Assembly: GCF_900114645.1 (NCBI RefSeq)
Contig: NZ_FOTR01000007.1
Coordinates: forward strand, 62,001-126,000
DNA length: 64,000 nucleotides
From: Gracilibacillus orientalis
Lineage (GTDB): Bacteria > Bacillota > Bacilli > Bacillales > Amphibacillaceae
Direction of reading: 5' to 3'
A program made the translations under genes and the position numbers. The notes below the pieces were generated by a model, which did not search any database, had not been told where the DNA came from, and worked only from the letters and a program-made list of their open reading frames with translations. Below, one piece after another: positions 1 through 64,000 of the stretch. Position 1 is the stretch's first letter; each line of letters starts with the position of its first letter.

Positions 1-1030
1 ATTCCAACTCAACATCATCAATTTCAAAAAGCTTATTATACTGTTTGACTAAAGCATTTTTCGGCTTTGTTAAAATTTCTACAAGAGCATCTTCATCTAG
101 CGGCTGCAAGCTTCCAATTACTGGTAAGCGGCCGATGAATTCTGGAATTAAACCAAAGCGTAATAAATCTTCTGGAAGAACTTTAGAAAGTAGTGTCGCT
201 TTGTCTAATTCTTGATTTTCTGATTCAGAACCAAAGCCAATTACTTTCTTACCAAGACGACGTTTCACAATTTGTTCAATACCATCAAATGCTCCACCAC
301 AGATGAACAAAATATTAGTGGTGTCAATTTGAATAAATTCTTGATGTGGATGCTTTCTTCCACCTTGTGGAGGTACACTTGCAGTAGTACCTTCAAGAAT
401 TTTAAGTAGTGCCTGTTGAACACCCTCACCTGAGACATCACGTGTAATGGATGGGTTCTCTGATTTACGTGCAACTTTATCAATTTCATCAATGTAGATA
501 ATACCTTTTTCCGCTTTTTCAACGTCATAATCAGCTGACTGAATAAGTTTTAATAAAATATTTTCTACATCTTCCCCTACATAACCTGCTTCCGTTAATG
601 ATGTCGCATCTGCAATAGCAAATGGCACATTTAAAATACGAGCAAGTGTCTGGGCTAGTAATGTCTTACCACTACCTGTAGGGCCAATCATTGCGATATT
701 ACTTTTTGCCAATTCAACGTCATCTTTCGCTTTTGGTGAATTGATACGTTTATAATGATTATATACGGCTACAGATAAATTCTTCTTTGCCTGTTGCTGA
801 CCTATTACATAATCAGCTAATATGTCACAAATTTCTTGTGGTTTAGGAATATCTTTATATTCCACTTCTTCATCTGTACCTAATTCCTCTTCCACAATTT
901 CTGTACAAAGTTCAATACATTCATCACATATATAAACACCTGGTCCAGCAACTAACTTGCGAACCTGGTCTTGACTTTTTCCACAGAATGAACATTTCAA
1001 TTGACCTTTTTCTTCATTAAATTTATACAT
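1..1030 (-). CDS. clpX: ClpX, ATP-binding subunit of ClpXP protease (3' end outside window)
   Basis: AAA+ unfoldase that recognises substrates and feeds them to the ClpP peptidase in the cytosol. The first 343 residues are visible and the gene runs off the left edge. The N-terminus has the zinc-binding domain (CSFC and CDEC pairs, residues about 13-37). Then come Walker A GPTGSGKT, Walker [10 protein letters not shown], the GYVGED pore-loop region and the start of the small AAA lid domain. The ATG at 1030 is preceded by AAGGGGTGA. The order clpX-tig-ysoA matches B. subtilis. Identity is near certain; only the C-terminus is unseen. Confidence 0.97.
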
Positions 1031-1326
1031 GACATTCACCCCTTGTTCAAAAAATATCTCCATATGATTCATAAAAACGATGCAATACTTTTCGTCTTTA
1101 AGCAATCATATCAAATTGTTCTAAAATTAAAAAGTAATACACTTTTTTACGTTGGTAAAGCGTATCAATCTTTTATGTCGATTACAAATAGTTTGCTTTT
1201 TTTAGGAGAAGTGTTTTCTATATGTATATGTTAGTCTTACCAAATGTATATCCTTCTATTTCATTCAACTATTTTTTATGTAAAAAAATATGGGGCTGTA
1301 TTGTTAGGTAGGTTTAATCTTTATAG

Positions 1327-1358
1327 AAAACAAGGTACGGAGTAACGCACCTTGTTTT
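1327..1358 (-). terminator. Hairpin downstream of tig
   Basis: A 10-bp perfect stem (AAAACAAGGT paired with ACCTTGTTTT) lies 16 bases past the tig stop. The following T-run is short, so it may be a weak terminator. It separates tig from clpX. Confidence 0.55.
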
Positions 1359-1373
1359 CACATATAGTTATGT

Positions 1374-2660
1374 TTATTTTGTTTTGCTATTATCAACAAG
1401 GATGTCAATTGCTTTTTTGAATTTCAAGTCTTCTTTAAGTGCTCCGGTGTTTCCACCAAGTGCTTGTTTAATTTGGTCGATTTCCATGTTGTACATAGAA
1501 GCCATTGACTCTAATTCTTTTTCCACATCTTCATCTGTTACTTCCGCATTTTCAGAAACAGCGATTGCTTCTAATGTCAAGTTTGTTTTTACGCGTTTGC
1601 CAGCATCTTCTTTCATTTGCTGTTTTAACGCATCTTCATCTTGACCTGAGAACTGGAAGTACATATCTAATGTCATGCCTTGTGATTGTAGTCTTTGTTC
1701 AAATTCCTGAAGCATACGATCTAATTCAGATTGCACCATAGCTTCTGGGATCTCTACTTCTGCATTGTCAGAAGCTTGTTGAACTAACTCTTCACGTTTG
1801 TTAGAATCAGCTTCATTTTCTTTTTGTTCTTGAAGACGTTTCTTCGTTTTTTCTTTTAATTCATCAAGTGTTTCAACTTCTTCGTCTACGTCCTTAGCAA
1901 ATTCATCATCCAATTCCGGAAGTTCTTTTGCTTTAATTTCATGGATCTTCACTTTAAAAGTAGCTTCTTTTCCAGCTAGGTTCTCTGCATGGTATTCTTC
2001 AGGGAAAGTAATTTCAACTTCAGATTCCTCTCCTGCTTTTTTACCAACTAACTGCTCCTCGAAACCAGGAATGAAAGATCCAGAACCAACTTCTAATGAG
2101 TGGTTATCTGCTTGACCGCCTTCAAATGCTTCACCGTCAACGAAACCTTCAAAGTCGATTACAGCAGTATCGCCATTCTCGATTTCTCCATCTTCTTTTA
2201 CTACAAGTTCTGCTTGTTGTTCTTGTTGTTTTTTGATTTCTTCTTCTACGTCTTCGTCCGTTACTTCTGTACTTACTTCTTCTACTTCAAGTCCTTTGTA
2301 ATCGCCAAGTGTTACTTCAGGCTTCACAGTAACTTTAGCAGTGAAAATAAGGTTTTTGCCTTTTTCGATCTGTTCAATATCTACTTCAGGTTGATCTACT
2401 GGTTCTATACCAGCTTCTTCTATTGCATTTGTGTATTCACCAGGAAGAATAATATCTACCGCATCTTGGTATAATGATTCTACACCAAAACGTTTTTCGA
2501 ACATTCCTCTTGGCATTTTCCCTTTACGGAAACCAGGTACTTGTACTTCTTTTACAACCTTTTTAAAGGCTTGGTCTAAAGCACTATCTAATTTATCTGC
2601 ATCTACTTCTACAGTTAAGACGCCGACATTACCTTCTTGCTTTTCCCATTTTGCTGTCAT
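1374..2660 (-). CDS. tig: Trigger factor, ribosome-associated chaperone and prolyl isomerase
   Basis: Binds nascent chains at the ribosome exit tunnel. At 428 aa it has the normal length. The N-terminal ribosome-binding domain contains GFRKGKMPR (the signature around the ribosome docking loop). A FKBP-type PPIase domain follows (about residues 150-245, [14 protein letters not shown]), then the helical C-terminal arms. I chose the ATG at 2660 (protein [10 protein letters not shown]) because GGAGGG sits just upstream; the in-frame ATG 45 bases earlier has no such site. The protein is very acidic, which would fit a moderately halophilic lifestyle, though this is only suggestive. Confidence 0.97.
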
Positions 2661-2827
2661 TCTAAATTCCCTCCAACATAAAAAATCTGTATATTTGACG
2701 TTCATTCAATGTACCATCCTATAATAGACCGAACGCAAATTGCAACCATCTCATTATAACATAATTGGATTTGCTTTCAATAATAATAACGTATGTAGTC
2801 AATTTTTCACAATCTGTTACAAAACCA

Positions 2828-3814
2828 TTAAACGTCTAAAATTGTTCCATAAAGTGTTTCGGATACATCAATCATGTTTAAATAATGTTCTTTTAGAACA
2901 GAAATCTGGCGATCGTCTTCCTGATCTAAATATTGAAAGCTTCTGCTTACATAGTACAACAACGACTCAGCTAGGAGTTCATAATTTTCCTGCTGTGGTA
3001 AAAAAGGGGTGTACACATACGCAAATCGTTCTAAAATGAATTGAATCATTTGATATTTGGTTGGGTCTTGCTGTTGTATGTTATCTAAAAAATTGGTGAC
3101 ACCTGTAATAAATGAAACAGGTAATATGTCGTCCAATTCTTGTATATGTATTTCTTCTGTTAACTGAAATTTCTCAATATGTATCGGTTGGTCCGGTTTT
3201 ACTTTTTGATAATACTCTAATAACGCCGTCTTTACCACCGGGTGAATTTCTGGATTCTTTAACATCTCTCTAAAAAATGATTTGTCGTGGTATACTTCTA
3301 ACTGAAGTAAACGCTTCACCATATACCATTGCTGACGATCATTTTTCTGTTCAATTGCTTTCTCTAATTGTTTTTGAACTTCTATGTATGATTTTTTATC
3401 TTCCTGTTGTTGCAATTCTTTACTAAGTTGATACATATGTCGTAATTGATCTACGATATGGGAAGGAATATCTGTTTCTTTTAATGCATCGTCAATTAAA
3501 AACATGACTTCATTATACTTACTTGACTGAAATAACAAAGTGGCATATATATGTACGTAAGAAGTAAAATAAGCGTCTTTTTTTGCAATTAATTGCTCGC
3601 ATAAATCTTCAGCTTCGTCTTGCATATTCAGTTCCATCATGCATATTAACTTTCCTGTCATTACTTCATGCGATCGGACACCATTTTCCGTTAGTTGATG
3701 GAAATGGTCATAAGCTTCACTGAAATGATTTTCCTGCATGGCAGTTTTCGCCTTGTCCTCTAGATTATCTTTCCATTTAGGAAAAATAATAATATTTTCC
3801 CTTTCTTCTTCCAT
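2828..3814 (-). CDS. ysoA: TPR-repeat protein, YsoA-like
   Basis: A 328-aa soluble protein that begins with a short acidic tail (MEEERENIIIFPKW) followed by helical pairs resembling tetratricopeptide repeats (for example AYDHFHQLTENG and DAEDLCEQLI). Its position directly upstream of tig matches ysoA of B. subtilis, a TPR protein with no firmly assigned function. The start at 3814 has AGGTGA upstream; a longer in-frame start at 3880 lacks a ribosome binding site. Family assignment rests on position and repeat-like helices, not on a catalytic motif. Confidence 0.75.
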   Translation of the reverse strand: MEEERENIIIFPKWKDNLEDKAKTAMQENHFSEAYDHFHQLTENGVRSHEVMTGKLICMMELNMQDEAEDLCEQLIAKKDAYFTSYVHIYATLLFQSSKYNEVMFLIDDALKETDIPSHIVDQLRHMYQLSKELQQQEDKKSYIEVQKQLEKAIEQKNDRQQWYMVKRLLQLEVYHDKSFFREMLKNPEIHPVVKTALLEYYQKVKPDQPIHIEKFQLTEEIHIQELDDILPVSFITGVTNFLDNIQQQDPTKYQMIQFILERFAYVYTPFLPQQENYELLAESLLYYVSRSFQYLDQEDDRQISVLKEHYLNMIDVSETLYGTILDV

Positions 3815-3921
3815 TATCTCACCTGCCTTTTTTCTTATGATAGTAGATACTATTATAAAGTTTATTCCAATATTACTCAAGCGTCAGATGTATAGAAGGT
3901 AATGGAAAATGGAGGGACATT

Positions 3922-4602
3922 TTAATTTGTTACTAGAAAATCTTTGATAATAATCGGAATTTCATTTAAATCCTCAATCACGAAATCCGCACTGTCACAG
4001 GTAATCCCCTTATGTTTTTTCCAAATTGATTTCATGCCTACTTTATTAGCGGCATTTATATCATTTTCGGGGTGATCCCCTACAAAAAAACTTTCATTAG
4101 GTTGTACTTGCATATGTTTTAATGCTTGTTCAAAAATTTTAGGGTTCGGTTTTTTTATTCCTACTATTTCTGAGATTAAAATGATTTCAAAATACTCCTC
4201 AATTTCTAATGCACTTATATTATATTCTTGAAACTCCTTTTTCCCATTTGTTATCATCCCAACTTTTATGTTCATTTTCTTTAGACTGTGTAACATTTGA
4301 TATAGATTGGGAAAAGGTGTAGAACTATAACGAAACTGGTTCACATAATCCTGTAACAACTCTTCCCATGTTAAGTCCATTAACCTGAATTCCTTTACTA
4401 ACTGTTGGTAAACTTTATCCTTCCAAACCATACCTTTGTTATCCAATTTGATAAAACGAGATATATACAATTCTTTATCTATATGCTGAAAAGATTTATA
4501 ATATTTATTATATTGTTTTTCCGCGAAAATATTTATGGAGGTTTCCCGGTCTAATAAAGTTCCATCTAAATCAAATATAACTGCCTTTATTATCTTCACC
4601 AC
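3922..4602 (-). CDS. HAD-family phosphatase (YjjG/PhnX-like subfamily IA)
   Basis: A 226-aa haloacid-dehalogenase-type hydrolase. Motif I is DLDGT (residues about 11-15) with a helical cap after it, motif II is the ITNG segment (about 117-120), motif III is the lysine in IKKPNPKIF, and motif IV is GDHPENDI. All catalytic positions are present, so the enzyme should be an active phosphatase; the substrate cannot be read from sequence. Translation starts at one of two adjacent GTG codons after AAGGG. It is transcribed in the same direction as ysoA but separated by about 100 bp. Confidence 0.85.
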   Translation of the reverse strand: MVKIIKAVIFDLDGTLLDRETSINIFAEKQYNKYYKSFQHIDKELYISRFIKLDNKGMVWKDKVYQQLVKEFRLMDLTWEELLQDYVNQFRYSSTPFPNLYQMLHSLKKMNIKVGMITNGKKEFQEYNISALEIEEYFEIILISEIVGIKKPNPKIFEQALKHMQVQPNESFFVGDHPENDINAANKVGMKSIWKKHKGITCDSADFVIEDLNEIPIIIKDFLVTN

Positions 4603-4688
4603 CCTTTTTCTCCTTATTATAACAAAAATATACCATGAATTAATTAGAATAGAGGTGAAGTTGATGTGTCAGTCACATCATAAGTAAA

Positions 4689-4856
4689 ATGAAACTACAG
4701 AAACTAACGTATTTATTTATTTTATTAACAGGATTCTCTATAGGCATTTATCAAGCTTTTGAACACTCTTTTACTCAAATAACTATGATTATATTGATTA
4801 TTGTTACTTTCATATTAATTGTCAAAGATATCCGAAATTTGTCTAAAGAAAAATAA
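4689..4856 (+). CDS. Small two-helix membrane protein, possibly reinitiated after a 7-codon leader
   Basis: A 55-aa ORF (begins MKLQKLTYLFILLTG, ends VKDIRNLSKEK) with two hydrophobic stretches and a positively charged C-terminus. It has no Shine-Dalgarno of its own. A well-placed GAGGTGA instead serves an ATG at 4664 that encodes only MCQSHHK before a stop at 4687, one base before this ATG. Expression could therefore depend on translational reinitiation. Function is unknown, and the ORF could be a chance reading frame. Confidence 0.5.
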   Translation: MKLQKLTYLFILLTGFSIGIYQAFEHSFTQITMIILIIVTFILIVKDIRNLSKEK

Positions 4857-4955
4857 TAATTGATGGTTTTTGCAGGAATTTTTATTCTTACATAGAAATA
4901 TTTAATGTCTATAAAATTATAAGATTGATTTCTATAGGTTTTAGGGGGAGTTAAA

Positions 4956-5459
4956 ATGAAAATAGTATTTCATGAAATGAATAACAAGAAAACGGTCCAC
5001 CATGTATTTGAATTAGATTGTAGCTTTGATATGAAGGTCTTGCATCAGTTAATTGATGATCAATTAGACAGTCAACAAAATATATCTAGCAGTGAATCGT
5101 ATGAGGAATTTCATGATGAAGCACAGAAATTGCATGAAGCCATTTCAAACCATGATTTATCTAAACTTACGTTGAAGTACTTTAACTTTGATATAATTGA
5201 AAAAACTTTGGATGAAGCATTAACTGAGCTAGGTTATGAGGTTATAAAAGCAGATGCATCCTCCAGTCTATATGTAACAGGGGTTAGAGGTAAGGTGATT
5301 CGGATTTCTGATCATAAAATGCCTGTTCCTTCCAGCGGGTACAGTATAATGATCGACTATGAATATGATTACGAAGTGATCTCAGAAAGTCGATTAATTA
5401 AAGCAATTGATCTTGAAAAGCTTGGACTTAAATTAGATCAGGATTACTATTTAGCGTGA
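4956..5459 (+). CDS. Hypothetical cytoplasmic protein, 167 aa
   Basis: I do not recognise the family. The protein is acidic, with no signal peptide or membrane segment. It has an alpha-helical middle part (residues about 45-100) and a beta-rich C-terminal third (LYVTGVRGKVIRISD onward). The ATG follows GGGGGAG at good spacing, and a compact terminator follows at 5501, so it looks like a genuine single-gene unit. Confidence 0.65.
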   Translation: MKIVFHEMNNKKTVHHVFELDCSFDMKVLHQLIDDQLDSQQNISSSESYEEFHDEAQKLHEAISNHDLSKLTLKYFNFDIIEKTLDEALTELGYEVIKADASSSLYVTGVRGKVIRISDHKMPVPSSGYSIMIDYEYDYEVISESRLIKAIDLEKLGLKLDQDYYLA

Positions 5460-5500
5460 AAAACAGAGAAGTATTTTAAATTAAGCAAGATGAAATCGGG

Positions 5501-5526
5501 CAGCTAAACTAGCTGTCTTTTTTTAT
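5501..5526 (+). terminator. Rho-independent terminator of the 167-aa gene
   Basis: A short CAGCT/AGCTG stem followed by TCTTTTTTT, about 40 bases after the stop codon at 5459. Confidence 0.65.
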
Positions 5527-5555
5527 CTGGTTTTCTGATAATCTTTTCACATAGG

Positions 5556-5590
5556 AAATACGCATACCTTTACAAAGGCATGCGTATTTC
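5556..5590. terminator. Strong hairpin in the 5.46-5.65 kb gap
   Basis: A long imperfect inverted repeat (AAATACGCAT...ATGCGTATTT, loop around ACA) could terminate transcription in either direction. On the minus strand it lies about 65 bases past the stop of the small ORF at 5655. The rest of the 5460-5895 gap holds only that small ORF. Confidence 0.45.
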
Positions 5591-5654
5591 GATAAGGATG
5601 ATGATTTTTTTGAGTAATTAGAACAGTAATCGATTATAAACTTCTAAATGGAAC

Positions 5655-5738
5655 TTAAAGTGGGAGAATCGAGCTTACCAATGAAAGCAGTACGTCTAAC
5701 AAAGATAAATCAATAGGTAAATTAGGTAAATTTTCCAT
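5655..5738 (-). CDS. 27-aa hydrophobic peptide with strong ribosome binding site
   Basis: The start codon is preceded by AAAGGAGGG at ideal spacing. The encoded peptide begins MENLPNLPIDLSLLDVLL and ends in a short apolar tail: an acidic head followed by a leucine-rich amphipathic or membrane helix. No similar family is recognised. The strong initiation site argues against chance; candidate roles (small membrane regulator, toxin-like peptide, peptide signal) are speculation. Confidence 0.4.
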   Translation of the reverse strand: MENLPNLPIDLSLLDVLLSLVSSILPL

Positions 5739-5895
5739 CTTGTCGCCCTCCTTTCTTTACTAACAAAAGTGTACTACGTACATAGACAAACCGTTATAAT
5801 ATTTCTTAGCATTTTATAAAATTTTTATGGTCAATTAAAAAAATTTGCAGGTGAAGATAGTAATCCTCATGAGTTAGTATTAAGAGTACTTATTC

Positions 5896-6777
5896 TTAAG
5901 TTTTGGCTTTTCCGCTAATGATAATAGAGAAAACAATAATAAAAAGCCCGACAATCATATAAAGAGATAAACTCTCTTGTAGAATCAGAGAGCCAAGCAA
6001 CACACCAATTAGTGGAATAAAGTAATTTGAAAAAGAAGCAAATACTGCGCCTTCTAAATGAATCAAGATGTTATAAAACCAATAGACAATCCCCGTTTGA
6101 AAGACACCTAAAATCAGTAAATCAATGATATGTCCTGTACTTAGTGTGGTGAATGTCAGATTTTCCATTATCAAAGTGATTGGTATTAATATAATGGATG
6201 CTATACATAGGATATTTCGCATAGACACAACTGTTGATTCAGCTGGCAAATATTGCATTAAAACTAAAGCACTTGCATAGCTGATTGCAGCGATTAGGAG
6301 TGCTACAAAACCTGCTATACCGTTTGAAAATACATTCGCTCCTAAGGATGGCAAAAAAACAAAGACTATACCAATAAACCCTAGTATCACTCCTGTCATT
6401 TGGTAGAAACTAAGCTTCTTTTGAGATACCACTCTTACAATAAGTATCGTCCATATAGGGGTGGTACCAATTAAGATTGAGGCAATACTACTGCTTACCC
6501 TTAGCTGTCCCCAAGCAACCAAGAAAAACGGTATGACTGCCTCTAATAAAGCAATGGATGCATAAAGTAAGTATAATTTAGAAGATTTAGCGATGTTGCT
6601 TTTTTTATGAGTAGGATTCTTGATGAAAACAGCAATGATAGATAAGGCGATAGCTCCTACAATTGACCGAATTGCAGCCAATGTAAGGGGAGCCACTTCA
6701 TCTAATACTTTTTCGGCAAAATAAAACTGCGAACCCCAAATAAGACTTATAAGTAATAAAAACAGATATTTTTTCAT
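5896..6777 (-). CDS. EamA/DMT-family membrane transporter
   Basis: A 293-aa integral membrane protein with about ten hydrophobic helices arranged as two tandem EamA repeats (residues about 3-145 and 155-290), typical of drug/metabolite exporters. It begins with MKKYLFLLLISLIWGSQF, the usual first helix with its WGS motif. ATG follows TATGGAGGAG. A LysR gene is transcribed divergently from a 121-bp spacer, the classical arrangement for a regulator controlling an exporter. Substrate unknown. Confidence 0.88.
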   Translation of the reverse strand: MKKYLFLLLISLIWGSQFYFAEKVLDEVAPLTLAAIRSIVGAIALSIIAVFIKNPTHKKSNIAKSSKLYLLYASIALLEAVIPFFLVAWGQLRVSSSIASILIGTTPIWTILIVRVVSQKKLSFYQMTGVILGFIGIVFVFLPSLGANVFSNGIAGFVALLIAAISYASALVLMQYLPAESTVVSMRNILCIASIILIPITLIMENLTFTTLSTGHIIDLLILGVFQTGIVYWFYNILIHLEGAVFASFSNYFIPLIGVLLGSLILQESLSLYMIVGLFIIVFSIIISGKAKT

Positions 6778-6898
6778 CGTTTATTCTCCTCCATAACTCC
6801 GTGCTTTTAGCAACTTCATTATAATAAGAATGTGTTATGATTAAAAATGTCTATTGTTGATATCGATATCAATTTTTTTGATAAAGGAGTTTATTAAA

Positions 6899-7744
6899 AT
6901 GGACATAGAGAATATAAAAGCTTTCGTGATGGTAGCTGAATTAGAAAGCATCTCAGCTGCTGCAATAAAACTAAACCACATTCAATCAAATATGACCGCT
7001 AAAATACAAAAAGTCGAAAAACATTATAATCAAATGCTTTTCAGTAGAAATTCAAAAGGGGTAACTTTAACAGAGTCAGGCAAGAAATTATATGATCAAT
7101 TCAAGAAGATACTCTTACTTTGGGAAGAAACAGAAATTAAAATGGGGAAAAGCGAGGAACAACTACGTATTGGTACGATGATATCTATTGGAGGAGCAAT
7201 GTTCTCAGATGCCTTAGATAGACTTTATAACTCTTATCCTGCTCTCTCAGTTACGTTTAAAACAGGTTCAACAGAATACCTAGAGAAGCAGATTGTTCAT
7301 GGTCATCTCGATATAGCTTACACAATTGGTGCGATGCATAACAAAAAAGTTAAATATCAAAAAATCGGCCTAGACGAAATGGTTATTATCGGGAAAGGTA
7401 TCCGTACAAATACAAACTTTTATGATTATATATTTGGTAAAGACCTCATTACATTATCTAACAAATGTTTGTATTTTTCTAAATTAGACCAAATATTTAC
7501 CGATCATAATATTAAACAAGGGGAAATTATTGAAGTTGGTGACTTCGAAGCATTAGTTCAATTCTCAACCATTGGCATGGGAATTGCCATTGTGTCTAAG
7601 CACGTAGCCAACCGCTTCAACGTTAAAGATTATTTAGAAGTTCCCTCCCCATACAAATATATCGACTTATATCTAATCAGTAGACGTAATCATGAATTTT
7701 CATGTCTAGAAGAGCAAGTTATCGAGTTAAGTAAATTAGCCTAA
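6899..7744 (+). CDS. LysR-family transcriptional regulator
   Basis: A 281-aa regulator with the N-terminal winged helix-turn-helix (MDIENIKAFVMVAELESISA, about residues 1-60) and a C-terminal periplasmic-binding-like effector domain. The HTH region reads AAIKLNHIQSNMTAKIQKVE, a slightly diverged LysR pattern. I chose the ATG at 6899 because AAAGGAG precedes it. It probably controls the divergent EamA gene; the AT-rich spacer contains TATCGATATC-like dyads near 6861-6872 that could be part of an operator. Confidence 0.88.
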   Translation: MDIENIKAFVMVAELESISAAAIKLNHIQSNMTAKIQKVEKHYNQMLFSRNSKGVTLTESGKKLYDQFKKILLLWEETEIKMGKSEEQLRIGTMISIGGAMFSDALDRLYNSYPALSVTFKTGSTEYLEKQIVHGHLDIAYTIGAMHNKKVKYQKIGLDEMVIIGKGIRTNTNFYDYIFGKDLITLSNKCLYFSKLDQIFTDHNIKQGEIIEVGDFEALVQFSTIGMGIAIVSKHVANRFNVKDYLEVPSPYKYIDLYLISRRNHEFSCLEEQVIELSKLA

Positions 7745-7776
7745 ACACGCTGGAAGGCTGAACATATTTAGTTAGT

Positions 7777-8223
7777 TTATTGCTTATGAAAAAGTTTCTC
7801 AACTGAATTTATCATCATTATTAATGATATGATTATTATAAATATATAAATATTTAAAAACATTGTATTAGTATACTGATTAAGAAAACTCAATCGATAT
7901 ATTACTGATTCAGGATTGCCGAATCCTCCAAGTTGATTTATCAAATCAACAACATATCTATATTCTGACAAGATGGTGATGGCAAGTATAAGAATAGAAA
8001 CCAATAATATTATTAAATTGAGTCTTTTAGATATTAAATATTTATACCTTATAACTTTTCTTAGCTCAATGGAGAAAAATAGCAATAATATATATCCTAT
8101 TATTAAAAAAAGTACACCTAAATTTCCATTACCTGAAATCACATCTGGTTCTACAGTAAATATTTTCACAAAATAAATATTTACTATATTTACTATAAAT
8201 AATACGATTAATCTAATAGGCAT
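7777..8223 (-). CDS. Hypothetical membrane protein, four helices
   Basis: A 148-aa protein with four hydrophobic segments (IRLIVLFIVNIVNIYF, LFLIIGYILLLFF, LIILLVSILILAI, and IYIFIIIISLIMMI near the C-terminus). Family not recognised. The ATG at 8223 follows AAGGATGATATC and is preferred over an upstream in-frame ATG at 8292 that lacks a ribosome binding site. It is tail-to-tail with the LysR gene. The 8224-8498 gap upstream shows no further gene. Confidence 0.6.
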   Translation of the reverse strand: MPIRLIVLFIVNIVNIYFVKIFTVEPDVISGNGNLGVLFLIIGYILLLFFSIELRKVIRYKYLISKRLNLIILLVSILILAITILSEYRYVVDLINQLGGFGNPESVIYRLSFLNQYTNTMFLNIYIFIIIISLIMMINSVEKLFHKQ

Positions 8224-8498
8224 GATATCATCCTTGCTTGGTTGTTTATTATGGACAAAGTTGGAGTAAATAGGCATAACTACAATCGGCATTATTTAAT
8301 GTACAATAAATTCAATGTGTAGTTCCTGTACCTCAGTGACCTGTCAGCGAACACATGCATCAGTACGGACGGCATCGTGGTTCTCTCATTTCCAGCCTTA
8401 GTTGTAAAAATCTTAGATAATCTTTACGTTTAAAACGATTCTAACCGAACCTATCGAGCGGCACCATCTAGTGAAGTAAAAAATAATTAACTGATGTT

Positions 8499-8903
8499 TC
8501 AACTAATTTTTTCGTGATTTCTTTGAACTAAACCAAATGAACCGAGTAATATTTGGACTAAGCTTATTAACAAACATTGTACTGTTGCTAAGTACCATTC
8601 GCCTAACAACAATAATTGTATAACAATACAAAAGAAAAATAAGGCTCCCATAGTAATGGTTAATATAAATATTTTATTATTCTTCTTTATAAATCCATAA
8701 GTTGAAGCAAAGGCATTGCCAAGCCCAAAAATTATTATTGCAAATAAAGCTAAACTCGCCCAATTATTAAAAGGCATTTTACCTACCCATTCTTGTGGAA
8801 ACGTTGCGAAAACTCCACTTTCTAAAAACATAATTACAGCTACATAAAAAGCGCCTAAAGACAATAATAAATTATAAGAATTTGAAATATTTTTGAGTAA
8901 CAA
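8499..8903 (-). CDS. Hypothetical membrane protein, 134 aa
   Basis: Four predicted transmembrane helices (residues about 10-28, 48-68, 77-97, 103-124) with a short cytoplasmic C-terminus (RNHEKIS). It resembles small uncharacterised DoxX-like or YfbM-like four-helix proteins in general shape, but I see no diagnostic motif. The start codon is preceded by AAGGAGGAG. Alone on its strand between two small-ORF areas. Confidence 0.6.
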   Translation of the reverse strand: MLLKNISNSYNLLLSLGAFYVAVIMFLESGVFATFPQEWVGKMPFNNWASLALFAIIIFGLGNAFASTYGFIKKNNKIFILTITMGALFFFCIVIQLLLLGEWYLATVQCLLISLVQILLGSFGLVQRNHEKIS

Positions 8904-8956
8904 TTTTCTCCTCCTTTTGTTTCCATCTTATTTTATACATATGAAGAAATCTTCAA

Positions 8957-9058
8957 TTAAAATACATTTTGGATAAGCATCTTTATCCCTTCATAGATTG
9001 CCATTCCAACAACGAGTCCCAGAACCATTGTGATAAAGTTCATAGGTTTCATTTTCAT
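8957..9058 (-). CDS. 33-aa single-helix membrane peptide
   Basis: Starts MKMKPMNFITMVLGLVV after AAAGGGGG and consists of one transmembrane helix with a short tail ending IQNVF. It overlaps the 3' part of the ORF at 8991-9278 in another frame. The good ribosome binding site supports translation. Function unknown. Confidence 0.4.
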   Translation of the reverse strand: MKMKPMNFITMVLGLVVGMAIYEGIKMLIQNVF

Positions 9059-9278
9059 AAAAAAATCCCCCTTTATTCGGTAGGTGCTTTTTTTCTTTCA
9101 TTAATCTTTCTATGTCATGTAAACACTTAGTTTGATTCTCTTTTTCGTCTAATGCTTTCTGTAATAATGATATAATTTCTCCAAAACCCAAGAATAAAAA
9201 GCATGTAATTATTCCAGAAACGATACAGCTGAATAATACCCTATAATTTTTATCCTTATTGGTTAGTTCACCTAACAC
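8991..9278 (-). CDS. Small membrane-anchored ORF with GTG start
   Basis: A 95-aa reading frame with one transmembrane segment (residues about 14-34) and a charged tail. The last 25 residues overlap the better-supported 33-aa ORF, so the true product may be shorter or the frame may be decayed. The GTG start has only a weak ribosome binding site. Treat as tentative. Confidence 0.35.
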   Translation of the reverse strand: MLGELTNKDKNYRVLFSCIVSGIITCFLFLGFGEIISLLQKALDEKENQTKCLHDIERLMKEKKHLPNKGGFFYENETYELYHNGSGTRCWNGNL

Positions 9279-9414
9279 ATCCTGCTGAAACTTTTATAAG
9301 TATGAATCACATTAACCAGTTCATCTTTATGTTCTTGCCTTTCTATTTCTACTGTAACTTTAATCAACATATGCATAGCCTTACTGTTTTTTTAGCATTT
9401 TTAAACATGTCCAT
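9272..9414 (-). pseudogene. Short ORF split by a poly-A frameshift
   Basis: An ATG at 9408, well placed after AAGGAG, opens MFKNAKK and then leaves frame after a run of seven A residues. One extra A would join it to a second frame (MHMLIKVTVEIERQ..., starting at 9376) and give a continuous protein of about 45 aa. This is either a recent frameshift, a slippage-prone tract or a sequencing error. Product not recognised. Confidence 0.35.
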
Positions 9415-9429
9415 CACTCCTTAATATAT

Positions 9430-9588
9430 TTAAAATTTCAACCCTTGCTTTACACAAACATCTTTTAACGTCCGCGTACGTGTTTCAGATAATGAGTCCC
9501 AAATCAAAAACGGCACATGTTTATACTGCTTAACTATTATCTTAGATAGTTCTTTATATTTTTTGACTTTATCATAGTTTGTTTTCAT
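9430..9588 (-). CDS. Hypothetical 52-aa basic ORF
   Basis: Reads MKTNYDKVKKYKELSK and ends VKQGLKF; soluble, basic, no recognisable family. It has no clear Shine-Dalgarno and lies next to a decayed integrase, so it may be a remnant of a lost mobile element. Confidence 0.3.
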   Translation of the reverse strand: MKTNYDKVKKYKELSKIIVKQYKHVPFLIWDSLSETRTRTLKDVCVKQGLKF

Positions 9589-9624
9589 GATTTGCACATT
9601 ATCTATAAAAAGTTGTTAACACCT

Positions 9625-9938
9625 TTTTTAAGGTAGCAGAAGAATAGGAGTTAATAGATCAGTATCCTTCCGACAAAATTAAGCTGCCAACCGTTAAGTC
9701 AGAAGTGCTCAGTGTGGAAGAATCAAAATGATTATTTGACCTATTACAAAAAGAAAATCTAATATGGCAATTAATCATACAACTCACAGCAGTACAGGAG
9801 CAAGCAAGGAGAACCAGCACTGGAAGGTAAATATTTAGACTTTAAAAAACGTAATATTAATTGCCACGTATTACAGATGCCGAAAAAGTGCTGCTAGGTG
9901 CCGCTAACCATTTCAATGATTTATTTAAGATAGCTTAA
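9625..9938 (+). pseudogene. Tyrosine recombinase (phage-type integrase) remnant
   Basis: Translated in pieces, this stretch reads ELIDQYPSDKIKLPTVK, then VLSVEESK-stop-LFDLLQ, then LIWQLIIQLTAV and, after a frame change, TGA, followed by KVLLGAANHFNDLF. The order resembles the linker and start of the catalytic domain of tyrosine recombinases (the usual LTAVTGARRGE box). At least one in-frame stop and two frameshifts are present. It lies immediately next to two tRNA genes, common attachment sites for such elements. The gap 9589-10033 holds nothing else. Confidence 0.6.
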
Positions 9939-9998
9939 AAATGGTATCCTATCGGTCCCTATATAAAAATTATATCCTTTCAAAGATAAATAAAAAAA

Positions 9999-10023
9999 CC
10001 TCACAACGATTATCGTTGCAAGG
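9999..10023 (-). terminator. Terminator of the tRNA operon
   Basis: On the minus strand, an imperfect stem built on CAACGA/TCGTTG flanked by CCT/AGG is followed by seven T residues, 11 bases beyond tRNA-Arg. Confidence 0.75.
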
Positions 10024-10033
10024 CTTTGGGTAG

Positions 10034-10107
10034 TGTCCCAGGCAGGATTCGAACCTGCGACCCACAGCTTAGAAGGCTGTTGCTCTATCCTACTGAGCTA
10101 CTGGGAC
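10034..10107 (-). tRNA. tRNA-Arg (anticodon TCT)
   Basis: A complete cloverleaf: acceptor GTCCCAG/CTGGGAC, D-arm with AGCTCAGTAGGATAGAG, anticodon loop CTTCTAA, T-loop GTTCGAATC. The 3' CCA does not appear to be encoded. It lies 4 bases from tRNA-Gly and is probably cotranscribed with it. Confidence 0.95.
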
Positions 10108-10111
10108 ATGG

Positions 10112-10182
10112 AGCGGGTGAAGGGAATTGAACCCTCGACATCAGCTTGGAAGGCTGAGGTTTTACCACTAAACTACACCCGC
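10112..10182 (-). tRNA. tRNA-Gly (anticodon TCC)
   Basis: Cloverleaf with acceptor GCGGGTG/CACCCGC, D-arm GTTTAGTGGTAAAAC, anticodon loop CTTCCAA and T-loop GTTCAATTC; 71 nt. First gene of the two-tRNA unit. Confidence 0.95.
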
Positions 10183-10313
10183 ATCACTATGTATCATATT
10201 ATGTATCTCGTTAACGGACAAGTACCATTATATAAATTTGAGTTAGTATTGTCAATATATAATCACAAATTTATATGTTTTTTTAAATATATTTTATTAA
10301 AATGTTAAAATCC

Positions 10314-10340
10314 AGCCAGCAGAATCGATATCTGCTGGCT
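10314..10340 (-). terminator. Terminator of the gerM-rph-rdgB-ysnB block
   Basis: A 10-bp perfect stem AGCCAGCAGA/TCTGCTGGCT with a 7-base loop, just past the ysnB stop; followed on the minus strand by GGATTTT. Confidence 0.7.
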
Positions 10341-10346
10341 AATTAT

Positions 10347-10868
10347 TTATGTTAATGAAGTTTGATAAGCAAGACTGGAAATCTCCTGATCATCTTTTGT
10401 GTAGAAACGGATATCGATATTTTCCAGTTTTTCATCAGCTGTCAGAATCGCATAGGAACCTGGGTGTGCACTTCTAGGTTGACGAATACTTCCCGGATTA
10501 ATAAATAATTGATCCTTGACTTTTTCAGCGCCAGCTACATGCGAGTGACCAAAGCAAATTATATTTGCTCCTAACTCTTCCGCACGATAGGAAGCTGGCA
10601 TCAAAGTTGTTTTAATTTGAAATAAGTGACCATGCGTAACGAAAAAGTGTAGCTTTCCTACTTTGAAATCAATTTCTTCTGGTAAATGAAAATCCATATC
10701 CATGTTTCCTTGGACTGCTTTAAAACCCGTGAGTTCCTTACTATCTAAATCAAGTTCTGAATCACCACAATGGATCATCGCATCCACTTCATTCTCATAT
10801 CTTGCTTTTATTTCAGTTACTTCACTTGTCCAACCATGACTATCACTAAGTATTAAGATTTTTGGCAT
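10347..10868 (-). CDS. ysnB: YfcE/MJ0936-type metallophosphoesterase
   Basis: A 173-aa calcineurin-like phosphodiesterase carrying the complete metal-binding set: SDSHG (residues 7-11), HCGDSE, GNMD, THGH and GHSHV. This family usually hydrolyses phosphodiesters in vitro; the physiological substrate is not known. The ATG at 10868 has AAAGGAG at 8-base spacing; a GTG 9 bases upstream is less well placed. It starts 14 bases after rdgB, as in the B. subtilis rph-ysnA-ysnB operon. Confidence 0.9.
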   Translation of the reverse strand: MPKILILSDSHGWTSEVTEIKARYENEVDAMIHCGDSELDLDSKELTGFKAVQGNMDMDFHLPEEIDFKVGKLHFFVTHGHLFQIKTTLMPASYRAEELGANIICFGHSHVAGAEKVKDQLFINPGSIRQPRSAHPGSYAILTADEKLENIDIRFYTKDDQEISSLAYQTSLT

Positions 10869-10882
10869 ATCCTCCACTCCTT

Positions 10883-11476
10883 TTACAACTGTTTTACCCA
10901 GTTTTCGATTTTGTCTAACGCTTTTTTGCGATGACTAATCTGATTTTTTTCATCTGGAGTAATTTCCGCCATCGTTTTTGCGCTGCCAGTTGGGTAGAAG
11001 ATCGGATCATAACCAAAACCATTCTTACCAATAGCTTGATAACCAATTGTTCCTTCACATTCACCACGTTTAAAGATTGTTTGTTGTCCTGGTTGAGCTA
11101 TTGCTAATACACACACAAAACGACCAGTACGTTCAGCTTGAGGTACATCTTGCATTTCAGTTAATACTTTTTCGAGATTGGTTTTATCATCTTTGTCTTC
11201 TCCAGCATATCTGGCTGAATATACACCTGGAGCGCCATTTAATGCATCAATCTCTATCCCTGAATCATCTGCAATCACCGGAATATTGAATTTTTCACAG
11301 ATCGCTTCTGCTTTAATTGCCGCATTTTCTTCAAACGTCGTACCTGTTTCTTCAATATCATCAATTGGTTCTGACAAATCTAATAAGGAAGAAATTTTGA
11401 TTCCTAACGGTTCAAATAGCACTCTAAAATCTTTCATTTTTCCCTTGTTTTTTGTTGCGATTATTAGTTCTTCCAT
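10883..11476 (-). CDS. rdgB: RdgB/HAM1 non-canonical purine NTP pyrophosphatase
   Basis: Removes dITP, ITP and XTP from the nucleotide pool by hydrolysis to the monophosphate. At 197 aa it has full length. The N-terminal ATKNKGK signature (residues 7-13) and the DDSGIEIDALNGAPGVYSAR substrate and metal motif are intact, as is FGYDPIF. ATG follows TTAGGAG. It begins 13 bases after rph. The equivalent B. subtilis gene is ysnA. Confidence 0.95.
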   Translation of the reverse strand: MEELIIATKNKGKMKDFRVLFEPLGIKISSLLDLSEPIDDIEETGTTFEENAAIKAEAICEKFNIPVIADDSGIEIDALNGAPGVYSARYAGEDKDDKTNLEKVLTEMQDVPQAERTGRFVCVLAIAQPGQQTIFKRGECEGTIGYQAIGKNGFGYDPIFYPTGSAKTMAEITPDEKNQISHRKKALDKIENWVKQL

Positions 11477-11489
11477 GTAAAAAATGCTC

Positions 11490-12233
11490 CTAAGATTGTT
11501 CTATGTTTTCTTGATAGGGATTGATTGCTTCTGCTTGCATTTCAAAAATCTCTTTTAAGCCTTTGTCTGCCAGAGCTAACATTTTAGTTAGTTGTGTATT
11601 TGTAAATGTTGCTTCTTCACCCGTTCCTTGGAGTTCCACAAATTCACCTTTTCCGGTCATCACCACATTCATATCGACATGTGCTTGAGCATCCTCAGAA
11701 TACTCTAAGTCTAATATTTCCGTTCCATCAGGTAATACACCAACGGAAATAGCTGCAAGATAATCTGTAATTGGTAAAGATTTTATTTTTTCTTCTTTTA
11801 ATAATTTACCTAATGCATGTACAACTGCGACAAATGCTCCAGTTATCGATGCAGTTCTTGTACCGCCATCTGCCTGGATTACGTCACAATCGACCCAAAT
11901 CGTACGCTCGCCTATAGCTTCTAAGTCCACAACTGCTCGTAGTGACCGTCCGATTAAACGCTGAATTTCCATGGTTCGTCCTGAGACTTTACCCTTTGAA
12001 GACTCGCGAATATTTCGCGTCTCTGTTGCTCGAGGTAACATAGCATATTCAGCAGTAATCCATCCTTTTCCTGAACCTCTCATAAACGGTGGGACACGGT
12101 CCTCTACACTGGCATTACATATAACTTTCGTGTCACCAACAGTAATTAAAACGGATCCTTCGGCATGTTTTGTAAAATTAGTTTGAATATCAATTGATCT
12201 AAGTTGATCTATTTCTCTCCCTGTTTCACGCAT
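11490..12233 (-). CDS. rph: Ribonuclease PH
   Basis: Phosphorolytic 3'-5' exoribonuclease that trims tRNA precursors. 247 aa, normal length. Family segments include the N-terminal R(E)[16 protein letters not shown], the phosphate-site region [15 protein letters not shown], and [19 protein letters not shown] follows AAGGAGG. It is separated from gerM by 277 bp containing a strong terminator, so it probably has its own promoter or depends on readthrough. Confidence 0.96.
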
Positions 12234-12418
12234 TCAATTTCCTCCTTACATACTGTTCTATCTTAACATATTTTCTCAGTACATGGGCTTTTCATACATA
12301 AGAAAATTGGAAAAGAAAAACTTGGCTTTTCACCAAGTTACTGGAGAAAGCCTTAGTTTCACTTATACTCCACACTTAAACTCCCGCCACGCCTACTAAT
12401 CATCTATGTTAAAAAGAT

Positions 12419-12450
12419 ATACACCCGTTTCGCAAATGAAACGGGTGTAT
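12419..12450 (-). terminator. Bidirectional-looking terminator between gerM and rph
   Basis: A 12-13 bp stem (ATACACCCGTTTC/GAAACGGGTGTAT) with a short loop. It most likely ends the racE-gerM transcript. Confidence 0.7.
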
Positions 12451-12510
12451 ATTTTTCTATATCATTTAACATGACACATAACCAGTGGTCATTACTTATA
12501 ACTAATGGAA

Positions 12511-13659
12511 TTAGATGCTTTCAGTTGGTGTAACCATATCTCTTGAAACAGGTTCAGTATATGGTTGTCCACTTTCACTAATTACTTCTTCATGATTTTC
12601 AACAGAGACCTCAACTGCCTCAACATCTTCCTGTTCTGTTAACGTAAGCACGATTGATTGCATCACCTCATCGGCGATCTCACTTTTTGCACTATTGGAT
12701 AATATATTTTCATTAAAGTTTAACGAAAGGACTCCATCTTCAAAAACAGGTTCAGACGCAAGTTGTGAGCCAGTGTTAATAAAGTGCTGTAATGGTAAAT
12801 CAAATGACGGACCTTCCATTAAGGCTTGTACAACAGATTGATGTGGATTTTCTTCATTCATTGGAATATGCTGTGTAATTGGAACAAAGTAGACCATTTC
12901 ATCACCTTGCATTGGAAAGTAAAGCGTAGTAGCTTTACTTTCCATTAAATCAATACCAACAGCTTGGTGAACGTTAATACCATTAGCTCGTGAATACCCT
13001 TCCGTTAATGGTGTGCCATTTACCGGCATAGCATCTTGTGCTTCACCATCTATCCATAACTTAACACTATCAACATTTTCAAATTGTGTTAATGTATGTG
13101 TCATTGATTCTAAAATCTTCTGTTCATTCTCTGCTTCATAAGAAGTAAATTCTTCCGAAACATTAACCACTAATGTCCCGTCTGCTTCTAAATTCAAGTC
13201 GATAACCTCAGTTCCTACAGGTAAAACTGCCTGAAATCCACTTGGTAAGAGCGATGTGACAGGACCATCCTGAACCAAATATTCTAATACTTGTTTCGCT
13301 ACTTCTTTTGATTCAGGAGCTGGCATTTCTACTTCCTGAGGTACTACTAAGCCATTTTGGTCTAATAAATACAAAACCCGTGTTACTTGTTCAGTGGTCG
13401 TAGCTGAATCTTCACCTTCCGTCTCTCCCTCTTCTGATGGATCTTCTCCTTCTACTTCATCCCCGTCTTCTTCTGGGTTTTCTTCAACATCATCTGAGCC
13501 TTCCGGAATGTTTTCCAAGTCATCTGCTAATTCTGCATTTTCGGGTGGTGCATCTATTTGATCTAATGTCTGTTCTCCTTCAAAAACGCCACAACCTACT
13601 AACAAAAGCAAACATAATAATACAACTCCTGCATACTTTTTAGCCAAATCGATTTTCAT
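12511..13659 (-). CDS. gerM: GerM, spore germination/sporulation lipoprotein
   Basis: A 382-aa exported lipoprotein. The signal peptide ends in the lipobox LLVGC (Cys at about residue 23). A long acidic linker follows (residues about 30-90, runs of Glu and Asp), then two GerMN domains (about 95-215 and 245-355). In B. subtilis GerM acts in sporulation and in stabilising the mother-cell/forespore channel apparatus; that role is inferred here from family and position. Neighbours racE-ysmB upstream and rph downstream match B. subtilis. ATG preceded by AGGAGG. Confidence 0.93.
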   Translation of the reverse strand: MKIDLAKKYAGVVLLCLLLLVGCGVFEGEQTLDQIDAPPENAELADDLENIPEGSDDVEENPEEDGDEVEGEDPSEEGETEGEDSATTTEQVTRVLYLLDQNGLVVPQEVEMPAPESKEVAKQVLEYLVQDGPVTSLLPSGFQAVLPVGTEVIDLNLEADGTLVVNVSEEFTSYEAENEQKILESMTHTLTQFENVDSVKLWIDGEAQDAMPVNGTPLTEGYSRANGINVHQAVGIDLMESKATTLYFPMQGDEMVYFVPITQHIPMNEENPHQSVVQALMEGPSFDLPLQHFINTGSQLASEPVFEDGVLSLNFNENILSNSAKSEIADEVMQSIVLTLTEQEDVEAVEVSVENHEEVISESGQPYTEPVSRDMVTPTESI

Positions 13660-13831
13660 AACCGATACCTCCTACGATGGTTTGTACTATTATGTATACG
13701 AGCTTATTATTAAAATAGACCAAACAAAATAATCTTTAAAAAAATTATATGAAAGATTATTTCTACAGCAAGGATTTTTCTTAGAAAGAAAACATGCTTA
13801 TTTTAGGAGCAGTTTCCTTCCTATAAGAAAA

Positions 13832-13857
13832 AAACATAAGATGACCACCTTATGTTT
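13832..13857 (-). terminator. Terminator of racE
   Basis: A perfect 9-bp stem AAACATAAG/CTTATGTTT directly after the racE stop, followed by T residues on the minus strand. Confidence 0.65.
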
Positions 13858-13859
13858 TT

Positions 13860-14681
13860 CTACGCTTTTTTCACCGTATTTAATTCAATTTTGTCTACTG
13901 CGTCAATTTTCTGATTTAACCACCGTGATGCAATTTCATGAAATACTCCAACATCTCCAGTTGTATAGAAATAATGTTGTGGTGCCTGCTCACCTTGATA
14001 AAGTTTATTTTGATATTCTAAAATGGTACTAACTTCTCTTGCTGTTTCTTCCCCTGAGGATATCACTGTCACGGTTGAACCTATCTCCTCTTGAATCAAC
14101 GCTTTAATCATTGGATAATGAGTACAACCCAAAATGAGCGTATCCATATTAGAAAATTGTTTCAAAGGTTGTAAGGTTTCTCTTACCACTTGATATGCCT
14201 TTTCTCCTTGTACAATTCCTTTTTCCACTAGAGGAACAAAACGCGGGCATGCTAAATCATGCACTTCAATATCTGTGTTAATTTGTCTTAATGTATCAAC
14301 ATATGCTTTACTGTTAATCGTTCCGTCTGTTCCAATCACACCGATTTCAGCCGTGCGAGAATGCGTAATAGCAGCACGCGCACCAGGTTGAATTACCCCA
14401 ACAACCGGAATCGCAAGTTCTTCTCTTAATTGGTCCAACGTAAATGCAGTTGCTGTGTTACAAGCAATAACTAACATTTTAATATCTCTTTCTAATAAAA
14501 AGTGGACCATTTCCCAAGTGTACTGTATCACTTCTTCTTTAGGACGTGGTCCATATGGACATCTTTTGGTATCGCCCAAGTAAATAATTGATTCTTTTGG
14601 TAATTGACGTACTAATTCACTTGCTACTGTGAGTCCGCCAACTCCTGAGTCAATAACTCCAATAGGTTGTTTCACTTTCAT
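13860..14681 (-). CDS. racE: Glutamate racemase
   Basis: Makes D-glutamate for peptidoglycan. All family markers are present: IDSGVGGLTV at the N-terminus, the first catalytic cysteine in ACNTATA and the second in LGCTHYP. Length is typical. The start is either ATG at 14681 or GTG at 14675; AAAGAGG is better spaced for the GTG. It follows the MarR gene closely (stop at 14689), as racE follows ysmB in B. subtilis. Confidence 0.95.
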   Translation of the reverse strand: MKVKQPIGVIDSGVGGLTVASELVRQLPKESIIYLGDTKRCPYGPRPKEEVIQYTWEMVHFLLERDIKMLVIACNTATAFTLDQLREELAIPVVGVIQPGARAAITHSRTAEIGVIGTDGTINSKAYVDTLRQINTDIEVHDLACPRFVPLVEKGIVQGEKAYQVVRETLQPLKQFSNMDTLILGCTHYPMIKALIQEEIGSTVTVISSGEETAREVSTILEYQNKLYQGEQAPQHYFYTTGDVGVFHEIASRWLNQKIDAVDKIELNTVKKA

Positions 14682-14688
14682 CGCCTCT

Positions 14689-15150
14689 TTACAATTTTGC
14701 ATTTTCTGTTTGTTGTCTCATTTCCTGATGAAGGAGATGTAACAATTTTGACACCTGTTCCATATCCTCTTCTTTAACATTCGTTAAAACCTCACCTAAA
14801 TATTTCTGTCTTTTTTTAATTACTTCTTGGATAATTTTTCTTCCTTTTTCTAATAGGTGGATGCGAACCACTCGTTTGTCTTTAGTATCTTTCACTCGTT
14901 CCACAATATCAGTCTTTTCCATGCGATCAACTAAATCCGTTGTCGTACTAAAAGCGAGGTTAATTTTTTTGGACAATTCACCTAATGTTAAATCTCCATG
15001 CTCTAATAAAAATTGTAAGGCAATAAATTGTGGTGTTGTAATCGGATAATTATTTAAAATTTCCCGGCCTTTTTGTTTGATGATTCCTGAAATATATCTT
15101 AATTCTCTTTCTATATCTGCAATTTGTTCTTCTTCTTTCGCATTAACCAA
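14689..15150 (-). CDS. ysmB: MarR-family transcriptional regulator, YsmB-like
   Basis: About 153 aa with the winged-helix core (residues about 40-125) and wing region DKRVVRIHLLEKG. I chose a TTG start at 15150 because AAGGAG lies exactly 8 bases upstream; the ATG at 15171 has no ribosome binding site. The target is unknown; placement with racE is conserved with B. subtilis, so a link to cell wall genes is possible. Confidence 0.88.
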   Translation of the reverse strand: MVNAKEEEQIADIERELRYISGIIKQKGREILNNYPITTPQFIALQFLLEHGDLTLGELSKKINLAFSTTTDLVDRMEKTDIVERVKDTKDKRVVRIHLLEKGRKIIQEVIKKRQKYLGEVLTNVKEEDMEQVSKLLHLLHQEMRQQTENAKL

Positions 15151-15359
15151 ATCAAACGCTCCTTCATACATAAAAAATACATAAGTTTACTATAACATTT
15201 TTACTCAACTAAATGTTATACAGAATCTTTTTTGGTTAACAGAAAGAAAGCGTCTAACCGAATCTATACGCTTACTTATTTCTTATGCGTTAGTAATCAT
15301 ATAGAATAATACAACTATCACAGGTATACTTTTCTAACTTTTTAGTAGGATGCATCCGT

Positions 15360-15801
15360 TTAACCAATTGATACTTGGTGAGTAGAACGACTATTACCTA
15401 TACCAATTACGAATAAACACGTTAAAAAGGCTACCAGTGAAACAAAATCAGTCATCATTAATCCTATACCTGCCTCGCCAGGATAGGATGGTTCTAATGT
15501 TGCATACCAATAAACTGAAGAAAATAATCATGATCACGTAAAAACTGCTCCCTATTAGAGCAAGCTTCCATTTATTCAGCTTACTTCCGCTCCAAGAACG
15601 TGCACATACAATCCATACAAATATACTGATTAATACTGCACCAGCCATAACAAACAAGTGAAGATACGGAAGTTTAACCACTTATGTTTTTCACTGTTTA
15701 ATTGCAACGTCCCGAAAACTTCTATTTTTTTGATTATTGGGTTTCGGAAGAATAAAAAAAGAATAATTGCTAAAACTCCCATTAATAGAAAAGAACTCAT
15801 T
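15360..15801 (-). pseudogene. Membrane-protein gene broken by two frameshifts
   Basis: An ATG at 15801 after GGAGG opens MSSFLLMGVLAIILFLFF. The coherent protein continues in a second frame (LPYLHLFVMAGAVLISIFVW, then KLNKWKLALIGSSFYVIM) and in a third (SVYWYATLEPSYPGEAG, then SLVAFLTCLFVIGIG), ending at 15360. Joined together these give about 147 aa with four membrane helices. Each fragment alone is implausible, so I call a decayed gene; sequencing errors are the alternative. Family not recognised. Confidence 0.6.
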
Positions 15802-15840
15802 ATTATGACCTCCTATACTTTTTGATCTGGAGATGATTTT

Positions 15841-16611
15841 ATGCCTTTTACAAAAGATAATCCTGCTATTTATTACCAAAAAACTGGCAGTGGAACAGCT
15901 ATTATATTCATTGCCCCACCAGCAATGGGACACTTAACATTCCGTTATCAAACCTTACTTGAAGATAGTTTTACAGTTATTACCTTTGATAACAGAGGAG
16001 ATTGCAGTAGTGAACATACTGATACAAAATTGACCTTTTCACAATTCGTTGATGACGTAAAAAGAGTCCTTGACGAAAATGGTATCTCACAAGCTATTGT
16101 TTGCGGCTATTCCAATGGTGGGTTAATCGCTCAACAATTTGCTTTATCTTATCCTGAACATACACTAGCTCTTATTTTGATTGGTGGTTATCATGCGCCA
16201 AAAAGTATTATCCTGCGTACTGAATATAAAATAGGAATAGCGATTGCCAGAAAAGAATGGATTCCGTTATTGGCAAAAGGGCTTGCTTTCAATCATTTCT
16301 CCGACAAAACGGAAGCAAAAGAAATAGAATTGGAAATAAAGAAAACAAACGCTGACATGTTAGCGCAACAATATCAATTAGGATTAAATTATGATAATGA
16401 GGACCACCTAAGTCACATTGATGTACCTCTTTTGATTATCTACGGTGCAACTGATCATTATGTACATCCATATCAAAACATATTTCGGAAAAAATTAAAA
16501 GATGTGGAAGTTGCTTATGTTCATCGTTCTAAACATCAAGTACCTACTAAATATTTTCATGAATGTAATGCAATCATTTATGAATGGACAAAGCGAAAAC
16601 AATTAAAGTAA
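15841..16611 (+). CDS. Alpha/beta hydrolase
   Basis: A 256-aa serine hydrolase. Nucleophile elbow GYSNGG (Ser near residue 90), acid in GATDHYV (near 203) and catalytic His in SKHQVP (near 231) form an intact triad. FDNRG after strand 3 is typical of proline iminopeptidase/lactonase-like members. No signal peptide, so cytosolic. The start is a clean ATG with GGAGATG upstream. Divergent from the broken membrane gene. Substrate unknown. Confidence 0.85.
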   Translation: MPFTKDNPAIYYQKTGSGTAIIFIAPPAMGHLTFRYQTLLEDSFTVITFDNRGDCSSEHTDTKLTFSQFVDDVKRVLDENGISQAIVCGYSNGGLIAQQFALSYPEHTLALILIGGYHAPKSIILRTEYKIGIAIARKEWIPLLAKGLAFNHFSDKTEAKEIELEIKKTNADMLAQQYQLGLNYDNEDHLSHIDVPLLIIYGATDHYVHPYQNIFRKKLKDVEVAYVHRSKHQVPTKYFHECNAIIYEWTKRKQLK

Positions 16612-16769
16612 TCATTACTTATTCGATCAGATTATAGCAGATATTGTAGAAGGTTAGAAAAAAATTTGTGTGCATTATTCTTACGGGCTGCCCTGTTGTA
16701 TCAGCTTATTACACATGTAATTGCTATACCGAGTTTCTTAGAAGATAGGAGACAGCCCTGTAGAATCTG

Positions 16770-17819
16770 CTATATTAAATCCCATGTTAAGGGAGTTCCT
16801 TTTTCGATATCCTGATTTACTATTTTACCTAAACAAACTTGATAATATTTTGGCGCCATGCCAAATCCAGGGCGAATGACTCGTAAATTATCGTGGGTTA
16901 ATGTTTCCCCTTTTTTTACATTTTCACTAACATAAATGGATCTTCGATATTTTTTTGACTGATCTTCTGCTTTGGTAGGACCGTAATGGACTTGCCCCAT
17001 TGCCTGCCAAGCTTTTTTCGTCTCTTGCACTAGTAAATGGAATTCAGCTGGCTCCAATGAAAACTGTGAATCGACTCCCCCATCTTGTCGAGAAAGTGTA
17101 AAATGTTTTTCGATTACAGATGCACCCATGGCAACACTTGCAACAGCAACACCGCTTCCTAGCGTGTGATCTGACAAGCCAATTGGGCATTGAAATAAAT
17201 CATGCATATGTGGAATGGTTTTGATATGACTATTTTCAGGGGTTGCTGGATAGGTGCTCGTGCATTTTAATAAAATGATCTCCCTGCAACCTTCTTCTTT
17301 CGCTGCTGTGACCGATTCATCTATTTCAGCTGCAGTACACATTCCAGTAGAAATAATCATCGGCTTCTTGGTTCTGGCAACTTTGCGTATCAATGGAATA
17401 TCCGTACATTCAAATGAGGCAATTTTATAGCAAGGTACCTCTAAGCTTTCTAAAAAGTCAACAGCCGTCTCATCAAAAGGCGAACTGAATGCGATCATAC
17501 CCAATTCCCTACAACGGCCGAAAATCGATTGGTGCCATTCCCATGGTGTATAAGCTTCTTGATATAAATAATACAGCGATTTGTTTTTCCATGGACTTGT
17601 TTGATCCGAAATGACAAAGTCTTCTTTTTCGATTTCTAATGTCATCGTATCTGCTGTATATGTTTGGATCTTAAGCGCATCTGCTCCTGCCTTGGCAGCC
17701 GCTTCAACAATCTCTAATGCACGATTCAATGATTGATTATGATTTCCCGACATTTCTGCAATCACAAACGGTTCATACTCGGTACCAATTTTTCGATTTT
17801 GTATCGTCACTTCCTTCAT
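16770..17819 (-). CDS. pseI: Nonulosonic (pseudaminic-type) acid synthase, NeuB family
   Basis: Condenses phosphoenolpyruvate with a 6-deoxy hexosamine to form a nine-carbon sialic-like acid. The 349-aa protein has the NeuB TIM barrel (residues about 10-270: AEMSGNH, ALKIQTY, ISTGM, LLKCTSTYP, GLSDHT) and a C-terminal SAF antifreeze-like domain (about 290-349, RRSIYV...GFGMAP). B. subtilis SpsE is the closest functional analogue. The ATG at 17819 overlaps the TGA of the upstream acetyltransferase. It is the last gene of the operon. Confidence 0.92.
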   Translation of the reverse strand: MKEVTIQNRKIGTEYEPFVIAEMSGNHNQSLNRALEIVEAAAKAGADALKIQTYTADTMTLEIEKEDFVISDQTSPWKNKSLYYLYQEAYTPWEWHQSIFGRCRELGMIAFSSPFDETAVDFLESLEVPCYKIASFECTDIPLIRKVARTKKPMIISTGMCTAAEIDESVTAAKEEGCREIILLKCTSTYPATPENSHIKTIPHMHDLFQCPIGLSDHTLGSGVAVASVAMGASVIEKHFTLSRQDGGVDSQFSLEPAEFHLLVQETKKAWQAMGQVHYGPTKAEDQSKKYRRSIYVSENVKKGETLTHDNLRVIRPGFGMAPKYYQVCLGKIVNQDIEKGTPLTWDLI

Positions 17820-18328
17820 AAGCGCCCTCCTATCCAATCTTCTTTGAACAATGCCATTGTTGTCACATCATAAAAGTGATCTTCTTTTACAATATGTTGG
17901 TGTAAAGTACCTTCCACTTTAAACCCCAGCTTTTGGTGAAAATGTAAGCTAGCATGATTGGTTTCCATTACTTCCGCACAAACCTTTCGTATCCCTTGAT
18001 CAAAAATATGATGTAATGCCAAGGTAGCCATTTTAGTTCCTGACCCTTTAGGGGCATTTAATTCTCCAATATAGAAACCCCAAAAACATCGCTGATGCCG
18101 TTTTTGCTTATCAAAAAATTGTACAACTCCGATAGGTTGATCATGTTGGACATAAATAAACACGTCATGATCAGGAGCAGTAGATACATTCTCATACCAA
18201 TTCAAATGTTCCTGCCAAGTGATATCTTTATTGGTATACATATACTGTTTAATTGGTGTACTATTTCGCCATGATAATACTTGTTTTAAATCTTTTTCTT
18301 CTATCTTCCTCAAAAAACAATTAGCCAT
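17816..18328 (-). CDS. pseH: PseH-like GNAT N-acetyltransferase
   Basis: A 170-aa GNAT acetyltransferase expected to acetylate the 4-amino group of the UDP-sugar intermediate. It begins with the PseH-type pattern FLRKIEEKDLKQVLSWRN, and has the acetyl-CoA loop region NAPKGSGTKMA and the C-terminal NHASLHFHQKLGF segment. Counterpart of SpsD in the B. subtilis sps pathway. It sits 4 bases after pseG and overlaps pseI by ATGA, indicating translational coupling. Confidence 0.88.
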   Translation of the reverse strand: MANCFLRKIEEKDLKQVLSWRNSTPIKQYMYTNKDITWQEHLNWYENVSTAPDHDVFIYVQHDQPIGVVQFFDKQKRHQRCFWGFYIGELNAPKGSGTKMATLALHHIFDQGIRKVCAEVMETNHASLHFHQKLGFKVEGTLHQHIVKEDHFYDVTTMALFKEDWIGGRL

Positions 18329-18332
18329 TAGA

Positions 18333-19385
18333 TCACTCCTTCAATATAAAACGTGAAACGGAGCGGTGAGCGACATTTGACCGGAAGACTGATAACCGCT
18401 CTGCTATTTGTCGTAACAGTTGAGGTGCATCCATTAATTGCAATAATGCTTCTTTTATGTCTGCAGATTTTACATCATCATTTTTTCCTAAGTGATGCAC
18501 TAAGCCTTTGACATGCAGATGATCTAATATTTCCGATTGGTTATCTGCGACTTCAAGGGTGATTGTCGGCAATTGCATATAACACCTTTCCCACGTTGTC
18601 GTACCTCCCGCACCAATGGCGATATCTGCTTCCGCCATTAATTCGGCGATACGATTTGTTTGTTCATATAGCCGCATATTTTTATGCAACGTAGTAAAAT
18701 GGTACAGTGCTTGGATTTGCGGATTGGCTGCACCTGTAACTACATCGATTTGCCAATTCTGATCCGGAATCTGAGTGATTGCCTCTAAGGTTTTTAATGT
18801 TTCATTAGTTGGATCACTACCTCCAAAAGAAACAAGAATACGATCGATAGTCTTTCCCTTACTATGTTTTACCTTCGTTGTCACAAATTCTTCTCTTAAT
18901 AAAAGATATTTTGGACCCAATAACAGAACGGTATCAGGTGCCACCCATTGCTGATATCGTCTCACCCTGTTCGCAAACAGATTTTGATCCAGCAAACTGT
19001 CACAAAGATGTTTGCGGTTTGCTAGATCATCAATGACCATCACTTGATGCACATACGGTTTCACGGTGGACTCCCAGCGATAATCTAATGCATAATGATC
19101 TACTACAAAATAATCAAATGTATAATATTGTCGAATATATAGCAACGTTTCCTCCGCGTCCTGTTTCCAATTTTGTTTTAAATCATCTATCGAGGCAGAA
19201 TGAGATAAAACTCGGACTGTAAATCCTTTTCTCTCTATGTGGGCAATTAAATTTCCTGGGAAATGGTGGCAAAAAAATACAACCTCCACACCTTGCATTC
19301 GTAATTGGTCCGCTAACACCAGACAACGCATAACATGACCAGTACCAATTTGTTGAGATGCATCTGCACGAATACCGACTCGCAT
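18333..19385 (-). CDS. pseG: PseG-like UDP-sugar hydrolase
   Basis: Removes UDP from the diacetamido sugar before condensation. GT-B fold; the N-terminal RADASQQIGTGHVMRC contains the catalytic His motif, and FGGSDPTN plus GAGGTTTWE form the nucleotide-binding half. 350 aa. SpsG in B. subtilis is the homologue. The ATG at 19385 starts inside the ribosome-binding region just after the pseF stop (19391), so the genes are coupled. PseG-type hydrolases point to a pseudaminic-type or sps-type route rather than the NeuC-type route. Confidence 0.9.
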   Translation of the reverse strand: MRVGIRADASQQIGTGHVMRCLVLADQLRMQGVEVVFFCHHFPGNLIAHIERKGFTVRVLSHSASIDDLKQNWKQDAEETLLYIRQYYTFDYFVVDHYALDYRWESTVKPYVHQVMVIDDLANRKHLCDSLLDQNLFANRVRRYQQWVAPDTVLLLGPKYLLLREEFVTTKVKHSKGKTIDRILVSFGGSDPTNETLKTLEAITQIPDQNWQIDVVTGAANPQIQALYHFTTLHKNMRLYEQTNRIAELMAEADIAIGAGGTTTWERCYMQLPTITLEVADNQSEILDHLHVKGLVHHLGKNDDVKSADIKEALLQLMDAPQLLRQIAERLSVFRSNVAHRSVSRFILKE

Positions 19386-19390
19386 TAGGA

Positions 19391-20119
19391 TCACCAACCT
19401 TTTTGTTCAATGTTTGCATTGATATTTACCCAGTCTGGATGATGTTCTAATAAAGTGATTACATCTTCCAAAGTAAAGTATCGCCATTTCGGTTCCAATG
19501 ATTTGATGATTTTTTCGATTAATTGAAAATCTTCTAATGTGTCGACAGTTAAACGATAGCTACTATAATTTGTATGATGAAAGACATTGTATATATGGAA
19601 TTGATCAGGATGGTCTCTGATATAGGTAGTAACATGTTCCCGATCACTAGTACGGTTTGCTATTTTACTGATCTTCTCTAACGTCTGCATCGTGAATACT
19701 TCAATATCATAGCCTCTTGGATAAGTTCGTTCCTGAACATTCGTAACATAATCAGCAATCTTCTTTGTGACAAAAGCCTTTATCACTTGATCGATTGTAT
19801 CTGCATCTATTAATGGGCAATCAGCTGTGAAGCGAACAATTACATCAGCTTGCGTCTCTTCTGCTGCTCTAAGATATCGGCTGACCACATCTTTTTCCGA
19901 CCCTCGGACACAACGAACCTTTTCATGCCTACAAAAATCAACAATAGCGTCATCTTTTTTGTTGTTTGTTGTCGCAATAACTATTTCATCTAAATAAGAA
20001 GATTCTCTAATTCGATCTATTTGATACTTAATAAGAGGTTTTCCTACTACTTTTCGTAACACCTTTCCTGGTAATCGTGTAGAACCCATTCTCGCCTGTA
20101 TAATCGCTACAATTTTCAT
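19391..20119 (-). CDS. pseF: CMP-nonulosonate cytidylyltransferase, SpsF/PseF-like
   Basis: Activates the nine-carbon acid with CTP. 242 aa. The N-terminal nucleotide-binding signature is IIQARMGSTRLPGKVLR (residues 6-22); FTADCPLID (near residue 97) supplies the metal-binding acid, and TYPRGYDIEVF is typical of SpsF-type enzymes. It overlaps pseC by four bases (ATGA). Confidence 0.9.
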   Translation of the reverse strand: MKIVAIIQARMGSTRLPGKVLRKVVGKPLIKYQIDRIRESSYLDEIVIATTNNKKDDAIVDFCRHEKVRCVRGSEKDVVSRYLRAAEETQADVIVRFTADCPLIDADTIDQVIKAFVTKKIADYVTNVQERTYPRGYDIEVFTMQTLEKISKIANRTSDREHVTTYIRDHPDQFHIYNVFHHTNYSSYRLTVDTLEDFQLIEKIIKSLEPKWRYFTLEDVITLLEHHPDWVNINANIEQKGW

Positions 20120-21318
20120 GAAAGCACCTCATAATAAGAGAGTACTTTCTTCACAGCCGCAATCACATCATCTGTATCCTCTTCTGACATTTTCGGAAAA
20201 AGTGGTAAGGTAATAATTGCTTGATATAACGATTCCGCTTGAGGGCATAGGCCTTTTTGGTATCCTAACTGTTGATAATAGGGGTGAAGGTACACCGGTA
20301 TATAGTGAACATTCACTCCGATATTTTCTTTTTGTAATGCTCGGAACATTTCTGTTCTACTTACGTTTAATTTTTCCAATTGAAGTCGAATTACATATAA
20401 ATGCCAGCTGGAATTCGTATGTGGTAATTGGTAGGGTGAATGAATCAGATCAAGTTCATGAAATGCTTCATTATATTTGTTTGCGATTGCTCTTCGTATG
20501 GCTAAAAAATCTTCGATTTTATTTAGCTGGCTTAATCCTAGGGCAGCTTGCAAGTCTGTCATCCGGTAATTAAACCCTAGTGACTGCATTTCATAATACC
20601 AAGGTTGATCTGAAACAGCTAATCGATTCTGATCCCTAGTTATGCCATGATTTCTAAAATCTCGTAGTTTTTGATGATAAACAGGATCATCGGTTGTTAT
20701 GATGCCACCTTCACCCGTCGTAATATGCTTGACAGGATGGAAACTGAACATTGTCATATCTGCTAGTGATCCTACCCTTTGTTTATGATAAGTTGCACCT
20801 ATAGCGTGAGCCGCATCAGAGATTAAAGGAATAGAATATTTATCCGCTAACTTTTGTATTTGTTCATAGTCTACTGGTTGACCGGTAAAATCCACCGTTA
20901 TGATCGCTTTTGTTTTATTAGTAAAAAGTGCCTCGATTGCCTTAGCTGATATATTGTAGGTGTTGGGGTCAATATCTGCAAATAGAACATTGCCACCTTG
21001 GTATCGAATGGTATTCGCAGTAGCAGCGAAGGTAAGAGGTGTCGTGATCACTTGATCATTTTTTTGTATCCCTGCTGCAAAACATGCTCCATGAAGGGCT
21101 GCCGTCCCACTGGAAAAGGCAACCGCGTACTTTGCACCAACATAATCTGCTATTCTTTTTTCAAACTGTTCGATTGTTGGTCCAGTTGTCAGGTAGTCAC
21201 TCGTCAACACGTTAAGAACTGCTTGTGTATCAGAGCTGTCTAACCACTGTTTCCCATATGGTAAATAGTTTTCTCTTACTGGTTTCCCGCCATAAAGTGC
21301 TATAGTTTCTTCAGACAT
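20116..21318 (-). CDS. pseC: PseC-like PLP-dependent aminotransferase (DegT/DnrJ family)
   Basis: Transfers an amino group to C4 of the UDP-4-keto sugar. 400 aa. The PLP lysine is in the FHPVKHITTGEGG motif (about residue 189), preceded by ISDAAHAIGA and SSGTAALHG. Typical domain order and length for the DegT family. Counterpart of SpsC. ATG after AAGGATG. Upstream lies the SDR epimerase, 15 bases away. Confidence 0.92.
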   Translation of the reverse strand: MSEETIALYGGKPVRENYLPYGKQWLDSSDTQAVLNVLTSDYLTTGPTIEQFEKRIADYVGAKYAVAFSSGTAALHGACFAAGIQKNDQVITTPLTFAATANTIRYQGGNVLFADIDPNTYNISAKAIEALFTNKTKAIITVDFTGQPVDYEQIQKLADKYSIPLISDAAHAIGATYHKQRVGSLADMTMFSFHPVKHITTGEGGIITTDDPVYHQKLRDFRNHGITRDQNRLAVSDQPWYYEMQSLGFNYRMTDLQAALGLSQLNKIEDFLAIRRAIANKYNEAFHELDLIHSPYQLPHTNSSWHLYVIRLQLEKLNVSRTEMFRALQKENIGVNVHYIPVYLHPYYQQLGYQKGLCPQAESLYQAIITLPLFPKMSEEDTDDVIAAVKKVLSYYEVLS

Positions 21319-21333
21319 ATATCATCCTTCCTT

Positions 21334-22278
21334 TTATATAAGATTAGTAGACTGGATCCATTCTTCTGTTTTTCGAACTCCTTCTTCCAAACTGAATTTT
21401 GGCTGCCAGTCTAATAAATTTTTCGCTTTCTCATAGTTACATAATAATTTCGGTATTTCACTTTGAGGATGGATATGTGTGATGTGTTGAAGACGATTTT
21501 GATCTTTAACAATTAATGTCGCTAACTCATTAATACTGATATCTTTACCTAGTCCCGCATTTATAATTTCTCCATTCGTTTCATCCGCATAACCCGATTC
21601 CACTACAAACCGGGCACAATCTTCGACGTACAATAAATCACGTGTTTGTGTTCCATCGCCATAAATCGATAAGGGATTTCCGGTTAATTTATTTTTGATA
21701 AAAATCGCAACAACCCCTCCTTCTCCACCTGTTTTTTGATAGGGACCATACGTATTAAATGGTCGAATTACTGTTACTGGCAAACTATAAGCATGATAAT
21801 AAGATAACACCATATTCTCTGCCGCTAATTTGGATCCTGCGTAAGGTGAAGCTGGTTTTACTGGATTGCTTTCACTGATACCACTATCATTATTTGCTTT
21901 TTCATATACCATACATGTACTTATAAACACCATTTTCACCCAGTGCTTTCGGCATGCTTCTAACACATGAAATGTGCCAATAACATCATTATTAAAAGTG
22001 GTCTCTGGATAGTCGATACTATCTTGAACATTAATACTTGCACCTAAGTGATAACATATATCAAATTGCTTTTTAAATAAATCATTCAAAAGCTGCTTAT
22101 TTTTCATATCAGCTTCTATTAATCCATGAAAAAGTGAATGCTGTTCAAACTCTATTAAATTTTCTTTTCTGCCATTTGATAAATCGTCTAACACCCACAC
22201 ATGATGTTTATCCTCTAATAAGTTTGCTACTACCCAGCGACCGATAAAGCCTGCTCCACCTGTCACGAGAATGTTCAA
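21334..22278 (-). CDS. Extended SDR nucleotide-sugar epimerase/dehydratase
   Basis: An NAD-dependent sugar epimerase-type enzyme of 314 aa. The Rossmann motif is GGAGFIG (residues 7-13) and the catalytic triad includes the STC segment and YAGSK. It resembles UDP-glucose 4-epimerase or dTDP-glucose dehydratase-like proteins; its exact reaction is not readable. It might convert a second sugar of the glycan or modify the same UDP-HexNAc. A TTG start at 22278 is chosen because AAAGGGTGG precedes it. Confidence 0.82.
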   Translation of the reverse strand: MNILVTGGAGFIGRWVVANLLEDKHHVWVLDDLSNGRKENLIEFEQHSLFHGLIEADMKNKQLLNDLFKKQFDICYHLGASINVQDSIDYPETTFNNDVIGTFHVLEACRKHWVKMVFISTCMVYEKANNDSGISESNPVKPASPYAGSKLAAENMVLSYYHAYSLPVTVIRPFNTYGPYQKTGGEGGVVAIFIKNKLTGNPLSIYGDGTQTRDLLYVEDCARFVVESGYADETNGEIINAGLGKDISINELATLIVKDQNRLQHITHIHPQSEIPKLLCNYEKAKNLLDWQPKFSLEEGVRKTEEWIQSTNLI

Positions 22279-22320
22279 CAATACCACCCTTTCTATCGTC
22301 CGTAACTACATTTCCACTAG

Positions 22321-22926
22321 TTACAGATTTTTTGAAATTGTATCTGGGTTTCTCTTTTTGAAAATTCTTAGCGTATAATTTGAAAGTTTTACTGATTCTC
22401 CAGTTGATTCTTCCACTTGTTCAAAACCTAAATTCTCAAATATCTCCCGATAATTACGGGGGAAAATACGCCAATTTTCATATTTTTCCGCTTCTAATGT
22501 TATCAAGTAAGATTTTGTTACCCTTGCAATATGGTCAAACAACCATTCACTGTCTGGATGAATATGTTCCAACACTGCCATCGTGAACACTAGATCATAA
22601 TGATCTTTCGCCATATGCTTTAAAACAGACTCAGCAGGTGCATGGATGATATCCGTATTTTCTGCTAGCTGTGGATAATTCTTATATAGTTGTTCAACCG
22701 CTTCCTGACTAATTTCAATTCCTGTTAACTGTCTATAGTCGTTATCAAATAAATGATATAAGTTTCTCCCAACATTACAACCAATTTCTAATATACGTTG
22801 GTTTCCTTGTATATAATTCTGAATATAATTTAATAAAAAGATACTACGATCTGTTGCTACACGATACGTTTCTGGATAACTGTTTTTTTTCCAATATTCA
22901 TGAATCTCTTTTAATGATTTTTTCAC
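22321..22926 (-). CDS. SAM-dependent methyltransferase
   Basis: A 201-aa class I methyltransferase. Motif I is ILEIGCNVGRN (about residues 44-54), the acidic motif II residue is in TGIEIS and motif IV is DLVFTMAVLEHI. The C-terminus is short. Likely O- or N-methylates a sugar or glycan in this pathway, but the acceptor is unknown. It overlaps the preceding transferase gene by four bases (GTGA), so the genes are coupled. Confidence 0.8.
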   Translation of the reverse strand: MKKSLKEIHEYWKKNSYPETYRVATDRSIFLLNYIQNYIQGNQRILEIGCNVGRNLYHLFDNDYRQLTGIEISQEAVEQLYKNYPQLAENTDIIHAPAESVLKHMAKDHYDLVFTMAVLEHIHPDSEWLFDHIARVTKSYLITLEAEKYENWRIFPRNYREIFENLGFEQVEESTGESVKLSNYTLRIFKKRNPDTISKNL

Positions 22927-24323
22927 TTTTTAGCTCCTTTCGCTAATTCATCCACTAAATTGCGCAGACGTTGACCAGAAGAACTTTGATCAGGATATGC
23001 GTAAGCAAGAAATTTATCTTGAATTTTTTGTACTGATTTTCTCCATTTAGCATGTTTGAAATACAATTGGATAGCATCAGCCAATTTCAATGGATCATTG
23101 TTGACTAACGATTGTAACCCGTTGTAATATCCTGTATAACTCGGAAGTTTCGTGTGTAACATGAATACTGGCTTTCCAACAAGCATGGCTTCTAATGCAA
23201 CAGTTGACGTATAGGACACTACTGCATCAACATGTGGAAGAATATCGTATAGTGAAAGATTTTTTGTAGATTTTATTGATGAATAATGAAGAAGTAATGG
23301 ATGCTGTTCATCATTTGGAAAATCTCTTAGAATGATATTGAGATTTAATGTTTTTTCTATATGCTCTAATAATATTTGCCACTTATTCATATTTCGTTTT
23401 CCTCGAACAATTAGCAGCAACGTTTTTTTCCGTTTATCTAATTTTAAATACTTAATAAATTGCGCTTTGGTAATAGCTGGTTTTTGGTTACTTTGATCAA
23501 ATCTCGGATGACCAATTATTTTCACACCATCTTCTGGGACTCCACTTTGTAAATACCAGTCTTTTTCAAATTGACCATAAACTGCGTCTATAGTTGCCAC
23601 TTTCGGCAGATAACCGAGCTCATTTCCAATAATGCCATGTTGCATACAGATCGTAGGGATGCCTCGCTTTTTCGCTACAAAAGCCATTACCCTACCAAAA
23701 TGATTAGGACTAGACATGATCACCGTTGAAATATTGTTTTTTTTAAGCAATTGTTCCATCATCTCTATCTGATCGATTACAAAGTGGATTTTTTTAATGA
23801 GCATATGTTGAAATACATGATCCTTATAAAGGTGATGATCAGAAAATTGTGTCAAGAGAGTTTGTATTTGCTTTTTAATTTTTGCTTTGGATTCAGCTGT
23901 ACTATGTGACAGATAATCCTGTAAATAGTAAATATTTTGTTGAGCTTGATCATGTGGATACTTATAAGTTTTTATAAAAATGGTTTTGTTTTTCTCAAAA
24001 TATTTCTCGAAGGTTCTAGTTGGTATTCGAAGTAAAGAATCTTCTAAGAAAGCGATGTGTCCATTTTTTGCGTTCTGTGGTGAATTCCATGTTGCTAAAT
24101 AACGGGTAAAAAAATCTTGCACTTGTTTTTGATCAGTAACATGATGATGCAATTCGTTTTGTAAGGAGTCTCTTGCGATTCGATCCCAAATATTGGAATT
24201 ATTACGAATAAGGCTAGGAAAGTGAACCAGATGAGATAATCGATAACCTCGATAGATAACTTCTTTAAAATCCTCAACAAAATCCAGATACAGTGACCAG
24301 TAATTTTCCCTGTAAATGTTCAT
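22923..24323 (-). CDS. Putative surface-glycan transferase (paralogue 2)
   Basis: A 466-aa cytosolic protein with a GT-B-like C-terminal half: CMQHGIIGNELGYLPKV, then DAVYGQFEKDWY, IIGHPRFDQ, and the late donor-site region VDAVVSYTSTVALEAML. These motifs resemble capsule-polysaccharide and CDP-glycerol transferase-like families, and glycosyltransferases acting on CMP or UDP sugars. The neighbouring gene is a diverged copy. I infer that one or both transfer the nonulosonic acid. The N-terminal 150 residues show no known domain. Confidence 0.65.
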   Translation of the reverse strand: MNIYRENYWSLYLDFVEDFKEVIYRGYRLSHLVHFPSLIRNNSNIWDRIARDSLQNELHHHVTDQKQVQDFFTRYLATWNSPQNAKNGHIAFLEDSLLRIPTRTFEKYFEKNKTIFIKTYKYPHDQAQQNIYYLQDYLSHSTAESKAKIKKQIQTLLTQFSDHHLYKDHVFQHMLIKKIHFVIDQIEMMEQLLKKNNISTVIMSSPNHFGRVMAFVAKKRGIPTICMQHGIIGNELGYLPKVATIDAVYGQFEKDWYLQSGVPEDGVKIIGHPRFDQSNQKPAITKAQFIKYLKLDKRKKTLLLIVRGKRNMNKWQILLEHIEKTLNLNIILRDFPNDEQHPLLLHYSSIKSTKNLSLYDILPHVDAVVSYTSTVALEAMLVGKPVFMLHTKLPSYTGYYNGLQSLVNNDPLKLADAIQLYFKHAKWRKSVQKIQDKFLAYAYPDQSSSGQRLRNLVDELAKGAKK

Positions 24324-24327
24324 CTGT

Positions 24328-25812
24328 TCACCCTTCCTTTGCTATTAACTGATGAATTAACTTATTCAAACGATCAATTGATTTTTGAGTACTAGGATAC
24401 GTATATCTAAGAAATTGATTTCGCTTCTTATCTGCATATTGTTTAAAGTGTGGTTGTGAAAAATACTCAATCACTTTCTCAGCTAACTGACAAGGATCAT
24501 ATTGCATGAGTTCTCCTAACATTTGATAATAGCCAGTTGATCCTGGGAAGTCTTTATTCAGAATAAAGGCTGTTTTATTGCTCAGCATTGCTTCTAGACC
24601 TACTGTAGAAGAATAAGCAATTACGGCATCTACATAAGGGAACATGTCATAGATTCCATAATTTTGTGTAGAAAATACATTCGTAAACTCTTTCGTTAAC
24701 ATGTGTGGTTGTTTACTTGGATAATTTTTTATTAAAATATTCAATTTTTGCTTATTATTTAGTGTTTGAATTAATTTTCGCCATTGCTCTATATCTTCAT
24801 TACCTCGAACTACGATCATTATTGTTTTTTGATTTTTGTTTAAACCTAAGCTTTGATAAAAGGAAAGACGGTTTAGTATAGGTTGACTATATACTTGATC
24901 GAATCGGGGGTGACCAATGATCTCCAGGGAATCTTTTTTTATTCCAAGCTTTTGATACCAGTCTTTTTCAAATTGGCCATAGAGAGCATCTACTGTTGCA
25001 ATTTTTGGAATATAACCTAATTCACTAGAGATAATACCATGTTGCATACATATCGAAGGAATTCCTTTACTTAAACCAATTACAGACAGAATTCGACTGA
25101 TAAAACTATGCGTAGTAGAAACTACAAAACAAGATATATTGACTTTTTTCAGCAATTGTTCGGTCATTTCCATATAGATAATGACAGAGCGAATGTTTTG
25201 TAATAACCATTTTTGAAAAGTAGTTCTGCTATATAATGGATGGTCTTTATAGTTTGCTAATAACTCTCTAGCTTGTTGCTGTACTTGTTTTACCTGTGTC
25301 TCTACATCAACTTTGATATCACCAAAATAATATAACGGAATTTGGTTGATTTTAGTTAATTTATTTTTGGGTTTTGTATTTAACACCATTTGATCAAGAG
25401 GTCTGGCACGCTTTTTCTTTTTAATTGGGCGTCGGCTAATTGTTCGGTTGGAACCATTTGTTAGCAAAATTGTTTCAGATGGTGAAAATTGTTGGTTTAT
25501 GCTTAACTTAGGAAACCGAAGTAATTTATCGACATGTATAGCAACTTTACCTTCTGATTTAGCTGCATTTGTTTTGTGTTTGGTAGTAAACATACTAAAT
25601 TTATCTTGTATGTCCTTCGAAGATGAAACTTCCCGTTTCGCATACTGTGTATAGAATCCCTTTTGTAGAGCTTTCATCAAATCAAGGTTCGGCAATATAT
25701 AAGCCGGCAAATGACAAAAATAGACAATTTCATACTTCTTATATATTAAAGATTCAAAATCATGAAGAAAATCGCGGTAAATAGACCAATAATTTTTTAA
25801 AAATGTGTCCAT
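24328..25812 (-). CDS. Putative surface-glycan transferase (paralogue 1)
   Basis: A 494-aa paralogue of the next gene, sharing the N-terminus (FLKNYWSIYRDFLHDFESLI versus YRENYWSLYLDFVEDFKEVI) and all GT-B motifs: CMQHGIISSELGYIPKI, LYGQFEKDWYQ, IIGHPRFDQ, VDAVIAYSSTVGLEAML. It has an extra basic insert near residues 125-145 (PIKKKKRARP). The gap to the next gene is 5 bases. Donor and acceptor unknown. Confidence 0.65.
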   Translation of the reverse strand: MDTFLKNYWSIYRDFLHDFESLIYKKYEIVYFCHLPAYILPNLDLMKALQKGFYTQYAKREVSSSKDIQDKFSMFTTKHKTNAAKSEGKVAIHVDKLLRFPKLSINQQFSPSETILLTNGSNRTISRRPIKKKKRARPLDQMVLNTKPKNKLTKINQIPLYYFGDIKVDVETQVKQVQQQARELLANYKDHPLYSRTTFQKWLLQNIRSVIIYMEMTEQLLKKVNISCFVVSTTHSFISRILSVIGLSKGIPSICMQHGIISSELGYIPKIATVDALYGQFEKDWYQKLGIKKDSLEIIGHPRFDQVYSQPILNRLSFYQSLGLNKNQKTIMIVVRGNEDIEQWRKLIQTLNNKQKLNILIKNYPSKQPHMLTKEFTNVFSTQNYGIYDMFPYVDAVIAYSSTVGLEAMLSNKTAFILNKDFPGSTGYYQMLGELMQYDPCQLAEKVIEYFSQPHFKQYADKKRNQFLRYTYPSTQKSIDRLNKLIHQLIAKEG

Positions 25813-25824
25813 GATTTCCTCCTT

Positions 25825-26787
25825 CTAAATCAAATTTGCTCCAGATAACAATTGATAAAGTTCCTTCTTAGAGAGTACTTTCTCGTCTGCAGAACTATAA
25901 GTGCTTGATTTTGCTTTTAGAGCATTGGAATAGGTGATGTCTGCATCTATTGGAATCACAAACATATTGGTAAATTCCCATGCATGTAAAGATTCTTCAT
26001 AGGTCATTAATTCCTCATACATTTTTTCACCTGTTTTCAAACCAATAATTTCAATATTAACTTTTTGATCTGATTTTTCAATTACAATCTCAGCTAAATC
26101 TCCTAATCGAATCACAGGCATTTTCAATACGAAGATTTCTCCTCCTTTTGCTTCTTTTAACGTATTAATCGTAAGTTTCGTTGCTTGTGGTACAGTCATC
26201 ATGAATCTAGTCATGTTTGGATCCGTGACAGTTATCTTTTGTTCTGTCCGTATTTGTTCCTGAAAAAGGGGTATAACTGATCCTCTTGATCCCATCACAT
26301 TACCAAAACGGACACTCGCAAATACAGTGTTATTTTCACTTGATGTTGATATTAAACGTTCACCGATTAATTTTGTTGCACCGTAAGCATTAGTTGGAGA
26401 AATCGCCTTATCTGAACTAGTAAAAATTACTTTTTTAACATTTTTTGCTATTGCTGCTTTCATTACGTGGTAAGTCCCAATAATATTTGTTTGAACAGCC
26501 TCGATTGGATTCTTCTCACAGGTATCGACTCGTTTCATCGCTGCTAATTGCAAGACATAATCAACATTTGTCATTACTTCCTCTACTCTATCTTCATTAC
26601 GAACATCACCGATTACGAATTCAAGTGTATGATGGTCAAATTGTTCTTTTACTAAATGTTGTTTATATTCATCCCGACTAAATATAATAATTTTCTTTGG
26701 CTGCTCTTGTAACAGTTCAGCAATGACACTTGTTCCAATTGTGCCGGTACCTCCAATAACTAATATTGTTTTATCTTTAAAAAACAC
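25825..26787 (-). CDS. pseB: PseB/CapD-like UDP-GlcNAc 4,6-dehydratase
   Basis: First step of the pathway, forming the 4-keto-6-deoxy UDP-HexNAc. About 320 aa. NAD-binding GGTGTIGTS near the N-terminus, catalytic segments TSSDKA and NAYGATK (YxxxK), and DPNMTRFMM typical of PseB/CapD short dehydratases. B. subtilis SpsM is comparable. A GTG start at 26787 with GAGGGA upstream fits the family N-terminus better than an ATG at 26811, which lacks a ribosome binding site. First gene of the operon. Confidence 0.88.
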   Translation of the reverse strand: MFFKDKTILVIGGTGTIGTSVIAELLQEQPKKIIIFSRDEYKQHLVKEQFDHHTLEFVIGDVRNEDRVEEVMTNVDYVLQLAAMKRVDTCEKNPIEAVQTNIIGTYHVMKAAIAKNVKKVIFTSSDKAISPTNAYGATKLIGERLISTSSENNTVFASVRFGNVMGSRGSVIPLFQEQIRTEQKITVTDPNMTRFMMTVPQATKLTINTLKEAKGGEIFVLKMPVIRLGDLAEIVIEKSDQKVNIEIIGLKTGEKMYEELMTYEESLHAWEFTNMFVIPIDADITYSNALKAKSSTYSSADEKVLSKKELYQLLSGANLI

Positions 26788-26811
26788 CGCTGTCCCTCTT
26801 TCCTGTTTCAT

Positions 26812-27660
26812 AAGGCTAATAATAAATGGTACTGTATATGTATATTGAGTAGTCGAAAAAAAGTAACGACCGCAGCCTATTCAAAGTTACCCAATTATCT
26901 GTTAGATCGCAAAAGGAACTTTTTTTCACAAGATATCAAGGTCATTTCACGGTATAACGCACCGACTCAACAAGATTCCATCACTTATCTCGCGACAATA
27001 AAAAAAGGCAAAACCCCCGCCCCCATTCTGATCATCAGATTCGAGATAGATACAAACTTCGAAGTAATGAAAATTCTCTTGGTGTAGCATTGTGCTTGCA
27101 TACGCTACGGCAAGATACTTCGCTTTCACCCGAGGGCACAAGTGCGACATCTGTTCAACCAGGTTTTCACAGTGTCTTCTATGCCATTGGGCACGGCCTT
27201 AGCCTCCTCGTAAAGCAAAGAACGCTTTCCTGCGGGGTCTGCGGTTCGTGCTATTCCCGTATGAGTCTGCGTATCTTGCCTCCGCTTTGCGTAGTGTTCT
27301 GATTGTTGAAAGAAATAATACACGGGAAGTGAATCCCAACATTTCCACTTCAAAGAGATAAAACGCTGGAAATAGCGTAGGCAGAATACGGAGACTCCTG
27401 TGGGAACAGCGCGAGCTGAAGATCCACTTGGTAAAGTGATTTTCTTTACCAAGTTAGCTGAAGCCGTGCCCACTGCATAGAAGACACTGTGAAAACTTGT
27501 TTGAACAGATGTCGCACTTGTGCCCTTGGGTAAAAGCGCAGTATTCTGCCGGAGCGGTTTGTCAGCACTATCCAAGTGAAGAATCGAAGAGAGCAAATCT
27601 ATGTAAGAATTACTTCGCAGTTTATGTTTTTTGTGCTATATTTTTTCTTTTATTGCATAA
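26812..27660. repeat. Intergenic region with a large imperfect inverted repeat
   Basis: No credible gene is present. Two arms, about 27106-27292 and 27363-27555, are imperfect reverse complements over nearly their whole length (shared blocks include GGGCACAAGTGCGACATCT and TTTTCACAGTGTCTTCTATG). They surround a 70-bp centre. The composition is GC-richer than the surroundings. Similar GC-rich palindromic intergenic elements occur in Bacillaceae genomes to my knowledge. No transposase is seen. Confidence 0.7.
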
Positions 27661-27666
27661 AAAAAA

Positions 27667-27684
27667 GAGAGGATTATTCCTCTC
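27667..27684 (-). terminator. Terminator overlapping the end of the 12-Cys gene
   Basis: A GAGAGGA/TCCTCTC stem with a 4-base loop, followed by a T-run on the minus strand. The stem includes the last codons and the stop of the gene ending at 27674. Confidence 0.8.
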
Positions 27685-28528
27685 CTTCTGACTTTTCTTC
27701 TACATTTGTTAAATCTGCTGTTTTAGTTATTTCATTTGATTCTGGTTCTTGATTTGTGATTTCTATATTAGTTTCTGCTTTTGGTTGTTGTTCTGTATAC
27801 ATCATTCCTAATGTTTTAGTTTCACTAGATACATGCTTTTTCTTCTTACTTATTTCCGGTTCGGGGTCTAGAGCGGGAAAAACTACCGGACATTGTACTG
27901 GGATGGTTGGTGTTGGACAAGGCGGAACTGGTAATACATCACGCGGTTGGCAAAAATCTGCTTCTAACTCAATTGTAACCTCATATGTCGATTGAATGCT
28001 TTGGCATAACCTTACTGTAAATGTCACATTTAACTCATCAATTTCAGTAGTTGTTCCTGTATCACAATTCACCGAACATACAAAACAATCTAAATCTGTA
28101 TATGATACATTAATATCAGTTCCTTCTGGTGCACACAGTATCACCTGCTCACAACGAGAAAAGGTTGCCGTACCAATTTCAATTGTACGCCCACCAAGCT
28201 CTGGTATCAGTTGTACATATACGATGACATCAAAGCTTTTACGGATATTAACTACTTGTAAAGTGACTTCCTCTCCATCTATTATAAATACCTGATCTTC
28301 ACGATCTAAAATTACAAACGGATCTTCTTCTGATGGAGTAACCGTACATGTTACGTTATTTAAATCAATATCGTCACATTCTAATTGGGCTCCAGTCACT
28401 GTGTTAATCGGTAACTCCAATCCATCAATATTTAAATCAAAACTTGCCTCATTTAGAAGCCAATCGTATACTTTTTCTGTATTGATGCACAGTAGTTCCT
28501 GCCCACCTGTTATGTGGTTGTTTATCAT
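27674..28528 (-). CDS. 12-cysteine putative spore-surface protein, long form
   Basis: A 284-aa protein. Residues about 1-220 are a paralogue of the protein at 31605-32279, with all 12 cysteines conserved (for example QELLCINTEKVYDW, SRCEQVILCAPEGTD, CFVCSVNC, CPTPTIP). A unique charged tail follows (residues about 223-284, with KKKKH and Glu-rich segments). No signal peptide, so it should act in the cytoplasm of the producing cell, as spore coat proteins do. Start has TGGAGGTG upstream; a sigma-K-like promoter precedes it. Family name unknown to me. Confidence 0.7.
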   Translation of the reverse strand: MINNHITGGQELLCINTEKVYDWLLNEASFDLNIDGLELPINTVTGAQLECDDIDLNNVTCTVTPSEEDPFVILDREDQVFIIDGEEVTLQVVNIRKSFDVIVYVQLIPELGGRTIEIGTATFSRCEQVILCAPEGTDINVSYTDLDCFVCSVNCDTGTTTEIDELNVTFTVRLCQSIQSTYEVTIELEADFCQPRDVLPVPPCPTPTIPVQCPVVFPALDPEPEISKKKKHVSSETKTLGMMYTEQQPKAETNIEITNQEPESNEITKTADLTNVEEKSEGEE

Positions 28529-28563
28529 TACGCTTACACACCTCCATTATCGTCATCTCCCTA

Positions 28564-28591
28564 TAGACTATGAAACCACTAGGCAAAACGT
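28564..28591 (-). promoter_or_regulatory. Candidate sigma-K promoter of the long 12-Cys gene
   Basis: On the minus strand AC, 17 bases, then CATAGTCTA, which fits the sigma-K pattern AC-N16/17-CATANNNTA exactly. It lies about 36 bases before the start codon. The copy upstream of the paralogue has the near-identical CATAGGCTA. Confidence 0.55.
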
Positions 28592-28603
28592 TAATATAAT
28601 TTC

Positions 28604-28630
28604 ACGGTTTATCAAAAACATCATACATTA
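28604..28630 (+). promoter_or_regulatory. Candidate sigma-K promoter of the coiled-coil gene
   Basis: TCAC, 16 bases, then CATACATTA, again an exact match to CATANNNTA. It is back-to-back with the promoter of the leftward gene, only 12 bp away. Confidence 0.55.
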
Positions 28631-28665
28631 GCTAGTAGGCTTTAATCACGAAAGGAGATCGAGAA

Positions 28666-29040
28666 ATGAACGAATATAAGGATAAATTAGACATAGAAAA
28701 TCTAAGTGAAGTGCTGACTGAATTGCAGAAAGAAGTGCAGTCCATTAAGGGTGATGTGGAGAAATTACGAATAGCGAAATTAATTGATCGATTAGAATTA
28801 TTTATTAAGGAAATGAATGTCGCCAAACAAGATATACATCAACTACAGCAAGGTTTAGAACAAATAAAAACACCAGAAACCTCTAAATCAACACAATACA
28901 AGCAATCCGAGTACAGCAGATTACAAAAAATGCTCCAAACCGTAAAAAAGGAAAACTCGTCTTCCACATTCAACAATTCAAATAATAGGTGGAATACCCC
29001 AACCACTGAGGTAACATCTATTCAAACCAATAGACGTTAA
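28666..29040 (+). CDS. Coiled-coil protein, short form
   Basis: A 124-aa soluble protein. Residues about 8-65 are a predicted coiled coil (LSEVLTELQKEVQSIKGDVE). A conserved box SEYSRLQKMLQTVKK (about 88-102) and a Ser/Asn/Thr-rich tail follow. The coiled coil and the SEYxRLxxML box recur in the 349-aa protein at 32525. AAAGGAGATCG precedes the ATG. No known family; I infer an assembly or tethering partner of the divergent 12-Cys protein. Confidence 0.7.
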   Translation: MNEYKDKLDIENLSEVLTELQKEVQSIKGDVEKLRIAKLIDRLELFIKEMNVAKQDIHQLQQGLEQIKTPETSKSTQYKQSEYSRLQKMLQTVKKENSSSTFNNSNNRWNTPTTEVTSIQTNRR

Positions 29041-29132
29041 ATACCTAATTTTAGATTACTATCTCCATTCGTCCATACCTTTTTCTGAAATAAAAGTATA
29101 CTAAAACTAACCATAATAAAGGAGATGAATAT

Positions 29133-29261
29133 ATGAAAGCTAAACAAATTGCGAGTAAAGTAGGCAGTTACTTTAAAACTTCAGATGAACCAATTGTGAT
29201 CACTGCCAAGATTAAGAAAAAAGGTATAATAAGAAGAAAAGGCGGCTGTTGTTTAAAATAA
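29133..29261 (+). CDS. 42-aa basic protein ending in a Cys-Cys motif
   Basis: Begins MKAKQIASKVGSYFKTSDEP and ends with the basic tail IIRRKGGCCLK. AAAGGAGATG lies at the right spacing, and the stop at 29261 directly abuts the stop of the convergent gene. No signal peptide or membrane helix. Its place within the spore-surface candidate locus suggests a small coat or cross-linking protein; function unproven. Confidence 0.6.
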   Translation: MKAKQIASKVGSYFKTSDEPIVITAKIKKKGIIRRKGGCCLK

Positions 29262-30485
29262 CTAGCCAGCCTTAATATAGAAAACTTGCGGTGCGATTTG
29301 TTGAATCGTTCGTTTAAAAGTTTGTTGCTCAATCTCATCTAATATTTGATAAAAGGATGTAATTTCTTCTTCTAATAAAGAGAATTTCCGCTTTTGCTTT
29401 CGAACATTTTTTATCGGTTTCTTCCTTGACTTTGAAAGGCTAAGAGGTGGTGATGGCAGAGTTATCGTATTACATAAACCCAAAATATGCTGAAATGAGT
29501 AATCACCTATATCCCATCTGCAATAATGATACAACCTGTCATCATCAGGAATAATCGCTTTATGATGTAATAGCTGATCGATTGTTTGATGTAATTCTGT
29601 TATGGTTGTTGCCTTGAAACCTAATAGATTGGGGAGCTCTGTATCTTCTGTTTCAAAGGGTATATAGGCAATTACCGGCTTATCCAAAAGAAATGCCTCA
29701 ATACCTGATGTACAACCATTATGAATCACCATTTTTGCTGCTAATAACCATTTATTAATAACACCTTCATGGACTACATGTACATTTGATAAGTCCCGAA
29801 ATGCTTGACGATAAGAATTAAAATTCTCGGCAGGATGAGGGCGAATAATAATAGTTAAATGCGAAAAGCGCCTTGCAGTCTTTTCAATCATTTTTAAAAA
29901 AGATTCATACAGTTCTTTAATATGTTGGACAAAGACCGTATCCTTTTTACCTTTTGCTGCATTGTATATAGAAAACCTAGTATTAATTAAAATAAATTCA
30001 CCATATTGTTCTTGTAAGCTTTTCACTTCTTTTTGATATAAAGATCGATATTTTGGTTGTAATAAATCAAACCGCGGATTACCAACCACATGACATTTAT
30101 AAGCCATATCAGGATATGTATTACTAATAACTTGTTTTTGGTGCTCTCCCCAACAATATTCGTGCTCTACAAACTGTAACGTATCTTTTCTCATTCTGTC
30201 TCTGATATATCGTTTCTTTTCAATTAGTAATCCTTCTTCATCTAACTCGACGACGGTTTGACCATTATCAACTGCAGATGTAATCATTCGTTTTCTAAAT
30301 CCTTTTGGGCCGCCTTTTGCAAAATAAATTCCTTGAGGATACTGTGCCAGGGTTTCTGTTACGTTTGGTTGGTCACCAATAATTACCTGATAACCTTGTT
30401 GAATCGCATAATAAGAAAGCAACAGTTTGGCATCTAGTTCACGCACTTTTACTTCTATCGGTAAATAGAGCCAACGATTAGTCAT
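29262..30485 (-). CDS. Surface carbohydrate biosynthesis protein (GT-B-like)
   Basis: A 407-aa protein that begins LPIEVKVRELDAKLLLSYYA, the hallmark of a family annotated as surface carbohydrate biosynthesis proteins. GT-B-like later motifs are GNPRFDLL, LTIIIRPHPAEN and VIHNGCTSGIEAFLLDKPVI. It is likely a cytosolic transferase for a cell- or spore-surface polymer. It overlaps the preceding small gene by 8 bases, so it is the third gene of a short operon. The last 60 residues are basic and charged. Confidence 0.78.
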   Translation of the reverse strand: MTNRWLYLPIEVKVRELDAKLLLSYYAIQQGYQVIIGDQPNVTETLAQYPQGIYFAKGGPKGFRKRMITSAVDNGQTVVELDEEGLLIEKKRYIRDRMRKDTLQFVEHEYCWGEHQKQVISNTYPDMAYKCHVVGNPRFDLLQPKYRSLYQKEVKSLQEQYGEFILINTRFSIYNAAKGKKDTVFVQHIKELYESFLKMIEKTARRFSHLTIIIRPHPAENFNSYRQAFRDLSNVHVVHEGVINKWLLAAKMVIHNGCTSGIEAFLLDKPVIAYIPFETEDTELPNLLGFKATTITELHQTIDQLLHHKAIIPDDDRLYHYCRWDIGDYSFQHILGLCNTITLPSPPLSLSKSRKKPIKNVRKQKRKFSLLEEEITSFYQILDEIEQQTFKRTIQQIAPQVFYIKAG

Positions 30486-30798
30486 TTTGGGTACTTCCTT
30501 GCACTCGATCTTTTAATAACTGAATTACTTCTCCATATCCTTGACGATTGTTGATAATATGACTATCTAGTTTATCCACTAATTCTGAAAGGTTGAGATT
30601 AGGCTGATTATGACTATTGCTATCATCTTTCATAAACAAATACATGATCAGCATTTGCAATGTTTCATTTTCCAAATATACGAAACTATTATTCTTTTTG
30701 TGTTCCTCGTTGCTGATACGCTCCATATAGTCTTTCATATATTGAGTGACCATCTGATTAATATCAAATGAGTTTTGGTCTCTTTTACTCTTTTTCAT
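30478..30798 (-). CDS. Hypothetical 106-aa protein
   Basis: A small, helical, charged protein beginning MKKSKRDQNSFDINQMVTQY. No signal peptide or membrane segment. AGGAGGG precedes the ATG. It overlaps the upstream gene by 14 bases and the downstream transferase by 8, so its product is probably made together with theirs. No family recognised. Confidence 0.65.
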   Translation of the reverse strand: MKKSKRDQNSFDINQMVTQYMKDYMERISNEEHKKNNSFVYLENETLQMLIMYLFMKDDSNSHNQPNLNLSELVDKLDSHIINNRQGYGEVIQLLKDRVQGSTQND

Positions 30799-31372
30799 GT
30801 ATATCGCCCTCCTGTTGTCGATCTGCTACCGAACCGTTTAGGCTAATCTGATTCAAGGAATTAATTCCATCAGGTAATTCATTTCCATAGGTAAATCCTT
30901 GGATCGTTCCCGAGTATGTACTAGTTGGCATCCATTTGATTTGGAAATTGGAAAACGTCAGCGTTTCACCTGGTTCGACTATCTGATTTTGTGTGGGCCT
31001 AAGCCAAAATTCTTTTTTGTCAGATGGTTCATTGACTCGCTCCCAAGCATTTGATAGTATTCGTGTTTGTTTGGAATTTGGATAGAGATATTTTCCTGAA
31101 AAATGAAAGTCGATGTTAGATGTGATTTTTAATCCTATATGTGGATTGGTTAATGGTTTTTCTCCTACATTTTGAATATGAAAGGAACCGATGCCATAAT
31201 TTTCACGACCTTCTTGGTGAAATAGCTGATAGGAAGATGTAAAGTAACAAATAATCTTTAAATGTTCTGTTACACCTAAATCTTGAATTAAACCTTTAAT
31301 TTGATCTAAATACGATGATTGCTCCTCTTGCCAGTCGATTAATTTCTGTTGAATTTCTTGATGATTAGACAT
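30785..31372 (-). CDS. Hypothetical protein with beta-rich C-terminal domain, 195 aa
   Basis: The N-terminal 40 residues are helical (HQEIQQKLIDWQEEQSSYLD). The remainder looks like a beta-sandwich with GSFHIQNVGEKPLTNPHIGL and VEPGETLTFSNFQIKW, reminiscent of extracellular or CARDB/DUF11-type adhesin folds, though there is no signal peptide. ATG at 31372 follows AAAGAGGTG. First gene of the three-gene operon. A coat-associated structural role is an inference. Confidence 0.6.
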   Translation of the reverse strand: MSNHQEIQQKLIDWQEEQSSYLDQIKGLIQDLGVTEHLKIICYFTSSYQLFHQEGRENYGIGSFHIQNVGEKPLTNPHIGLKITSNIDFHFSGKYLYPNSKQTRILSNAWERVNEPSDKKEFWLRPTQNQIVEPGETLTFSNFQIKWMPTSTYSGTIQGFTYGNELPDGINSLNQISLNGSVADRQQEGDIHEKE

Positions 31373-31563
31373 ACAAGCACCTCTTTCGTTTATCATGCTG
31401 CTTTATAAAAAAAGCTCAAGAGCGCTCTAAAAACGTAACGACTGTGCCCGTGCCATACAGGTAGAGTAACTAAGGCTCTGTTTTGTCACCAATCGCCTAG
31501 TTTCTGGCGCTCAGAGCTAGACATCTCTAAATATGCTTTCTTACGTTATCTAATAAAAAAAAG

Positions 31564-31587
31564 AAAGAGAGGATTTTCCCTCTCTTT
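31564..31587 (-). terminator. Terminator of the short 12-Cys gene
   Basis: A 9-bp stem AAAGAGAGG/CCTCTCTTT and a trailing T-rich run on the minus strand, the same arrangement as after the paralogue at 27667. Confidence 0.8.
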
Positions 31588-31604
31588 ATCCCTATGTTGA
31601 TGAT

Positions 31605-32279
31605 TTATCCGTTATTCCCGTTACTAGGGAAAACTACAGGGCATTGTGCTGGAATAGTTGGTGTCGGGCATGGTGGGAATGGTAAGATGTCACGTGGTTG
31701 ACAGAATTCTGCTACAAGCTCTAATGTTACATCAAAAGTAGACTGGATGCTTTGGCATAGACGTACAGTTACGGTAACATCTAATTCATCTGCTTCAGTT
31801 GTAGTTCCTTCATCACATGCAGCAGTACATACAAAGCAATTTAAATCTGTATACGATACATCTATGTCTGTTCCTTCTGGTGCACAAAGAATCACTTGCT
31901 CACAACGAGTAAATTCTGCCGTACCAACTTCTAACTGACTGCCACCAAGTTCTGGCAATAAGTTTACAAAAACAGTTACTTCGAAATTTTTACGAATGTT
32001 AACAATTTGCAATGTTACTTCTTCATCATCCACGATAAACACTTGATTTTCACGGTCCAAGACAACGATTGGATCTGTTTCAGCAGGAGCAACTTCACAT
32101 GTCACTGTGTCTAAATCAATATCAGCACATTCTAACTGGTCACCTGTTACAGGGTTAATTGGTAATTCTAAGTCTGGTAAGTTTAAATCGAATGTTGCTT
32201 CATTCAAAATCCAGTCATACACCTTCTCTGTATTTATACACAGAAGCTCCTGCCCTCCTGTTAAATTATCCATTTGCAT
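31605..32279 (-). CDS. 12-cysteine putative spore-surface protein, short form
   Basis: A 224-aa paralogue of the protein at 27674-28528, lacking the charged tail and ending after CPVVFPSNGNNG. The 12 cysteines are spaced identically; proline-rich CPTPTIPAQCP lies near the end. Acidic, beta-rich, no signal peptide. The start at 32279 (or an ATG two codons later) follows TTGGAGGTG. Cys-rich mother-cell proteins that self-assemble on spores are common, but I cannot match this to a named family such as the Ena appendage proteins. Confidence 0.7.
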   Translation of the reverse strand: MQMDNLTGGQELLCINTEKVYDWILNEATFDLNLPDLELPINPVTGDQLECADIDLDTVTCEVAPAETDPIVVLDRENQVFIVDDEEVTLQIVNIRKNFEVTVFVNLLPELGGSQLEVGTAEFTRCEQVILCAPEGTDIDVSYTDLNCFVCTAACDEGTTTEADELDVTVTVRLCQSIQSTFDVTLELVAEFCQPRDILPFPPCPTPTIPAQCPVVFPSNGNNG

Positions 32280-32314
32280 CGAGCAAACACCTCCAAATAA
32301 GATTACTGTCCATA

Positions 32315-32342
32315 TAGCCTATGACAACACACCAAAAAATGT
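32315..32342 (-). promoter_or_regulatory. Candidate sigma-K promoter of the short 12-Cys gene
   Basis: On the minus strand AC, 17 bases, CATAGGCTA. Distance to the start codon (about 36 bases) and surrounding sequence match the paralogous promoter at 28564. Confidence 0.55.
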
Positions 32343-32358
32343 TTTAGTGAATTTGCGG

Positions 32359-32401
32359 AAATATCATGATATTTGGGAAGATAGGCGAATATCATATGAT
32401 A
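32359..32401. promoter_or_regulatory. Two perfect palindromes in the divergent spacer
   Basis: AAATATCATGATATTT (32359-32374) and TATCATATGATA (32390-32401) are both perfect palindromes sharing TATCAT half-sites, with centres 29 bp apart. They lie between the two divergent promoters and could bind a regulator. Absent from the shorter spacer of the other module. Confidence 0.4.
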
Positions 32402-32468
32402 AAAAGCCACAATCACCGTGAGTTTCATCAATACTAGTTATTAAATTGAATAAAACAGCACATTTGTC

Positions 32469-32495
32469 ACGAATTGGTGTTTCATCAATATTATA
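32469..32495 (+). promoter_or_regulatory. Candidate sigma-K-like promoter of the long coiled-coil gene
   Basis: TCAC, 16 bases, then AATATTATA, which differs from CATANNNTA at the first position only. It lies about 30 bases before the start codon. Confidence 0.4.
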
Positions 32496-32524
32496 TTAAT
32501 GTGCAGTAAAAAGGGTGAATCGTC

Positions 32525-33574
32525 ATGTATCAATATAGGCTATATAATTTTGAAGATATTGAAAAATTAAATCGGGATCTCGAAGTGTATAAAAAAGCAA
32601 TAGAAACATGGAACGAAAGTGAATCCGTTCTATATATGGAAGCCCAGGAAGAACTAGAAGCAACGAAAAAAGAATTAGAAAAGTACAAAGGAGAAATGAA
32701 GGTTATGGAAGAAACCTATCAAAAGCAAATGCAGGGCTATGAACACAAGGAACAGAAAGTAGCTGCTCAAATCCATGCGATTAACCACTCCATTCAACAA
32801 TTAAAAAAAGATGTTCACAGCATAAAAGATGATGTGAAAGAAATACGTATCAATGAATTGCTTGAAAAAGTAGATCAAATAATTGGAAATACAGACACAG
32901 AATTATATGATGTAAAAAAGCAAATAAGTAATCAGAAAAATATCGTTAATCAAGTTAAAAATCAATCACAACCAACCAAACAACAGAAACAAACGAAAAG
33001 ACGAACTAGTGAATATCGACGATTGCATAACATGTTGAAAACGGCAAAACCCAAAAGTAATGTCACTCCACCACCTAGTAATAGCTCGATGACAAATCCA
33101 AAACCGCGCCGTCAACCAGGTAATACGAATATGACTACTGTCCAAAATGGTAAGAAAACATTCCATAATGCAAAGTACGAGTTAAACAAAAACATCATTG
33201 TCAAAAAGAAAACAGCGAATACTGAACAAAAAAATAAAAATAGCAGAGTAAAAAATAAAGACGGGGTAAAAGAAGAGATTAAAGAAAAAGCCAAAGAAGA
33301 GAATAATAGCATCCCAGAAAATGAAGTGAACGAAAAATATACCCAGCAAGTGAAGCAAGTACAGGAAGAACCTCAACAACCAGCTGTCAATCCTGAAATA
33401 AAAGATCAAAAATCAGTCGTTGCTCCAGAGCCCAAAAAACAAGAACCAGCTGTTGAACCAGAACCAAAAATAGCGGTTGAAAAACAAGAATCCAAAACAA
33501 GACAAGAGGAAAATAACTCTCCAAATGGCATAAAAAAAACATGGTTATTAGCAAAATCATTATGGAAAAAGTAA
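32525..33574 (+). CDS. Coiled-coil protein, long form with basic and Pro/Glu-rich tail
   Basis: A 349-aa protein. Residues about 5-125 form a long coiled coil, then SIKDDVKEIRINELLEKVDQ matches the short-form paralogue, and SEYRRLHNMLKTAKPK (about 160-175) is the shared box. The middle is basic and Asn/Lys-rich; the last third has repeated EPKKQEPAVEPEPK-type Pro/Glu segments and a short C-terminal helix WLLAKSLWKK. No signal peptide. Reminiscent of disordered spore-coat scaffold proteins. It overlaps the peptidase gene by 13 bases. Confidence 0.75.
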   Translation: MYQYRLYNFEDIEKLNRDLEVYKKAIETWNESESVLYMEAQEELEATKKELEKYKGEMKVMEETYQKQMQGYEHKEQKVAAQIHAINHSIQQLKKDVHSIKDDVKEIRINELLEKVDQIIGNTDTELYDVKKQISNQKNIVNQVKNQSQPTKQQKQTKRRTSEYRRLHNMLKTAKPKSNVTPPPSNSSMTNPKPRRQPGNTNMTTVQNGKKTFHNAKYELNKNIIVKKKTANTEQKNKNSRVKNKDGVKEEIKEKAKEENNSIPENEVNEKYTQQVKQVQEEPQQPAVNPEIKDQKSVVAPEPKKQEPAVEPEPKIAVEKQESKTRQEENNSPNGIKKTWLLAKSLWKK

Positions 33575-33966
33575 TCACTTTATCCAAAGACATATATCAG
33601 AAAGTGATTGCAGAAGGTGAAAATAATTTGCCTTATGAAGCATGCGGACTAATAGCTGGTTACCATCATCAAGTAACGTCATTTTGGCCATTGCAAAATC
33701 AATTAAACTCAAGCACTCGCTTTTTTGTTCATAAACAAAAGGTGATCGAAACAGTAAAATGCATTGAAAACAGGAAGGAACAAGTTTTAGCTGTTTTTCA
33801 TACTCATCCTTCAACTAAGCCTGTTCCTTCTCCATATGATTTAAGCCATCATCCAGATGACCAGGTTGGTATGGTGATTGTTTCCTATAAATATTCCCTG
33901 CCGCAAATAAAGTGGTATCAGATTAAAAATAAAATCTACAAAGAATGTACCATCATTATAAACTGA
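33562..33966 (+). CDS. JAMM/MPN-type metallopeptidase
   Basis: A 134-aa Mov34/MPN domain protein with all zinc ligands: upstream Glu in YEACGLIAG and the HTHP-x7-SPYD motif (HTHPSTKPVPSPYD), so it should be an active isopeptidase or peptidase. The ATG at 33562 lies inside the last codons of the coiled-coil gene (ATGGAAAAAGTAA), implying coupled translation. Bacterial JAMM proteins cleave protein tags or thiocarboxylate carriers; I see no ThiF/E1 or ubiquitin-like gene here. Substrate could be the adjacent coat-like proteins, an inference. Confidence 0.82.
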   Translation: MEKVITLSKDIYQKVIAEGENNLPYEACGLIAGYHHQVTSFWPLQNQLNSSTRFFVHKQKVIETVKCIENRKEQVLAVFHTHPSTKPVPSPYDLSHHPDDQVGMVIVSYKYSLPQIKWYQIKNKIYKECTIIIN

Positions 33967-34007
33967 ATACCTATTTTCTACAGCAACGAAGTCATTCAAT
34001 CAAATGA

Positions 34008-34175
34008 TCATTTTATATTATCTTGATTAACTTTAAGTAACTCTTTCAGTACACGTTGAATATTTTGCAGACTGATCAAAATAAACCCTAACATAACAAA
34101 AGCAATTATTTCACCAGTAAATATTGAAACTATCCCGAGGATCAACGCATACAATCCATATAACCAATTATTCAT
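34008..34175 (-). CDS. Small membrane protein, 55 aa
   Basis: Begins MNNWLYGLYALILGIVSIF with two hydrophobic helices and a basic amphipathic tail (IQRVLKELLKVN). GGAAAGGTGG precedes the ATG. It is next to a CXXC membrane protein on the same strand. Function unknown. Confidence 0.55.
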   Translation of the reverse strand: MNNWLYGLYALILGIVSIFTGEIIAFVMLGFILISLQNIQRVLKELLKVNQDNIK

Positions 34176-34217
34176 TTGTACCACCTTTCCCTTTTAGCTT
34201 GTATTTATTTCTTTTTA

Positions 34218-34517
34218 TTAGAACATAAACTCCTCTTTATTTGATAACTCAACTAAGGTTGGATAAATAGCGGCCATCACCGTTAATGTTAATACTAGTG
34301 AAAAGACGGATATCATAATGGATACATCGACTACTGTCGGTAGTAAGATCACCAGGGCCGCAGGAAAATTTAGTATACTTGTTTTTCTTTTGGCCATTTT
34401 CGTCAAGAATTGTCTTGTATCGCAATATGGACAAGTCATGGCTGAATCAAGTGTGAATAACCTTTTAAATGTTTGTTTGTAAGACCATTCATTATGGCAA
34501 TGCTGGCAAGTTGGCAT
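34218..34517 (-). CDS. cxxc_20_cxxc membrane protein
   Basis: A 99-aa protein with an N-terminal zinc-ribbon-like pair of CxxC motifs (CQHC and CPYC about 23 residues apart) and two hydrophobic helices in the C-terminal half. This layout fits the small Firmicute family named after its two CxxC motifs. Function not established. A gap of 42 bases separates it from the 55-aa membrane protein, so they may be cotranscribed. Confidence 0.7.
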   Translation of the reverse strand: MPTCQHCHNEWSYKQTFKRLFTLDSAMTCPYCDTRQFLTKMAKRKTSILNFPAALVILLPTVVDVSIMISVFSLVLTLTVMAAIYPTLVELSNKEEFMF

Positions 34518-34574
34518 TATATCCCCTCCATACTATTCCAGTTAATAACATCATTGGTATATTGATAAACCCCG

Positions 34575-35036
34575 TTAAAGCTTTAACTTTAATCCTTCAT
34601 GTGTTGCTTGAAAGCCAAGTTTTTCATAAAATCGCAAAGCATCTTTTCTAGTTTTGTCTGTTGTCAACTGAACTAGGTGACAATTTCGAGTTTTAGCACG
34701 TTCAATCGCCCATGTTATCATATTTGTTCCAACGCCCTTACCTCTTACATACTCACTAGTTCGCACTCCTTCAATCGTTGCTCTCCACCCACCCTGATGT
34801 GTTATGTAAGGAGTAAATGTGATTTGGAGTACACCGATAATTTGATTTTCCCAAACAGCTACAATTAATTCATTATTTGGATCTGATCTTATCGCTTCAA
34901 ACGCTTTTAAATATTGATCCGGTAGTGGATGTATATAATTTTCACGCGTTTTGCCTAACGGGTCATTTGCTAACATCTTTACAACTTCATCTACATCTGT
35001 TTCTTCTGCTTCTCTGAACAGCATATTGTTATCCAA
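34575..35036 (-). CDS. GNAT-family N-acetyltransferase
   Basis: About 153 aa. Typical GNAT elements: LFREAEETDVDEVVKML at the start, the acetyl-CoA loop VRGKGVGTNMITWAI and the C-terminal DALRFYEKLGFQATHEG. I prefer a TTG start at 35036 with AAGGAG upstream over the later ATG at 35024. Substrate unknown. Confidence 0.85.
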   Translation of the reverse strand: MDNNMLFREAEETDVDEVVKMLANDPLGKTRENYIHPLPDQYLKAFEAIRSDPNNELIVAVWENQIIGVLQITFTPYITHQGGWRATIEGVRTSEYVRGKGVGTNMITWAIERAKTRNCHLVQLTTDKTRKDALRFYEKLGFQATHEGLKLKL

Positions 35037-35134
35037 TGAAAGCCAACTCCTTATATTCAATTATTTTTTATTTCTAGATCAAATTGTTAAGTAATGTGAT
35101 GCGATTTTGTGTACTAGATAGGGAATTTTAAGTG

Positions 35135-35584
35135 TTACGTAAAAATAACCTTTTCACCAAAAGTTGTTTTTAGTTCGTTTTTGAGTACCATTGTATCCTC
35201 TTCCGTTAACCATTCTTTACGTATCTGTTCTTCCTTACCATTTTCCATTACCAATAAAATGATATCATTCATCTCAACTACACGTTTTATATGAGTGTGT
35301 TCGATTCGATTTTTGGACACTAAATTTGGTCGATACATCGATATATAGTCCTCTTCCAATTTTAAATAAACTTTATTTGGCAAACTAAAATAATACATCA
35401 CTCTAGTAATACCAAATACAACCAGTAACACCTGTAATAGGATTGCGACAATTAACTGGATGGAGTAAAATTCAAACATGTTGTAAAATGTAATAATTCC
35501 TATAATAACAATAGCTATCACATCTAATAACCAATTGATGGTGTATTTTTTCCAATTAACGTCGGGATTAAATTTAAATACCAA
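35135..35584 (-). CDS. Membrane protein with PH-like C-terminal domain
   Basis: A 149-aa protein with two transmembrane helices near residues 17-60 and a soluble beta-rich domain (VYLKLEEDYISMYRPN onward) that resembles small bacterial PH/YcxB-like membrane proteins. TTG start after AGGAGTG. No pathway indicated. Confidence 0.6.
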   Translation of the reverse strand: MVFKFNPDVNWKKYTINWLLDVIAIVIIGIITFYNMFEFYSIQLIVAILLQVLLVVFGITRVMYYFSLPNKVYLKLEEDYISMYRPNLVSKNRIEHTHIKRVVEMNDIILLVMENGKEEQIRKEWLTEEDTMVLKNELKTTFGEKVIFT

Positions 35585-35739
35585 ATGATCACTCCTAGAA
35601 TGACTGCATTTTAATTTAATTTGTTAGAACAGTCTTTTCTCCATTATTATACAGTTCTTCTATATTTTCAATGCTGTAGAATTAGATTATAATAGACGTT
35701 ACTGATTGAAATTTTTCATACTTATTGAGGTGCAGCAGA

Positions 35740-36804
35740 ATGAAGCAGATTTATACCAATGTAATTCAATTTCGCGGATCACATTATGATTTAGGCTATA
35801 TGCAAGGACAACATTTAAAAGACTCTTTTCTTGTCCAAAATAGAAACAAGCAATGGAAGGTTCGTATACCTCATTTTCGCATTGACGTGGAAGAAACTAA
35901 AGCACTATTTAAGCAATTAGGCTCTTCAATCTGGGACGAAATGGAAGGGTTAAGAGATGCACTGGACTGGCCAATGGAACGAGTGTTATTAGAGTTCGGC
36001 GGCTACCGGTTGAAAATCCAGCGATCAGGTTGTTCCATTTTTGTTGGAAACGATTATATGATCCGTAATTATGATTATCATCCGAAAACATATGACGGAC
36101 GTTATGTTATATATCAACCAACGGATCATGGTTATGCGACAATCGGTGTCAGCCAACGTGTTTCTGGAAGGTGTGACGGAATGAATGAAAAAGGACTCAC
36201 TTTAGGATATACGTTTATTAACCGGAAACGCCCCGGGGATGGATTTGTTTGTCATATGGTTGGCAGACTTGTTCTCGAGTTATGTGCAAATATTTCAGAA
36301 GCAGTGAATCTATTAAGTAATCTGCCTCATCGTGGTTCGTTTAGTTATGTATTGTTTGATACCGAAAGTAATGAAGCATCCATTGTGGAAACTTCACCAC
36401 GAGGTGTAGAAGTACGTCAAGGAAATACCTGTACCAATCACTTTGAGATGATGAAAAAAGAAAACCGACATTTCTTAGATGATTCAAACAAAAGGTTAAC
36501 TGTGATGGATGGCAAACAAGATTATCATTTAACCGGGAAAGAAGCATTCCGAATGTTGAATGATTCTGATCAAGATCTGTTTTCGAATCAATATCGTAAT
36601 TGGGCCGGTACGATACATACTTCCGCTTACTTTCCAAAGTCACTAGCATCATGGCTTTCATTAGGTGGTGACCAGGAACCAGCTGAATTTGATTTTGCTA
36701 ACTGGTTAACAGGTACCAACTTTTCCATGGAGCGAATAGAGGGTGAAGTGGATACAGATATTCCGTTTCTACATATGGAAAAAGCGGATTGGTTTAAGAA
36801 CTAG
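35740..36804 (+). CDS. C45-family autoproteolytic acyltransferase/amidase
   Basis: A 354-aa protein of the acyl-CoA:6-aminopenicillanate acyltransferase-like Ntn hydrolases. The N-terminal region GSHYDLGYMQGQHLK and the predicted nucleophile in RSGCSIFVG (Cys about residue 99) are typical; autocleavage before that Cys would activate the enzyme. NYDYHP and NEKGLTLGYTFINR are conserved family segments. No signal peptide. ATG at 35740 follows GAGGTGCAG. Substrate unknown; members hydrolyse amides such as N-acyl amino acids. Confidence 0.82.
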   Translation: MKQIYTNVIQFRGSHYDLGYMQGQHLKDSFLVQNRNKQWKVRIPHFRIDVEETKALFKQLGSSIWDEMEGLRDALDWPMERVLLEFGGYRLKIQRSGCSIFVGNDYMIRNYDYHPKTYDGRYVIYQPTDHGYATIGVSQRVSGRCDGMNEKGLTLGYTFINRKRPGDGFVCHMVGRLVLELCANISEAVNLLSNLPHRGSFSYVLFDTESNEASIVETSPRGVEVRQGNTCTNHFEMMKKENRHFLDDSNKRLTVMDGKQDYHLTGKEAFRMLNDSDQDLFSNQYRNWAGTIHTSAYFPKSLASWLSLGGDQEPAEFDFANWLTGTNFSMERIEGEVDTDIPFLHMEKADWFKN

Positions 36805-36812
36805 AAATGGTG

Positions 36813-36848
36813 AAAGCCAGTTATTCCTTAACAAGAATAACTGGCTTT
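36813..36848 (+). terminator. Terminator after the C45 hydrolase
   Basis: A perfect 14-bp stem, AAAGCCAGTTATTC/GAATAACTGGCTTT, with an 8-base loop, a few bases after the stop. The same stem type recurs after gerE. Confidence 0.75.
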
Positions 36849-36877
36849 GGTAGTTTATAAACATTTATACTGTGAAT

Positions 36878-37252
36878 TCAGCCTTTTTCCATTACTGCAA
36901 AATAGTTATCCTCATCATCCGCAAAGTTAAAAACGCTACCATTCGGCATATCTACAAGTTCCCCTACAGTAACTCCTTTACTTTTCAATTCTTCATATAA
37001 TGCATTAAGATTTTCAGAAAAGAACATTAAAGATGGTGTATCTAGATTCATTTCAGCAATTAATTTCTTGTCATGAATCACAATACTTGTTTCTGAATCC
37101 TTTGACGGAGCCACCTCAATCCATTTCATTCCTTGCCCATCTTCGTTTGCAATGACAGTAAATCCTAGCCTTTCTGTCCAAAAAGTTACTGCTTCTTCCT
37201 GATTATTGACATACAACATTACTTGGCCAAGTGCTTTAATCAACTTGTTCAC
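36878..37252 (-). CDS. VOC/glyoxalase-like protein
   Basis: A 124-aa single-domain vicinal-oxygen-chelate protein: LGQVMLYVNNQEEAVTFWTE at the N-terminus, then MKWIEVAP, and the C-terminal GSVFNFADDEDNYFAVME. Such proteins are metal-dependent dioxygenases, isomerases or resistance proteins; the function here is open. It lies tail-to-tail with the C45 gene. Confidence 0.82.
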   Translation of the reverse strand: MNKLIKALGQVMLYVNNQEEAVTFWTERLGFTVIANEDGQGMKWIEVAPSKDSETSIVIHDKKLIAEMNLDTPSLMFFSENLNALYEELKSKGVTVGELVDMPNGSVFNFADDEDNYFAVMEKG

Positions 37253-37382
37253 TCCTCATATTTTATTTTAATAATATTAAATAGAAAAGACATTATTAAT
37301 TACCTTCTCTATTTTTAAAAATGGTAATTTGTTGAAACTAATAAAATGATGAATCGTCTAATTAATCAAGGAGGTTTTTATA

Positions 37383-37514
37383 GTGAAGAATATTATTCTA
37401 GTGATTGTATCCTTCGTTCTTATGTCAGGACTTATCGTTTGTTCTCATCATAATATGATTGTGTATGCTGATATAGAGAACTTAGAATATATTGGTAATG
37501 GACTTGTAGATTGA
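37383..37514 (+). pseudogene. Internal-deletion remnant of a small secreted protein
   Basis: A 43-aa frame with AAGGAGG and GTG start: a signal-like helix (KNIILVIVSFVLMSGLIVC) joined directly to MIVYADIEN and EYIGNGLVD. The same C-terminal sequence ends a longer fragment at 40472-40708 that has its middle but lacks the N-terminus. The two are complementary remains of one ancestral gene. Still translatable, so the call of pseudogene is an inference. Confidence 0.55.
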
Positions 37515-37614
37515 TATTCAGCAAATTCAATTCCAAAAATCACTTAATACCGTAACTGGCCTTAGTAATCTACTTCTCTATCATAAGTTGTTTGCAAGGT
37601 AGATGTTTTGAATC
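37450..37614. repeat. Direct repeat A, copy 1
   Basis: About 165 bp nearly identical to 40644-40807, covering the 3' end of the small secreted-protein remnant and downstream sequence. Small indels distinguish the copies. Confidence 0.85.
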
Positions 37615-37615
37615 A

Positions 37616-37700
37616 TTATGGCCCTAAAAAATAATAGCCAACAGCCATAAAACTCATTATTCCATTCAATATAATTAAATAACCATTTTCAGTTAGTGTG
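37616..37700 (-). pseudogene. C-terminal fragment related to the 81-aa membrane protein at 42042
   Basis: Reads LIILNGIMSFMAVGYY then a stop, similar to LIILNTIMSLSFFIFMAIGYY in the gene at 42042-42287. No start codon or upstream part is visible. Confidence 0.45.
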
Positions 37701-37719
37701 ATAATTTTTGATAGAAGTA

Positions 37720-37959
37720 TTATTTCATATGTACTTTTTTATGTTTTTTCTCTAACACGAATTTAGCGATTAATTCACTTGCAAAAAACACTGCCAATCC
37801 TGATAGCAGTAAATCAATTGATTTCATATCGATAGCTTTATCAAATAGATCATCAAGAAGGCTATCCAACAAGAGAAATACCGACCAATAGACAAATATA
37901 CAATAATAAGCAATATTAACACTTCTATTGTCTTTACTTTTACTAGGTTTAAAAAACAT
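37720..37959 (-). CDS. Small two-helix membrane protein
   Basis: 79 aa, MFFKPSKSKDNRSVNIAYYC then two hydrophobic segments (YCIFVYWSVFLLL and LLSGLAVFFASELIA) and a Lys/His-rich tail. AAGGAGCAATAATC precedes the ATG. Function unknown. Confidence 0.55.
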   Translation of the reverse strand: MFFKPSKSKDNRSVNIAYYCIFVYWSVFLLLDSLLDDLFDKAIDMKSIDLLLSGLAVFFASELIAKFVLEKKHKKVHMK

Positions 37960-38030
37960 GATTATTGCTCCTTAACCACTCATTTCTATAAAATGGAAAT
38001 TAATATACACTAATTGTAAGCTATAGACAA

Positions 38031-38190
38031 CTATTCTTCAAGAAGTTTCGAACAAAGGCCTTTCCTTCTTTTCCACCATCCATTGTACGTTGGGTTAATG
38101 GTACCGTATATCCTTTCTACAACTAATTCAAACTTCCATAAATCTAGCTTGTACCTCTCTTCTGGATTTTCGATAAATATTTTATTAATA
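38031..38190 (-). pseudogene. Orphan gene fragment
   Basis: An open stretch of about 50 codons without a start reads INKIFIENPEERYKLDLWKF, then VVERIYGTINPTYNGWWKRR and ends SKLLEE-stop. Protein-like composition but truncated. It explains the otherwise empty gap 37960-38316. Parent family unknown. Confidence 0.4.
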
Positions 38191-38316
38191 CTGCATTAAA
38201 ATAAGCAACATCTACTCTTAAAGTAGATTTGATTATTCAATTGCTAAAATGGTTATATTTGTTATAATTGAATTTAATAATTACCATTTTATTCAAAAAG
38301 TAAAGGAGGGTTACCA

Positions 38317-38818
38317 TTGCGAGCCACAATTAAATCAATAGTAGAGTTTCTTTTGGTATTTCTTTTTTCAACCGGGATTGGAGCTTTTATTCAAATAAGT
38401 TCTATTGCTCTAAAAATCAATTCTACGTTCACCAACATTTTATTATTCGGTTGCACTTTTATTATTTGGTATCTTTTTATTCCGTGTAATGAAAAGACAT
38501 TATTTAAAAAAATCGATTTTAATGTTAGCAACTGCTATACTATTATTTTTGTCAAGCATCATCCCGGATCAAACACCTACACTACTTCATACAACAAAAT
38601 ATGCTTATACATTTGGCTTTCCATTTCCATTTGTAACCATTTACAGCGAAACTAGTTCTGGCTTCATTTTACAGCATTTATCTGTAAACAATTCTTATTC
38701 AGTTAACATAGTCTCTTTGATTGCAAATATTATTTTAATCTATCTAGTCATGACATTTTTTAGGAATATTTTTAATAAATCACAAATATCAACCACTATT
38801 TCTCATATGCATTCCTAA
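38317..38818 (+). pseudogene. Membrane-protein gene split by one frameshift
   Basis: A TTG start after AAGGAGGG opens RATIKSIVEFLLVFLF, two helices. At a CTTTTTATT run near 38480 the coherent protein continues in the +1 frame as MKRHYLKKSILMLATAILLF and on to a last helix VSLIANIILIYLVMTFF. Restoring the frame would give about 165 aa with four helices. It could also be two overlapping genes. Family not recognised. Confidence 0.5.
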
Positions 38819-38887
38819 CCAACAGAAACACCAGTTATACTGTTTTCCGTTGGTTATTCAAGTGGTAACTGAAGTTCTACGTTATAT
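38793..38887. repeat. Direct repeat B, copy 1
   Basis: About 95 bp nearly identical to 40807-40901, containing a short hairpin (CCAACAGAAA.../...GTTGG). In the second copy it is fused directly to repeat A. Confidence 0.85.
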
Positions 38888-39036
38888 ATTATATCTTCGT
38901 TTGATAGGATATGCCCGGCCTATCATGAACCACATTCTATGTAAGCAACTTAGGTGCATTTCAGCCGACTTCACTCATTTAAAAATTGTATTAGCACTAA
39001 AGAATTATAATTTTATCTTGTTATTGTGTTCATAAT

Positions 39037-39064
39037 TTGACATATCTAGAAAATTAGATATAAT
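39037..39064 (+). promoter_or_regulatory. Sigma-A promoter with overlapping operator, ArsR gene
   Basis: Perfect TTGACA (39037-39042), 16-bp spacer, perfect TATAAT (39059-39064). The spacer and its edges form the inverted repeat ATATCTA/TAGATAT, a typical ArsR operator position, which predicts autorepression. The start codon begins only 8 bases after the -10. Confidence 0.8.
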
Positions 39065-39071
39065 ATGATTT

Positions 39072-39386
39072 ATGGAACCTATCGATGTATTTAAAGCTCT
39101 ATCTAACGAAATTCGGCTTAACATCTTACAGTGGTTAAAAGAACCAGAGAAGCACTTCCCTAAACAAGGCGCTCACTTGCCAAAGGAGGTTAGTTATAAA
39201 GGCGGAGTATGTGTTGGGGACATACAAGAAAAAGCCAAAACTTCTCAATCGACGGTATCTCACTACTTAAATATGATGCAGCAAGCAGGTTTACTCGAAT
39301 CTGTCCGTTATGGAAAGTGGACTTATTATAGAAGAAATGAGGAAACCATTCGTCAGTTTGCTGAGTATTTTAGAACGGAGATCTAA
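39072..39386 (+). CDS. ArsR/SmtB-family transcriptional regulator
   Basis: A 104-aa winged-helix repressor: VFKALSNEIRLNILQWL, recognition helix in SQSTVSHYLNMMQQAGLL, wing in VRYGKWTYYRR. One Cys (GGVCVGD) lies ahead of the HTH, but no canonical metal site is seen. It probably represses itself and the downstream YdcZ-type pair. No Shine-Dalgarno; the -10 spacing suggests a leaderless transcript beginning at the ATG. Confidence 0.9.
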   Translation: MEPIDVFKALSNEIRLNILQWLKEPEKHFPKQGAHLPKEVSYKGGVCVGDIQEKAKTSQSTVSHYLNMMQQAGLLESVRYGKWTYYRRNEETIRQFAEYFRTEI

Positions 39387-39467
39387 ATAGATTTTCGTTA
39401 TTTTTTCAATATAAACATCGATAATTCTAGATATATGAATATAAAAGTTATTAGGGGGATTTAAATA

Positions 39468-39896
39468 ATGCGTTACATTGCATATATTTTTGCTTTATTA
39501 GGAGGAATAGCCCTCAGTTTTGAAGGAGCTATTTATGGTGAACTAGGTAAAACAATTGGTCAGCTCGAAACCAGTTTTTATAATTTTTTTGTGGGTGCAA
39601 TTATTCTTGGACTATTATGGTTATTTTTTGGTAAAGGCAAGATTTCACATGCCGTTGAAGCACCCAAATGGACACTCCTTGGAGGTCCATTAGGAGTTGT
39701 ATATTTAACAGCTATTGTAATTAGTGTTCCATTTGTTGGTGTTGGTGTAACAATGGTTGCTGTAATTATTGGTCAATTAATAATGAGTATGATCATAGAG
39801 CACTATGGTTGGCTGGGTAATATGAAAACGAGAATTAATAAAGAGAAGATATTTGCTGTTATTTCAATGATAATAGCGCTTATTTTAGTTAATTAG
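39468..39896 (+). CDS. YdcZ-family small transporter subunit 1
   Basis: A 142-aa membrane protein with five helices of the DMT/YdcZ type (EamA-like half transporter). Begins MRYIAYIFALLGGIALSFEG. Start after TTAGGGGG. It is followed 10 bases later by a paralogous partner, indicating a two-subunit transporter. An imperfect copy of the ArsR half-site (TCTAGATAT) lies near 39427, consistent with ArsR control. Substrate unknown. Confidence 0.82.
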   Translation: MRYIAYIFALLGGIALSFEGAIYGELGKTIGQLETSFYNFFVGAIILGLLWLFFGKGKISHAVEAPKWTLLGGPLGVVYLTAIVISVPFVGVGVTMVAVIIGQLIMSMIIEHYGWLGNMKTRINKEKIFAVISMIIALILVN

Positions 39897-39906
39897 GAGG
39901 TACAAT

Positions 39907-40374
39907 ATGAGTATACTTATGATTCTATTCACTTTACTTGGTGGTATCACATTGAGTGCACAATCAGCTATTAATGGTACATTAAGTCGCAAGGCAGGAA
40001 CTATTGAAACTACACTTTTAACTTTTGTCACAGGCACTATGTTTTTAGCTATAATTATCCTCTTCTTTGGTCAAGGAGATATATTTGCTATCTTCGAAGT
40101 ACCTACTTGGCAATTAAGTGCGGTATTCTTAGGAGTACTTTTTTTACTTTTTAACGTATTTGCAGTTCCCAGAATTGGTGTTATTGCAACCAGTATTACT
40201 GTTATCATCGGACAATTATTCAGCGGAGTCGTAATTGATCATTTTGGTTGGTTTAATAGTTTAGTTATCCCTCTTGATATAAAACGTTGGTTTGCTTTGC
40301 TTTTTATGATCATCGCTCTTTATTTTATCTATAAAGGAAATAAACGCTCAAATGAAGAAGCAAATGCACAATAA
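39907..40374 (+). CDS. YdcZ-family small transporter subunit 2
   Basis: A 155-aa paralogue of the preceding gene with five helices (MSILMILFTLLGGITLSAQS start), and a charged tail KGNKRSNEEANAQ. Overlapping expression from one transcript is expected: TAGGAGGTACAAT precedes the ATG. Confidence 0.82.
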   Translation: MSILMILFTLLGGITLSAQSAINGTLSRKAGTIETTLLTFVTGTMFLAIIILFFGQGDIFAIFEVPTWQLSAVFLGVLFLLFNVFAVPRIGVIATSITVIIGQLFSGVVIDHFGWFNSLVIPLDIKRWFALLFMIIALYFIYKGNKRSNEEANAQ

Positions 40375-40471
40375 TTAACTAAATTAAAGTGCTCCAATCA
40401 TAACTAACTGGATCACTTTTTAGTTGTATCCTTCAACAAACTTCCATCGTTACTTAAGTTGAAGCTATTAG

Positions 40472-40708
40472 ATTATTTATATCTATAGAAAAAAGTCCGA
40501 ATGGATTGATGGCACTTGGGAAGATGGCAAAGTTTCTAAAATTACCTTGAATAAAAATATGTTCATTCACATGGAAGACAAATCATATGAAGGAAAAGAA
40601 GTGTACTTGATTGATTATCCTACTAAAAACACAGCGATTCCAAATAATATGATTGTGTATGCTGATATAGAGAACTCAGAATATATTGGTAATGGACTTG
40701 TAGATTGA
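40472..40708 (+). pseudogene. 5'-truncated remnant of a small secreted protein
   Basis: An open frame without start reads YRKKSEWIDGTWEDGKVSK, then NMFIHMEDKSYEGKEVYLID and ends EYIGNGLVD. The last 20 residues match the gene at 37383. The rest of the 40375-40890 gap holds repeats A and B. Confidence 0.55.
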
Positions 40709-40901
40709 TATTCAGCAAATTATTTCCAATAATCACTTAATACCGTAACTGGCCTTAGTAATCTACTTCTCTATCATAAGTTGTTTGCAAGGTAGATGAT
40801 TTGAATCCACTATTTCTCATATGCATTCCTAACCAACAGAAAACCAGTTATACTGGTTTTCTGTTGGTTATTCAAGTGGTAACTGAAGTTCTACGTTATA
40901 T
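40644..40901. repeat. Direct repeats A and B, second copies, fused
   Basis: Repeat A (40644-40807) joins repeat B (40807-40901) without the 1.18 kb that separates them at 37615-38792. This is a deletion-type junction. The 3' end of the next minus-strand gene lies in repeat B. Confidence 0.85.
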
Positions 40902-41214
40902 CTTCTCTAAAATCCAAATATCGGCCTTCCACACCTAAATTGACCAATTTTTTATAATAACCAATTTTAAATAGTGTCTCTTCATCATTATTAAAATGCA
41001 AATCGTAATCAGGTAATTCAAAGTTCATATTAGCTGTTGAACCTGTTTTGGCATTATCTAGACTATTTACAAGTTCTTCTATAAACTCTTTATCATCAAT
41101 CGTGGCAATTTGTTCATCACTATCCCTTTCATAAACTCCTATGTTCGTCACATCTTGATTTAGATTTAAATTATTGTTTTGGCATCCTAATAAAACGAAA
41201 GATACCAATAACAA
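40891..41214 (-). CDS. Putative lipoprotein, possibly frameshifted at its start
   Basis: A 107-aa product with LLVSFVLLGC lipobox then a soluble domain (LDNAKTGSTANMNFELPDYD). The frame opens at TTG without a ribosome binding site. Upstream, AAAGGAG serves a GTG whose frame would join this one if a run of four A residues had five, giving a full signal peptide (KLVTVLLLVSFVLLGC). Either a frameshift or sequence error. Function unknown. Confidence 0.5.
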   Translation of the reverse strand: MLLVSFVLLGCQNNNLNLNQDVTNIGVYERDSDEQIATIDDKEFIEELVNSLDNAKTGSTANMNFELPDYDLHFNNDEETLFKIGYYKKLVNLGVEGRYLDFREDIT

Positions 41215-41392
41215 TACTGTTACTAATTTAATTTTAACACTGATATGCCCACTCCTTTACAAATATCAGACGGCAGAATTGACCAAGAAGTTTCAGAGTC
41301 TTCTTCAATAATTCTGCTAGTTATCAGAATAAGCATATATTTTATTGAAGAAACGCACCTTATTCTTGAACATTGGCTTTTGTACCATAAAG

Positions 41393-41746
41393 TTAGTTTC
41401 CATTCTTGATTGTTCGTGTTATACCCCAAAATATAAAGCGGTATACAGCTGCAACAAGAAAGAAAACCCAAATATATTCAAAAGTCGTGTAAGACGTATT
41501 ACCGATTAAAAGAGAATTTAAAAAAACTAAGAATAGAGACAAATACTCCATTAAAGAATCTTTAAATTTAATTTTTTTATACAAATTTTTAGTTTTTATA
41601 AAATTAAAGACATCCTTTAATTCCTCACTACGATATCCCTTGACAAGTCCTAAACCCATTATATAGACTCCCAGAGCAGGTCCATAGTCTACATTCAAAA
41701 CCCGTATTATTACACAGTATAATATAGTAAATAAAAGTAGATACAT
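41393..41746 (-). CDS. Hypothetical membrane protein, 117 aa
   Basis: Three to four hydrophobic segments (MYLLLFTILYCVIIRVL, the GVYIMGLG region, LSLFLVFLNSLL, YIWVFFLVAAVYRF). ATG at 41746 after AAAGGAGG. Family not recognised. Confidence 0.55.
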   Translation of the reverse strand: MYLLLFTILYCVIIRVLNVDYGPALGVYIMGLGLVKGYRSEELKDVFNFIKTKNLYKKIKFKDSLMEYLSLFLVFLNSLLIGNTSYTTFEYIWVFFLVAAVYRFIFWGITRTIKNGN

Positions 41747-41880
41747 TTTACTTCCTCCTTTCTTTTTATTAACCATGCTAAACAATTCTTTTCAACAAAC
41801 CTACTTCTTTACGATAAGTAGCCTTTATGAAATAGCAGTAGTCCATATTGGATTCTGTTTTTCCTTTCACCACAAAAAAA

Positions 41881-42004
41881 CAGTTATTCCTTTTGTAGAA
41901 TAACTAGTTTTCATCTAAAGCTCTAATTCGCCCATTCGCAATAACTCCATTACAGCTTGCGAGCGCCTCTTTTCAACCAACTTCTGCATTGCGTTTGAGA
42001 TATG
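41881..42004 (-). pseudogene. Truncated second copy of the gerE 3' end
   Basis: 124 bp nearly identical to 42613-42736, covering the last helix-turn-helix codons of gerE, its stop and its terminator. The coding part corresponds to SNAMQKL...SQAVMELLRMGELEL. It stops abruptly upstream at 42004. It lies about 730 bp from the intact gene in the same orientation. Confidence 0.85.
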
Positions 42005-42041
42005 TAGTGATTGCGAACCCAAATATTTATGTTTTAAGTTT

Positions 42042-42287
42042 TTAAAATGAATTTACATAGTAACCAATTGCCATAAAAATAAAAAAGCTTAAACTCATAA
42101 TCGTGTTCAGTATGATTAGAAGTATGTTTTTATTTAATACAGCAAAAACTATGCCTAATGGTCCTATTATATAAACTAGCATCCAAATTGGACTACTAAT
42201 CTGAAATACAATATTAGGTATCCATAAAAGTAAACAAATGATAAAGCATATCCAAGATGCAGTTTTGTAATCTTTTAGTTTTCTCAA
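42042..42287 (-). CDS. Small three-helix membrane protein
   Basis: 81 aa, MRKLKDYKTASWICFIICLL then two more helices (WMLVYIIGPLGIVFAV, LIILNTIMSLSFFIFMAI). TTG start after AGCGGTGAC. A related C-terminal fragment is at 37616. Function unknown. Confidence 0.5.
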   Translation of the reverse strand: MRKLKDYKTASWICFIICLLLWIPNIVFQISSPIWMLVYIIGPLGIVFAVLNKNILLIILNTIMSLSFFIFMAIGYYVNSF

Positions 42288-42347
42288 GTTGTCACCGCTT
42301 TCGTATATTGGTTATTATTCCATAGCATCAGATTGGCCATCTTATTA

Positions 42348-42440
42348 AGTTTCATCAACATTAAATTTTATCCCTTCTTTATCTTGCGAGATATATTCTT
42401 GTACTTCAACTAAGTGTTGGCTATATATTACTATATTCTA
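42348..42440 (-). pseudogene. Short orphan coding fragment
   Basis: Reads SQHLVEVQEYISQDKEGIKF then NVDET-stop without a start codon. The remainder of the 42288-42607 gap shows nothing I can identify. Confidence 0.3.
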
Positions 42441-42607
42441 CATTAGTTGTAAATAAAAGGTATATTCTTTATTTTTCATTATAAAAAGCGTAAAAAATAA
42501 AGTGAGACTATGATAAGTGGGGGTCTTACAGACGGTTAGCACCGTGATATTTAAATGGTTTCAATTTTTAAATTAGCAACTGTTAATTGTAACTTTATAA
42601 AAACAGA

Positions 42608-42643
42608 AAAACCAGTTATTCTTTTTGTAGAATAACTGGTTTT
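42608..42643 (-). terminator. Terminator of gerE
   Basis: A perfect 14-bp stem AAAACCAGTTATTC/GAATAACTGGTTTT, 3 bases past the stop. Confidence 0.8.
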
Positions 42644-42646
42644 CAT

Positions 42647-42871
42647 CTAAAGCTCTAACTCGCCCATTCGCAATAACTCCACTACAGCTTGCGAGCGCCC
42701 CTTTACACCCAACTTCTGCATTGCGTTTGAGATATGATTCCTCACCGTTTTTTGCGAAATAAATAAGTCCTGGGCGATTTCCTTTGTTGTTTTATCCTGC
42801 ACTAGTAGCTCAAATACTTCTCTTTCCCTTTTCGTTAGTAATTGCTTCGGTTTGTAGTCATTATCTTTCAA
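42647..42871 (-). CDS. gerE: GerE, late sporulation transcription factor
   Basis: A 74-aa LuxR-type DNA-binding protein made only of the HTH: LLTKREREVFELLVQDKTTK, then FISQKTVRNHISNAM and the C-terminal SQAVVELLRMGELEL, nearly the same as B. subtilis GerE. It acts with sigma-K in the mother cell to switch on and off coat genes. TTG start after AAGGAGGGG. Adjacent to sdhB as in B. subtilis. It may regulate the coat-like modules at 27.7-33.6 kb, which is inference. Confidence 0.96.
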   Translation of the reverse strand: MKDNDYKPKQLLTKREREVFELLVQDKTTKEIAQDLFISQKTVRNHISNAMQKLGVKGRSQAVVELLRMGELEL

Positions 42872-42935
42872 ATGTGAACCCCTCCTTGCTAACTTTAGGG
42901 CGTTGAAAATAAGAGGGTAATTACTTAGTCAATCT

Positions 42936-42963
42936 TATAATATGTTAACCACAGTGAAGGTGT
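42936..42963 (-). promoter_or_regulatory. Sigma-K promoter of gerE
   Basis: On the minus strand AC, 17 bases, then CATATTATA (exact CATANNNTA). Known sigma-K dependence of gerE in B. subtilis supports it and calibrates the other candidates in this window. Confidence 0.65.
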
Positions 42964-43127
42964 GCTCTACAAACGTCTAAATGACTACAAGTTTTTGATG
43001 TTAGGCATTAATGTACATAATTATCTCATCATTTTACAAATGATCTACATGTTTCTTATATATGTCACTGTTCAATTATGCTCCTTTATTTTTTTGATTC
43101 ACGATCAATTTCCGCTCTAAAACAAAC

Positions 43128-43160
43128 AAAAACCCTGTTCCAAATTGGAGCAGGGTTTTT
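43128..43160 (-). terminator. Terminator of the sdh operon
   Basis: Stem AAAACCCTG/CAGGGTTTT with an internal CC/GG pairing, T-run, just past the sdhB stop. Confidence 0.75.
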
Positions 43161-43168
43161 GAACCATA

Positions 43169-43930
43169 TTAATATGCGTGATCGCTTCCGAAGAAGTTTT
43201 TGAATGATTGGATATTCGTATCACGGTTTAATGCTGCGATCGAAGTTGTTAAAGGAATACCTTTAGGACAAACTTGCACGCAGTTTTGTGAGTTACCACA
43301 TCCAGAGATTCCACCGTCGTCCATTAATGCTTCTAGACGTTCGCTTTTGTTCATCTCACCTGTTGGATGGGAGTTGAATAAGCGAACTTGTGATAATGCT
43401 GCAGGTCCAATGAAATCGGTACTGCTGTTCACATTTGGACATGCTTCCAGGCAAACACCACATGTCATACATTTTGATAATTCGTATGCCCATTGTCGTT
43501 TTTTCTCCGGCATTCTAGGGCCAGGACCAATATCGTGTGTACCATCGATTGGAACCCATGCTTTTACCTTTTTCAAGGAGTCAAACATGCGACTACGATC
43601 TACAACTAAGTCACGGACAACTGGAAATGTTGCCATCGGTGCAACACGAATTGGTTGTTCCAGTTTATCTACAAGTGTAGAACAAGCTTGACGTGGTTCC
43701 CCATTAATGACCATCGAACAAGCTCCACAAACTTCTTCTAAGCAGTTAGATTCCCATTGAATTGGAGCAACAGATTCTCCTTTTGCATTAACTGGATTTT
43801 TTTGTGTTTCCATCAATGCGGAGATGATATTCATATTCTTACGGTAACTTACCTTAAAAGTCTCCTCATACTCAGGGGACTCCGGGCTATCTTGACGAGT
43901 CACAATCAGTGTTAATTTCTCCTCTGCCAT
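43169..43930 (-). CDS. sdhB: Succinate dehydrogenase iron-sulfur subunit
   Basis: 253 aa. All cluster ligands are present: [2Fe-2S] in CLEEVCGACS...C, [4Fe-4S] in CMTCGVCLEACP, and [3Fe-4S]/[4Fe-4S] in CGNSQNCVQVCPKGIP. Passes electrons from SdhA to the membrane quinone site. It starts 16 bases after sdhA with GGGGG upstream. Confidence 0.97.
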   Translation of the reverse strand: MAEEKLTLIVTRQDSPESPEYEETFKVSYRKNMNIISALMETQKNPVNAKGESVAPIQWESNCLEEVCGACSMVINGEPRQACSTLVDKLEQPIRVAPMATFPVVRDLVVDRSRMFDSLKKVKAWVPIDGTHDIGPGPRMPEKKRQWAYELSKCMTCGVCLEACPNVNSSTDFIGPAALSQVRLFNSHPTGEMNKSERLEALMDDGGISGCGNSQNCVQVCPKGIPLTTSIAALNRDTNIQSFKNFFGSDHAY

Positions 43931-43946
43931 TTCTCGCTACCCCCTT

Positions 43947-45698
43947 TTATTTTTTCTTACTGTAATCACGTTTTCTCGGTTCGATTAGTGATACATCTAC
44001 ATCTTCATATTCGAATTTCGGTGCTTTAGTTGCTTCGTCAAAAGATGCTTTGGTTGTTTTAAGCCATTCTTCATCATTACGATCAGGGAATTCCGGTTTG
44101 AAATGTGCACCACGGCTTTCATTACGGTTGTAAGCTCCTTGCGTAATAACGCGTGCTAAATGAAGCATGTTTTTCAATTGACGAGTAAACATAACACCAG
44201 AGTTATTCCAGCGTGATGTATCATCCATATTGATGTTATCCCAACGTTCTATCAATTCCTGGATTTTTTCATCTGTTTTTAATAATTTTTCGTTGTCTCG
44301 TACAACGGTTACGTTATCTGTCATCCATTCACCAAGCTCTTTATGGATTTGATACGCATTCTCATCACCACGCATATTTAATAACGATTCAAATTTTTCC
44401 TCTTCTTCTTTTAATCGGTTATCAAATACAGTGGAAGGTACGTCTTCAACTGTTTTTTCCAGACCATCCATATATTTAATCGCATTAGGTCCGGCTACCA
44501 TACCACCATAGATGGATGATAGTAACGAGTTAGCTCCTAGACGGTTTGCTCCGTGTTGAGTGTAATCACACTCACCAGCAGCGAAAATACCAGGAATATT
44601 TGTCATTTGGTCAAAATCAACCCACAGACCACCCATTGAATAGTGTACTGCCGGGAAGATTTTCATTGGTACTTTACGAGGGTCTTCCCCAACAAACTTC
44701 TCGTAAATTTCAATGATACCGCCAAGCTTAACATCTAACTCTTTTGGATCTTTGTGTGAAAGGTCAAGATACACCATGTTTTCACCATTGATACCTAATT
44801 TTTGGTTTACACACACATCAAAAATTTCACGTGTTGCAATATCACGAGGTACTAGGTTACCGTATGCAGGATATTTCTCTTCTAGGAAATACCATGGCTC
44901 CCCGTCTTTATATGTCCAGAGACGACCACCTTCACCACGCGCAGACTCACTCATTAGACGAAGTTTATCGTCCCCTGGAATCGCAGTTGGATGAATTTGA
45001 ATGAACTCACCATTTGAATAAACTGCTCCTTGTAAATAAAGTGCAGCAGCTGCAGAACCAGTATTGATAACAGAGTTAGTCGATTTACCAAAGATAATAC
45101 CAGGTCCACCTGAAGCGAAAATAGTAGCATCTGCTTTAAATGCTTTTAGTTCATGAGACTTAATGTTTTGACCAATAATACCTCGTCCAACACCTTCATC
45201 ATCAATGATGGCTGAAATGAATTCCCAGCTTTCATATTTTGTTACTAAACCTTGCACTTCAAAGCGACGAACCTGCTCGTCTAAAGCATATAATAATTGT
45301 TGCCCTGTTGTCGCACCGGCGTATGCTGTACGGTGATGCTGTGTACCACCGAAACGACGGAAGTCAAGTAAACCTTCTGGTGTACGGTTAAACATAACTC
45401 CCATACGATCCAGCATATGTATAATTCCAGGTGCAGCATCACACATTGCTTTTACTGGTGGCTGATTGGCTAAGAAGTCACCACCGTAAACTGTATCATC
45501 TAAGTGTTCCCAAGGAGAGTCACCTTCCCCTTTTGTATTTACTGCACCGTTAATTCCACCTTGTGCACAAACAGAGTGAGACCTTTTTACAGGTACAATT
45601 GATAATAGATCAACGTGTACGCCTGCTTCTGCTGCTTTAATTGTGGCCATTAAACCTGCTAGACCACCACCAACAATAACAATATTGCGATCACTCAT
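43947..45698 (-). CDS. sdhA: Succinate dehydrogenase flavoprotein subunit
   Basis: 583 aa. FAD-binding GGGLAGL (residues 9-15), the flavinylated His in RSHSVCAQGGINGA, HHRTAYAG, and the active-site Arg region ESARGEGGRL. Oxidises succinate to fumarate at the inner face of the membrane. It belongs to the Gram-positive SdhCAB type. Operon order sdhC-sdhA-sdhB. Confidence 0.98.
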   Translation of the reverse strand: MSDRNIVIVGGGLAGLMATIKAAEAGVHVDLLSIVPVKRSHSVCAQGGINGAVNTKGEGDSPWEHLDDTVYGGDFLANQPPVKAMCDAAPGIIHMLDRMGVMFNRTPEGLLDFRRFGGTQHHRTAYAGATTGQQLLYALDEQVRRFEVQGLVTKYESWEFISAIIDDEGVGRGIIGQNIKSHELKAFKADATIFASGGPGIIFGKSTNSVINTGSAAAALYLQGAVYSNGEFIQIHPTAIPGDDKLRLMSESARGEGGRLWTYKDGEPWYFLEEKYPAYGNLVPRDIATREIFDVCVNQKLGINGENMVYLDLSHKDPKELDVKLGGIIEIYEKFVGEDPRKVPMKIFPAVHYSMGGLWVDFDQMTNIPGIFAAGECDYTQHGANRLGANSLLSSIYGGMVAGPNAIKYMDGLEKTVEDVPSTVFDNRLKEEEEKFESLLNMRGDENAYQIHKELGEWMTDNVTVVRDNEKLLKTDEKIQELIERWDNINMDDTSRWNNSGVMFTRQLKNMLHLARVITQGAYNRNESRGAHFKPEFPDRNDEEWLKTTKASFDEATKAPKFEYEDVDVSLIEPRKRDYSKKK

Positions 45699-45731
45699 TT
45701 TTACTCACTCCCTTTACTCCCTACTACTTAA

Positions 45732-46340
45732 TTAAACAAACGCGAACAATGCGCGGATACCGATATATGTTACTGCTAAGAAAACTAAAAGTGTTGCATA
45801 TGTAGCAATTTTTTGTGAGCGTGGTGTAACGGTAACACCCCAGCTTACTAAAAAGCTCCACAAACCATTTGCGAAGTGGAATGTAGTTGAAACCACACCA
45901 ATCACATAGAACCAGAACATGACTGGATTAGCCAAAATATTTTCCATTAATCCGTAATTCAATTCCTCTGTTCCCATTCCAATTTGAACACGTGTCTCCC
46001 ATACGTGCCACACAATAAATACAAGTGTAATAATACCTGTGATTCGTTGCAGATAGAACAACCAGTTACGGAAGAAGCCATAACGACTTACATTATTTTT
46101 TGCAACAAACACGATATACACACCTAATACTGCGTGGAATATAATAGGAAGAAAAATGATTAAGATTTCAAGCATGAGCCGGAATGGTAAATCATGCATG
46201 AATTGTGCTGCTCTGTTAAAGCTTTCAGGACCATAAACTGCAAAATGGTTTACAACCAAGTGCTGAATTAAAAAGATCCCGATTGGCACAACGCCTAATA
46301 GTGAATGTAACCTGCGATAAAAAAATTCCCTATTCTCCAC
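45732..46340 (-). CDS. sdhC: Succinate dehydrogenase cytochrome b558 subunit
   Basis: 202 aa, five transmembrane helices (RRLHSLLGVVPIGIFLIQHL at the start) with several His ligands for two hemes, typical of Bacillus SdhC. Anchors SdhAB and reduces menaquinone. GTG start preceded by GGGGGG. First gene of the operon. Confidence 0.96.
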   Translation of the reverse strand: MENREFFYRRLHSLLGVVPIGIFLIQHLVVNHFAVYGPESFNRAAQFMHDLPFRLMLEILIIFLPIIFHAVLGVYIVFVAKNNVSRYGFFRNWLFYLQRITGIITLVFIVWHVWETRVQIGMGTEELNYGLMENILANPVMFWFYVIGVVSTTFHFANGLWSFLVSWGVTVTPRSQKIATYATLLVFLAVTYIGIRALFAFV

Positions 46341-46404
46341 CTTTTGTGTACCCCCCTCTTGTTCAACTTAAATTCAACATACGACTCTTTTTTCATTAAA
46401 AACT

Positions 46405-46418
46405 TTAAAGCGCTTTAC
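46405..46418 (-). promoter_or_regulatory. Possible catabolite-responsive (cre-like) palindrome before sdhC
   Basis: TTAAAGCGCTTTAC contains the palindromic AAAGCGCTTT core of CcpA sites but mismatches at the outer positions. The gap 46341-46679 also has TCCCGTT/AACGGGA halves and no gene; it should hold the divergent promoters of sdhCAB and yslB. Confidence 0.3.
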
Positions 46419-46679
46419 ATCCCGTTGTAAGAATTCTTTTTTCGTTTCATCCCTCTAACGGGACTTCCCATCCAAAGATTTTCGTATATTGTTACCACAA
46501 CTATTGTACTTCTATCAGGAAAAAGCGTCAAGAAAACGAATTCTTTTTCTTCAATATTTGTCGATATATATTAGAAAATAGAGAAAGTTACTTTCTAATG
46601 ATTGCAGAAAACGTTAAAAAAGGTGATAATAGTTAGTAAAGAGTTAGGTTCTGATTGAGGTAAGAGAGGGGACAATCAA

Positions 46680-47105
46680 GTGACAAACAAAAAAACAAAC
46701 ATCGCGACAGTACTTGCCAACCTTCAAACAACCAGCAGTGGCTATGATTTAATTCGTTATGTGGGATTACCAGATATGCTGGGGCAAGAATCCGATCTTA
46801 TTTTATATGTTATGGGGAAAAACTTGGCCAGACAAGCGGAATGTGCAACAACAGAAGAAGTAAAGGAATTTTTTCAGCATGTTGGATGGGGAGAGTTGTG
46901 GTTAACACAAGAAAAACGACGTGGTTTTATTTATGAACTAGGCGGCAATCTAATTAAAGCACGATTGCAAACGTTAAAAGAAATTGACTTTCAACTAGAA
47001 GCAGGATTTCTAGCGGAAACAATGTATCATATAAGCAATAAAAGTTGTGAATGTGTAGCAGAAGTCAATAAAGATCACGTTATTTTACACGTTCTACATA
47101 ATTAA
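46680..47105 (+). CDS. yslB: DUF2507 protein, YslB-like
   Basis: 141 aa, resembling the 4-vinyl reductase-like/NO-binding fold family of small proteins (LPDMLGQESDLILYVMGKNL and CATTEEVKEFF). GTG start after GAGAGGGG. Divergent from sdhC, as in B. subtilis. Function not established. Confidence 0.85.
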   Translation: MTNKKTNIATVLANLQTTSSGYDLIRYVGLPDMLGQESDLILYVMGKNLARQAECATTEEVKEFFQHVGWGELWLTQEKRRGFIYELGGNLIKARLQTLKEIDFQLEAGFLAETMYHISNKSCECVAEVNKDHVILHVLHN

Positions 47106-47182
47106 AGCCCCTTATTCCTCATGGTCGGCTAAATGTTGGCCACGTCTTGTGGCCAACACCGACATTTTCGAAAAGGGACTTT
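47104..47182. terminator. Bidirectional terminator between yslB and uvrC
   Basis: Two nested stems: outer AAAGCCCCTT/AAGGGACTTT and inner TGTTGGCCAC/GTGGCCAACA. It ends both converging genes. Confidence 0.75.
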
Positions 47183-48959
47183 ATTCTTCTTCTTGAAGAT
47201 GATGTAATATATTCTCTGCAACGGGCTTCGGGATCCCTAATTTTACAATGGAGTCAACCGATGCCTGTTCTATTTCCTTTACAGATTTAAAATGAGTAAG
47301 TAATAATTTCTTCCTCTGAGCACCAACTCCATCAATATCATCTAATTTAGAACGGAAGGCACTTTTTCCTCTGAGCTGTCTGTGAAAAGTGATCGCAAAT
47401 CGATGCACTTCATCTTGTATCCGTTGAATAAAATAAAATTCCTGCGACCGACGATCAAGCTCCACTATTACTGGGGGATCGCCATATAATAATTCACTCG
47501 TACGGTGTTTATCATCTTTTGCTAAACCGCATAAAGGAATATCTAATCCCAGCTCATTTTCCAATACATCAATAGCTGCTGACATTTGTCCTTTAGCACC
47601 ATCGACAAGTATCAAGTCCGGCAGTGGTGCTCCTTCTTTTAATAGCCTTGTGTATCGCCTTCGTATCACCTCACGCATTGTCTCATAATCATCAGGACCA
47701 TCCACATGTTTAATTTTATATTTACGATATTCTTTTTTTGCTGGCTTACCGTCAATAAAAACAACCATCGCTGATACTGGATCCGTCCCCTGAATATTAG
47801 AGTTATCAAAGGATTCAATACGATGTGGTGTCTCAATGTGCAGTTTTTCTCCCAGGCTTTCGACAGCACGAATGGTACGTTCTTCGTCTCGTTCAATCAA
47901 ACTGAATTTTTCCTGTAGGGCAATTTCCGCATTTTTCTTTGCTAATTCTACTAATTCTTTTTTGCGACCTCGCATTGGAATATGAACATCAACTTCTAAT
48001 AATTGCTTTAATAAATCGACATCTGTCGGAATTGGTACAAGAATTTGCTTCGGCTTTGGATGATGATGGTGCATGTAAAAACTTCCGATAAAACTTAGGA
48101 ACGTTTCCTCTGGTTCATCGTAAAACGGAAATATCGAAATATCTCGTTCAATTAATTTTCCTTGGCGTATAAAGAATACCTGCACACACATCCAGCCTTT
48201 GTCATAGGTGAAATTAAACACATCACGGTCTACCTGGTCTTTCATGGTCATCTTTTGTTGTTCCATTACCGACTCAATATGCTGGATCAGATCACGAAAT
48301 TCTTTGGCCCGCTCGAAATTTAAATCCTCAGAAGCTGTGAGCATTTTTTCTTTTAATTCTGTTTTTATATTTCCGTACCCACCATTTAAAAAGCTTGTGA
48401 TTTCCTGAGTGATTTTGCGGTACTCTTCCTTGGATGGTGGAGTATCGGAGCATGCTAAGCATTGATCCATATGATAATACAAACAATGCCGCCCTTTTGG
48501 ATTATTGCACTTTCGCAACGGGTATAACCGGTCTAATAACTTTTTAGTTTCCCTCGCCGCCAATACGTTAGGATAAGGTCCGAAGTATTTACCCTTGTCC
48601 TTTTTAACTTTTCTAGTAATAATTAAACGCGGATGACGTTCGTTTGTAATTTTTAAAAAAGGATAAGATTTATCATCTTTCAACAGTACATTATATCTCG
48701 GGTCATATTTTTTGATTAAGTTCATTTCAAGAATCAGTGCTTCTATTTCTGAACTTGTGACGATATATTCAAAATCTTTGATCTCACGAACGAGACGCTG
48801 TGTTTTTTGATCATTAGCCCCAATAAAATAAGAACGAACCCGGTTACGAAGGATTTTCGACTTCCCAACATAGATAACAGTTCCATGTTTATCCTTCATT
48901 AAATAACAGCCAGGTTGCGCCGGTAATACCGCCAATTTCTCCTTAATATGTTCTTTCAC
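47181..48959 (-). CDS. uvrC: UvrC, excinuclease subunit C
   Basis: Makes both incisions in nucleotide excision repair. 592 aa. N-terminal GIY-YIG nuclease ([18 protein letters not shown]), UVR domain near residues 200-235, the RNase H-like endonuclease with [15 protein letters not shown], and C-terminal helix-hairpin-helix ([15 protein letters not shown]). I chose the GTG at 48959 ([10 protein letters not shown]) with AAGGGGGG upstream instead of an ATG 60 bases earlier. The lysC gene found nearby in B. subtilis is absent here. Confidence 0.97.
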
Positions 48960-49053
48960 CACTTCACCCCCCTTATATTCGTGATGTTTATCTCTATTTG
49001 GGTTCTTCGATCTAAACATTATTATAGAATAAAAAAAGACTCTTTCCGTAAAG

Positions 49054-49093
49054 AATCCCTTATTATAGGGTAAGTTCTCTATAATAAGGGATT
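49054..49093 (-). terminator. Terminator of trxA
   Basis: A perfect 15-bp stem (AATCCCTTATTATAG and its complement) just past trxA. Confidence 0.8.
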
Positions 49094-49104
49094 ATCTCGT
49101 TTTA

Positions 49105-49419
49105 TTATGCGTGTTTGTTGATTATTTCAACAAGTGCTTCTTTTGGTTGGTAACCAACAACTTGTTCTACTACTTCACCATCTTTGAAAAGTAGAAGTGT
49201 TGGAATACTCATAACACCGTATTTTCCAGCTGTTTCTTGGTTCTCATCAACATCAAGTTTTACAATTTTAACTGTGTCGCTCATTTCACCATCTATTTCT
49301 TCTAGGACTGGTGCAATCATTTTACATGGTCCACACCAAGTAGCCCAAAAATCAGCTATTACTAATCCCTCGCTAGTTTCATTACCAAAAGTGCTATCGC
49401 TAGCTGCTACAATTGCCAT
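49105..49419 (-). CDS. trxA: Thioredoxin
   Basis: 104 aa with the active site ATWCGPCK (Cys about residues 28 and 31), cis-Pro in SIPTLLLF. Cytosolic disulfide reductant. ATG at 49419 after AAGGAGG. Upstream of uvrC as in B. subtilis. Confidence 0.98.
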
Positions 49420-49523
49420 TAAGAATTCCTCCTTCATTATTCCGATTTCTTTACAAGTATAACATTGACAAAAAAATCATCCTAGTACTTTGCTTATAGT
49501 TATTATATGATTGCAAAAAAATA

Positions 49524-49604
49524 CTATACAGTCATCACATAGTAGATTCCGATAGCTAAAAAGATGACTGCTATCACGATTAATACATAGGCTAAAGTTT
49601 TCAC
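49524..49604 (-). CDS. 26-aa single-helix membrane peptide
   Basis: A GTG start after AAAGGAG opens MKTLAYVLIVIAVIFLAIG, one helix with short tail, stop at 49524. Placed 12 bases after the yshE stop and so possibly the last gene of the mutS2 operon. In B. subtilis the etfBA genes are found at this position. Too short for a family call. Confidence 0.45.
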   Translation of the reverse strand: MKTLAYVLIVIAVIFLAIGIYYVMTV

Positions 49605-49616
49605 AATGCCACTCCT

Positions 49617-50024
49617 TTACTGGATGCTTGACCCGATAACATAGGATAATCCGACGGAAATAACCAGTGATATAAAACCAACAGCCCTATTATCATTGGC
49701 AATTTCCTGATCGATTTTATAGGTTGGTGTTAAAAATTCAAAGATAAAATATCCGAACAACAGTAACAGAAAGCCATATCCACCCCATGCAATGCTTTCT
49801 AAGATCGTATCATTGTGTTCTATAGAGTATCGGATGATATTAGCAATCCCAAATATTTTCCCGCCTGTTGCCATCGCAACGCTGAAATTGCCTTGTTGAA
49901 TTTCTTCCCAATTTTTATAAGAAGTGACAAGCTCAAAAATAACCAGAAATAGTACTAAACATAAAATGGCAACACTATAACGAGCTGCGGTTTCAACAAA
50001 TAAGTTTCCCCAAAAGTCAGACAT
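49617..50024 (-). CDS. yshE: DUF350 membrane protein, YshE-like
   Basis: 135 aa, four helices; typical DUF350 pattern (ATGGKIFGIANIIRYSI and AVGFISLVISVGLSYVIG). Follows mutS2 as yshE does in B. subtilis. Function not known. GGAGG precedes the ATG. Confidence 0.85.
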   Translation of the reverse strand: MSDFWGNLFVETAARYSVAILCLVLFLVIFELVTSYKNWEEIQQGNFSVAMATGGKIFGIANIIRYSIEHNDTILESIAWGGYGFLLLLFGYFIFEFLTPTYKIDQEIANDNRAVGFISLVISVGLSYVIGSSIQ

Positions 50025-50038
50025 GACATAGCCTCCTT

Positions 50039-52390
50039 TTATTTTAATTCCAGCATGGTGACACCAAGGCCACCTTCACCCATATTACCATCACGTGCAC
50101 TCGTAATTTTAGAATGTTTTCGGGCAAAATCTTTAACCCCTTTTCTTAGTGCTCCGGTTCCTTTTCCATGGATGATTGATACTTTGTTATAACCTGCAAG
50201 CAGGGCATCGTCAATATATTTCTCCAGTTGTTGCACAGCATCTTCAAAACGTTCCCCGCGCAAATCTAACTCTGGTTTGACGAGATACCCGGAACCTCTG
50301 ACCGTTGCTAATGGTCTTTCCATTTTTGGCTCTTCTCTTCTAATAAATAAAATATCTTTTCGTTTGGCTTTCATTTTCATTATACCAATCTGCACCTGAA
50401 ATTCGTTTTTGCCTGTTTGTTCGATAATAGTTCCTTTTTGATCTAGTGTTAATAATCGGACCTCATCACCAGGCTTTAACGTTTTTGCTTTGTCATCATC
50501 AATGGTTGGTTCCTGTTTTTTGTCCTGCTTTTTCGTTAAATTAGGTCTGGCATCATTTAATAATTTCTTTGCTTCTATCCATTCATGCTCTTTTAATTCT
50601 GCCTCTGTTTGCATATTGCGTAGTTCCGCAACTATTATTTCTGCTTCTTCACGTGCTTTGGTAACTGCCTTTTCTGCTTTTTCTTCTGCTTTCTTGTATA
50701 AAGTTTCGCGATCTTTTTCAAATTGCTGCCACTGTTTTTCCAAGTCACGTTTTAACTGTTCTGCACCTTCTAAAATATCGTTAGCATCTTCATAATCGGT
50801 TTCTGCCTTTCGACGTGAATCTTCAAGAGAAGCGATCATATTTTCCACACTTTTCGAATCGGTACCGATATGACTTTTGGCATCCTCAATAATTGATTCA
50901 TGTAAGCCTAGACGCTTGGAAATTTCAAATGCATTACTCCGTCCTGGCACACCGATTAACAATCGATATGTTGGCTTTAATGTTTGGATATCGAATTCAA
51001 CTGACGCGTTAACCACGCCGTCACGGTTGTATCCATATGCTTTTAGTTCTGGATAGTGTGTTGTGGCAATAACTCGCGCCTTTTTACTCAGGACACGATC
51101 GAGAATAGACATCGCAAGTGCTGCCCCTTCTTGTGGATCTGTACCTGCACCAAGCTCATCGAATAAAAGCAATGATTTTTCATTAAAGTTATTAAGGATG
51201 TCTACTATGTTTGTCATATGAGAGGAAAAAGTACTTAAGCTTTGCTCAATCGACTGCTCATCCCCTATATCTGCGAAAACATCCGAGAATACTGCTAATT
51301 CACAACCGTCCAGTGCTGGGACCTGTAAGCCAGACTGTGCCATTAACGTACATAGGCCAACCATTTTTAATGTCACCGTTTTACCACCAGTGTTGGGACC
51401 TGTGATAACTATAGCAGTGAATGCTTCGCCTAATTCAACATCATTTGCCACGACTTCATCTGAAAGGATCAGCGGATGTCGTGCCTGCTTCATCTTAATC
51501 ACACCACGATCATTCATCGTTGGTCTGCTTGCTTTCATTTGATGACTTAGTTTTGCTCTTGCAAAAATAAAATCTATCTCTTCCAGAGCTTCGACGTTTT
51601 GTAATAAAAACTCTTCATCAGCTGCTATTCGTTGCGATAAATCTTTTAATATCCGTTCGATTTCCCGCTTTTCTTCGACTCGAGCCTCTTGTAATTGATT
51701 ATTTAATTCCACAACTGATTGTGGCTCCATAAACAATGTTTGAGCTGATGCCGATTGGTCATGGACGATACCGCCAATTGCAGAGCGATATTCTTGTTTC
51801 ACTGGTATCACATAACGATCATTACGAATGGTAATAATCGCATCAGACAGCATTTTAGCTTTCGTTTTTGTAAGATTATCTAAACGGTCACGTACTTTAT
51901 TTTCATTGGTACGTATTCTGGAACGCAATCCGCGTAGTTTATCGGAGGCTCCATCCATCATATGCCCATGATCATCAATACAGCTTTTGATCTCTCGTTC
52001 TAATTCATTCAATGGTACAATTTCATCCGCTAATTCCTGGATAATCGGTAATTCGATATCTTCCAATTTATCAATAAATAGTTTTAGCTGTTTCCCACCG
52101 TAAATTGTGCTTGCTACATCGAGACATTCATGCGTACTTAATATACCTCCGATAACAGCTCTTTTTACATGGGGTTTAATATCAAAAATCCCACCTAGCG
52201 GGACATTTCCTTTTAAGCGGATGACGTGATAAGCTTCGTCTGTTTCGTTTTGCCATTTCATGACTTGATCGAGATCCGTTGATGGCTTCAGCTTTCGTAT
52301 TTTTTCAATCCCTAGGGAAGAAGCTGCTTTGTCGACTAGCTGTTCAATAATTTTATGATATTCTAAAACATTGAGAATTCGGTTATTCAT
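50039..52390 (-). CDS. mutS2: MutS2, Smr-domain DNA/ribosome-processing ATPase
   Basis: 783 aa. MutS-like ATPase core with Walker A GPNTGGKT (near residue 335), Walker B region [13 protein letters not shown], a long coiled coil (about 510-630), a KOW-like segment and C-terminal Smr nuclease domain ([21 protein letters not shown]). MutS2 suppresses recombination and rescues collided ribosomes in B. subtilis. Start ATG at 52390 with AAGGAGG, rather than an in-frame ATG 18 bases earlier. Confidence 0.96.
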
Positions 52391-52408
52391 AAACGGACCT
52401 CCTTCCAT

Positions 52409-54121
52409 TTATTTCTCTAAAAATTGTTTCAACTGTTCTTTTGTCCACGTATTAACTACCGTTTGTTTTTTCAATTTACCTCGTCTTGCCGTGCCTACAC
52501 CTGCAGTCATGTCTTCTAACATGGCATAGCTATGAGCATCGGTATTAATGGCTATATTCACGTCTTCTTGTTGTGCCAGTTCTACCCATTTTGCAGCTAA
52601 GTCAAGACGATTAGGATTAGCATTTAATTCTAAAATTGTATTAGTATCTTTTGCTTTTCCAATCAACCATTCTACATCAACAGGGTATCCGTCTCTTCGA
52701 CCTAGAAGTCTGCCGGTTGGATGAGCAATCATATCAACATTCGGGTTTTCGAGCGCATTAAGTAAGCGATCATGAATCTTTTCCTGGGATTGCCCGAAAC
52801 TGGAGTGAATGGATGCAATCACAAAATCAAGCTCTTGTAAGAAATCGTCATCAAAGTCTAAGCGCGCATCAGGTAAAATATCCATTTCAATCCCTGCAAA
52901 TAGGTGAATGTCTGGATGTTTGGCCTGTACTTGCTCAATTTCTTTTCGTTGTAATCTTAAGCGGTCTTCATTTAAACCATTAGCTACTCGTAGATACTTG
53001 GAATGATCGGTAATCGCAATATATTCGTATCCCTTTTCTTTCGCACGAATCACCATCTCTTCCAATGATTGAGCACCATCACTCCAGGTGGTGTGCATAT
53101 GTAAATCTCCACGTATAGCATCTTCATGCACTAAATCAATCTCCGTTTTTGCTAGTTCTATTTCATCTTTTCCTTCACGTATCTCTGGTGGAATATAATG
53201 AAGATCGAAACTTTCATAAAACGCTTCTTCTGTATCAAATGTTTCTACTTCTCCAGTTTCTACATCTTCTACACCATATTCACTAATTTTTTTACCTTGT
53301 GCTTTTGCAAGCTGTCGCATCTGGACATTGTGATCTTTGGAACCGGTGAAATGATGTAATGTAGTTGGAAATTCTTTATCTGTTACTAAGCGGAAGTCCA
53401 CACTGATATCATAACGACCCTCTACGACGATAGATACTTTAGTATCTCCTGCCGCAATTGTATCGATACGGTCTTCAAATTGTAAGAGTTTGTCGCGCAC
53501 CACTTCCGGTGCATCCGTTGCTATGATAAAGTCTAGATCTTTAACTGTCTCACGAAAACGCCGCATACTTCCTGCTATGGAAAATTGTTTGATCTCCTCA
53601 ATCGTATGAAGAAAAGCTTCAATTTTTTCTACAATAGGCACCACCATGGGCACAGGCAGACGTTCCGGTCGAGCTCCAGCACTGTTTAAAGTTTCTAATA
53701 TTTTTTCTTCGGTCTTTTTACCAAAGCCTTTTAATACTTGTATTTTGCCTTTTTCACAAGCTTCTCTTAACGTTTTCTCATCAACGACTTGTAACTCGTG
53801 ATAAAGTTTAGCTAATTTCTTCCCTCCAAGACCTTGAAGGTTTAATAATGGTATTAATCCTTTCGGCACTTCTGTTTCTAATTGCTTTAATGTGTCTGAT
53901 TCACTATTTTCAACAAACTCGGTAATTACCGCTGCTGTTCCTTTGCCAACTCCTTGTAATTTCGTGAAGTCGTCTATTTCTGTTAAAGAACGGTCGTCTC
54001 GTTCCAGCGCTTGTGCTGCTTTACGGTAAGCAGAAATTTTGAATGGATTTTCGCCTTTTAATTCAAGATAAGTTGCTATTTTTTCTAATAGTTTGATGAC
54101 ATCTTTTTTATTAACAGACAT
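52409..54121 (-). CDS. polX: DNA polymerase/3'-5' exonuclease PolX
   Basis: 570 aa: N-terminal helix-hairpin-helix/8-kDa region, Pol-beta nucleotidyltransferase (IAGSMRRFRETVKDLDFII), and C-terminal PHP domain with DLHMHTTWSDG and metal-binding HSSF and HPTGR. Gap-filling in base excision repair. Start GAGGGAAACAAG ATG. It lies 18 bases before mutS2. Confidence 0.96.
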   Translation of the reverse strand: MSVNKKDVIKLLEKIATYLELKGENPFKISAYRKAAQALERDDRSLTEIDDFTKLQGVGKGTAAVITEFVENSESDTLKQLETEVPKGLIPLLNLQGLGGKKLAKLYHELQVVDEKTLREACEKGKIQVLKGFGKKTEEKILETLNSAGARPERLPVPMVVPIVEKIEAFLHTIEEIKQFSIAGSMRRFRETVKDLDFIIATDAPEVVRDKLLQFEDRIDTIAAGDTKVSIVVEGRYDISVDFRLVTDKEFPTTLHHFTGSKDHNVQMRQLAKAQGKKISEYGVEDVETGEVETFDTEEAFYESFDLHYIPPEIREGKDEIELAKTEIDLVHEDAIRGDLHMHTTWSDGAQSLEEMVIRAKEKGYEYIAITDHSKYLRVANGLNEDRLRLQRKEIEQVQAKHPDIHLFAGIEMDILPDARLDFDDDFLQELDFVIASIHSSFGQSQEKIHDRLLNALENPNVDMIAHPTGRLLGRRDGYPVDVEWLIGKAKDTNTILELNANPNRLDLAAKWVELAQQEDVNIAINTDAHSYAMLEDMTAGVGTARRGKLKKQTVVNTWTKEQLKQFLEK

Positions 54122-54193
54122 CTTGTTTCCCTCACTTTTTAGTATTCTACATGTGAAATACCCTTGCTTACTCCAGTGGCAAGGGTATATGGA

Positions 54194-54745
54194 TTAACCA
54201 TTATTAAATGGATCATTCTCAAACCAATACGTCGTTAATTTTTCCGATAGTACAGGTGTATGTTCAATAATATAGGTGGCAATACTTGATCCATCAATAT
54301 AATCCTGGACAAATGAGACAGGGGCAAGTGCTAATATATAAAGTACAACAAAAATAAGTAAATAAACTTCGATAAATCCAAATATAGCTCCAAGCCAGCT
54401 ATTGACAACATTCAACAGTGGTAAATCTGCAACAAAATCAAGCATTGTTGCTACTATTTGTAATAATATTTTTGTTACAAAGAATAATGCACCAAACGCA
54501 ATCGCATTATAATAGGCAGCTTCTAAAGGTAATGAATCTAAAAAGACAGCCCATGAAGAATCAGACATTAATTCAGGATATGGGATCCATAATTCTAGCT
54601 TTGAAGCAACATTATCATAATATGTCGCTGCTACAATAAAAGCAATGATAAATGCAGTTAGATGAAGTACTTGGAGAATAAAACCTCTTCTCAGTCCGAC
54701 AAGTACTCCGATAATTAATAAAACAATCAGTATAAAGTTTACCAT
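54194..54745 (-). CDS. cvpA: CvpA family membrane protein
   Basis: About 183 aa with four helices and the CvpA pattern (GVLVGLRRGFILQVLHLTA). Family members affect colicin V secretion or, in Bacillus, sit with zapA and polX. ATG at 54745. Position between zapA and polX matches B. subtilis yshB. Confidence 0.85.
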   Translation of the reverse strand: MVNFILIVLLIIGVLVGLRRGFILQVLHLTAFIIAFIVAATYYDNVASKLELWIPYPELMSDSSWAVFLDSLPLEAAYYNAIAFGALFFVTKILLQIVATMLDFVADLPLLNVVNSWLGAIFGFIEVYLLIFVVLYILALAPVSFVQDYIDGSSIATYIIEHTPVLSEKLTTYWFENDPFNNG

Positions 54746-54752
54746 GACAAAT

Positions 54753-55016
54753 TTATTCCTCTTTCTCTTCAAGTAATTTTTGCAATACCTCAAACTCTTC
54801 TTTCAGTTTAATATAGTCATTCATTGTATTTACAGCTGTCAGCACAGCCAAGTTAGTGGAATCTAATGATTTATTCACAGCATGAATTTCACGCATTTTA
54901 TCATCTACTAAATTTGCTACAGCGCGCATATGTTCAGTTTTTTCATTTCCTACAATATTATATGTTCTTCCATATATATCAACGGAAGTCCGTGATTTTT
55001 CTGACTGGGACACCAT
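54753..55016 (-). CDS. zapA: ZapA, cell division protein
   Basis: 87 aa. N-terminal TSVDIYGRTYNIVG and a C-terminal coiled coil; bundles FtsZ filaments at the division ring. GTG/ATG at 55016 with GAAGGGGG. Seven bases ahead of cvpA. Confidence 0.9.
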   Translation of the reverse strand: MVSQSEKSRTSVDIYGRTYNIVGNEKTEHMRAVANLVDDKMREIHAVNKSLDSTNLAVLTAVNTMNDYIKLKEEFEVLQKLLEEKEE

Positions 55017-55256
55017 GATTCCCCCTTCTAGACAAATAACCTTAAAATTAATATTAACATGAAGCATTCAATTAGAAAACTATTCTGATAAAACCTTTCT
55101 CTGTTATACTTATAGAAAAGTGGAAAGTGCCTGTTTAGATGCGTAGGATAGATCCCGAACAACAAAACAAAACTACGGAGATAAGGGAATTCCCTGTATT
55201 TTTACCGTAAATCTTCATCCACTTTATACCCTTACGTTTAGAAAGGACGAATACTG

Positions 55257-56195
55257 TTGTCAAATATTGTATTACAATTTCCGAAAAATGATTTATCCAA
55301 AGTTAAAGATTACTATAAAAAATATATTACCAAAGTTCCGGCGAATAGTCTTTTCTTAGCTAAAATCAATAATGTAACGATTACTGCCTATAAATCCGGA
55401 AAAGTTATGTTTCAAGGTGATCAAGCTCAACAAGAGGCGAAGAAATGGAATGCCCCAGCAACCGGAAGTTCTTCTACCAACCGCTCTAAAGCTTCCGTTA
55501 ATGAGCATGATTATCAGCCACCTGAAACTCTTTTCTCGCATGCACATATTGGCACGGATGAAGCGGGAACAGGTGATTATTTTGGTCCGATCACCGTTAG
55601 TGCTGTTTATGTCCCGGAAGAAAAGATTGCGATGTTAAAAGCTATGGGCATTACCGATTCCAAAGCATTAACAGACGATAAAATTGCCCGGCTTGCCAAA
55701 GAAATTGTCCGAGAGAACATTCCTTACACTTTGTTGACGTTAGATAATACGAAATATAATAAATTGCAGAAAAAAGGGTGGAATCAAGGCAAAATGAAGG
55801 CCATGCTCCACCAACATGCCATCCAAAAATTAATGACAAAAATCGACCAAATTCCTACCCATGGTATCCTAATTGATCAATTTTGTCAGCCATCTTCATT
55901 CCTAAAGCATATTGGACAGGAAGGATTAAAATTAGAAAAAGATACCTTCTTTATGACAAAGGCTGAAAGCTATTCAACTTCCGTAGCAGCAGCATCTATC
56001 ATTGCCCGTGCTAAATTTGTGAAAGAGATGGACAGGATCTCCAATCAATACGGCTTTACGATCCCGAAAGGAGCTTCAAACAAGGTCGATGAAGCTGCTT
56101 CCTATTTTATCAAAAAAAATGGTCAGGAAGCATTATCTCAAATTGCAAAAATACACTTTGCTAATACAGAAAAAGCTTTACGGTATGTAAAATAA
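55257..56195 (+). CDS. rnhC: Ribonuclease HIII
   Basis: 312 aa. N-terminal substrate-binding domain (residues about 1-90) and type 2 RNase H core with GTDEAGTGDYFGPI (DEDD acids), plus DSKALTD and FMTKAESYSTSVAAAS. Removes RNA from RNA/DNA hybrids. TTG start after AGAAAGGA. Divergent from zapA as in B. subtilis. Confidence 0.95.
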   Translation: MSNIVLQFPKNDLSKVKDYYKKYITKVPANSLFLAKINNVTITAYKSGKVMFQGDQAQQEAKKWNAPATGSSSTNRSKASVNEHDYQPPETLFSHAHIGTDEAGTGDYFGPITVSAVYVPEEKIAMLKAMGITDSKALTDDKIARLAKEIVRENIPYTLLTLDNTKYNKLQKKGWNQGKMKAMLHQHAIQKLMTKIDQIPTHGILIDQFCQPSSFLKHIGQEGLKLEKDTFFMTKAESYSTSVAAASIIARAKFVKEMDRISNQYGFTIPKGASNKVDEAASYFIKKNGQEALSQIAKIHFANTEKALRYVK

Positions 56196-56236
56196 TTTCT
56201 ATTCACAAAGATTATTCGAGTAGAGCTCTTTTTGCA

Positions 56237-56540
56237 ATGCTCCCGTCGTTTAGAGAGCTTCTATTTGACGCGTGCTTCCCTTTTTACGATGCTCCCGTCG
56301 TTTAGAATGCTTCTATTTGACGCGTGCTTCCCTTTTTACGATGCTCCCGTCATTTAGAACACTTCTATTTGACGCGTGCTTCCCTTTTTATGATGCTCCC
56401 GTCGTTTAGAATGCTTCTATTCGACGCGTGCTTCCCTTTTTATGCTGCTCCCGTCGTTTAGAGTGCTTCTATTCGACGCGTGCTTCCCTTTTTATGCTGC
56501 TCCCGTCATTTAGAATGCTTCTATTTGATGCGTGCTTCCT
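56237..56540. repeat. Six tandem 52-bp repeats between convergent genes
   Basis: Units begin at 56237, 56289, 56341, 56393, 56445 and 56497 (the last one truncated). Each unit has GCTCCCGTCGTTTAGA, then GCTTCTATTTGACGCGTGC and a CTTCCCTTTTTA spacer. Copies differ at a few positions (CGTC A/G TTT, ATTT/ATTC, ACGATG/ATGCTG). No reading frame spans them. They fill most of the 56196-56548 gap. Confidence 0.95.
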
Positions 56541-56548
56541 TAAAAAGT

Positions 56549-56578
56549 AAGGCTGCAACTGATAAGCGTTGCAGCCTT
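56549..56578 (-). terminator. Terminator of pheT
   Basis: An 11-bp perfect stem AAGGCTGCAAC/GTTGCAGCCTT with an 8-base loop just past pheT. Confidence 0.75.
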
Positions 56579-56591
56579 TTGATTTATTGAT

Positions 56592-59018
56592 TTATCCTCT
56601 TAATTCTGCATTGTGTTCTTTTCCTACTGCTTCTAAAATCGCTTGGTAAGATGCTTCTACTTCATCATCTGTTAGCGTTCTTTCCGGGTCCTGGTAGAAT
56701 AAACTGAAAGCAATAGACTTTTTACCTTCTGCTAAGTGCTCTCCTTGATAGACATCAAATACTTGAATATCTTTGATTAATTCTCCGCCTGCATGTGCAA
56801 TGGTTGCCTCTAATGCTCCTGCTTGAACACTTTGATCAACAACTAATGCGATATCTCTTGTTACGCTTGGGTAACGCGGTATTTTAGCAAATTTTGGTTC
56901 ATTTTCATGAATTTCCAGGATGTAATCAAAATTGATATCAAACACGAATGTTTCTTTTAGATCATAGTCTTTCTGCAATTGAGGATGTACCTGACCAGCA
57001 AAACCAATCGCACGGTCGTTAATGAATAACTGTGCCGTTCTGCCTGGATGCATACCATCGACTTTTGCCTGGCTAAATGTAACATCAATGTTTAGTGATT
57101 CAAATAATGCTTCTAGAATCCCTTTGACAACAAAGAAATCTACTACTTTTTTCTCTTGTTGCCACGGATGTGTGAGCCATTCACCAGTCAAAGCACCTGC
57201 TATGCGCAGTTGTTCATCCGGCTGTTTTGTTACTTTTTCCTCTTTAGAAATGAAGATACTGCCTAATTCGTAATACGCTACATTTGCTTGCTTTCGAGCT
57301 AAGTTATATGCAACAGATGATAACATTTCCGGCAAAATACTTAAACGTAACGTACTATGCTCTTCACTCATCGGCATAGCTAGTGAAACAGAAGAAACCA
57401 TCTTTTCTGCTACTTCTGGACTAACGAGCTCCGTTACTCGTTCTTTGCTAGTTAACGAATATGTTACCGTTTCGGATAATCCAGCACCTTCTAAAAATTG
57501 ATTGATATGACGTTTGAGTTCTTGCTGTTTCGTTAGTCCTCCTGCTTGTGCACCACCACTTGGTAAGGTAAAAGGTACATTGTCATACCCAAAAATACGT
57601 GCCACTTCTTCGAGCATATCTTCAAAAATGACAATATCCTGACGACGAGTCGGTGCATAAACAGTAAATGTTTCGCCGTCTTGCTCATAGTTAAAGTTTA
57701 ATTTACGTAAAATATCGGCCATTTGATCATTGGAAATGTTAGTACCTAAACGATCATTAATAGTAGACGTCCAGATCGTTACTGTTTTTTCGGAATAATC
57801 TAATTGATCATACTCTACTACCCCGTCCAATACTGTTGCTCCTGCATAATCCTGAAGCAATTGACAAGCACGTTCACCAGCTTTACGGACACGATTTGGG
57901 TCTACTCCTTTTTCAAAACGATTGCTTGCTTCACTGCGTAAGTCAAATTCTTTTGACGCTTTTCGGATCGTTTGACCATCGAAGTAAGCTGCTTCTATTA
58001 AAACAGTAGTTGTTTGTTCAGTAACCTCAGAATCCGCACCGCCCATTACACCTGCAAGAGCTATTGCTTCTTTTCCGTTGGTAATTACTAAATGTTCACT
58101 TGATAATGTACGTTCTTGGTCATCCAGTGTAACGAGCTTTTCCCCTTCATTTGCCATTCTGACAACTACTTCATTTGATCCGAGCTTGTCAAAATCGAAT
58201 GCGTGTAATGGTTGACCATACTCTAACAAAACATAGTTAGTAATATCGACCACATTATTAATGGGACGAATCCCTGCTGCCATTAAGTAATTGCGTATCC
58301 ATAACGGGGAAGGACCAATTTTTACATCTTTCACTAAAAAAGCACCGTAATAAGGATTTTGTTCTTTAGCCTCTACTGTTAGGGAAACTTGATCTGCTGC
58401 TTTTTCTTCATCGGTATGATAGTCCGTATGTGGCAGACGAATAGGCACATCTAAAATCGCTGCTACTTCATAAGCAACACCTAGCATACTTAACGCATCC
58501 GAACGATTTGGTGTTAAACCAAGTTCCATAATAATATCGTCCAGGTTCAATGGTTCGGTTACATCTACACCAATTTCCGCATCTTCCGGAAATACGAAGA
58601 TACCACTGGCAAATTCTTTTGGTACGAATTTTTCCTCAACACCTAATTCCTGCAAGGAGCAAATCATACCATTTGATTCTACACCACGTAGTTTTGCCTT
58701 TTTAATTTTGAAATTACCCGGTAAAACCGAACCTGGTTTTGCTACAGCAACCTTTTGACCTGTTGCGATATTGGGTGCACCACAAATAATTTGCAGCGTT
58801 TCGTCTCCGACATTAACTTGACATAAATTTAATTTATCTGCGTTTGGGTGTTTGTCACAGCTTTCTACATAACCAACCACCACATTATTCGCCGGACTTG
58901 CAAAGTGTTCTAATCCTTCTACTTCAATCCCTGACTTGGTGATACGTTCTGCCAAATCTTCTGGGGATAATTGATCGATATCTACATATTTTTTTAACCA
59001 ATTCAATGATACAAACAT
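56592..59018 (-). CDS. pheT: Phenylalanyl-tRNA synthetase beta subunit
   Basis: 808 aa. N-terminal tRNA-binding (EMAP-like) domain (about 40-150), B3/B4 editing region, B5, the catalytic-like core and C-terminal anticodon-binding domain (residues about 710-805). AGGAGGAGG precedes the ATG. Follows pheS by 15 bases under the T-box leader. Confidence 0.97.
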   Translation of the reverse strand: MFVSLNWLKKYVDIDQLSPEDLAERITKSGIEVEGLEHFASPANNVVVGYVESCDKHPNADKLNLCQVNVGDETLQIICGAPNIATGQKVAVAKPGSVLPGNFKIKKAKLRGVESNGMICSLQELGVEEKFVPKEFASGIFVFPEDAEIGVDVTEPLNLDDIIMELGLTPNRSDALSMLGVAYEVAAILDVPIRLPHTDYHTDEEKAADQVSLTVEAKEQNPYYGAFLVKDVKIGPSPLWIRNYLMAAGIRPINNVVDITNYVLLEYGQPLHAFDFDKLGSNEVVVRMANEGEKLVTLDDQERTLSSEHLVITNGKEAIALAGVMGGADSEVTEQTTTVLIEAAYFDGQTIRKASKEFDLRSEASNRFEKGVDPNRVRKAGERACQLLQDYAGATVLDGVVEYDQLDYSEKTVTIWTSTINDRLGTNISNDQMADILRKLNFNYEQDGETFTVYAPTRRQDIVIFEDMLEEVARIFGYDNVPFTLPSGGAQAGGLTKQQELKRHINQFLEGAGLSETVTYSLTSKERVTELVSPEVAEKMVSSVSLAMPMSEEHSTLRLSILPEMLSSVAYNLARKQANVAYYELGSIFISKEEKVTKQPDEQLRIAGALTGEWLTHPWQQEKKVVDFFVVKGILEALFESLNIDVTFSQAKVDGMHPGRTAQLFINDRAIGFAGQVHPQLQKDYDLKETFVFDINFDYILEIHENEPKFAKIPRYPSVTRDIALVVDQSVQAGALEATIAHAGGELIKDIQVFDVYQGEHLAEGKKSIAFSLFYQDPERTLTDDEVEASYQAILEAVGKEHNAELRG

Positions 59019-59033
59019 GTTTTAGCCTCCTCC

Positions 59034-60068
59034 TTACGCTTGATGATATTGCTTCAAGAATCGAATATCGTTTGTATAGAAATGACGAATATCGTCCACA
59101 CCGTATTTCAACATAGCAATTCGCTCTGGTCCCATTCCGAATGCAAAACCGCTATAGACTTTCGGATCATATCCTGCCATTTCCAGCACACGCGCGTGTA
59201 CTAATCCAGCACCAAGAATTTCAATCCATCCGGTTTTTTTACATACGCTACAGCCTTCTCCATTACACATTTTACAAGAAATATCCATTTCAACAGATGG
59301 CTCTGTAAAAGGGAAAAAGCTAGGACGTAAACGAATTTGTCGCTCTTCTCCAAACATCTGCTTTGCGAAACGATCCAGTACGCCTTTCAAGTCACTCATA
59401 CGCACATTTTTGTCCACATAAAGTCCTTCAATTTGAGTAAATTGATGTGAGTGTGTTGCATCATCGGTATCACGACGATACACTTTCCCTGGACAAATCA
59501 TTTTTACCGGGCGCTCTCCTTGTATCATGTTCATCGTACGTGCTTGTACTGGTGAAGTATGGGTACGCAATAATATGTCTTCTGTAATATAGAAGGAGTC
59601 TTGCATATCACGTGCTGGATGTCCTTTTGGCAGGTTTAATGCCTCGAAGTTATAATAGTCTGTTTCGACTTCCGGACCTTCTCGAACTTCGAATCCCATA
59701 CCGATGAATAAGTCTTCAATTTCTTCGACAATACTGGTTAACAGATGTGGACCGCCTGTTGGAACAGGTCTTCCTGGTAATGTGACATCAATGGTTTCTT
59801 CTGCAAGTTGTTTTTCCAATTCTTCTGCTTCGATGTCAGCTTTTTTGCTGTCGATAGCGTCTGCGATTTGTCCTCGTACTTTGTTGGCTAGTTCACCAAT
59901 GACTGGACGTTCTTCCTTTGATAATTTTCCCATGCCTCGTAATACTTCCGTGATCGGACCTTTTTTCCCTAAGTAGGCAACTCTAACGTCTTGTAATTCT
60001 TTTAGGGATATTGCTTCTTCTACTTTTTGCAATGCTTCCTTTTCTAGTGCTTGTAATTGTTCTTTCAT
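59034..60068 (-). CDS. pheS: Phenylalanyl-tRNA synthetase alpha subunit
   Basis: 344 aa class II synthetase subunit: motif 2 region [20 protein letters not shown] and motif 3 [17 protein letters not shown]. Charges tRNA-Phe. AGGAGG before ATG. Directly downstream of a T-box leader. Confidence 0.98.
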
Positions 60069-60149
60069 TTTGTGAACCTCCTTTATATTAAAAAAATGGC
60101 TATACTTACTACCGCTGCAGATAAAATATGCGTTAAATATGCTTAGAAA

Positions 60150-60424
60150 ACAAAAAAGTCCCGCCCCTAGGTATAAAGGGACGAGACTGTATGTATCGCG
60201 GTACCACCCTTGTTGATATAGGTTTAACTATATCCACTCAAGTTATAAAGATAACGGCATAAACCGGAACACCTTTACTTGCTAAGCAAGGTCTAAGTGT
60301 CAGCTCCAGAGTGAAATTTCTACATGTGATCGTTAGAAGCATTTTCAGTCTATGATGCTTCTTTCCTTGAAACGATTTTTCACACATTTACTAGCTCTTT
60401 CGACGCTTTTTAAATGTTTTTACT
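60150..60424 (-). promoter_or_regulatory. T-box riboswitch leader of pheST (specifier TTC)
   Basis: On the minus strand the conserved AGGGTGGTACCGCG box (60197-60210) precedes the terminator stem AGTCTCGTCCC...GGGGCGGGACT and a T-run. In the stem I region, a TTC in AATTTCACTC is the likely Phe specifier codon. Uncharged tRNA-Phe should stabilise the antiterminator and raise pheST expression. Confidence 0.9.
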
Positions 60425-60430
60425 TTATAT

Positions 60431-60459
60431 AGTATAAGCAAGCATTGCAAATGTTGCAA
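60431..60459 (-). promoter_or_regulatory. Promoter of the pheST T-box operon
   Basis: TTGCAA, 17-bp spacer, TATACT on the minus strand, placing the start of RNA just before the T-box stem I. Confidence 0.6.
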
Positions 60460-60469
60460 GTCCCACTGT

Positions 60470-61210
60470 TCATTTTTTTGCTACTTCATACATAAGAATA
60501 GCAGCGGCAATGCTAACATTTAGGGATTCTGCCTGCCCGTATATTGGAATTTTAACATTTTGTGTTGATTTTTTCATGTGTTCCGGATCCACTCCAGCTC
60601 CTTCATTCCCAACCATTATAGCAAGCTTTTCAGGGACTTCCAGTTTATGATAATAGGTCGCATTATCTAAACCTGTTGACCATACCTCTATGCCTTCCTG
60701 TTGTAGACGAGCGATTTCATCATTTAAATCCGCTTCATAAACATGCAGATGAAACATTGATCCTTGGGTAGATCGAATAACTTTATCATTAAATAAGTCG
60801 ACGGTTCCTTTACCTAAGATCACTGTATCAAATCCAGCTGCATCTGCAGTTCGAATCATGGTTCCCAAATTCCCGGGATCTTGGATTCGATCTACCAGTA
60901 AGGCACGCTTACTCTGTCTTTCACTGCACTTATTTTTACGCACAACTGCCATTATACCTTGTGGTGTTTTGGTATCCGTTAGAGCTGCCATCACATTATC
61001 TGACACTTCATAGGAAGGGTAGGTAAGCCAGTCCGCATTCACTTCTATTCCCGTTTGATAAATTATTTCTATGATTGCCCAGTTACTTTTGTGTGCTTCT
61101 TCAATTAAGTGAAAGCCTTCGATCATAAATTGTGACTGTAGATCTCGTTCCTTTTTCTTTTTTAGTTTTCGCCAATTCTTTATTTTTTCATTTTTAACAG
61201 ATGTTAACAT
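60470..61210 (-). CDS. ysgA: TrmH/SpoU-family RNA 2'-O-methyltransferase
   Basis: 246 aa. N-terminal substrate-binding part rich in Lys, then SpoU motifs DRIQDPGNLGTMIRTADAAG, VGNEGAGVDP and SLNVSIAAAILMYE (trefoil-knot SAM site). Methylates rRNA or tRNA ribose; exact site unknown. ATG at 61210 chosen with AAAGGGGA upstream; longer in-frame starts lack one. Divergent from sspI, as in B. subtilis. Confidence 0.9.
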   Translation of the reverse strand: MLTSVKNEKIKNWRKLKKKKERDLQSQFMIEGFHLIEEAHKSNWAIIEIIYQTGIEVNADWLTYPSYEVSDNVMAALTDTKTPQGIMAVVRKNKCSERQSKRALLVDRIQDPGNLGTMIRTADAAGFDTVILGKGTVDLFNDKVIRSTQGSMFHLHVYEADLNDEIARLQQEGIEVWSTGLDNATYYHKLEVPEKLAIMVGNEGAGVDPEHMKKSTQNVKIPIYGQAESLNVSIAAAILMYEVAKK

Positions 61211-61242
61211 ACACTCATTCCCCTTTTTGATGTTTCTATCAT

Positions 61243-61271
61243 ACATATTAATCTTTATTAAGGTCAAACTA
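61243..61271 (+). promoter_or_regulatory. Candidate sigma-G promoter of sspI
   Basis: ACATA, 17 bases, CAAACTA, close to the forespore sigma-G pattern (GCATA, about 18 bases, CATACTA). Known forespore expression of sspI supports it. Confidence 0.4.
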
Positions 61272-61302
61272 TAATGAAAAATGTAAAAGATGGGGTGATA
61301 AT

Positions 61303-61515
61303 ATGGATTTAAATTTAAGAAAAGCAATCATGTCCAACGTGTCTGGCAATTCTGCTAATGATTTAGAAGCAACCATTGTCGATGCCATTGAGAGTGGCGA
61401 AGAAAAAATGCTTCCTGGTCTTGGTGTCTTATTTGAAATATATTGGCAAAATGCAGACGAATCAGATAAAACAGAAGTCCTCGACGCATTAGAACAAGCT
61501 GTTAAACAACAATAA
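61303..61515 (+). CDS. sspI: Small acid-soluble spore protein SspI
   Basis: 70 aa, [20 protein letters not shown]..., typical of SspI, a minor forespore protein. GATGGGGTGATA lies before the ATG. Its presence confirms an endospore former. Confidence 0.95.
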
Positions 61516-61632
61516 GCTAAAAGGGCTTGACTTTGATCAAGTCCCTCTATTTTCATTCATTATATTGCTTTTTGGTGTGAAAAATTGTATATTTATTATA
61601 GATATATTTTACCAAAAAGGGAGAGCGTTTCA

Positions 61633-62268
61633 TTGAACGTACAATCCATTTATCATTTAATGCAAATGCAAGCAATGTCTACTGTTACGAGCACAACTAA
61701 TTCCAATAATACAAATACTGATTTTAATCAATTATTTCAATCCCTAATCGGAAATTCACAATATACGAATACATCTAGTGATAGTGAGATTCCTGCAGAA
61801 AATTTTCTGAATAACCCTGAGTTGCCCCAATCGATAAGGTCACAGGTAACTGCTAACTCGCTTACTGATATTTCAGATAGTACAGCTTTTAATCAGGATA
61901 TTACTACTATTATCGACCAAGCAGCAACGCAATATAACGTAGATCCAAAATTAATTGATGCGGTAATTCAAACCGAATCAAATTACAATCAACATGCAGT
62001 CAGTCATGCTGGTGCTCAAGGATTAATGCAATTAATGCCTGACACAGCCAAAGGATTAGGTGTTCAAAATCCATTAGATCCTGCTGAAAATATTTTAGGT
62101 GGAGCAAAATATTTAAAACAAATGTTGGATCGATATGACGGGAATAAAACACTAGCATTAGCTGCTTATAATGCAGGTCCAGGGAATGTTGATAAATACA
62201 ACGATGTTCCTCCATTTGCAGAAACGCAATCCTACGTACAAAAAGTACTCGGCCAATACTTAGCATAA
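61633..62268 (+). CDS. Lytic transglycosylase (SLT domain)
   Basis: About 211 aa. The C-terminal half is a goose-lysozyme-like SLT domain: catalytic Glu in [11 protein letters not shown], then [10 protein letters not shown] and [14 protein letters not shown]. No signal peptide is evident; a Ser/Thr/Asn-rich N-terminus precedes it. TTG start at 61633 with AAGGGAGAG. Likely cleaves peptidoglycan glycan strands, similar to YjbJ of B. subtilis. Confidence 0.88.
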
Positions 62269-62307
62269 CCAAAGAGACTGAACAGAAGTACTCGAATGAT
62301 GACAATA

Positions 62308-62340
62308 CACGAACATCAAGTTGGATGTTCGTGTTTTTTT
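62308..62340 (+). terminator. Terminator of the lytic transglycosylase gene
   Basis: CACGAACATC/GATGTTCGTG stem with T7 run, about 40 bases after the stop. Confidence 0.85.
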
Positions 62341-62341
62341 G

Positions 62342-62434
62342 TTCCTTGGAAAAGTATTATTCTTCCTTGGAAAAATGAATATTTCCAAGGAAGAGAAAGG
62401 GAATTCCAAGGAAGCGGTGTACTTTTCCAAGGAA
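62342..62434. repeat. Five TTCCTTGGAA/TTCCAAGGAA decamers spaced 20-21 bp
   Basis: Decamer starts: 62342, 62363 (TTCCTTGGAA) and 62383, 62404, 62425 (TTCCAAGGAA, the reverse complement). Sites 2 and 3 form a perfect 13-bp inverted repeat. No credible gene here. The gap 62269-62578 also holds a GGGATCA/TGATCCC hairpin at 62507-62532. Confidence 0.9.
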
Positions 62435-62578
62435 GAAGCAACAAGTCCAGGAAATAGTAGAGCATTGGTCCTATATCCAGATAAGAAAGCCCCTCATACT
62501 CACGAAGGGATCACCCTTATAAGGATGATCCCAAACAATTCACTTATTTTACTGTGATGTTCCCTTGTGAGCTACCTC

Positions 62579-63661
62579 TTAAGAAAAGGTGATGTTATCT
62601 ACCGTGTCTTTATCCAATTTCTTAATTACTTCAACAATTAGTTGAACAGCATTCTCGAAGTCATCTTGATGTAAAATCGCAGCATGTGTGTGTATATATC
62701 TCGTAGCAATGGTAATTGATAATGCTGGTACTCCATTTGCAGTCAAATGAATAGAACCAGAATCGGTACCGCCACCTGCTAAATGTCCATATTGGTATGG
62801 AATTTGATGTTGATCTGCTGTATCCACAACAAAATCTCTTAATCCTTTATGAGATACCATAGACGCATCATAGAGTATTATTTGTGGCCCATCGCCTATT
62901 TTACTATCTGCCTCTTTATCTGACACACCTGGTGTATCTCCCGCAATACCAACATCCACTGCAAAACCAATATCTGGTTCAATCGCGTACGCAGATGTTT
63001 TGGCACCACGTAATCCAACTTCTTCTTGTACTGTTGCAACGCCGTATACTCGGTTAGGGTGATCTTCTCCTTTTAATCTACGTAATACTTCGATCGAAAT
63101 CGCACAACCAATTCGATTATCCCATGCTTTAGCTAGTAGTAATTTCTCATTTTTCATTGGTGTGAATTCAAAGTATGGCACAATCGAATCACCAGGTTTC
63201 ACTCCAAACACAGCAGCTTCTTCTCTACTTGATGCACCAATATCAACAAACATATCTTTAATGTCCACTGGCTTTTTACGAGCCTCCGCTGATAAGATAT
63301 GTGGTGGCTTCGAACCAATTACACCTGTAACATCTCCATTTTTGGACAAAACCGTTACACGTTGAGCTAGCATAACTTGATTCCACCATCCACCAACTGT
63401 TTGGAAGTAAACAAAACCTTTGTCATCAATACGTGTGACCATAAATCCAACTTCATCCAAATGGCCAGCTACCATGATTTTCGGACCATTTTCATTGCCA
63501 TTCTTTTCAGCAATTAAACTTCCAAGATTATCGGTATACACTTTGTCAGCATATGGTGAAATCCATTTCTTCATTACTTCTCGGGCTTCTTTTTCATCAC
63601 CTGGAATTGCTCGTGCATCTGTTAATTCTTTTAACATGGTTAGTTGCTCATAATTTGACAT
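62579..63661 (-). CDS. ysdC: M42-family metal-dependent aminopeptidase
   Basis: 360 aa. Metal ligands are intact: AGHLDEVGF (His), KAWDNRIG (Asp), [10 protein letters not shown] (catalytic Glu and ligand Glu), FAVDVG (Asp), [10 protein letters not shown] (His). Likely a tetrahedral cytosolic glutamyl/leucyl aminopeptidase. It resembles YsdC of B. subtilis. Ends near the hairpin at 62507. ATG after AGGAGG. Confidence 0.92.
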
Positions 63662-63679
63662 ATCATTTTCCTCCTAGAA

Positions 63680-64000
63680 TTAATAACCTTGATTTTGTCG
63701 TTCAAAGTTAATTTTATTTTTATCCACATAGGCTTTTTTTATATCATTTGCAGAAAAACCTAATTTTTCACCTAATTTTAAATATGTATCAAATACTTGA
63801 TTATAAGTTTCAACTGACTGTTCTTCCTTCAACACAGAAATGGATCGGAAAACCTGGTGGAATAATGATGTTAAGTCTTCATCATCCATTGAATTACCTG
63901 CCTGATATTGATCAAGTCCTAATTCCAAACCTAATGATAGGATGAAGTGGATACCATCTACATATTCCTCGGCAATAACAGACTTTTCACTTGCTGGCTT
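63680..64000 (-). CDS. dUTP diphosphatase, dimeric MazG-like type (5' end outside window)
   Basis: The last 106 residues are visible; the frame is open through the right edge. EEYVDGIHFILSLGLELG contains the acidic metal-binding motif of all-alpha dimeric dUTPases, followed by LFHQVFRSISVLKEE and a C-terminal helical tail. Hydrolyses dUTP to dUMP. It lies 18 bases before the M42 gene. Confidence 0.8.
   Translation of the reverse strand, partial: KPASEKSVIAEEYVDGIHFILSLGLELGLDQYQAGNSMDDEDLTSLFHQVFRSISVLKEEQSVETYNQVFDTYLKLGEKLGFSANDIKKAYVDKNKINFERQNQGY

Follow-up and report, generated by a model that had tools for sequence, protein, structure and literature searches.

In the window, a stretch of 64,000 nucleotides from the salt-loving spore-former Gracilibacillus, predicted genes of the pseudaminic acid (Pse) pathway adjoin genes for spore-shell proteins. 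The locus is probably a system for surface glycosylation during sporulation, in which a nonulosonate goes to the spore surface. The ten-gene operon would produce a CMP-activated nonulosonate, most likely of the pseudaminic-acid type, and gtA, gtB and the TIGR04396 protein spc are candidates for transferring it. The sugar would then reach the outermost spore layer, where two BMQ_0737-family proteins may be the Cys-rich building blocks; o203, o106 and the coiled-coil proteins would be their partners in the shell. The identity of the sugar, the protein that transfers it and its carrier are in this scheme what we infer.

Layout of the locus and candidate transferases

The sugar operon (minus strand, 16770-26811) is tightly packed: its ten genes overlap or are separated by at most 33 nt. 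Next to it lie genes for two 12-Cys proteins, for coiled-coil proteins, for a surface-carbohydrate protein and for a JAMM peptidase, see Table 1. The parts listed in an earlier note on this DNA, i.e. the pathway operon, the methyltransferase, the epimerase (the extra SDR), the surface-carbohydrate gene and the JAMM peptidase, are all present where it had placed them. Its two large transferase-like paralogues are recovered as gtA and gtB, which are 35% identical. The start of pseB is probably a GTG at about 26787 rather than the called 26811. The SDR is matched in 18 of 19 fetched window-type stretches; the exception, L122, is cut off by a contig end and begins with pseC. A search of positions 14000-36000 against Rfam was without a match up to E 1.

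Table 1. Features of the locus, with profile scores in bits, curated cut-offs and motifs.
Feature	Position	Strand	Evidence
PseI, pseudaminic acid synthase	16770..17837	-	TIGR03586 513.2, cut-off 340.25; NeuB + SAF domains
PseH-type N-acetyltransferase	17816..18328	-	TIGR03585 139.3, cut-off 93.1
PseG-type UDP-sugar hydrolase	18333..19397	-	TIGR03590 304.9, cut-off 153.55
CMP transferase, PseF/SpsF-like	19391..20119	-	PF02348 128; TIGR03584 51.9, cut-off 205.7 (below)
PseC aminotransferase	20116..21318	-	TIGR03588 501.7, cut-off 423.5
Extra SDR, non-canonical for Pse	21334..22287	-	RmlB/LegB/GalE matches, all below cut-off
Methyltransferase	22321..22926	-	Best match TIGR03587 "Pse biosynthesis-associated methylase" 48, cut-off 112 (below)
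gtB, GT-B-like transferase	22923..24323	-	HP and EDG motifs; BFO_1060-type and TIGR04396 matches below cut-off
gtA, GT-B-like transferase, gtB paralogue	24328..25812	-	HP motifs, without [DE][DE]G
PseB-like UDP-GlcNAc 4,6-dehydratase	25825..26811	-	TIGR03589 300, cut-off 407.75 (below); S-x9-Y-x3-K triad
Conserved leader core	26837..26871	-	GGTCGTTAC-N16-AATATACATA; single occurrence in genome
Two tandem RWWTRGGY (GerE-like) boxes	26875..26896	-	Consensus match
cys2, 12-Cys BMQ_0737 family, extra C-terminal tail	27674..28528	-	NF052457 200.1, cut-off 71
Sigma-K-like promoter of cys2	28564..28591	-	Strict consensus match
Sigma-K-like promoter of cc2	28604..28630	+	Strict consensus match
cc2, small coiled-coil-like protein, cc1 relative	28666..29040	+	
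spc, surface carbohydrate biosynthesis protein	29262..30485	-	TIGR04396 362, cut-off 125
o106, small protein, overlaps o203 and spc	30478..30798	-	
o203, 12-Cys partner, N-terminal helix + beta-sandwich	30785..31396	-	AlphaFold2 pLDDT 88
cys1, 12-Cys BMQ_0737 family	31605..32279	-	NF052457 207.1, cut-off 71
Sigma-K-like promoter of cys1	32315..32342	-	Strict consensus match
cc1, coiled-coil-like, divergent from cys1	32525..33574	+	
JAMM/MPN peptidase	33541..33966	+	PF14464 61.2, cut-off 25; HTHP-x6-S-x2-D present

In comparison with the nonulosonate transferases of Tannerella forsythia, as far as PMC6388019 describes them, gtA, gtB and spc are only weakly similar: all three fall below the cut-off of the BFO_1060 glycosyltransferase model (46.6, 36.7 and 88.2 bits against 200), and their function is a predicted one. 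With GtfS and TFUB4_00887 of that account all three share the HP motif, and gtB and spc also a [D/E][D/E]G motif, although motifs this short are easily met by chance. No paper on BFO_1060 was found in the open-licence literature.

The 12-Cys proteins and their linkage to pse genes

By profile match the 12-Cys proteins belong to an already known family, NF052457, also called the BMQ_0737 family. This agrees with the proposal of the earlier note that the Cys-rich proteins are spore-shell proteins; the family itself had already been named. The founder, BMQ_0737 of Bacillus megaterium, was inferred to be among the outermost spore proteins (PMC4656864, in the part that treats it), a placement made for that species only. 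Both window proteins exceed the family cut-off; what differs from B. megaterium is that there are two paralogues, 75% identical, inside a sugar locus, and that one of them carries a tail that by eye is glutamate-rich. We considered this cys2 tail as an O-glycosylated acceptor, but do not name it as such because its fraction of serine and threonine is 0.02-0.22 (eight Gracilibacillus cys2).

Viewed against the self-assembling, disulfide-linked 2D lattice of CsxA/ExsY-type Cys-rich arrays, cys1 is predicted to be an all-beta protein with long strands (pLDDT 87.5). Foldseek found no PDB structure that matches this model with an E-value of 0.001 or below, and the 12-Cys profile has no match among the sequences of solved structures. 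The partner o203 is found in 61 of the 74 named 12-Cys loci. Its model matched 35 chains at E <=0.001, by title various beta-sandwich proteins, with uninformative TM-scores on the query (about 0.24-0.43), and a sequence search against solved structures gave one chance-level match only.

In the samples searched the 12-Cys family is restricted to genomes with SpoIVA. In a class sample of 398 genomes, 129 of which lack SpoIVA, all 61 genomes with a 12-Cys protein have SpoIVA (Fisher 4e-12), and 59 of these 61 are over the NF052457 cut-off. Thus no 12-Cys homologue was seen in a non-sporulating relative, an occurrence that the earlier note had named as evidence against its reading. Among 146 family genomes all 49 carriers have SpoIVA, where only five genomes lack it overall.

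The neighbourhood comparison proposed in the earlier note shows that the linkage recurs. A PseI over cut-off and a 12-Cys protein occur together in 26 family genomes; in 16 of these, from five genera, the two are 2.8-14.6 kb apart. Four further window-type copies are found at contig ends or on fragments, and a contig of 3.2 kb holds cys1, o203, spc and a piece of pseI. The recurrence of this pairing in related genera points to spores, rather than flagella, as the site of decoration by the sugar. At least two pse genes are present within 10 kb in 26 of the 74 named 12-Cys loci; the remaining 48 have fewer than two, some of them on short contigs, indicating that the shell does not need the sugar.

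The loci differ further in what they carry. Ten other loci have a different, predicted diamino-sugar cassette, and the second set of 12-Cys loci has a collagen/BclA_C protein cluster (one member scanned). It is conceivable, at somewhat short of even chances, that the BMQ_0737-type shell and o203 form a conserved chassis that takes Pse or diamino-uronate cassettes depending on genus, with separate flagellar and spore Pse pathways in the same cell. The Pse cassette, usually with spc as its dedicated transferase candidate, is seen in Gracilibacillus, Oceanobacillus, Thalassobacillus, Alkalibacillus and others. A predicted UDP-2,3-diamino-uronate-type cassette, mostly with a BclA-like cluster, is seen in Paraliobacillus ryukyuensis, several Sediminibacillus and Ornithinibacillus. 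The exosporium clusters of CsxA and ExsY/BclA, as presented in PMC7333573, likewise group a Cys-rich shell gene with glycan genes. In the window locus a Pse pathway is present and none of the genes was recognised as a collagen gene, whereas those clusters hold collagen-like proteins and glycosyltransferases.

Promoters and the operon leader

As a strict motif we used AC-N15-18-CATANNNTA, which we take to be the sigma-K-like consensus. It is found nine times in the whole window on both strands, and three of the matches are located at -63 of cys1, -63 of cys2 and -62 of cc2. It is absent from the 300 bp upstream of cc1, o203, spc and the called pseB start. A search of the window for a sigma-K or sigma-E promoter of pseB gave none, and in relatives a looser sigma-K form stands in the 300 bp upstream of only three of 19 pseB starts (L029, L056, L057). 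The sigma-K-like promoters described in the earlier note are therefore retained for cys1, cys2 and cc2 but not for the sugar operon.

In general 12-Cys genes are rich in this promoter: 55 of 87 have it against 45 of 841 other ORFs, although starts were taken from the longest ORF for the controls and set by homology for 12-Cys, a difference that favours the latter. For pseB the row of this comparison has too few members (n=5), and pseB rows of an automatic extraction that had mixed in the SDR were left out. The strict motif is mainly a feature of the window-like 12-Cys clade, with 50 of 58 genes compared to 5 of 29 divergent ones.

Upstream of pseB there is instead a conserved leader. It was not seen at this position in Thalassobacillus (L042, L043), Halobacillus (L056, L057) or Tenuibacillus (L070), and two fuzzy matches away from the operon (L076, L095) were dropped as chance. 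Five pse-operon leaders, that of the window included, have tandem copies of RWWTRGGY, presumably the GerE-like consensus, where 0.12 tandem pairs per 64 kb would be expected by chance on both strands. No paper on the GerE box was found in the open-licence literature. Judged from these boxes in the sequence, the sugar operon may be expressed with mother-cell timing.

Destination and identity of the sugar

Flagellin is the best-known carrier of Pse, as noted in parts of PMC7439481 and PMC13317340, and the window operon could supply Pse for it as in the best-described Pse systems. We regard this as very improbable. Elsewhere in the genome, between hag (flagellin) and fliD, lies another Pse operon, divergent and with a Maf transferase (G000:C16:125693-132933), indicating that this operon, and not the window copy, is flagellar. 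Both operons encode PseB, PseC, PseF (by eye), PseG/PseH and PseI, while the flagellar one has a PseG-PseH fusion and Maf, and its PseI is 49% identical to that of the window. Further, the other 19 window-type stretches that were fetched contain no match to hag, fliD or maf, and at 16770-35060 none of the scanned window genes exceeds the cut-off of a flagellar family. A flagellar role gains something from other loci, as some flagellar loci of the family use a PseI from the window's side of the tree, and in two stretches of another locus type (L107, L120) a PseI plus an SDR has a flagellin-like match nearby. In the PseI tree six flagellar-type enzymes lie among spore-type rows; rows L097 and L117 were labelled flagellar by similarity, in stretches without hag. 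This mixing means that the PseI enzyme does not mark destination, and its phylogeny was rejected as such a marker. TIGR04396 and GT-B proteins are found in capsule loci too, and the operon might make a sugar for a surface polysaccharide or capsule of the vegetative cell, adjoining the spore-shell genes without a shared function. The leader, which is not a classical sigma-K promoter, and the 12-Cys loci with few pse genes nearby are in line with this. Against it, the pse/12-Cys loci come in three arrangements, and the 12-Cys tree requires seven or more changes (six short-contig loci left unlabelled), so they are not one inherited block. Also, spc belongs to the overlapping run o203-o106-spc and tracks pse, being present in 20 of the 26 pse-bearing named 12-Cys loci and elsewhere only on two short contigs; and several leaders carry the tandem GerE-like boxes. 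A vegetative destination is accordingly unlikely in our view, and we prefer the spore surface.

If a nonulosonate does go to the spore surface, Pse is its likely identity and a legionaminic-type (Leg) acid a less likely one. All four of PseC, PseH, PseG and PseI exceed the curated cut-offs of the Pse equivalogs. PseB and PseF are of the right superfamily but score below theirs. These two low scores leave some room, if not much, for the Pse matches being misleading and the final sugar being of the legionaminic type, like that of B. subtilis sps, a reading that concerns sugar identity only and is compatible with the preferred one. The SDR has a LegB match, although below cut-off (174 bits against 475), and the sps pathway uses UDP-linked sugars too (PMC7439481, in part). 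Apart from the four equivalogs, the catalytic triad of PseB points to Pse: it has Tyr where SpsM, according to the same source, has Met. Tyr is also found in 31 of the 32 matches closest to the window PseB (one unreadable; some are duplicates of one genome). This residue alone is indecisive, because CapE, which is likewise inverting, has Met. From the legionaminic comparison made in the earlier note we keep the nonulosonate pathway, while the sugar is predicted to be of Pse type.

Among the closest described systems is that of B. subtilis, the only species for which a nonulosonate on spores was found described in the open-licence literature. Its sps genes, which are expressed in the mother cell with sigma-K, provide legionaminic acid for the spore crust (PMC7439481, in the sections on these genes). 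Both sps/spsM and the window operon are nonulosonate pathways with corresponding steps, the former devoted to the spore surface and the latter predicted to be. A TagB-like SpsB lies beside the pathway there, as the GT-B-like gtA and gtB do in the window. The first enzyme, in contrast, is encoded at a separate locus in B. subtilis (spsM) but inside the operon in the window. The promoter also differs, with no strict sigma-K match and a different conserved leader in the window. BMQ_0737-type genes lie beside the window operon, while the family has no match in B. subtilis in a control search. Unlike sps, where spsI-L are presumably the rhamnose genes, the window operon has no rml set over cut-off.

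If the preferred reading is true, the recurrence of a Pse pathway beside a spore-shell family in several genera would mean that sialic-acid-like sugars are widespread on spores. Candidate transferases could then be named, and the diversification of spore surfaces would follow a rule open to testing. With divergent flagellar and spore-linked Pse operons in one genome, the routing of the sugar would be directly testable.

The sugar operon and the flagellar copy

The predicted pseudaminic acid (Pse) operon of the window encodes a PseB-like protein, two GT-B-like paralogues, a methyltransferase, an SDR, PseC, a CMP transferase, PseG, PseH and PseI. PseC, PseG, PseH and PseI score above the NCBIfam equivalog cut-offs, while PseB, PseF and the methylase are below. 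Of the 19 other window-type stretches fetched, i.e. those with a Pse operon like that of the window, 18 have a match to the SDR, which is non-canonical for Pse; the 19th begins at pseC, at a contig end. An intergenic inverted-repeat element, MITE-like, lies between cys2 and the conserved leader 5' of pseB; it has many copies, with 124 BLAST pieces in its own genome.

The host genome (4.6 Mb) has a second PseI above the cut-off, on contig G000:C16. Here pseI, a PseG-PseH fusion, pseF (assigned by eye), pseC, pseB, a Maf-type transferase and one further small gene lie between fliD and hag, and a domain scan confirmed flagellin, FliD_C, Maf and MptE-like; the window operon is thus not the flagellar copy. 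The two PseI proteins of this genome are 49% identical and deeply separated in the PseI tree. Six flagellar-type PseI are nevertheless placed on the window side of the tree, so the copies have probably been exchanged between uses. A third kind of PseI locus, neither window type nor Maf type, is seen in L107 (G073:C2) and L120 (G035:C23), with PseI, PseG, PseF, PseC and the SDR near a flagellin-like match.

Features and loci. Plain coordinates are those of the window; G, sampled genome (G000, host); C, contig; L, compared locus.
Feature	Position or loci	Strand
Ten-gene Pse operon, packed genes	26811-16770	minus
cys1	31605-32279	
cys2	27674-28528	
Inverted-repeat element	27090-27600	
CotZ-family (PF10612) genes	G000:C14:178244-178681; G000:C28:50717-51151	
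Fused flagellar PseG-like and PseH-like domains, one 476-aa protein	G000:C16:126735-128165	
TasA-type fibre-like and SipW-type signal-peptidase-like genes (by eye), beside flagellar region	G000:C16:117009-120023	
12-Cys and flagellar-type PseI, not close	G063, G091, G082, G060, G031	
12-Cys and other PseI type, not close, flagellin-like match nearby	G035	
Window-type operon on contig end or fragmented contig	G068, G112, G114, G141	
NF052457-like domains in long frames	G086:C11, G134:C7, G017:C27, G112:C69, G035:C3, G314, G498, G446	
Sulfotransferase-like gene	L023, L026, L027, L028, L042, L043, L054-L057, L085	
Alternative cassette	L065-L068, L071, L072, L074, L076, L077, L082	

Linkage to 12-Cys genes, and their presence in spore formers

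The earlier note proposed to look in related genomes for the sugar operon together with the 12-Cys family. The same 146 family genomes, drawn from a larger group, were searched with both profiles: 12-Cys was found in 49 and PseI above the cut-off in 32, a count that leaves out sub-cut-off PseI-like matches in 59 further genomes. Both are present in 26, and in 16 of these, from five genera, they are 2.8-14.6 kb apart. The other ten are listed in the table; in G114, cys1, o203, spc (the TIGR04396 surface-carbohydrate gene) and a piece of PseI share a 3.2-kb contig. Taking the 16 close and four contig-limited cases together, 12-Cys is found in all 20 genomes with a window-type operon, and none of the six genomes with PseI and no 12-Cys is window-type, the types being assigned by eye on the gene map. 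The probability of a chance result of 16 in 26, from a rough binomial, is 1e-25, but we give it little weight since relatedness is not accounted for and a single genus supplies 11 of the 16 genomes.

By 12-Cys, the closest named relatives are Gracilibacillus suaedae (96% identity) and G. lacisalsi (95%). Three arrangements of the pse genes are seen in the named loci: same-strand downstream, same-strand upstream, and convergent. On the 12-Cys tree, where same-genome paralogues are separate rows and short-contig loci are unlabelled, their presence or absence requires at least seven changes.

For the earlier note, 12-Cys homologues in non-sporulating relatives would have refuted the proposed spore-surface locus. 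In a class sample of 398 genomes NF052457 was found in 61, all with a SpoIVA match, while SpoIVA is missing in 129 of the 398 (Fisher 3.9e-12). In the family sample SpoIVA is missing in 5 of 146, none with 12-Cys, which is not significant alone (p 0.17). Outside the SpoIVA tally, the named scan also matched two Clostridiales MAG contigs (L084, L087) and L047, a short contig filed under Roseburia (sp. 1XD42-34). The latter has a cys1-o203-spc locus as in Bacillaceae, with cys1 72% identical, and is probably mislabelled or contaminating.

Shell genes, promoters and leader

Both window 12-Cys proteins match the NF052457 profile, "BMQ_0737 family morphogenetic spore coat protein". From PMC4656864 comes the inference that BMQ_0737 of B. 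megaterium is one of the outermost proteins of the spore. Around the pair are the overlapping genes o203, o106 and spc, two coiled-coil-like genes (cc1, cc2) and one JAMM peptidase gene (jamm). In 74 named 12-Cys loci a threshold count gives o203 in 61, jamm in 40 and cc1 in 25; clustering gives 62 (o203/o106), 38 and 39 (cc1-like). The spc gene is present in 22, namely two short contigs and 20 of the 26 loci that have at least two pse genes. All six pse loci without it are in the convergent arrangement.

NF052457-like domains also occur within far longer frames (about 650-990 aa) than the roughly 225-aa shell proteins. The host has two CotZ-family genes above the cut-off, and thus also Cys-rich crust proteins of the B. 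subtilis type.

Of 87 12-Cys genes in the named loci, 55 have the motif AC-N15-18-CATANNNTA, which we take to be sigma-K-like, within 150 bp, in most cases at -59 to -69. For other ORFs of these loci the figure is 45 of 841, a control count that may be low because longest-ORF starts were used. By clade, the window-like 12-Cys genes are preceded by the motif in 50 of 58 cases and the divergent ones in 5 of 29. Upstream of o203 (0/47), jamm (0/33) and cc1 (0/27) there is no strict motif.

The sugar operon is instead preceded by the leader, about GGTCNTTAAC-N16-AATATACATA; a relaxed form of it has a single match in the host genome. Recognisable versions, some diverged, were seen by eye in Gracilibacillus, Sediminibacillus, Oceanobacillus, Ornithinibacillus, Compostibacillus, Aquibacillus and Alkalibacillus, and none by eye upstream of pseB in Thalassobacillus, Halobacillus and Tenuibacillus. 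Five leaders, that of the window included, contain two exact RWWTRGGY boxes 13-14 bp apart; in most of the rest there is either a single exact box or a pair of near ones. The 1.39 Mb of named loci contain the exact tandem six times, against about 2.6 expected, and four of the six fall in the Pse leader. RWWTRGGY is presumably the GerE consensus; a literature search on it as a GerE box found nothing. From the tandem GerE-like boxes we propose that the sugar operon may be under late mother-cell control.

Other sugar genes at 12-Cys loci

In ten named loci a GFO/IDH oxidoreductase stands with a hexapeptide acetyltransferase and a PseC-like aminotransferase, and in eight of the ten there is also a UDP-GlcNAc 6-dehydrogenase-like gene; one member per cluster was scanned, and the aminotransferase was assigned by BLAST alone. 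This cassette would encode a UDP-2,3-diamino-uronate-type pathway. At the thresholds of the partner-gene count, fewer than two pse genes are present in each of the ten. A collagen/BclA_C/NTTRR-F1 cluster is found in nine (not L071), as well as in L037 and L058; its sole scanned member (L065) scores 160 bits for BclA_C, cut-off 38. The collagen-type half of this picture has a precedent: PMC7333573 describes Cys-rich and collagen-like genes clustered with glycosyltransferases in many spore formers. No description of a Pse pathway beside a spore shell was found in the open-licence papers searched.

A sulfotransferase-like gene is near 12-Cys in 11 of the 74 named loci, with PF03567 in the sole scanned member (L056), and suggests that sulfation of the spore glycan is possible.

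We read this part of the window as an sps-like spore-sugar locus, with Pse as its predicted product and with its timing and acceptor likewise predicted, beside a BMQ_0737-type shell. This type of locus recurs in the family.
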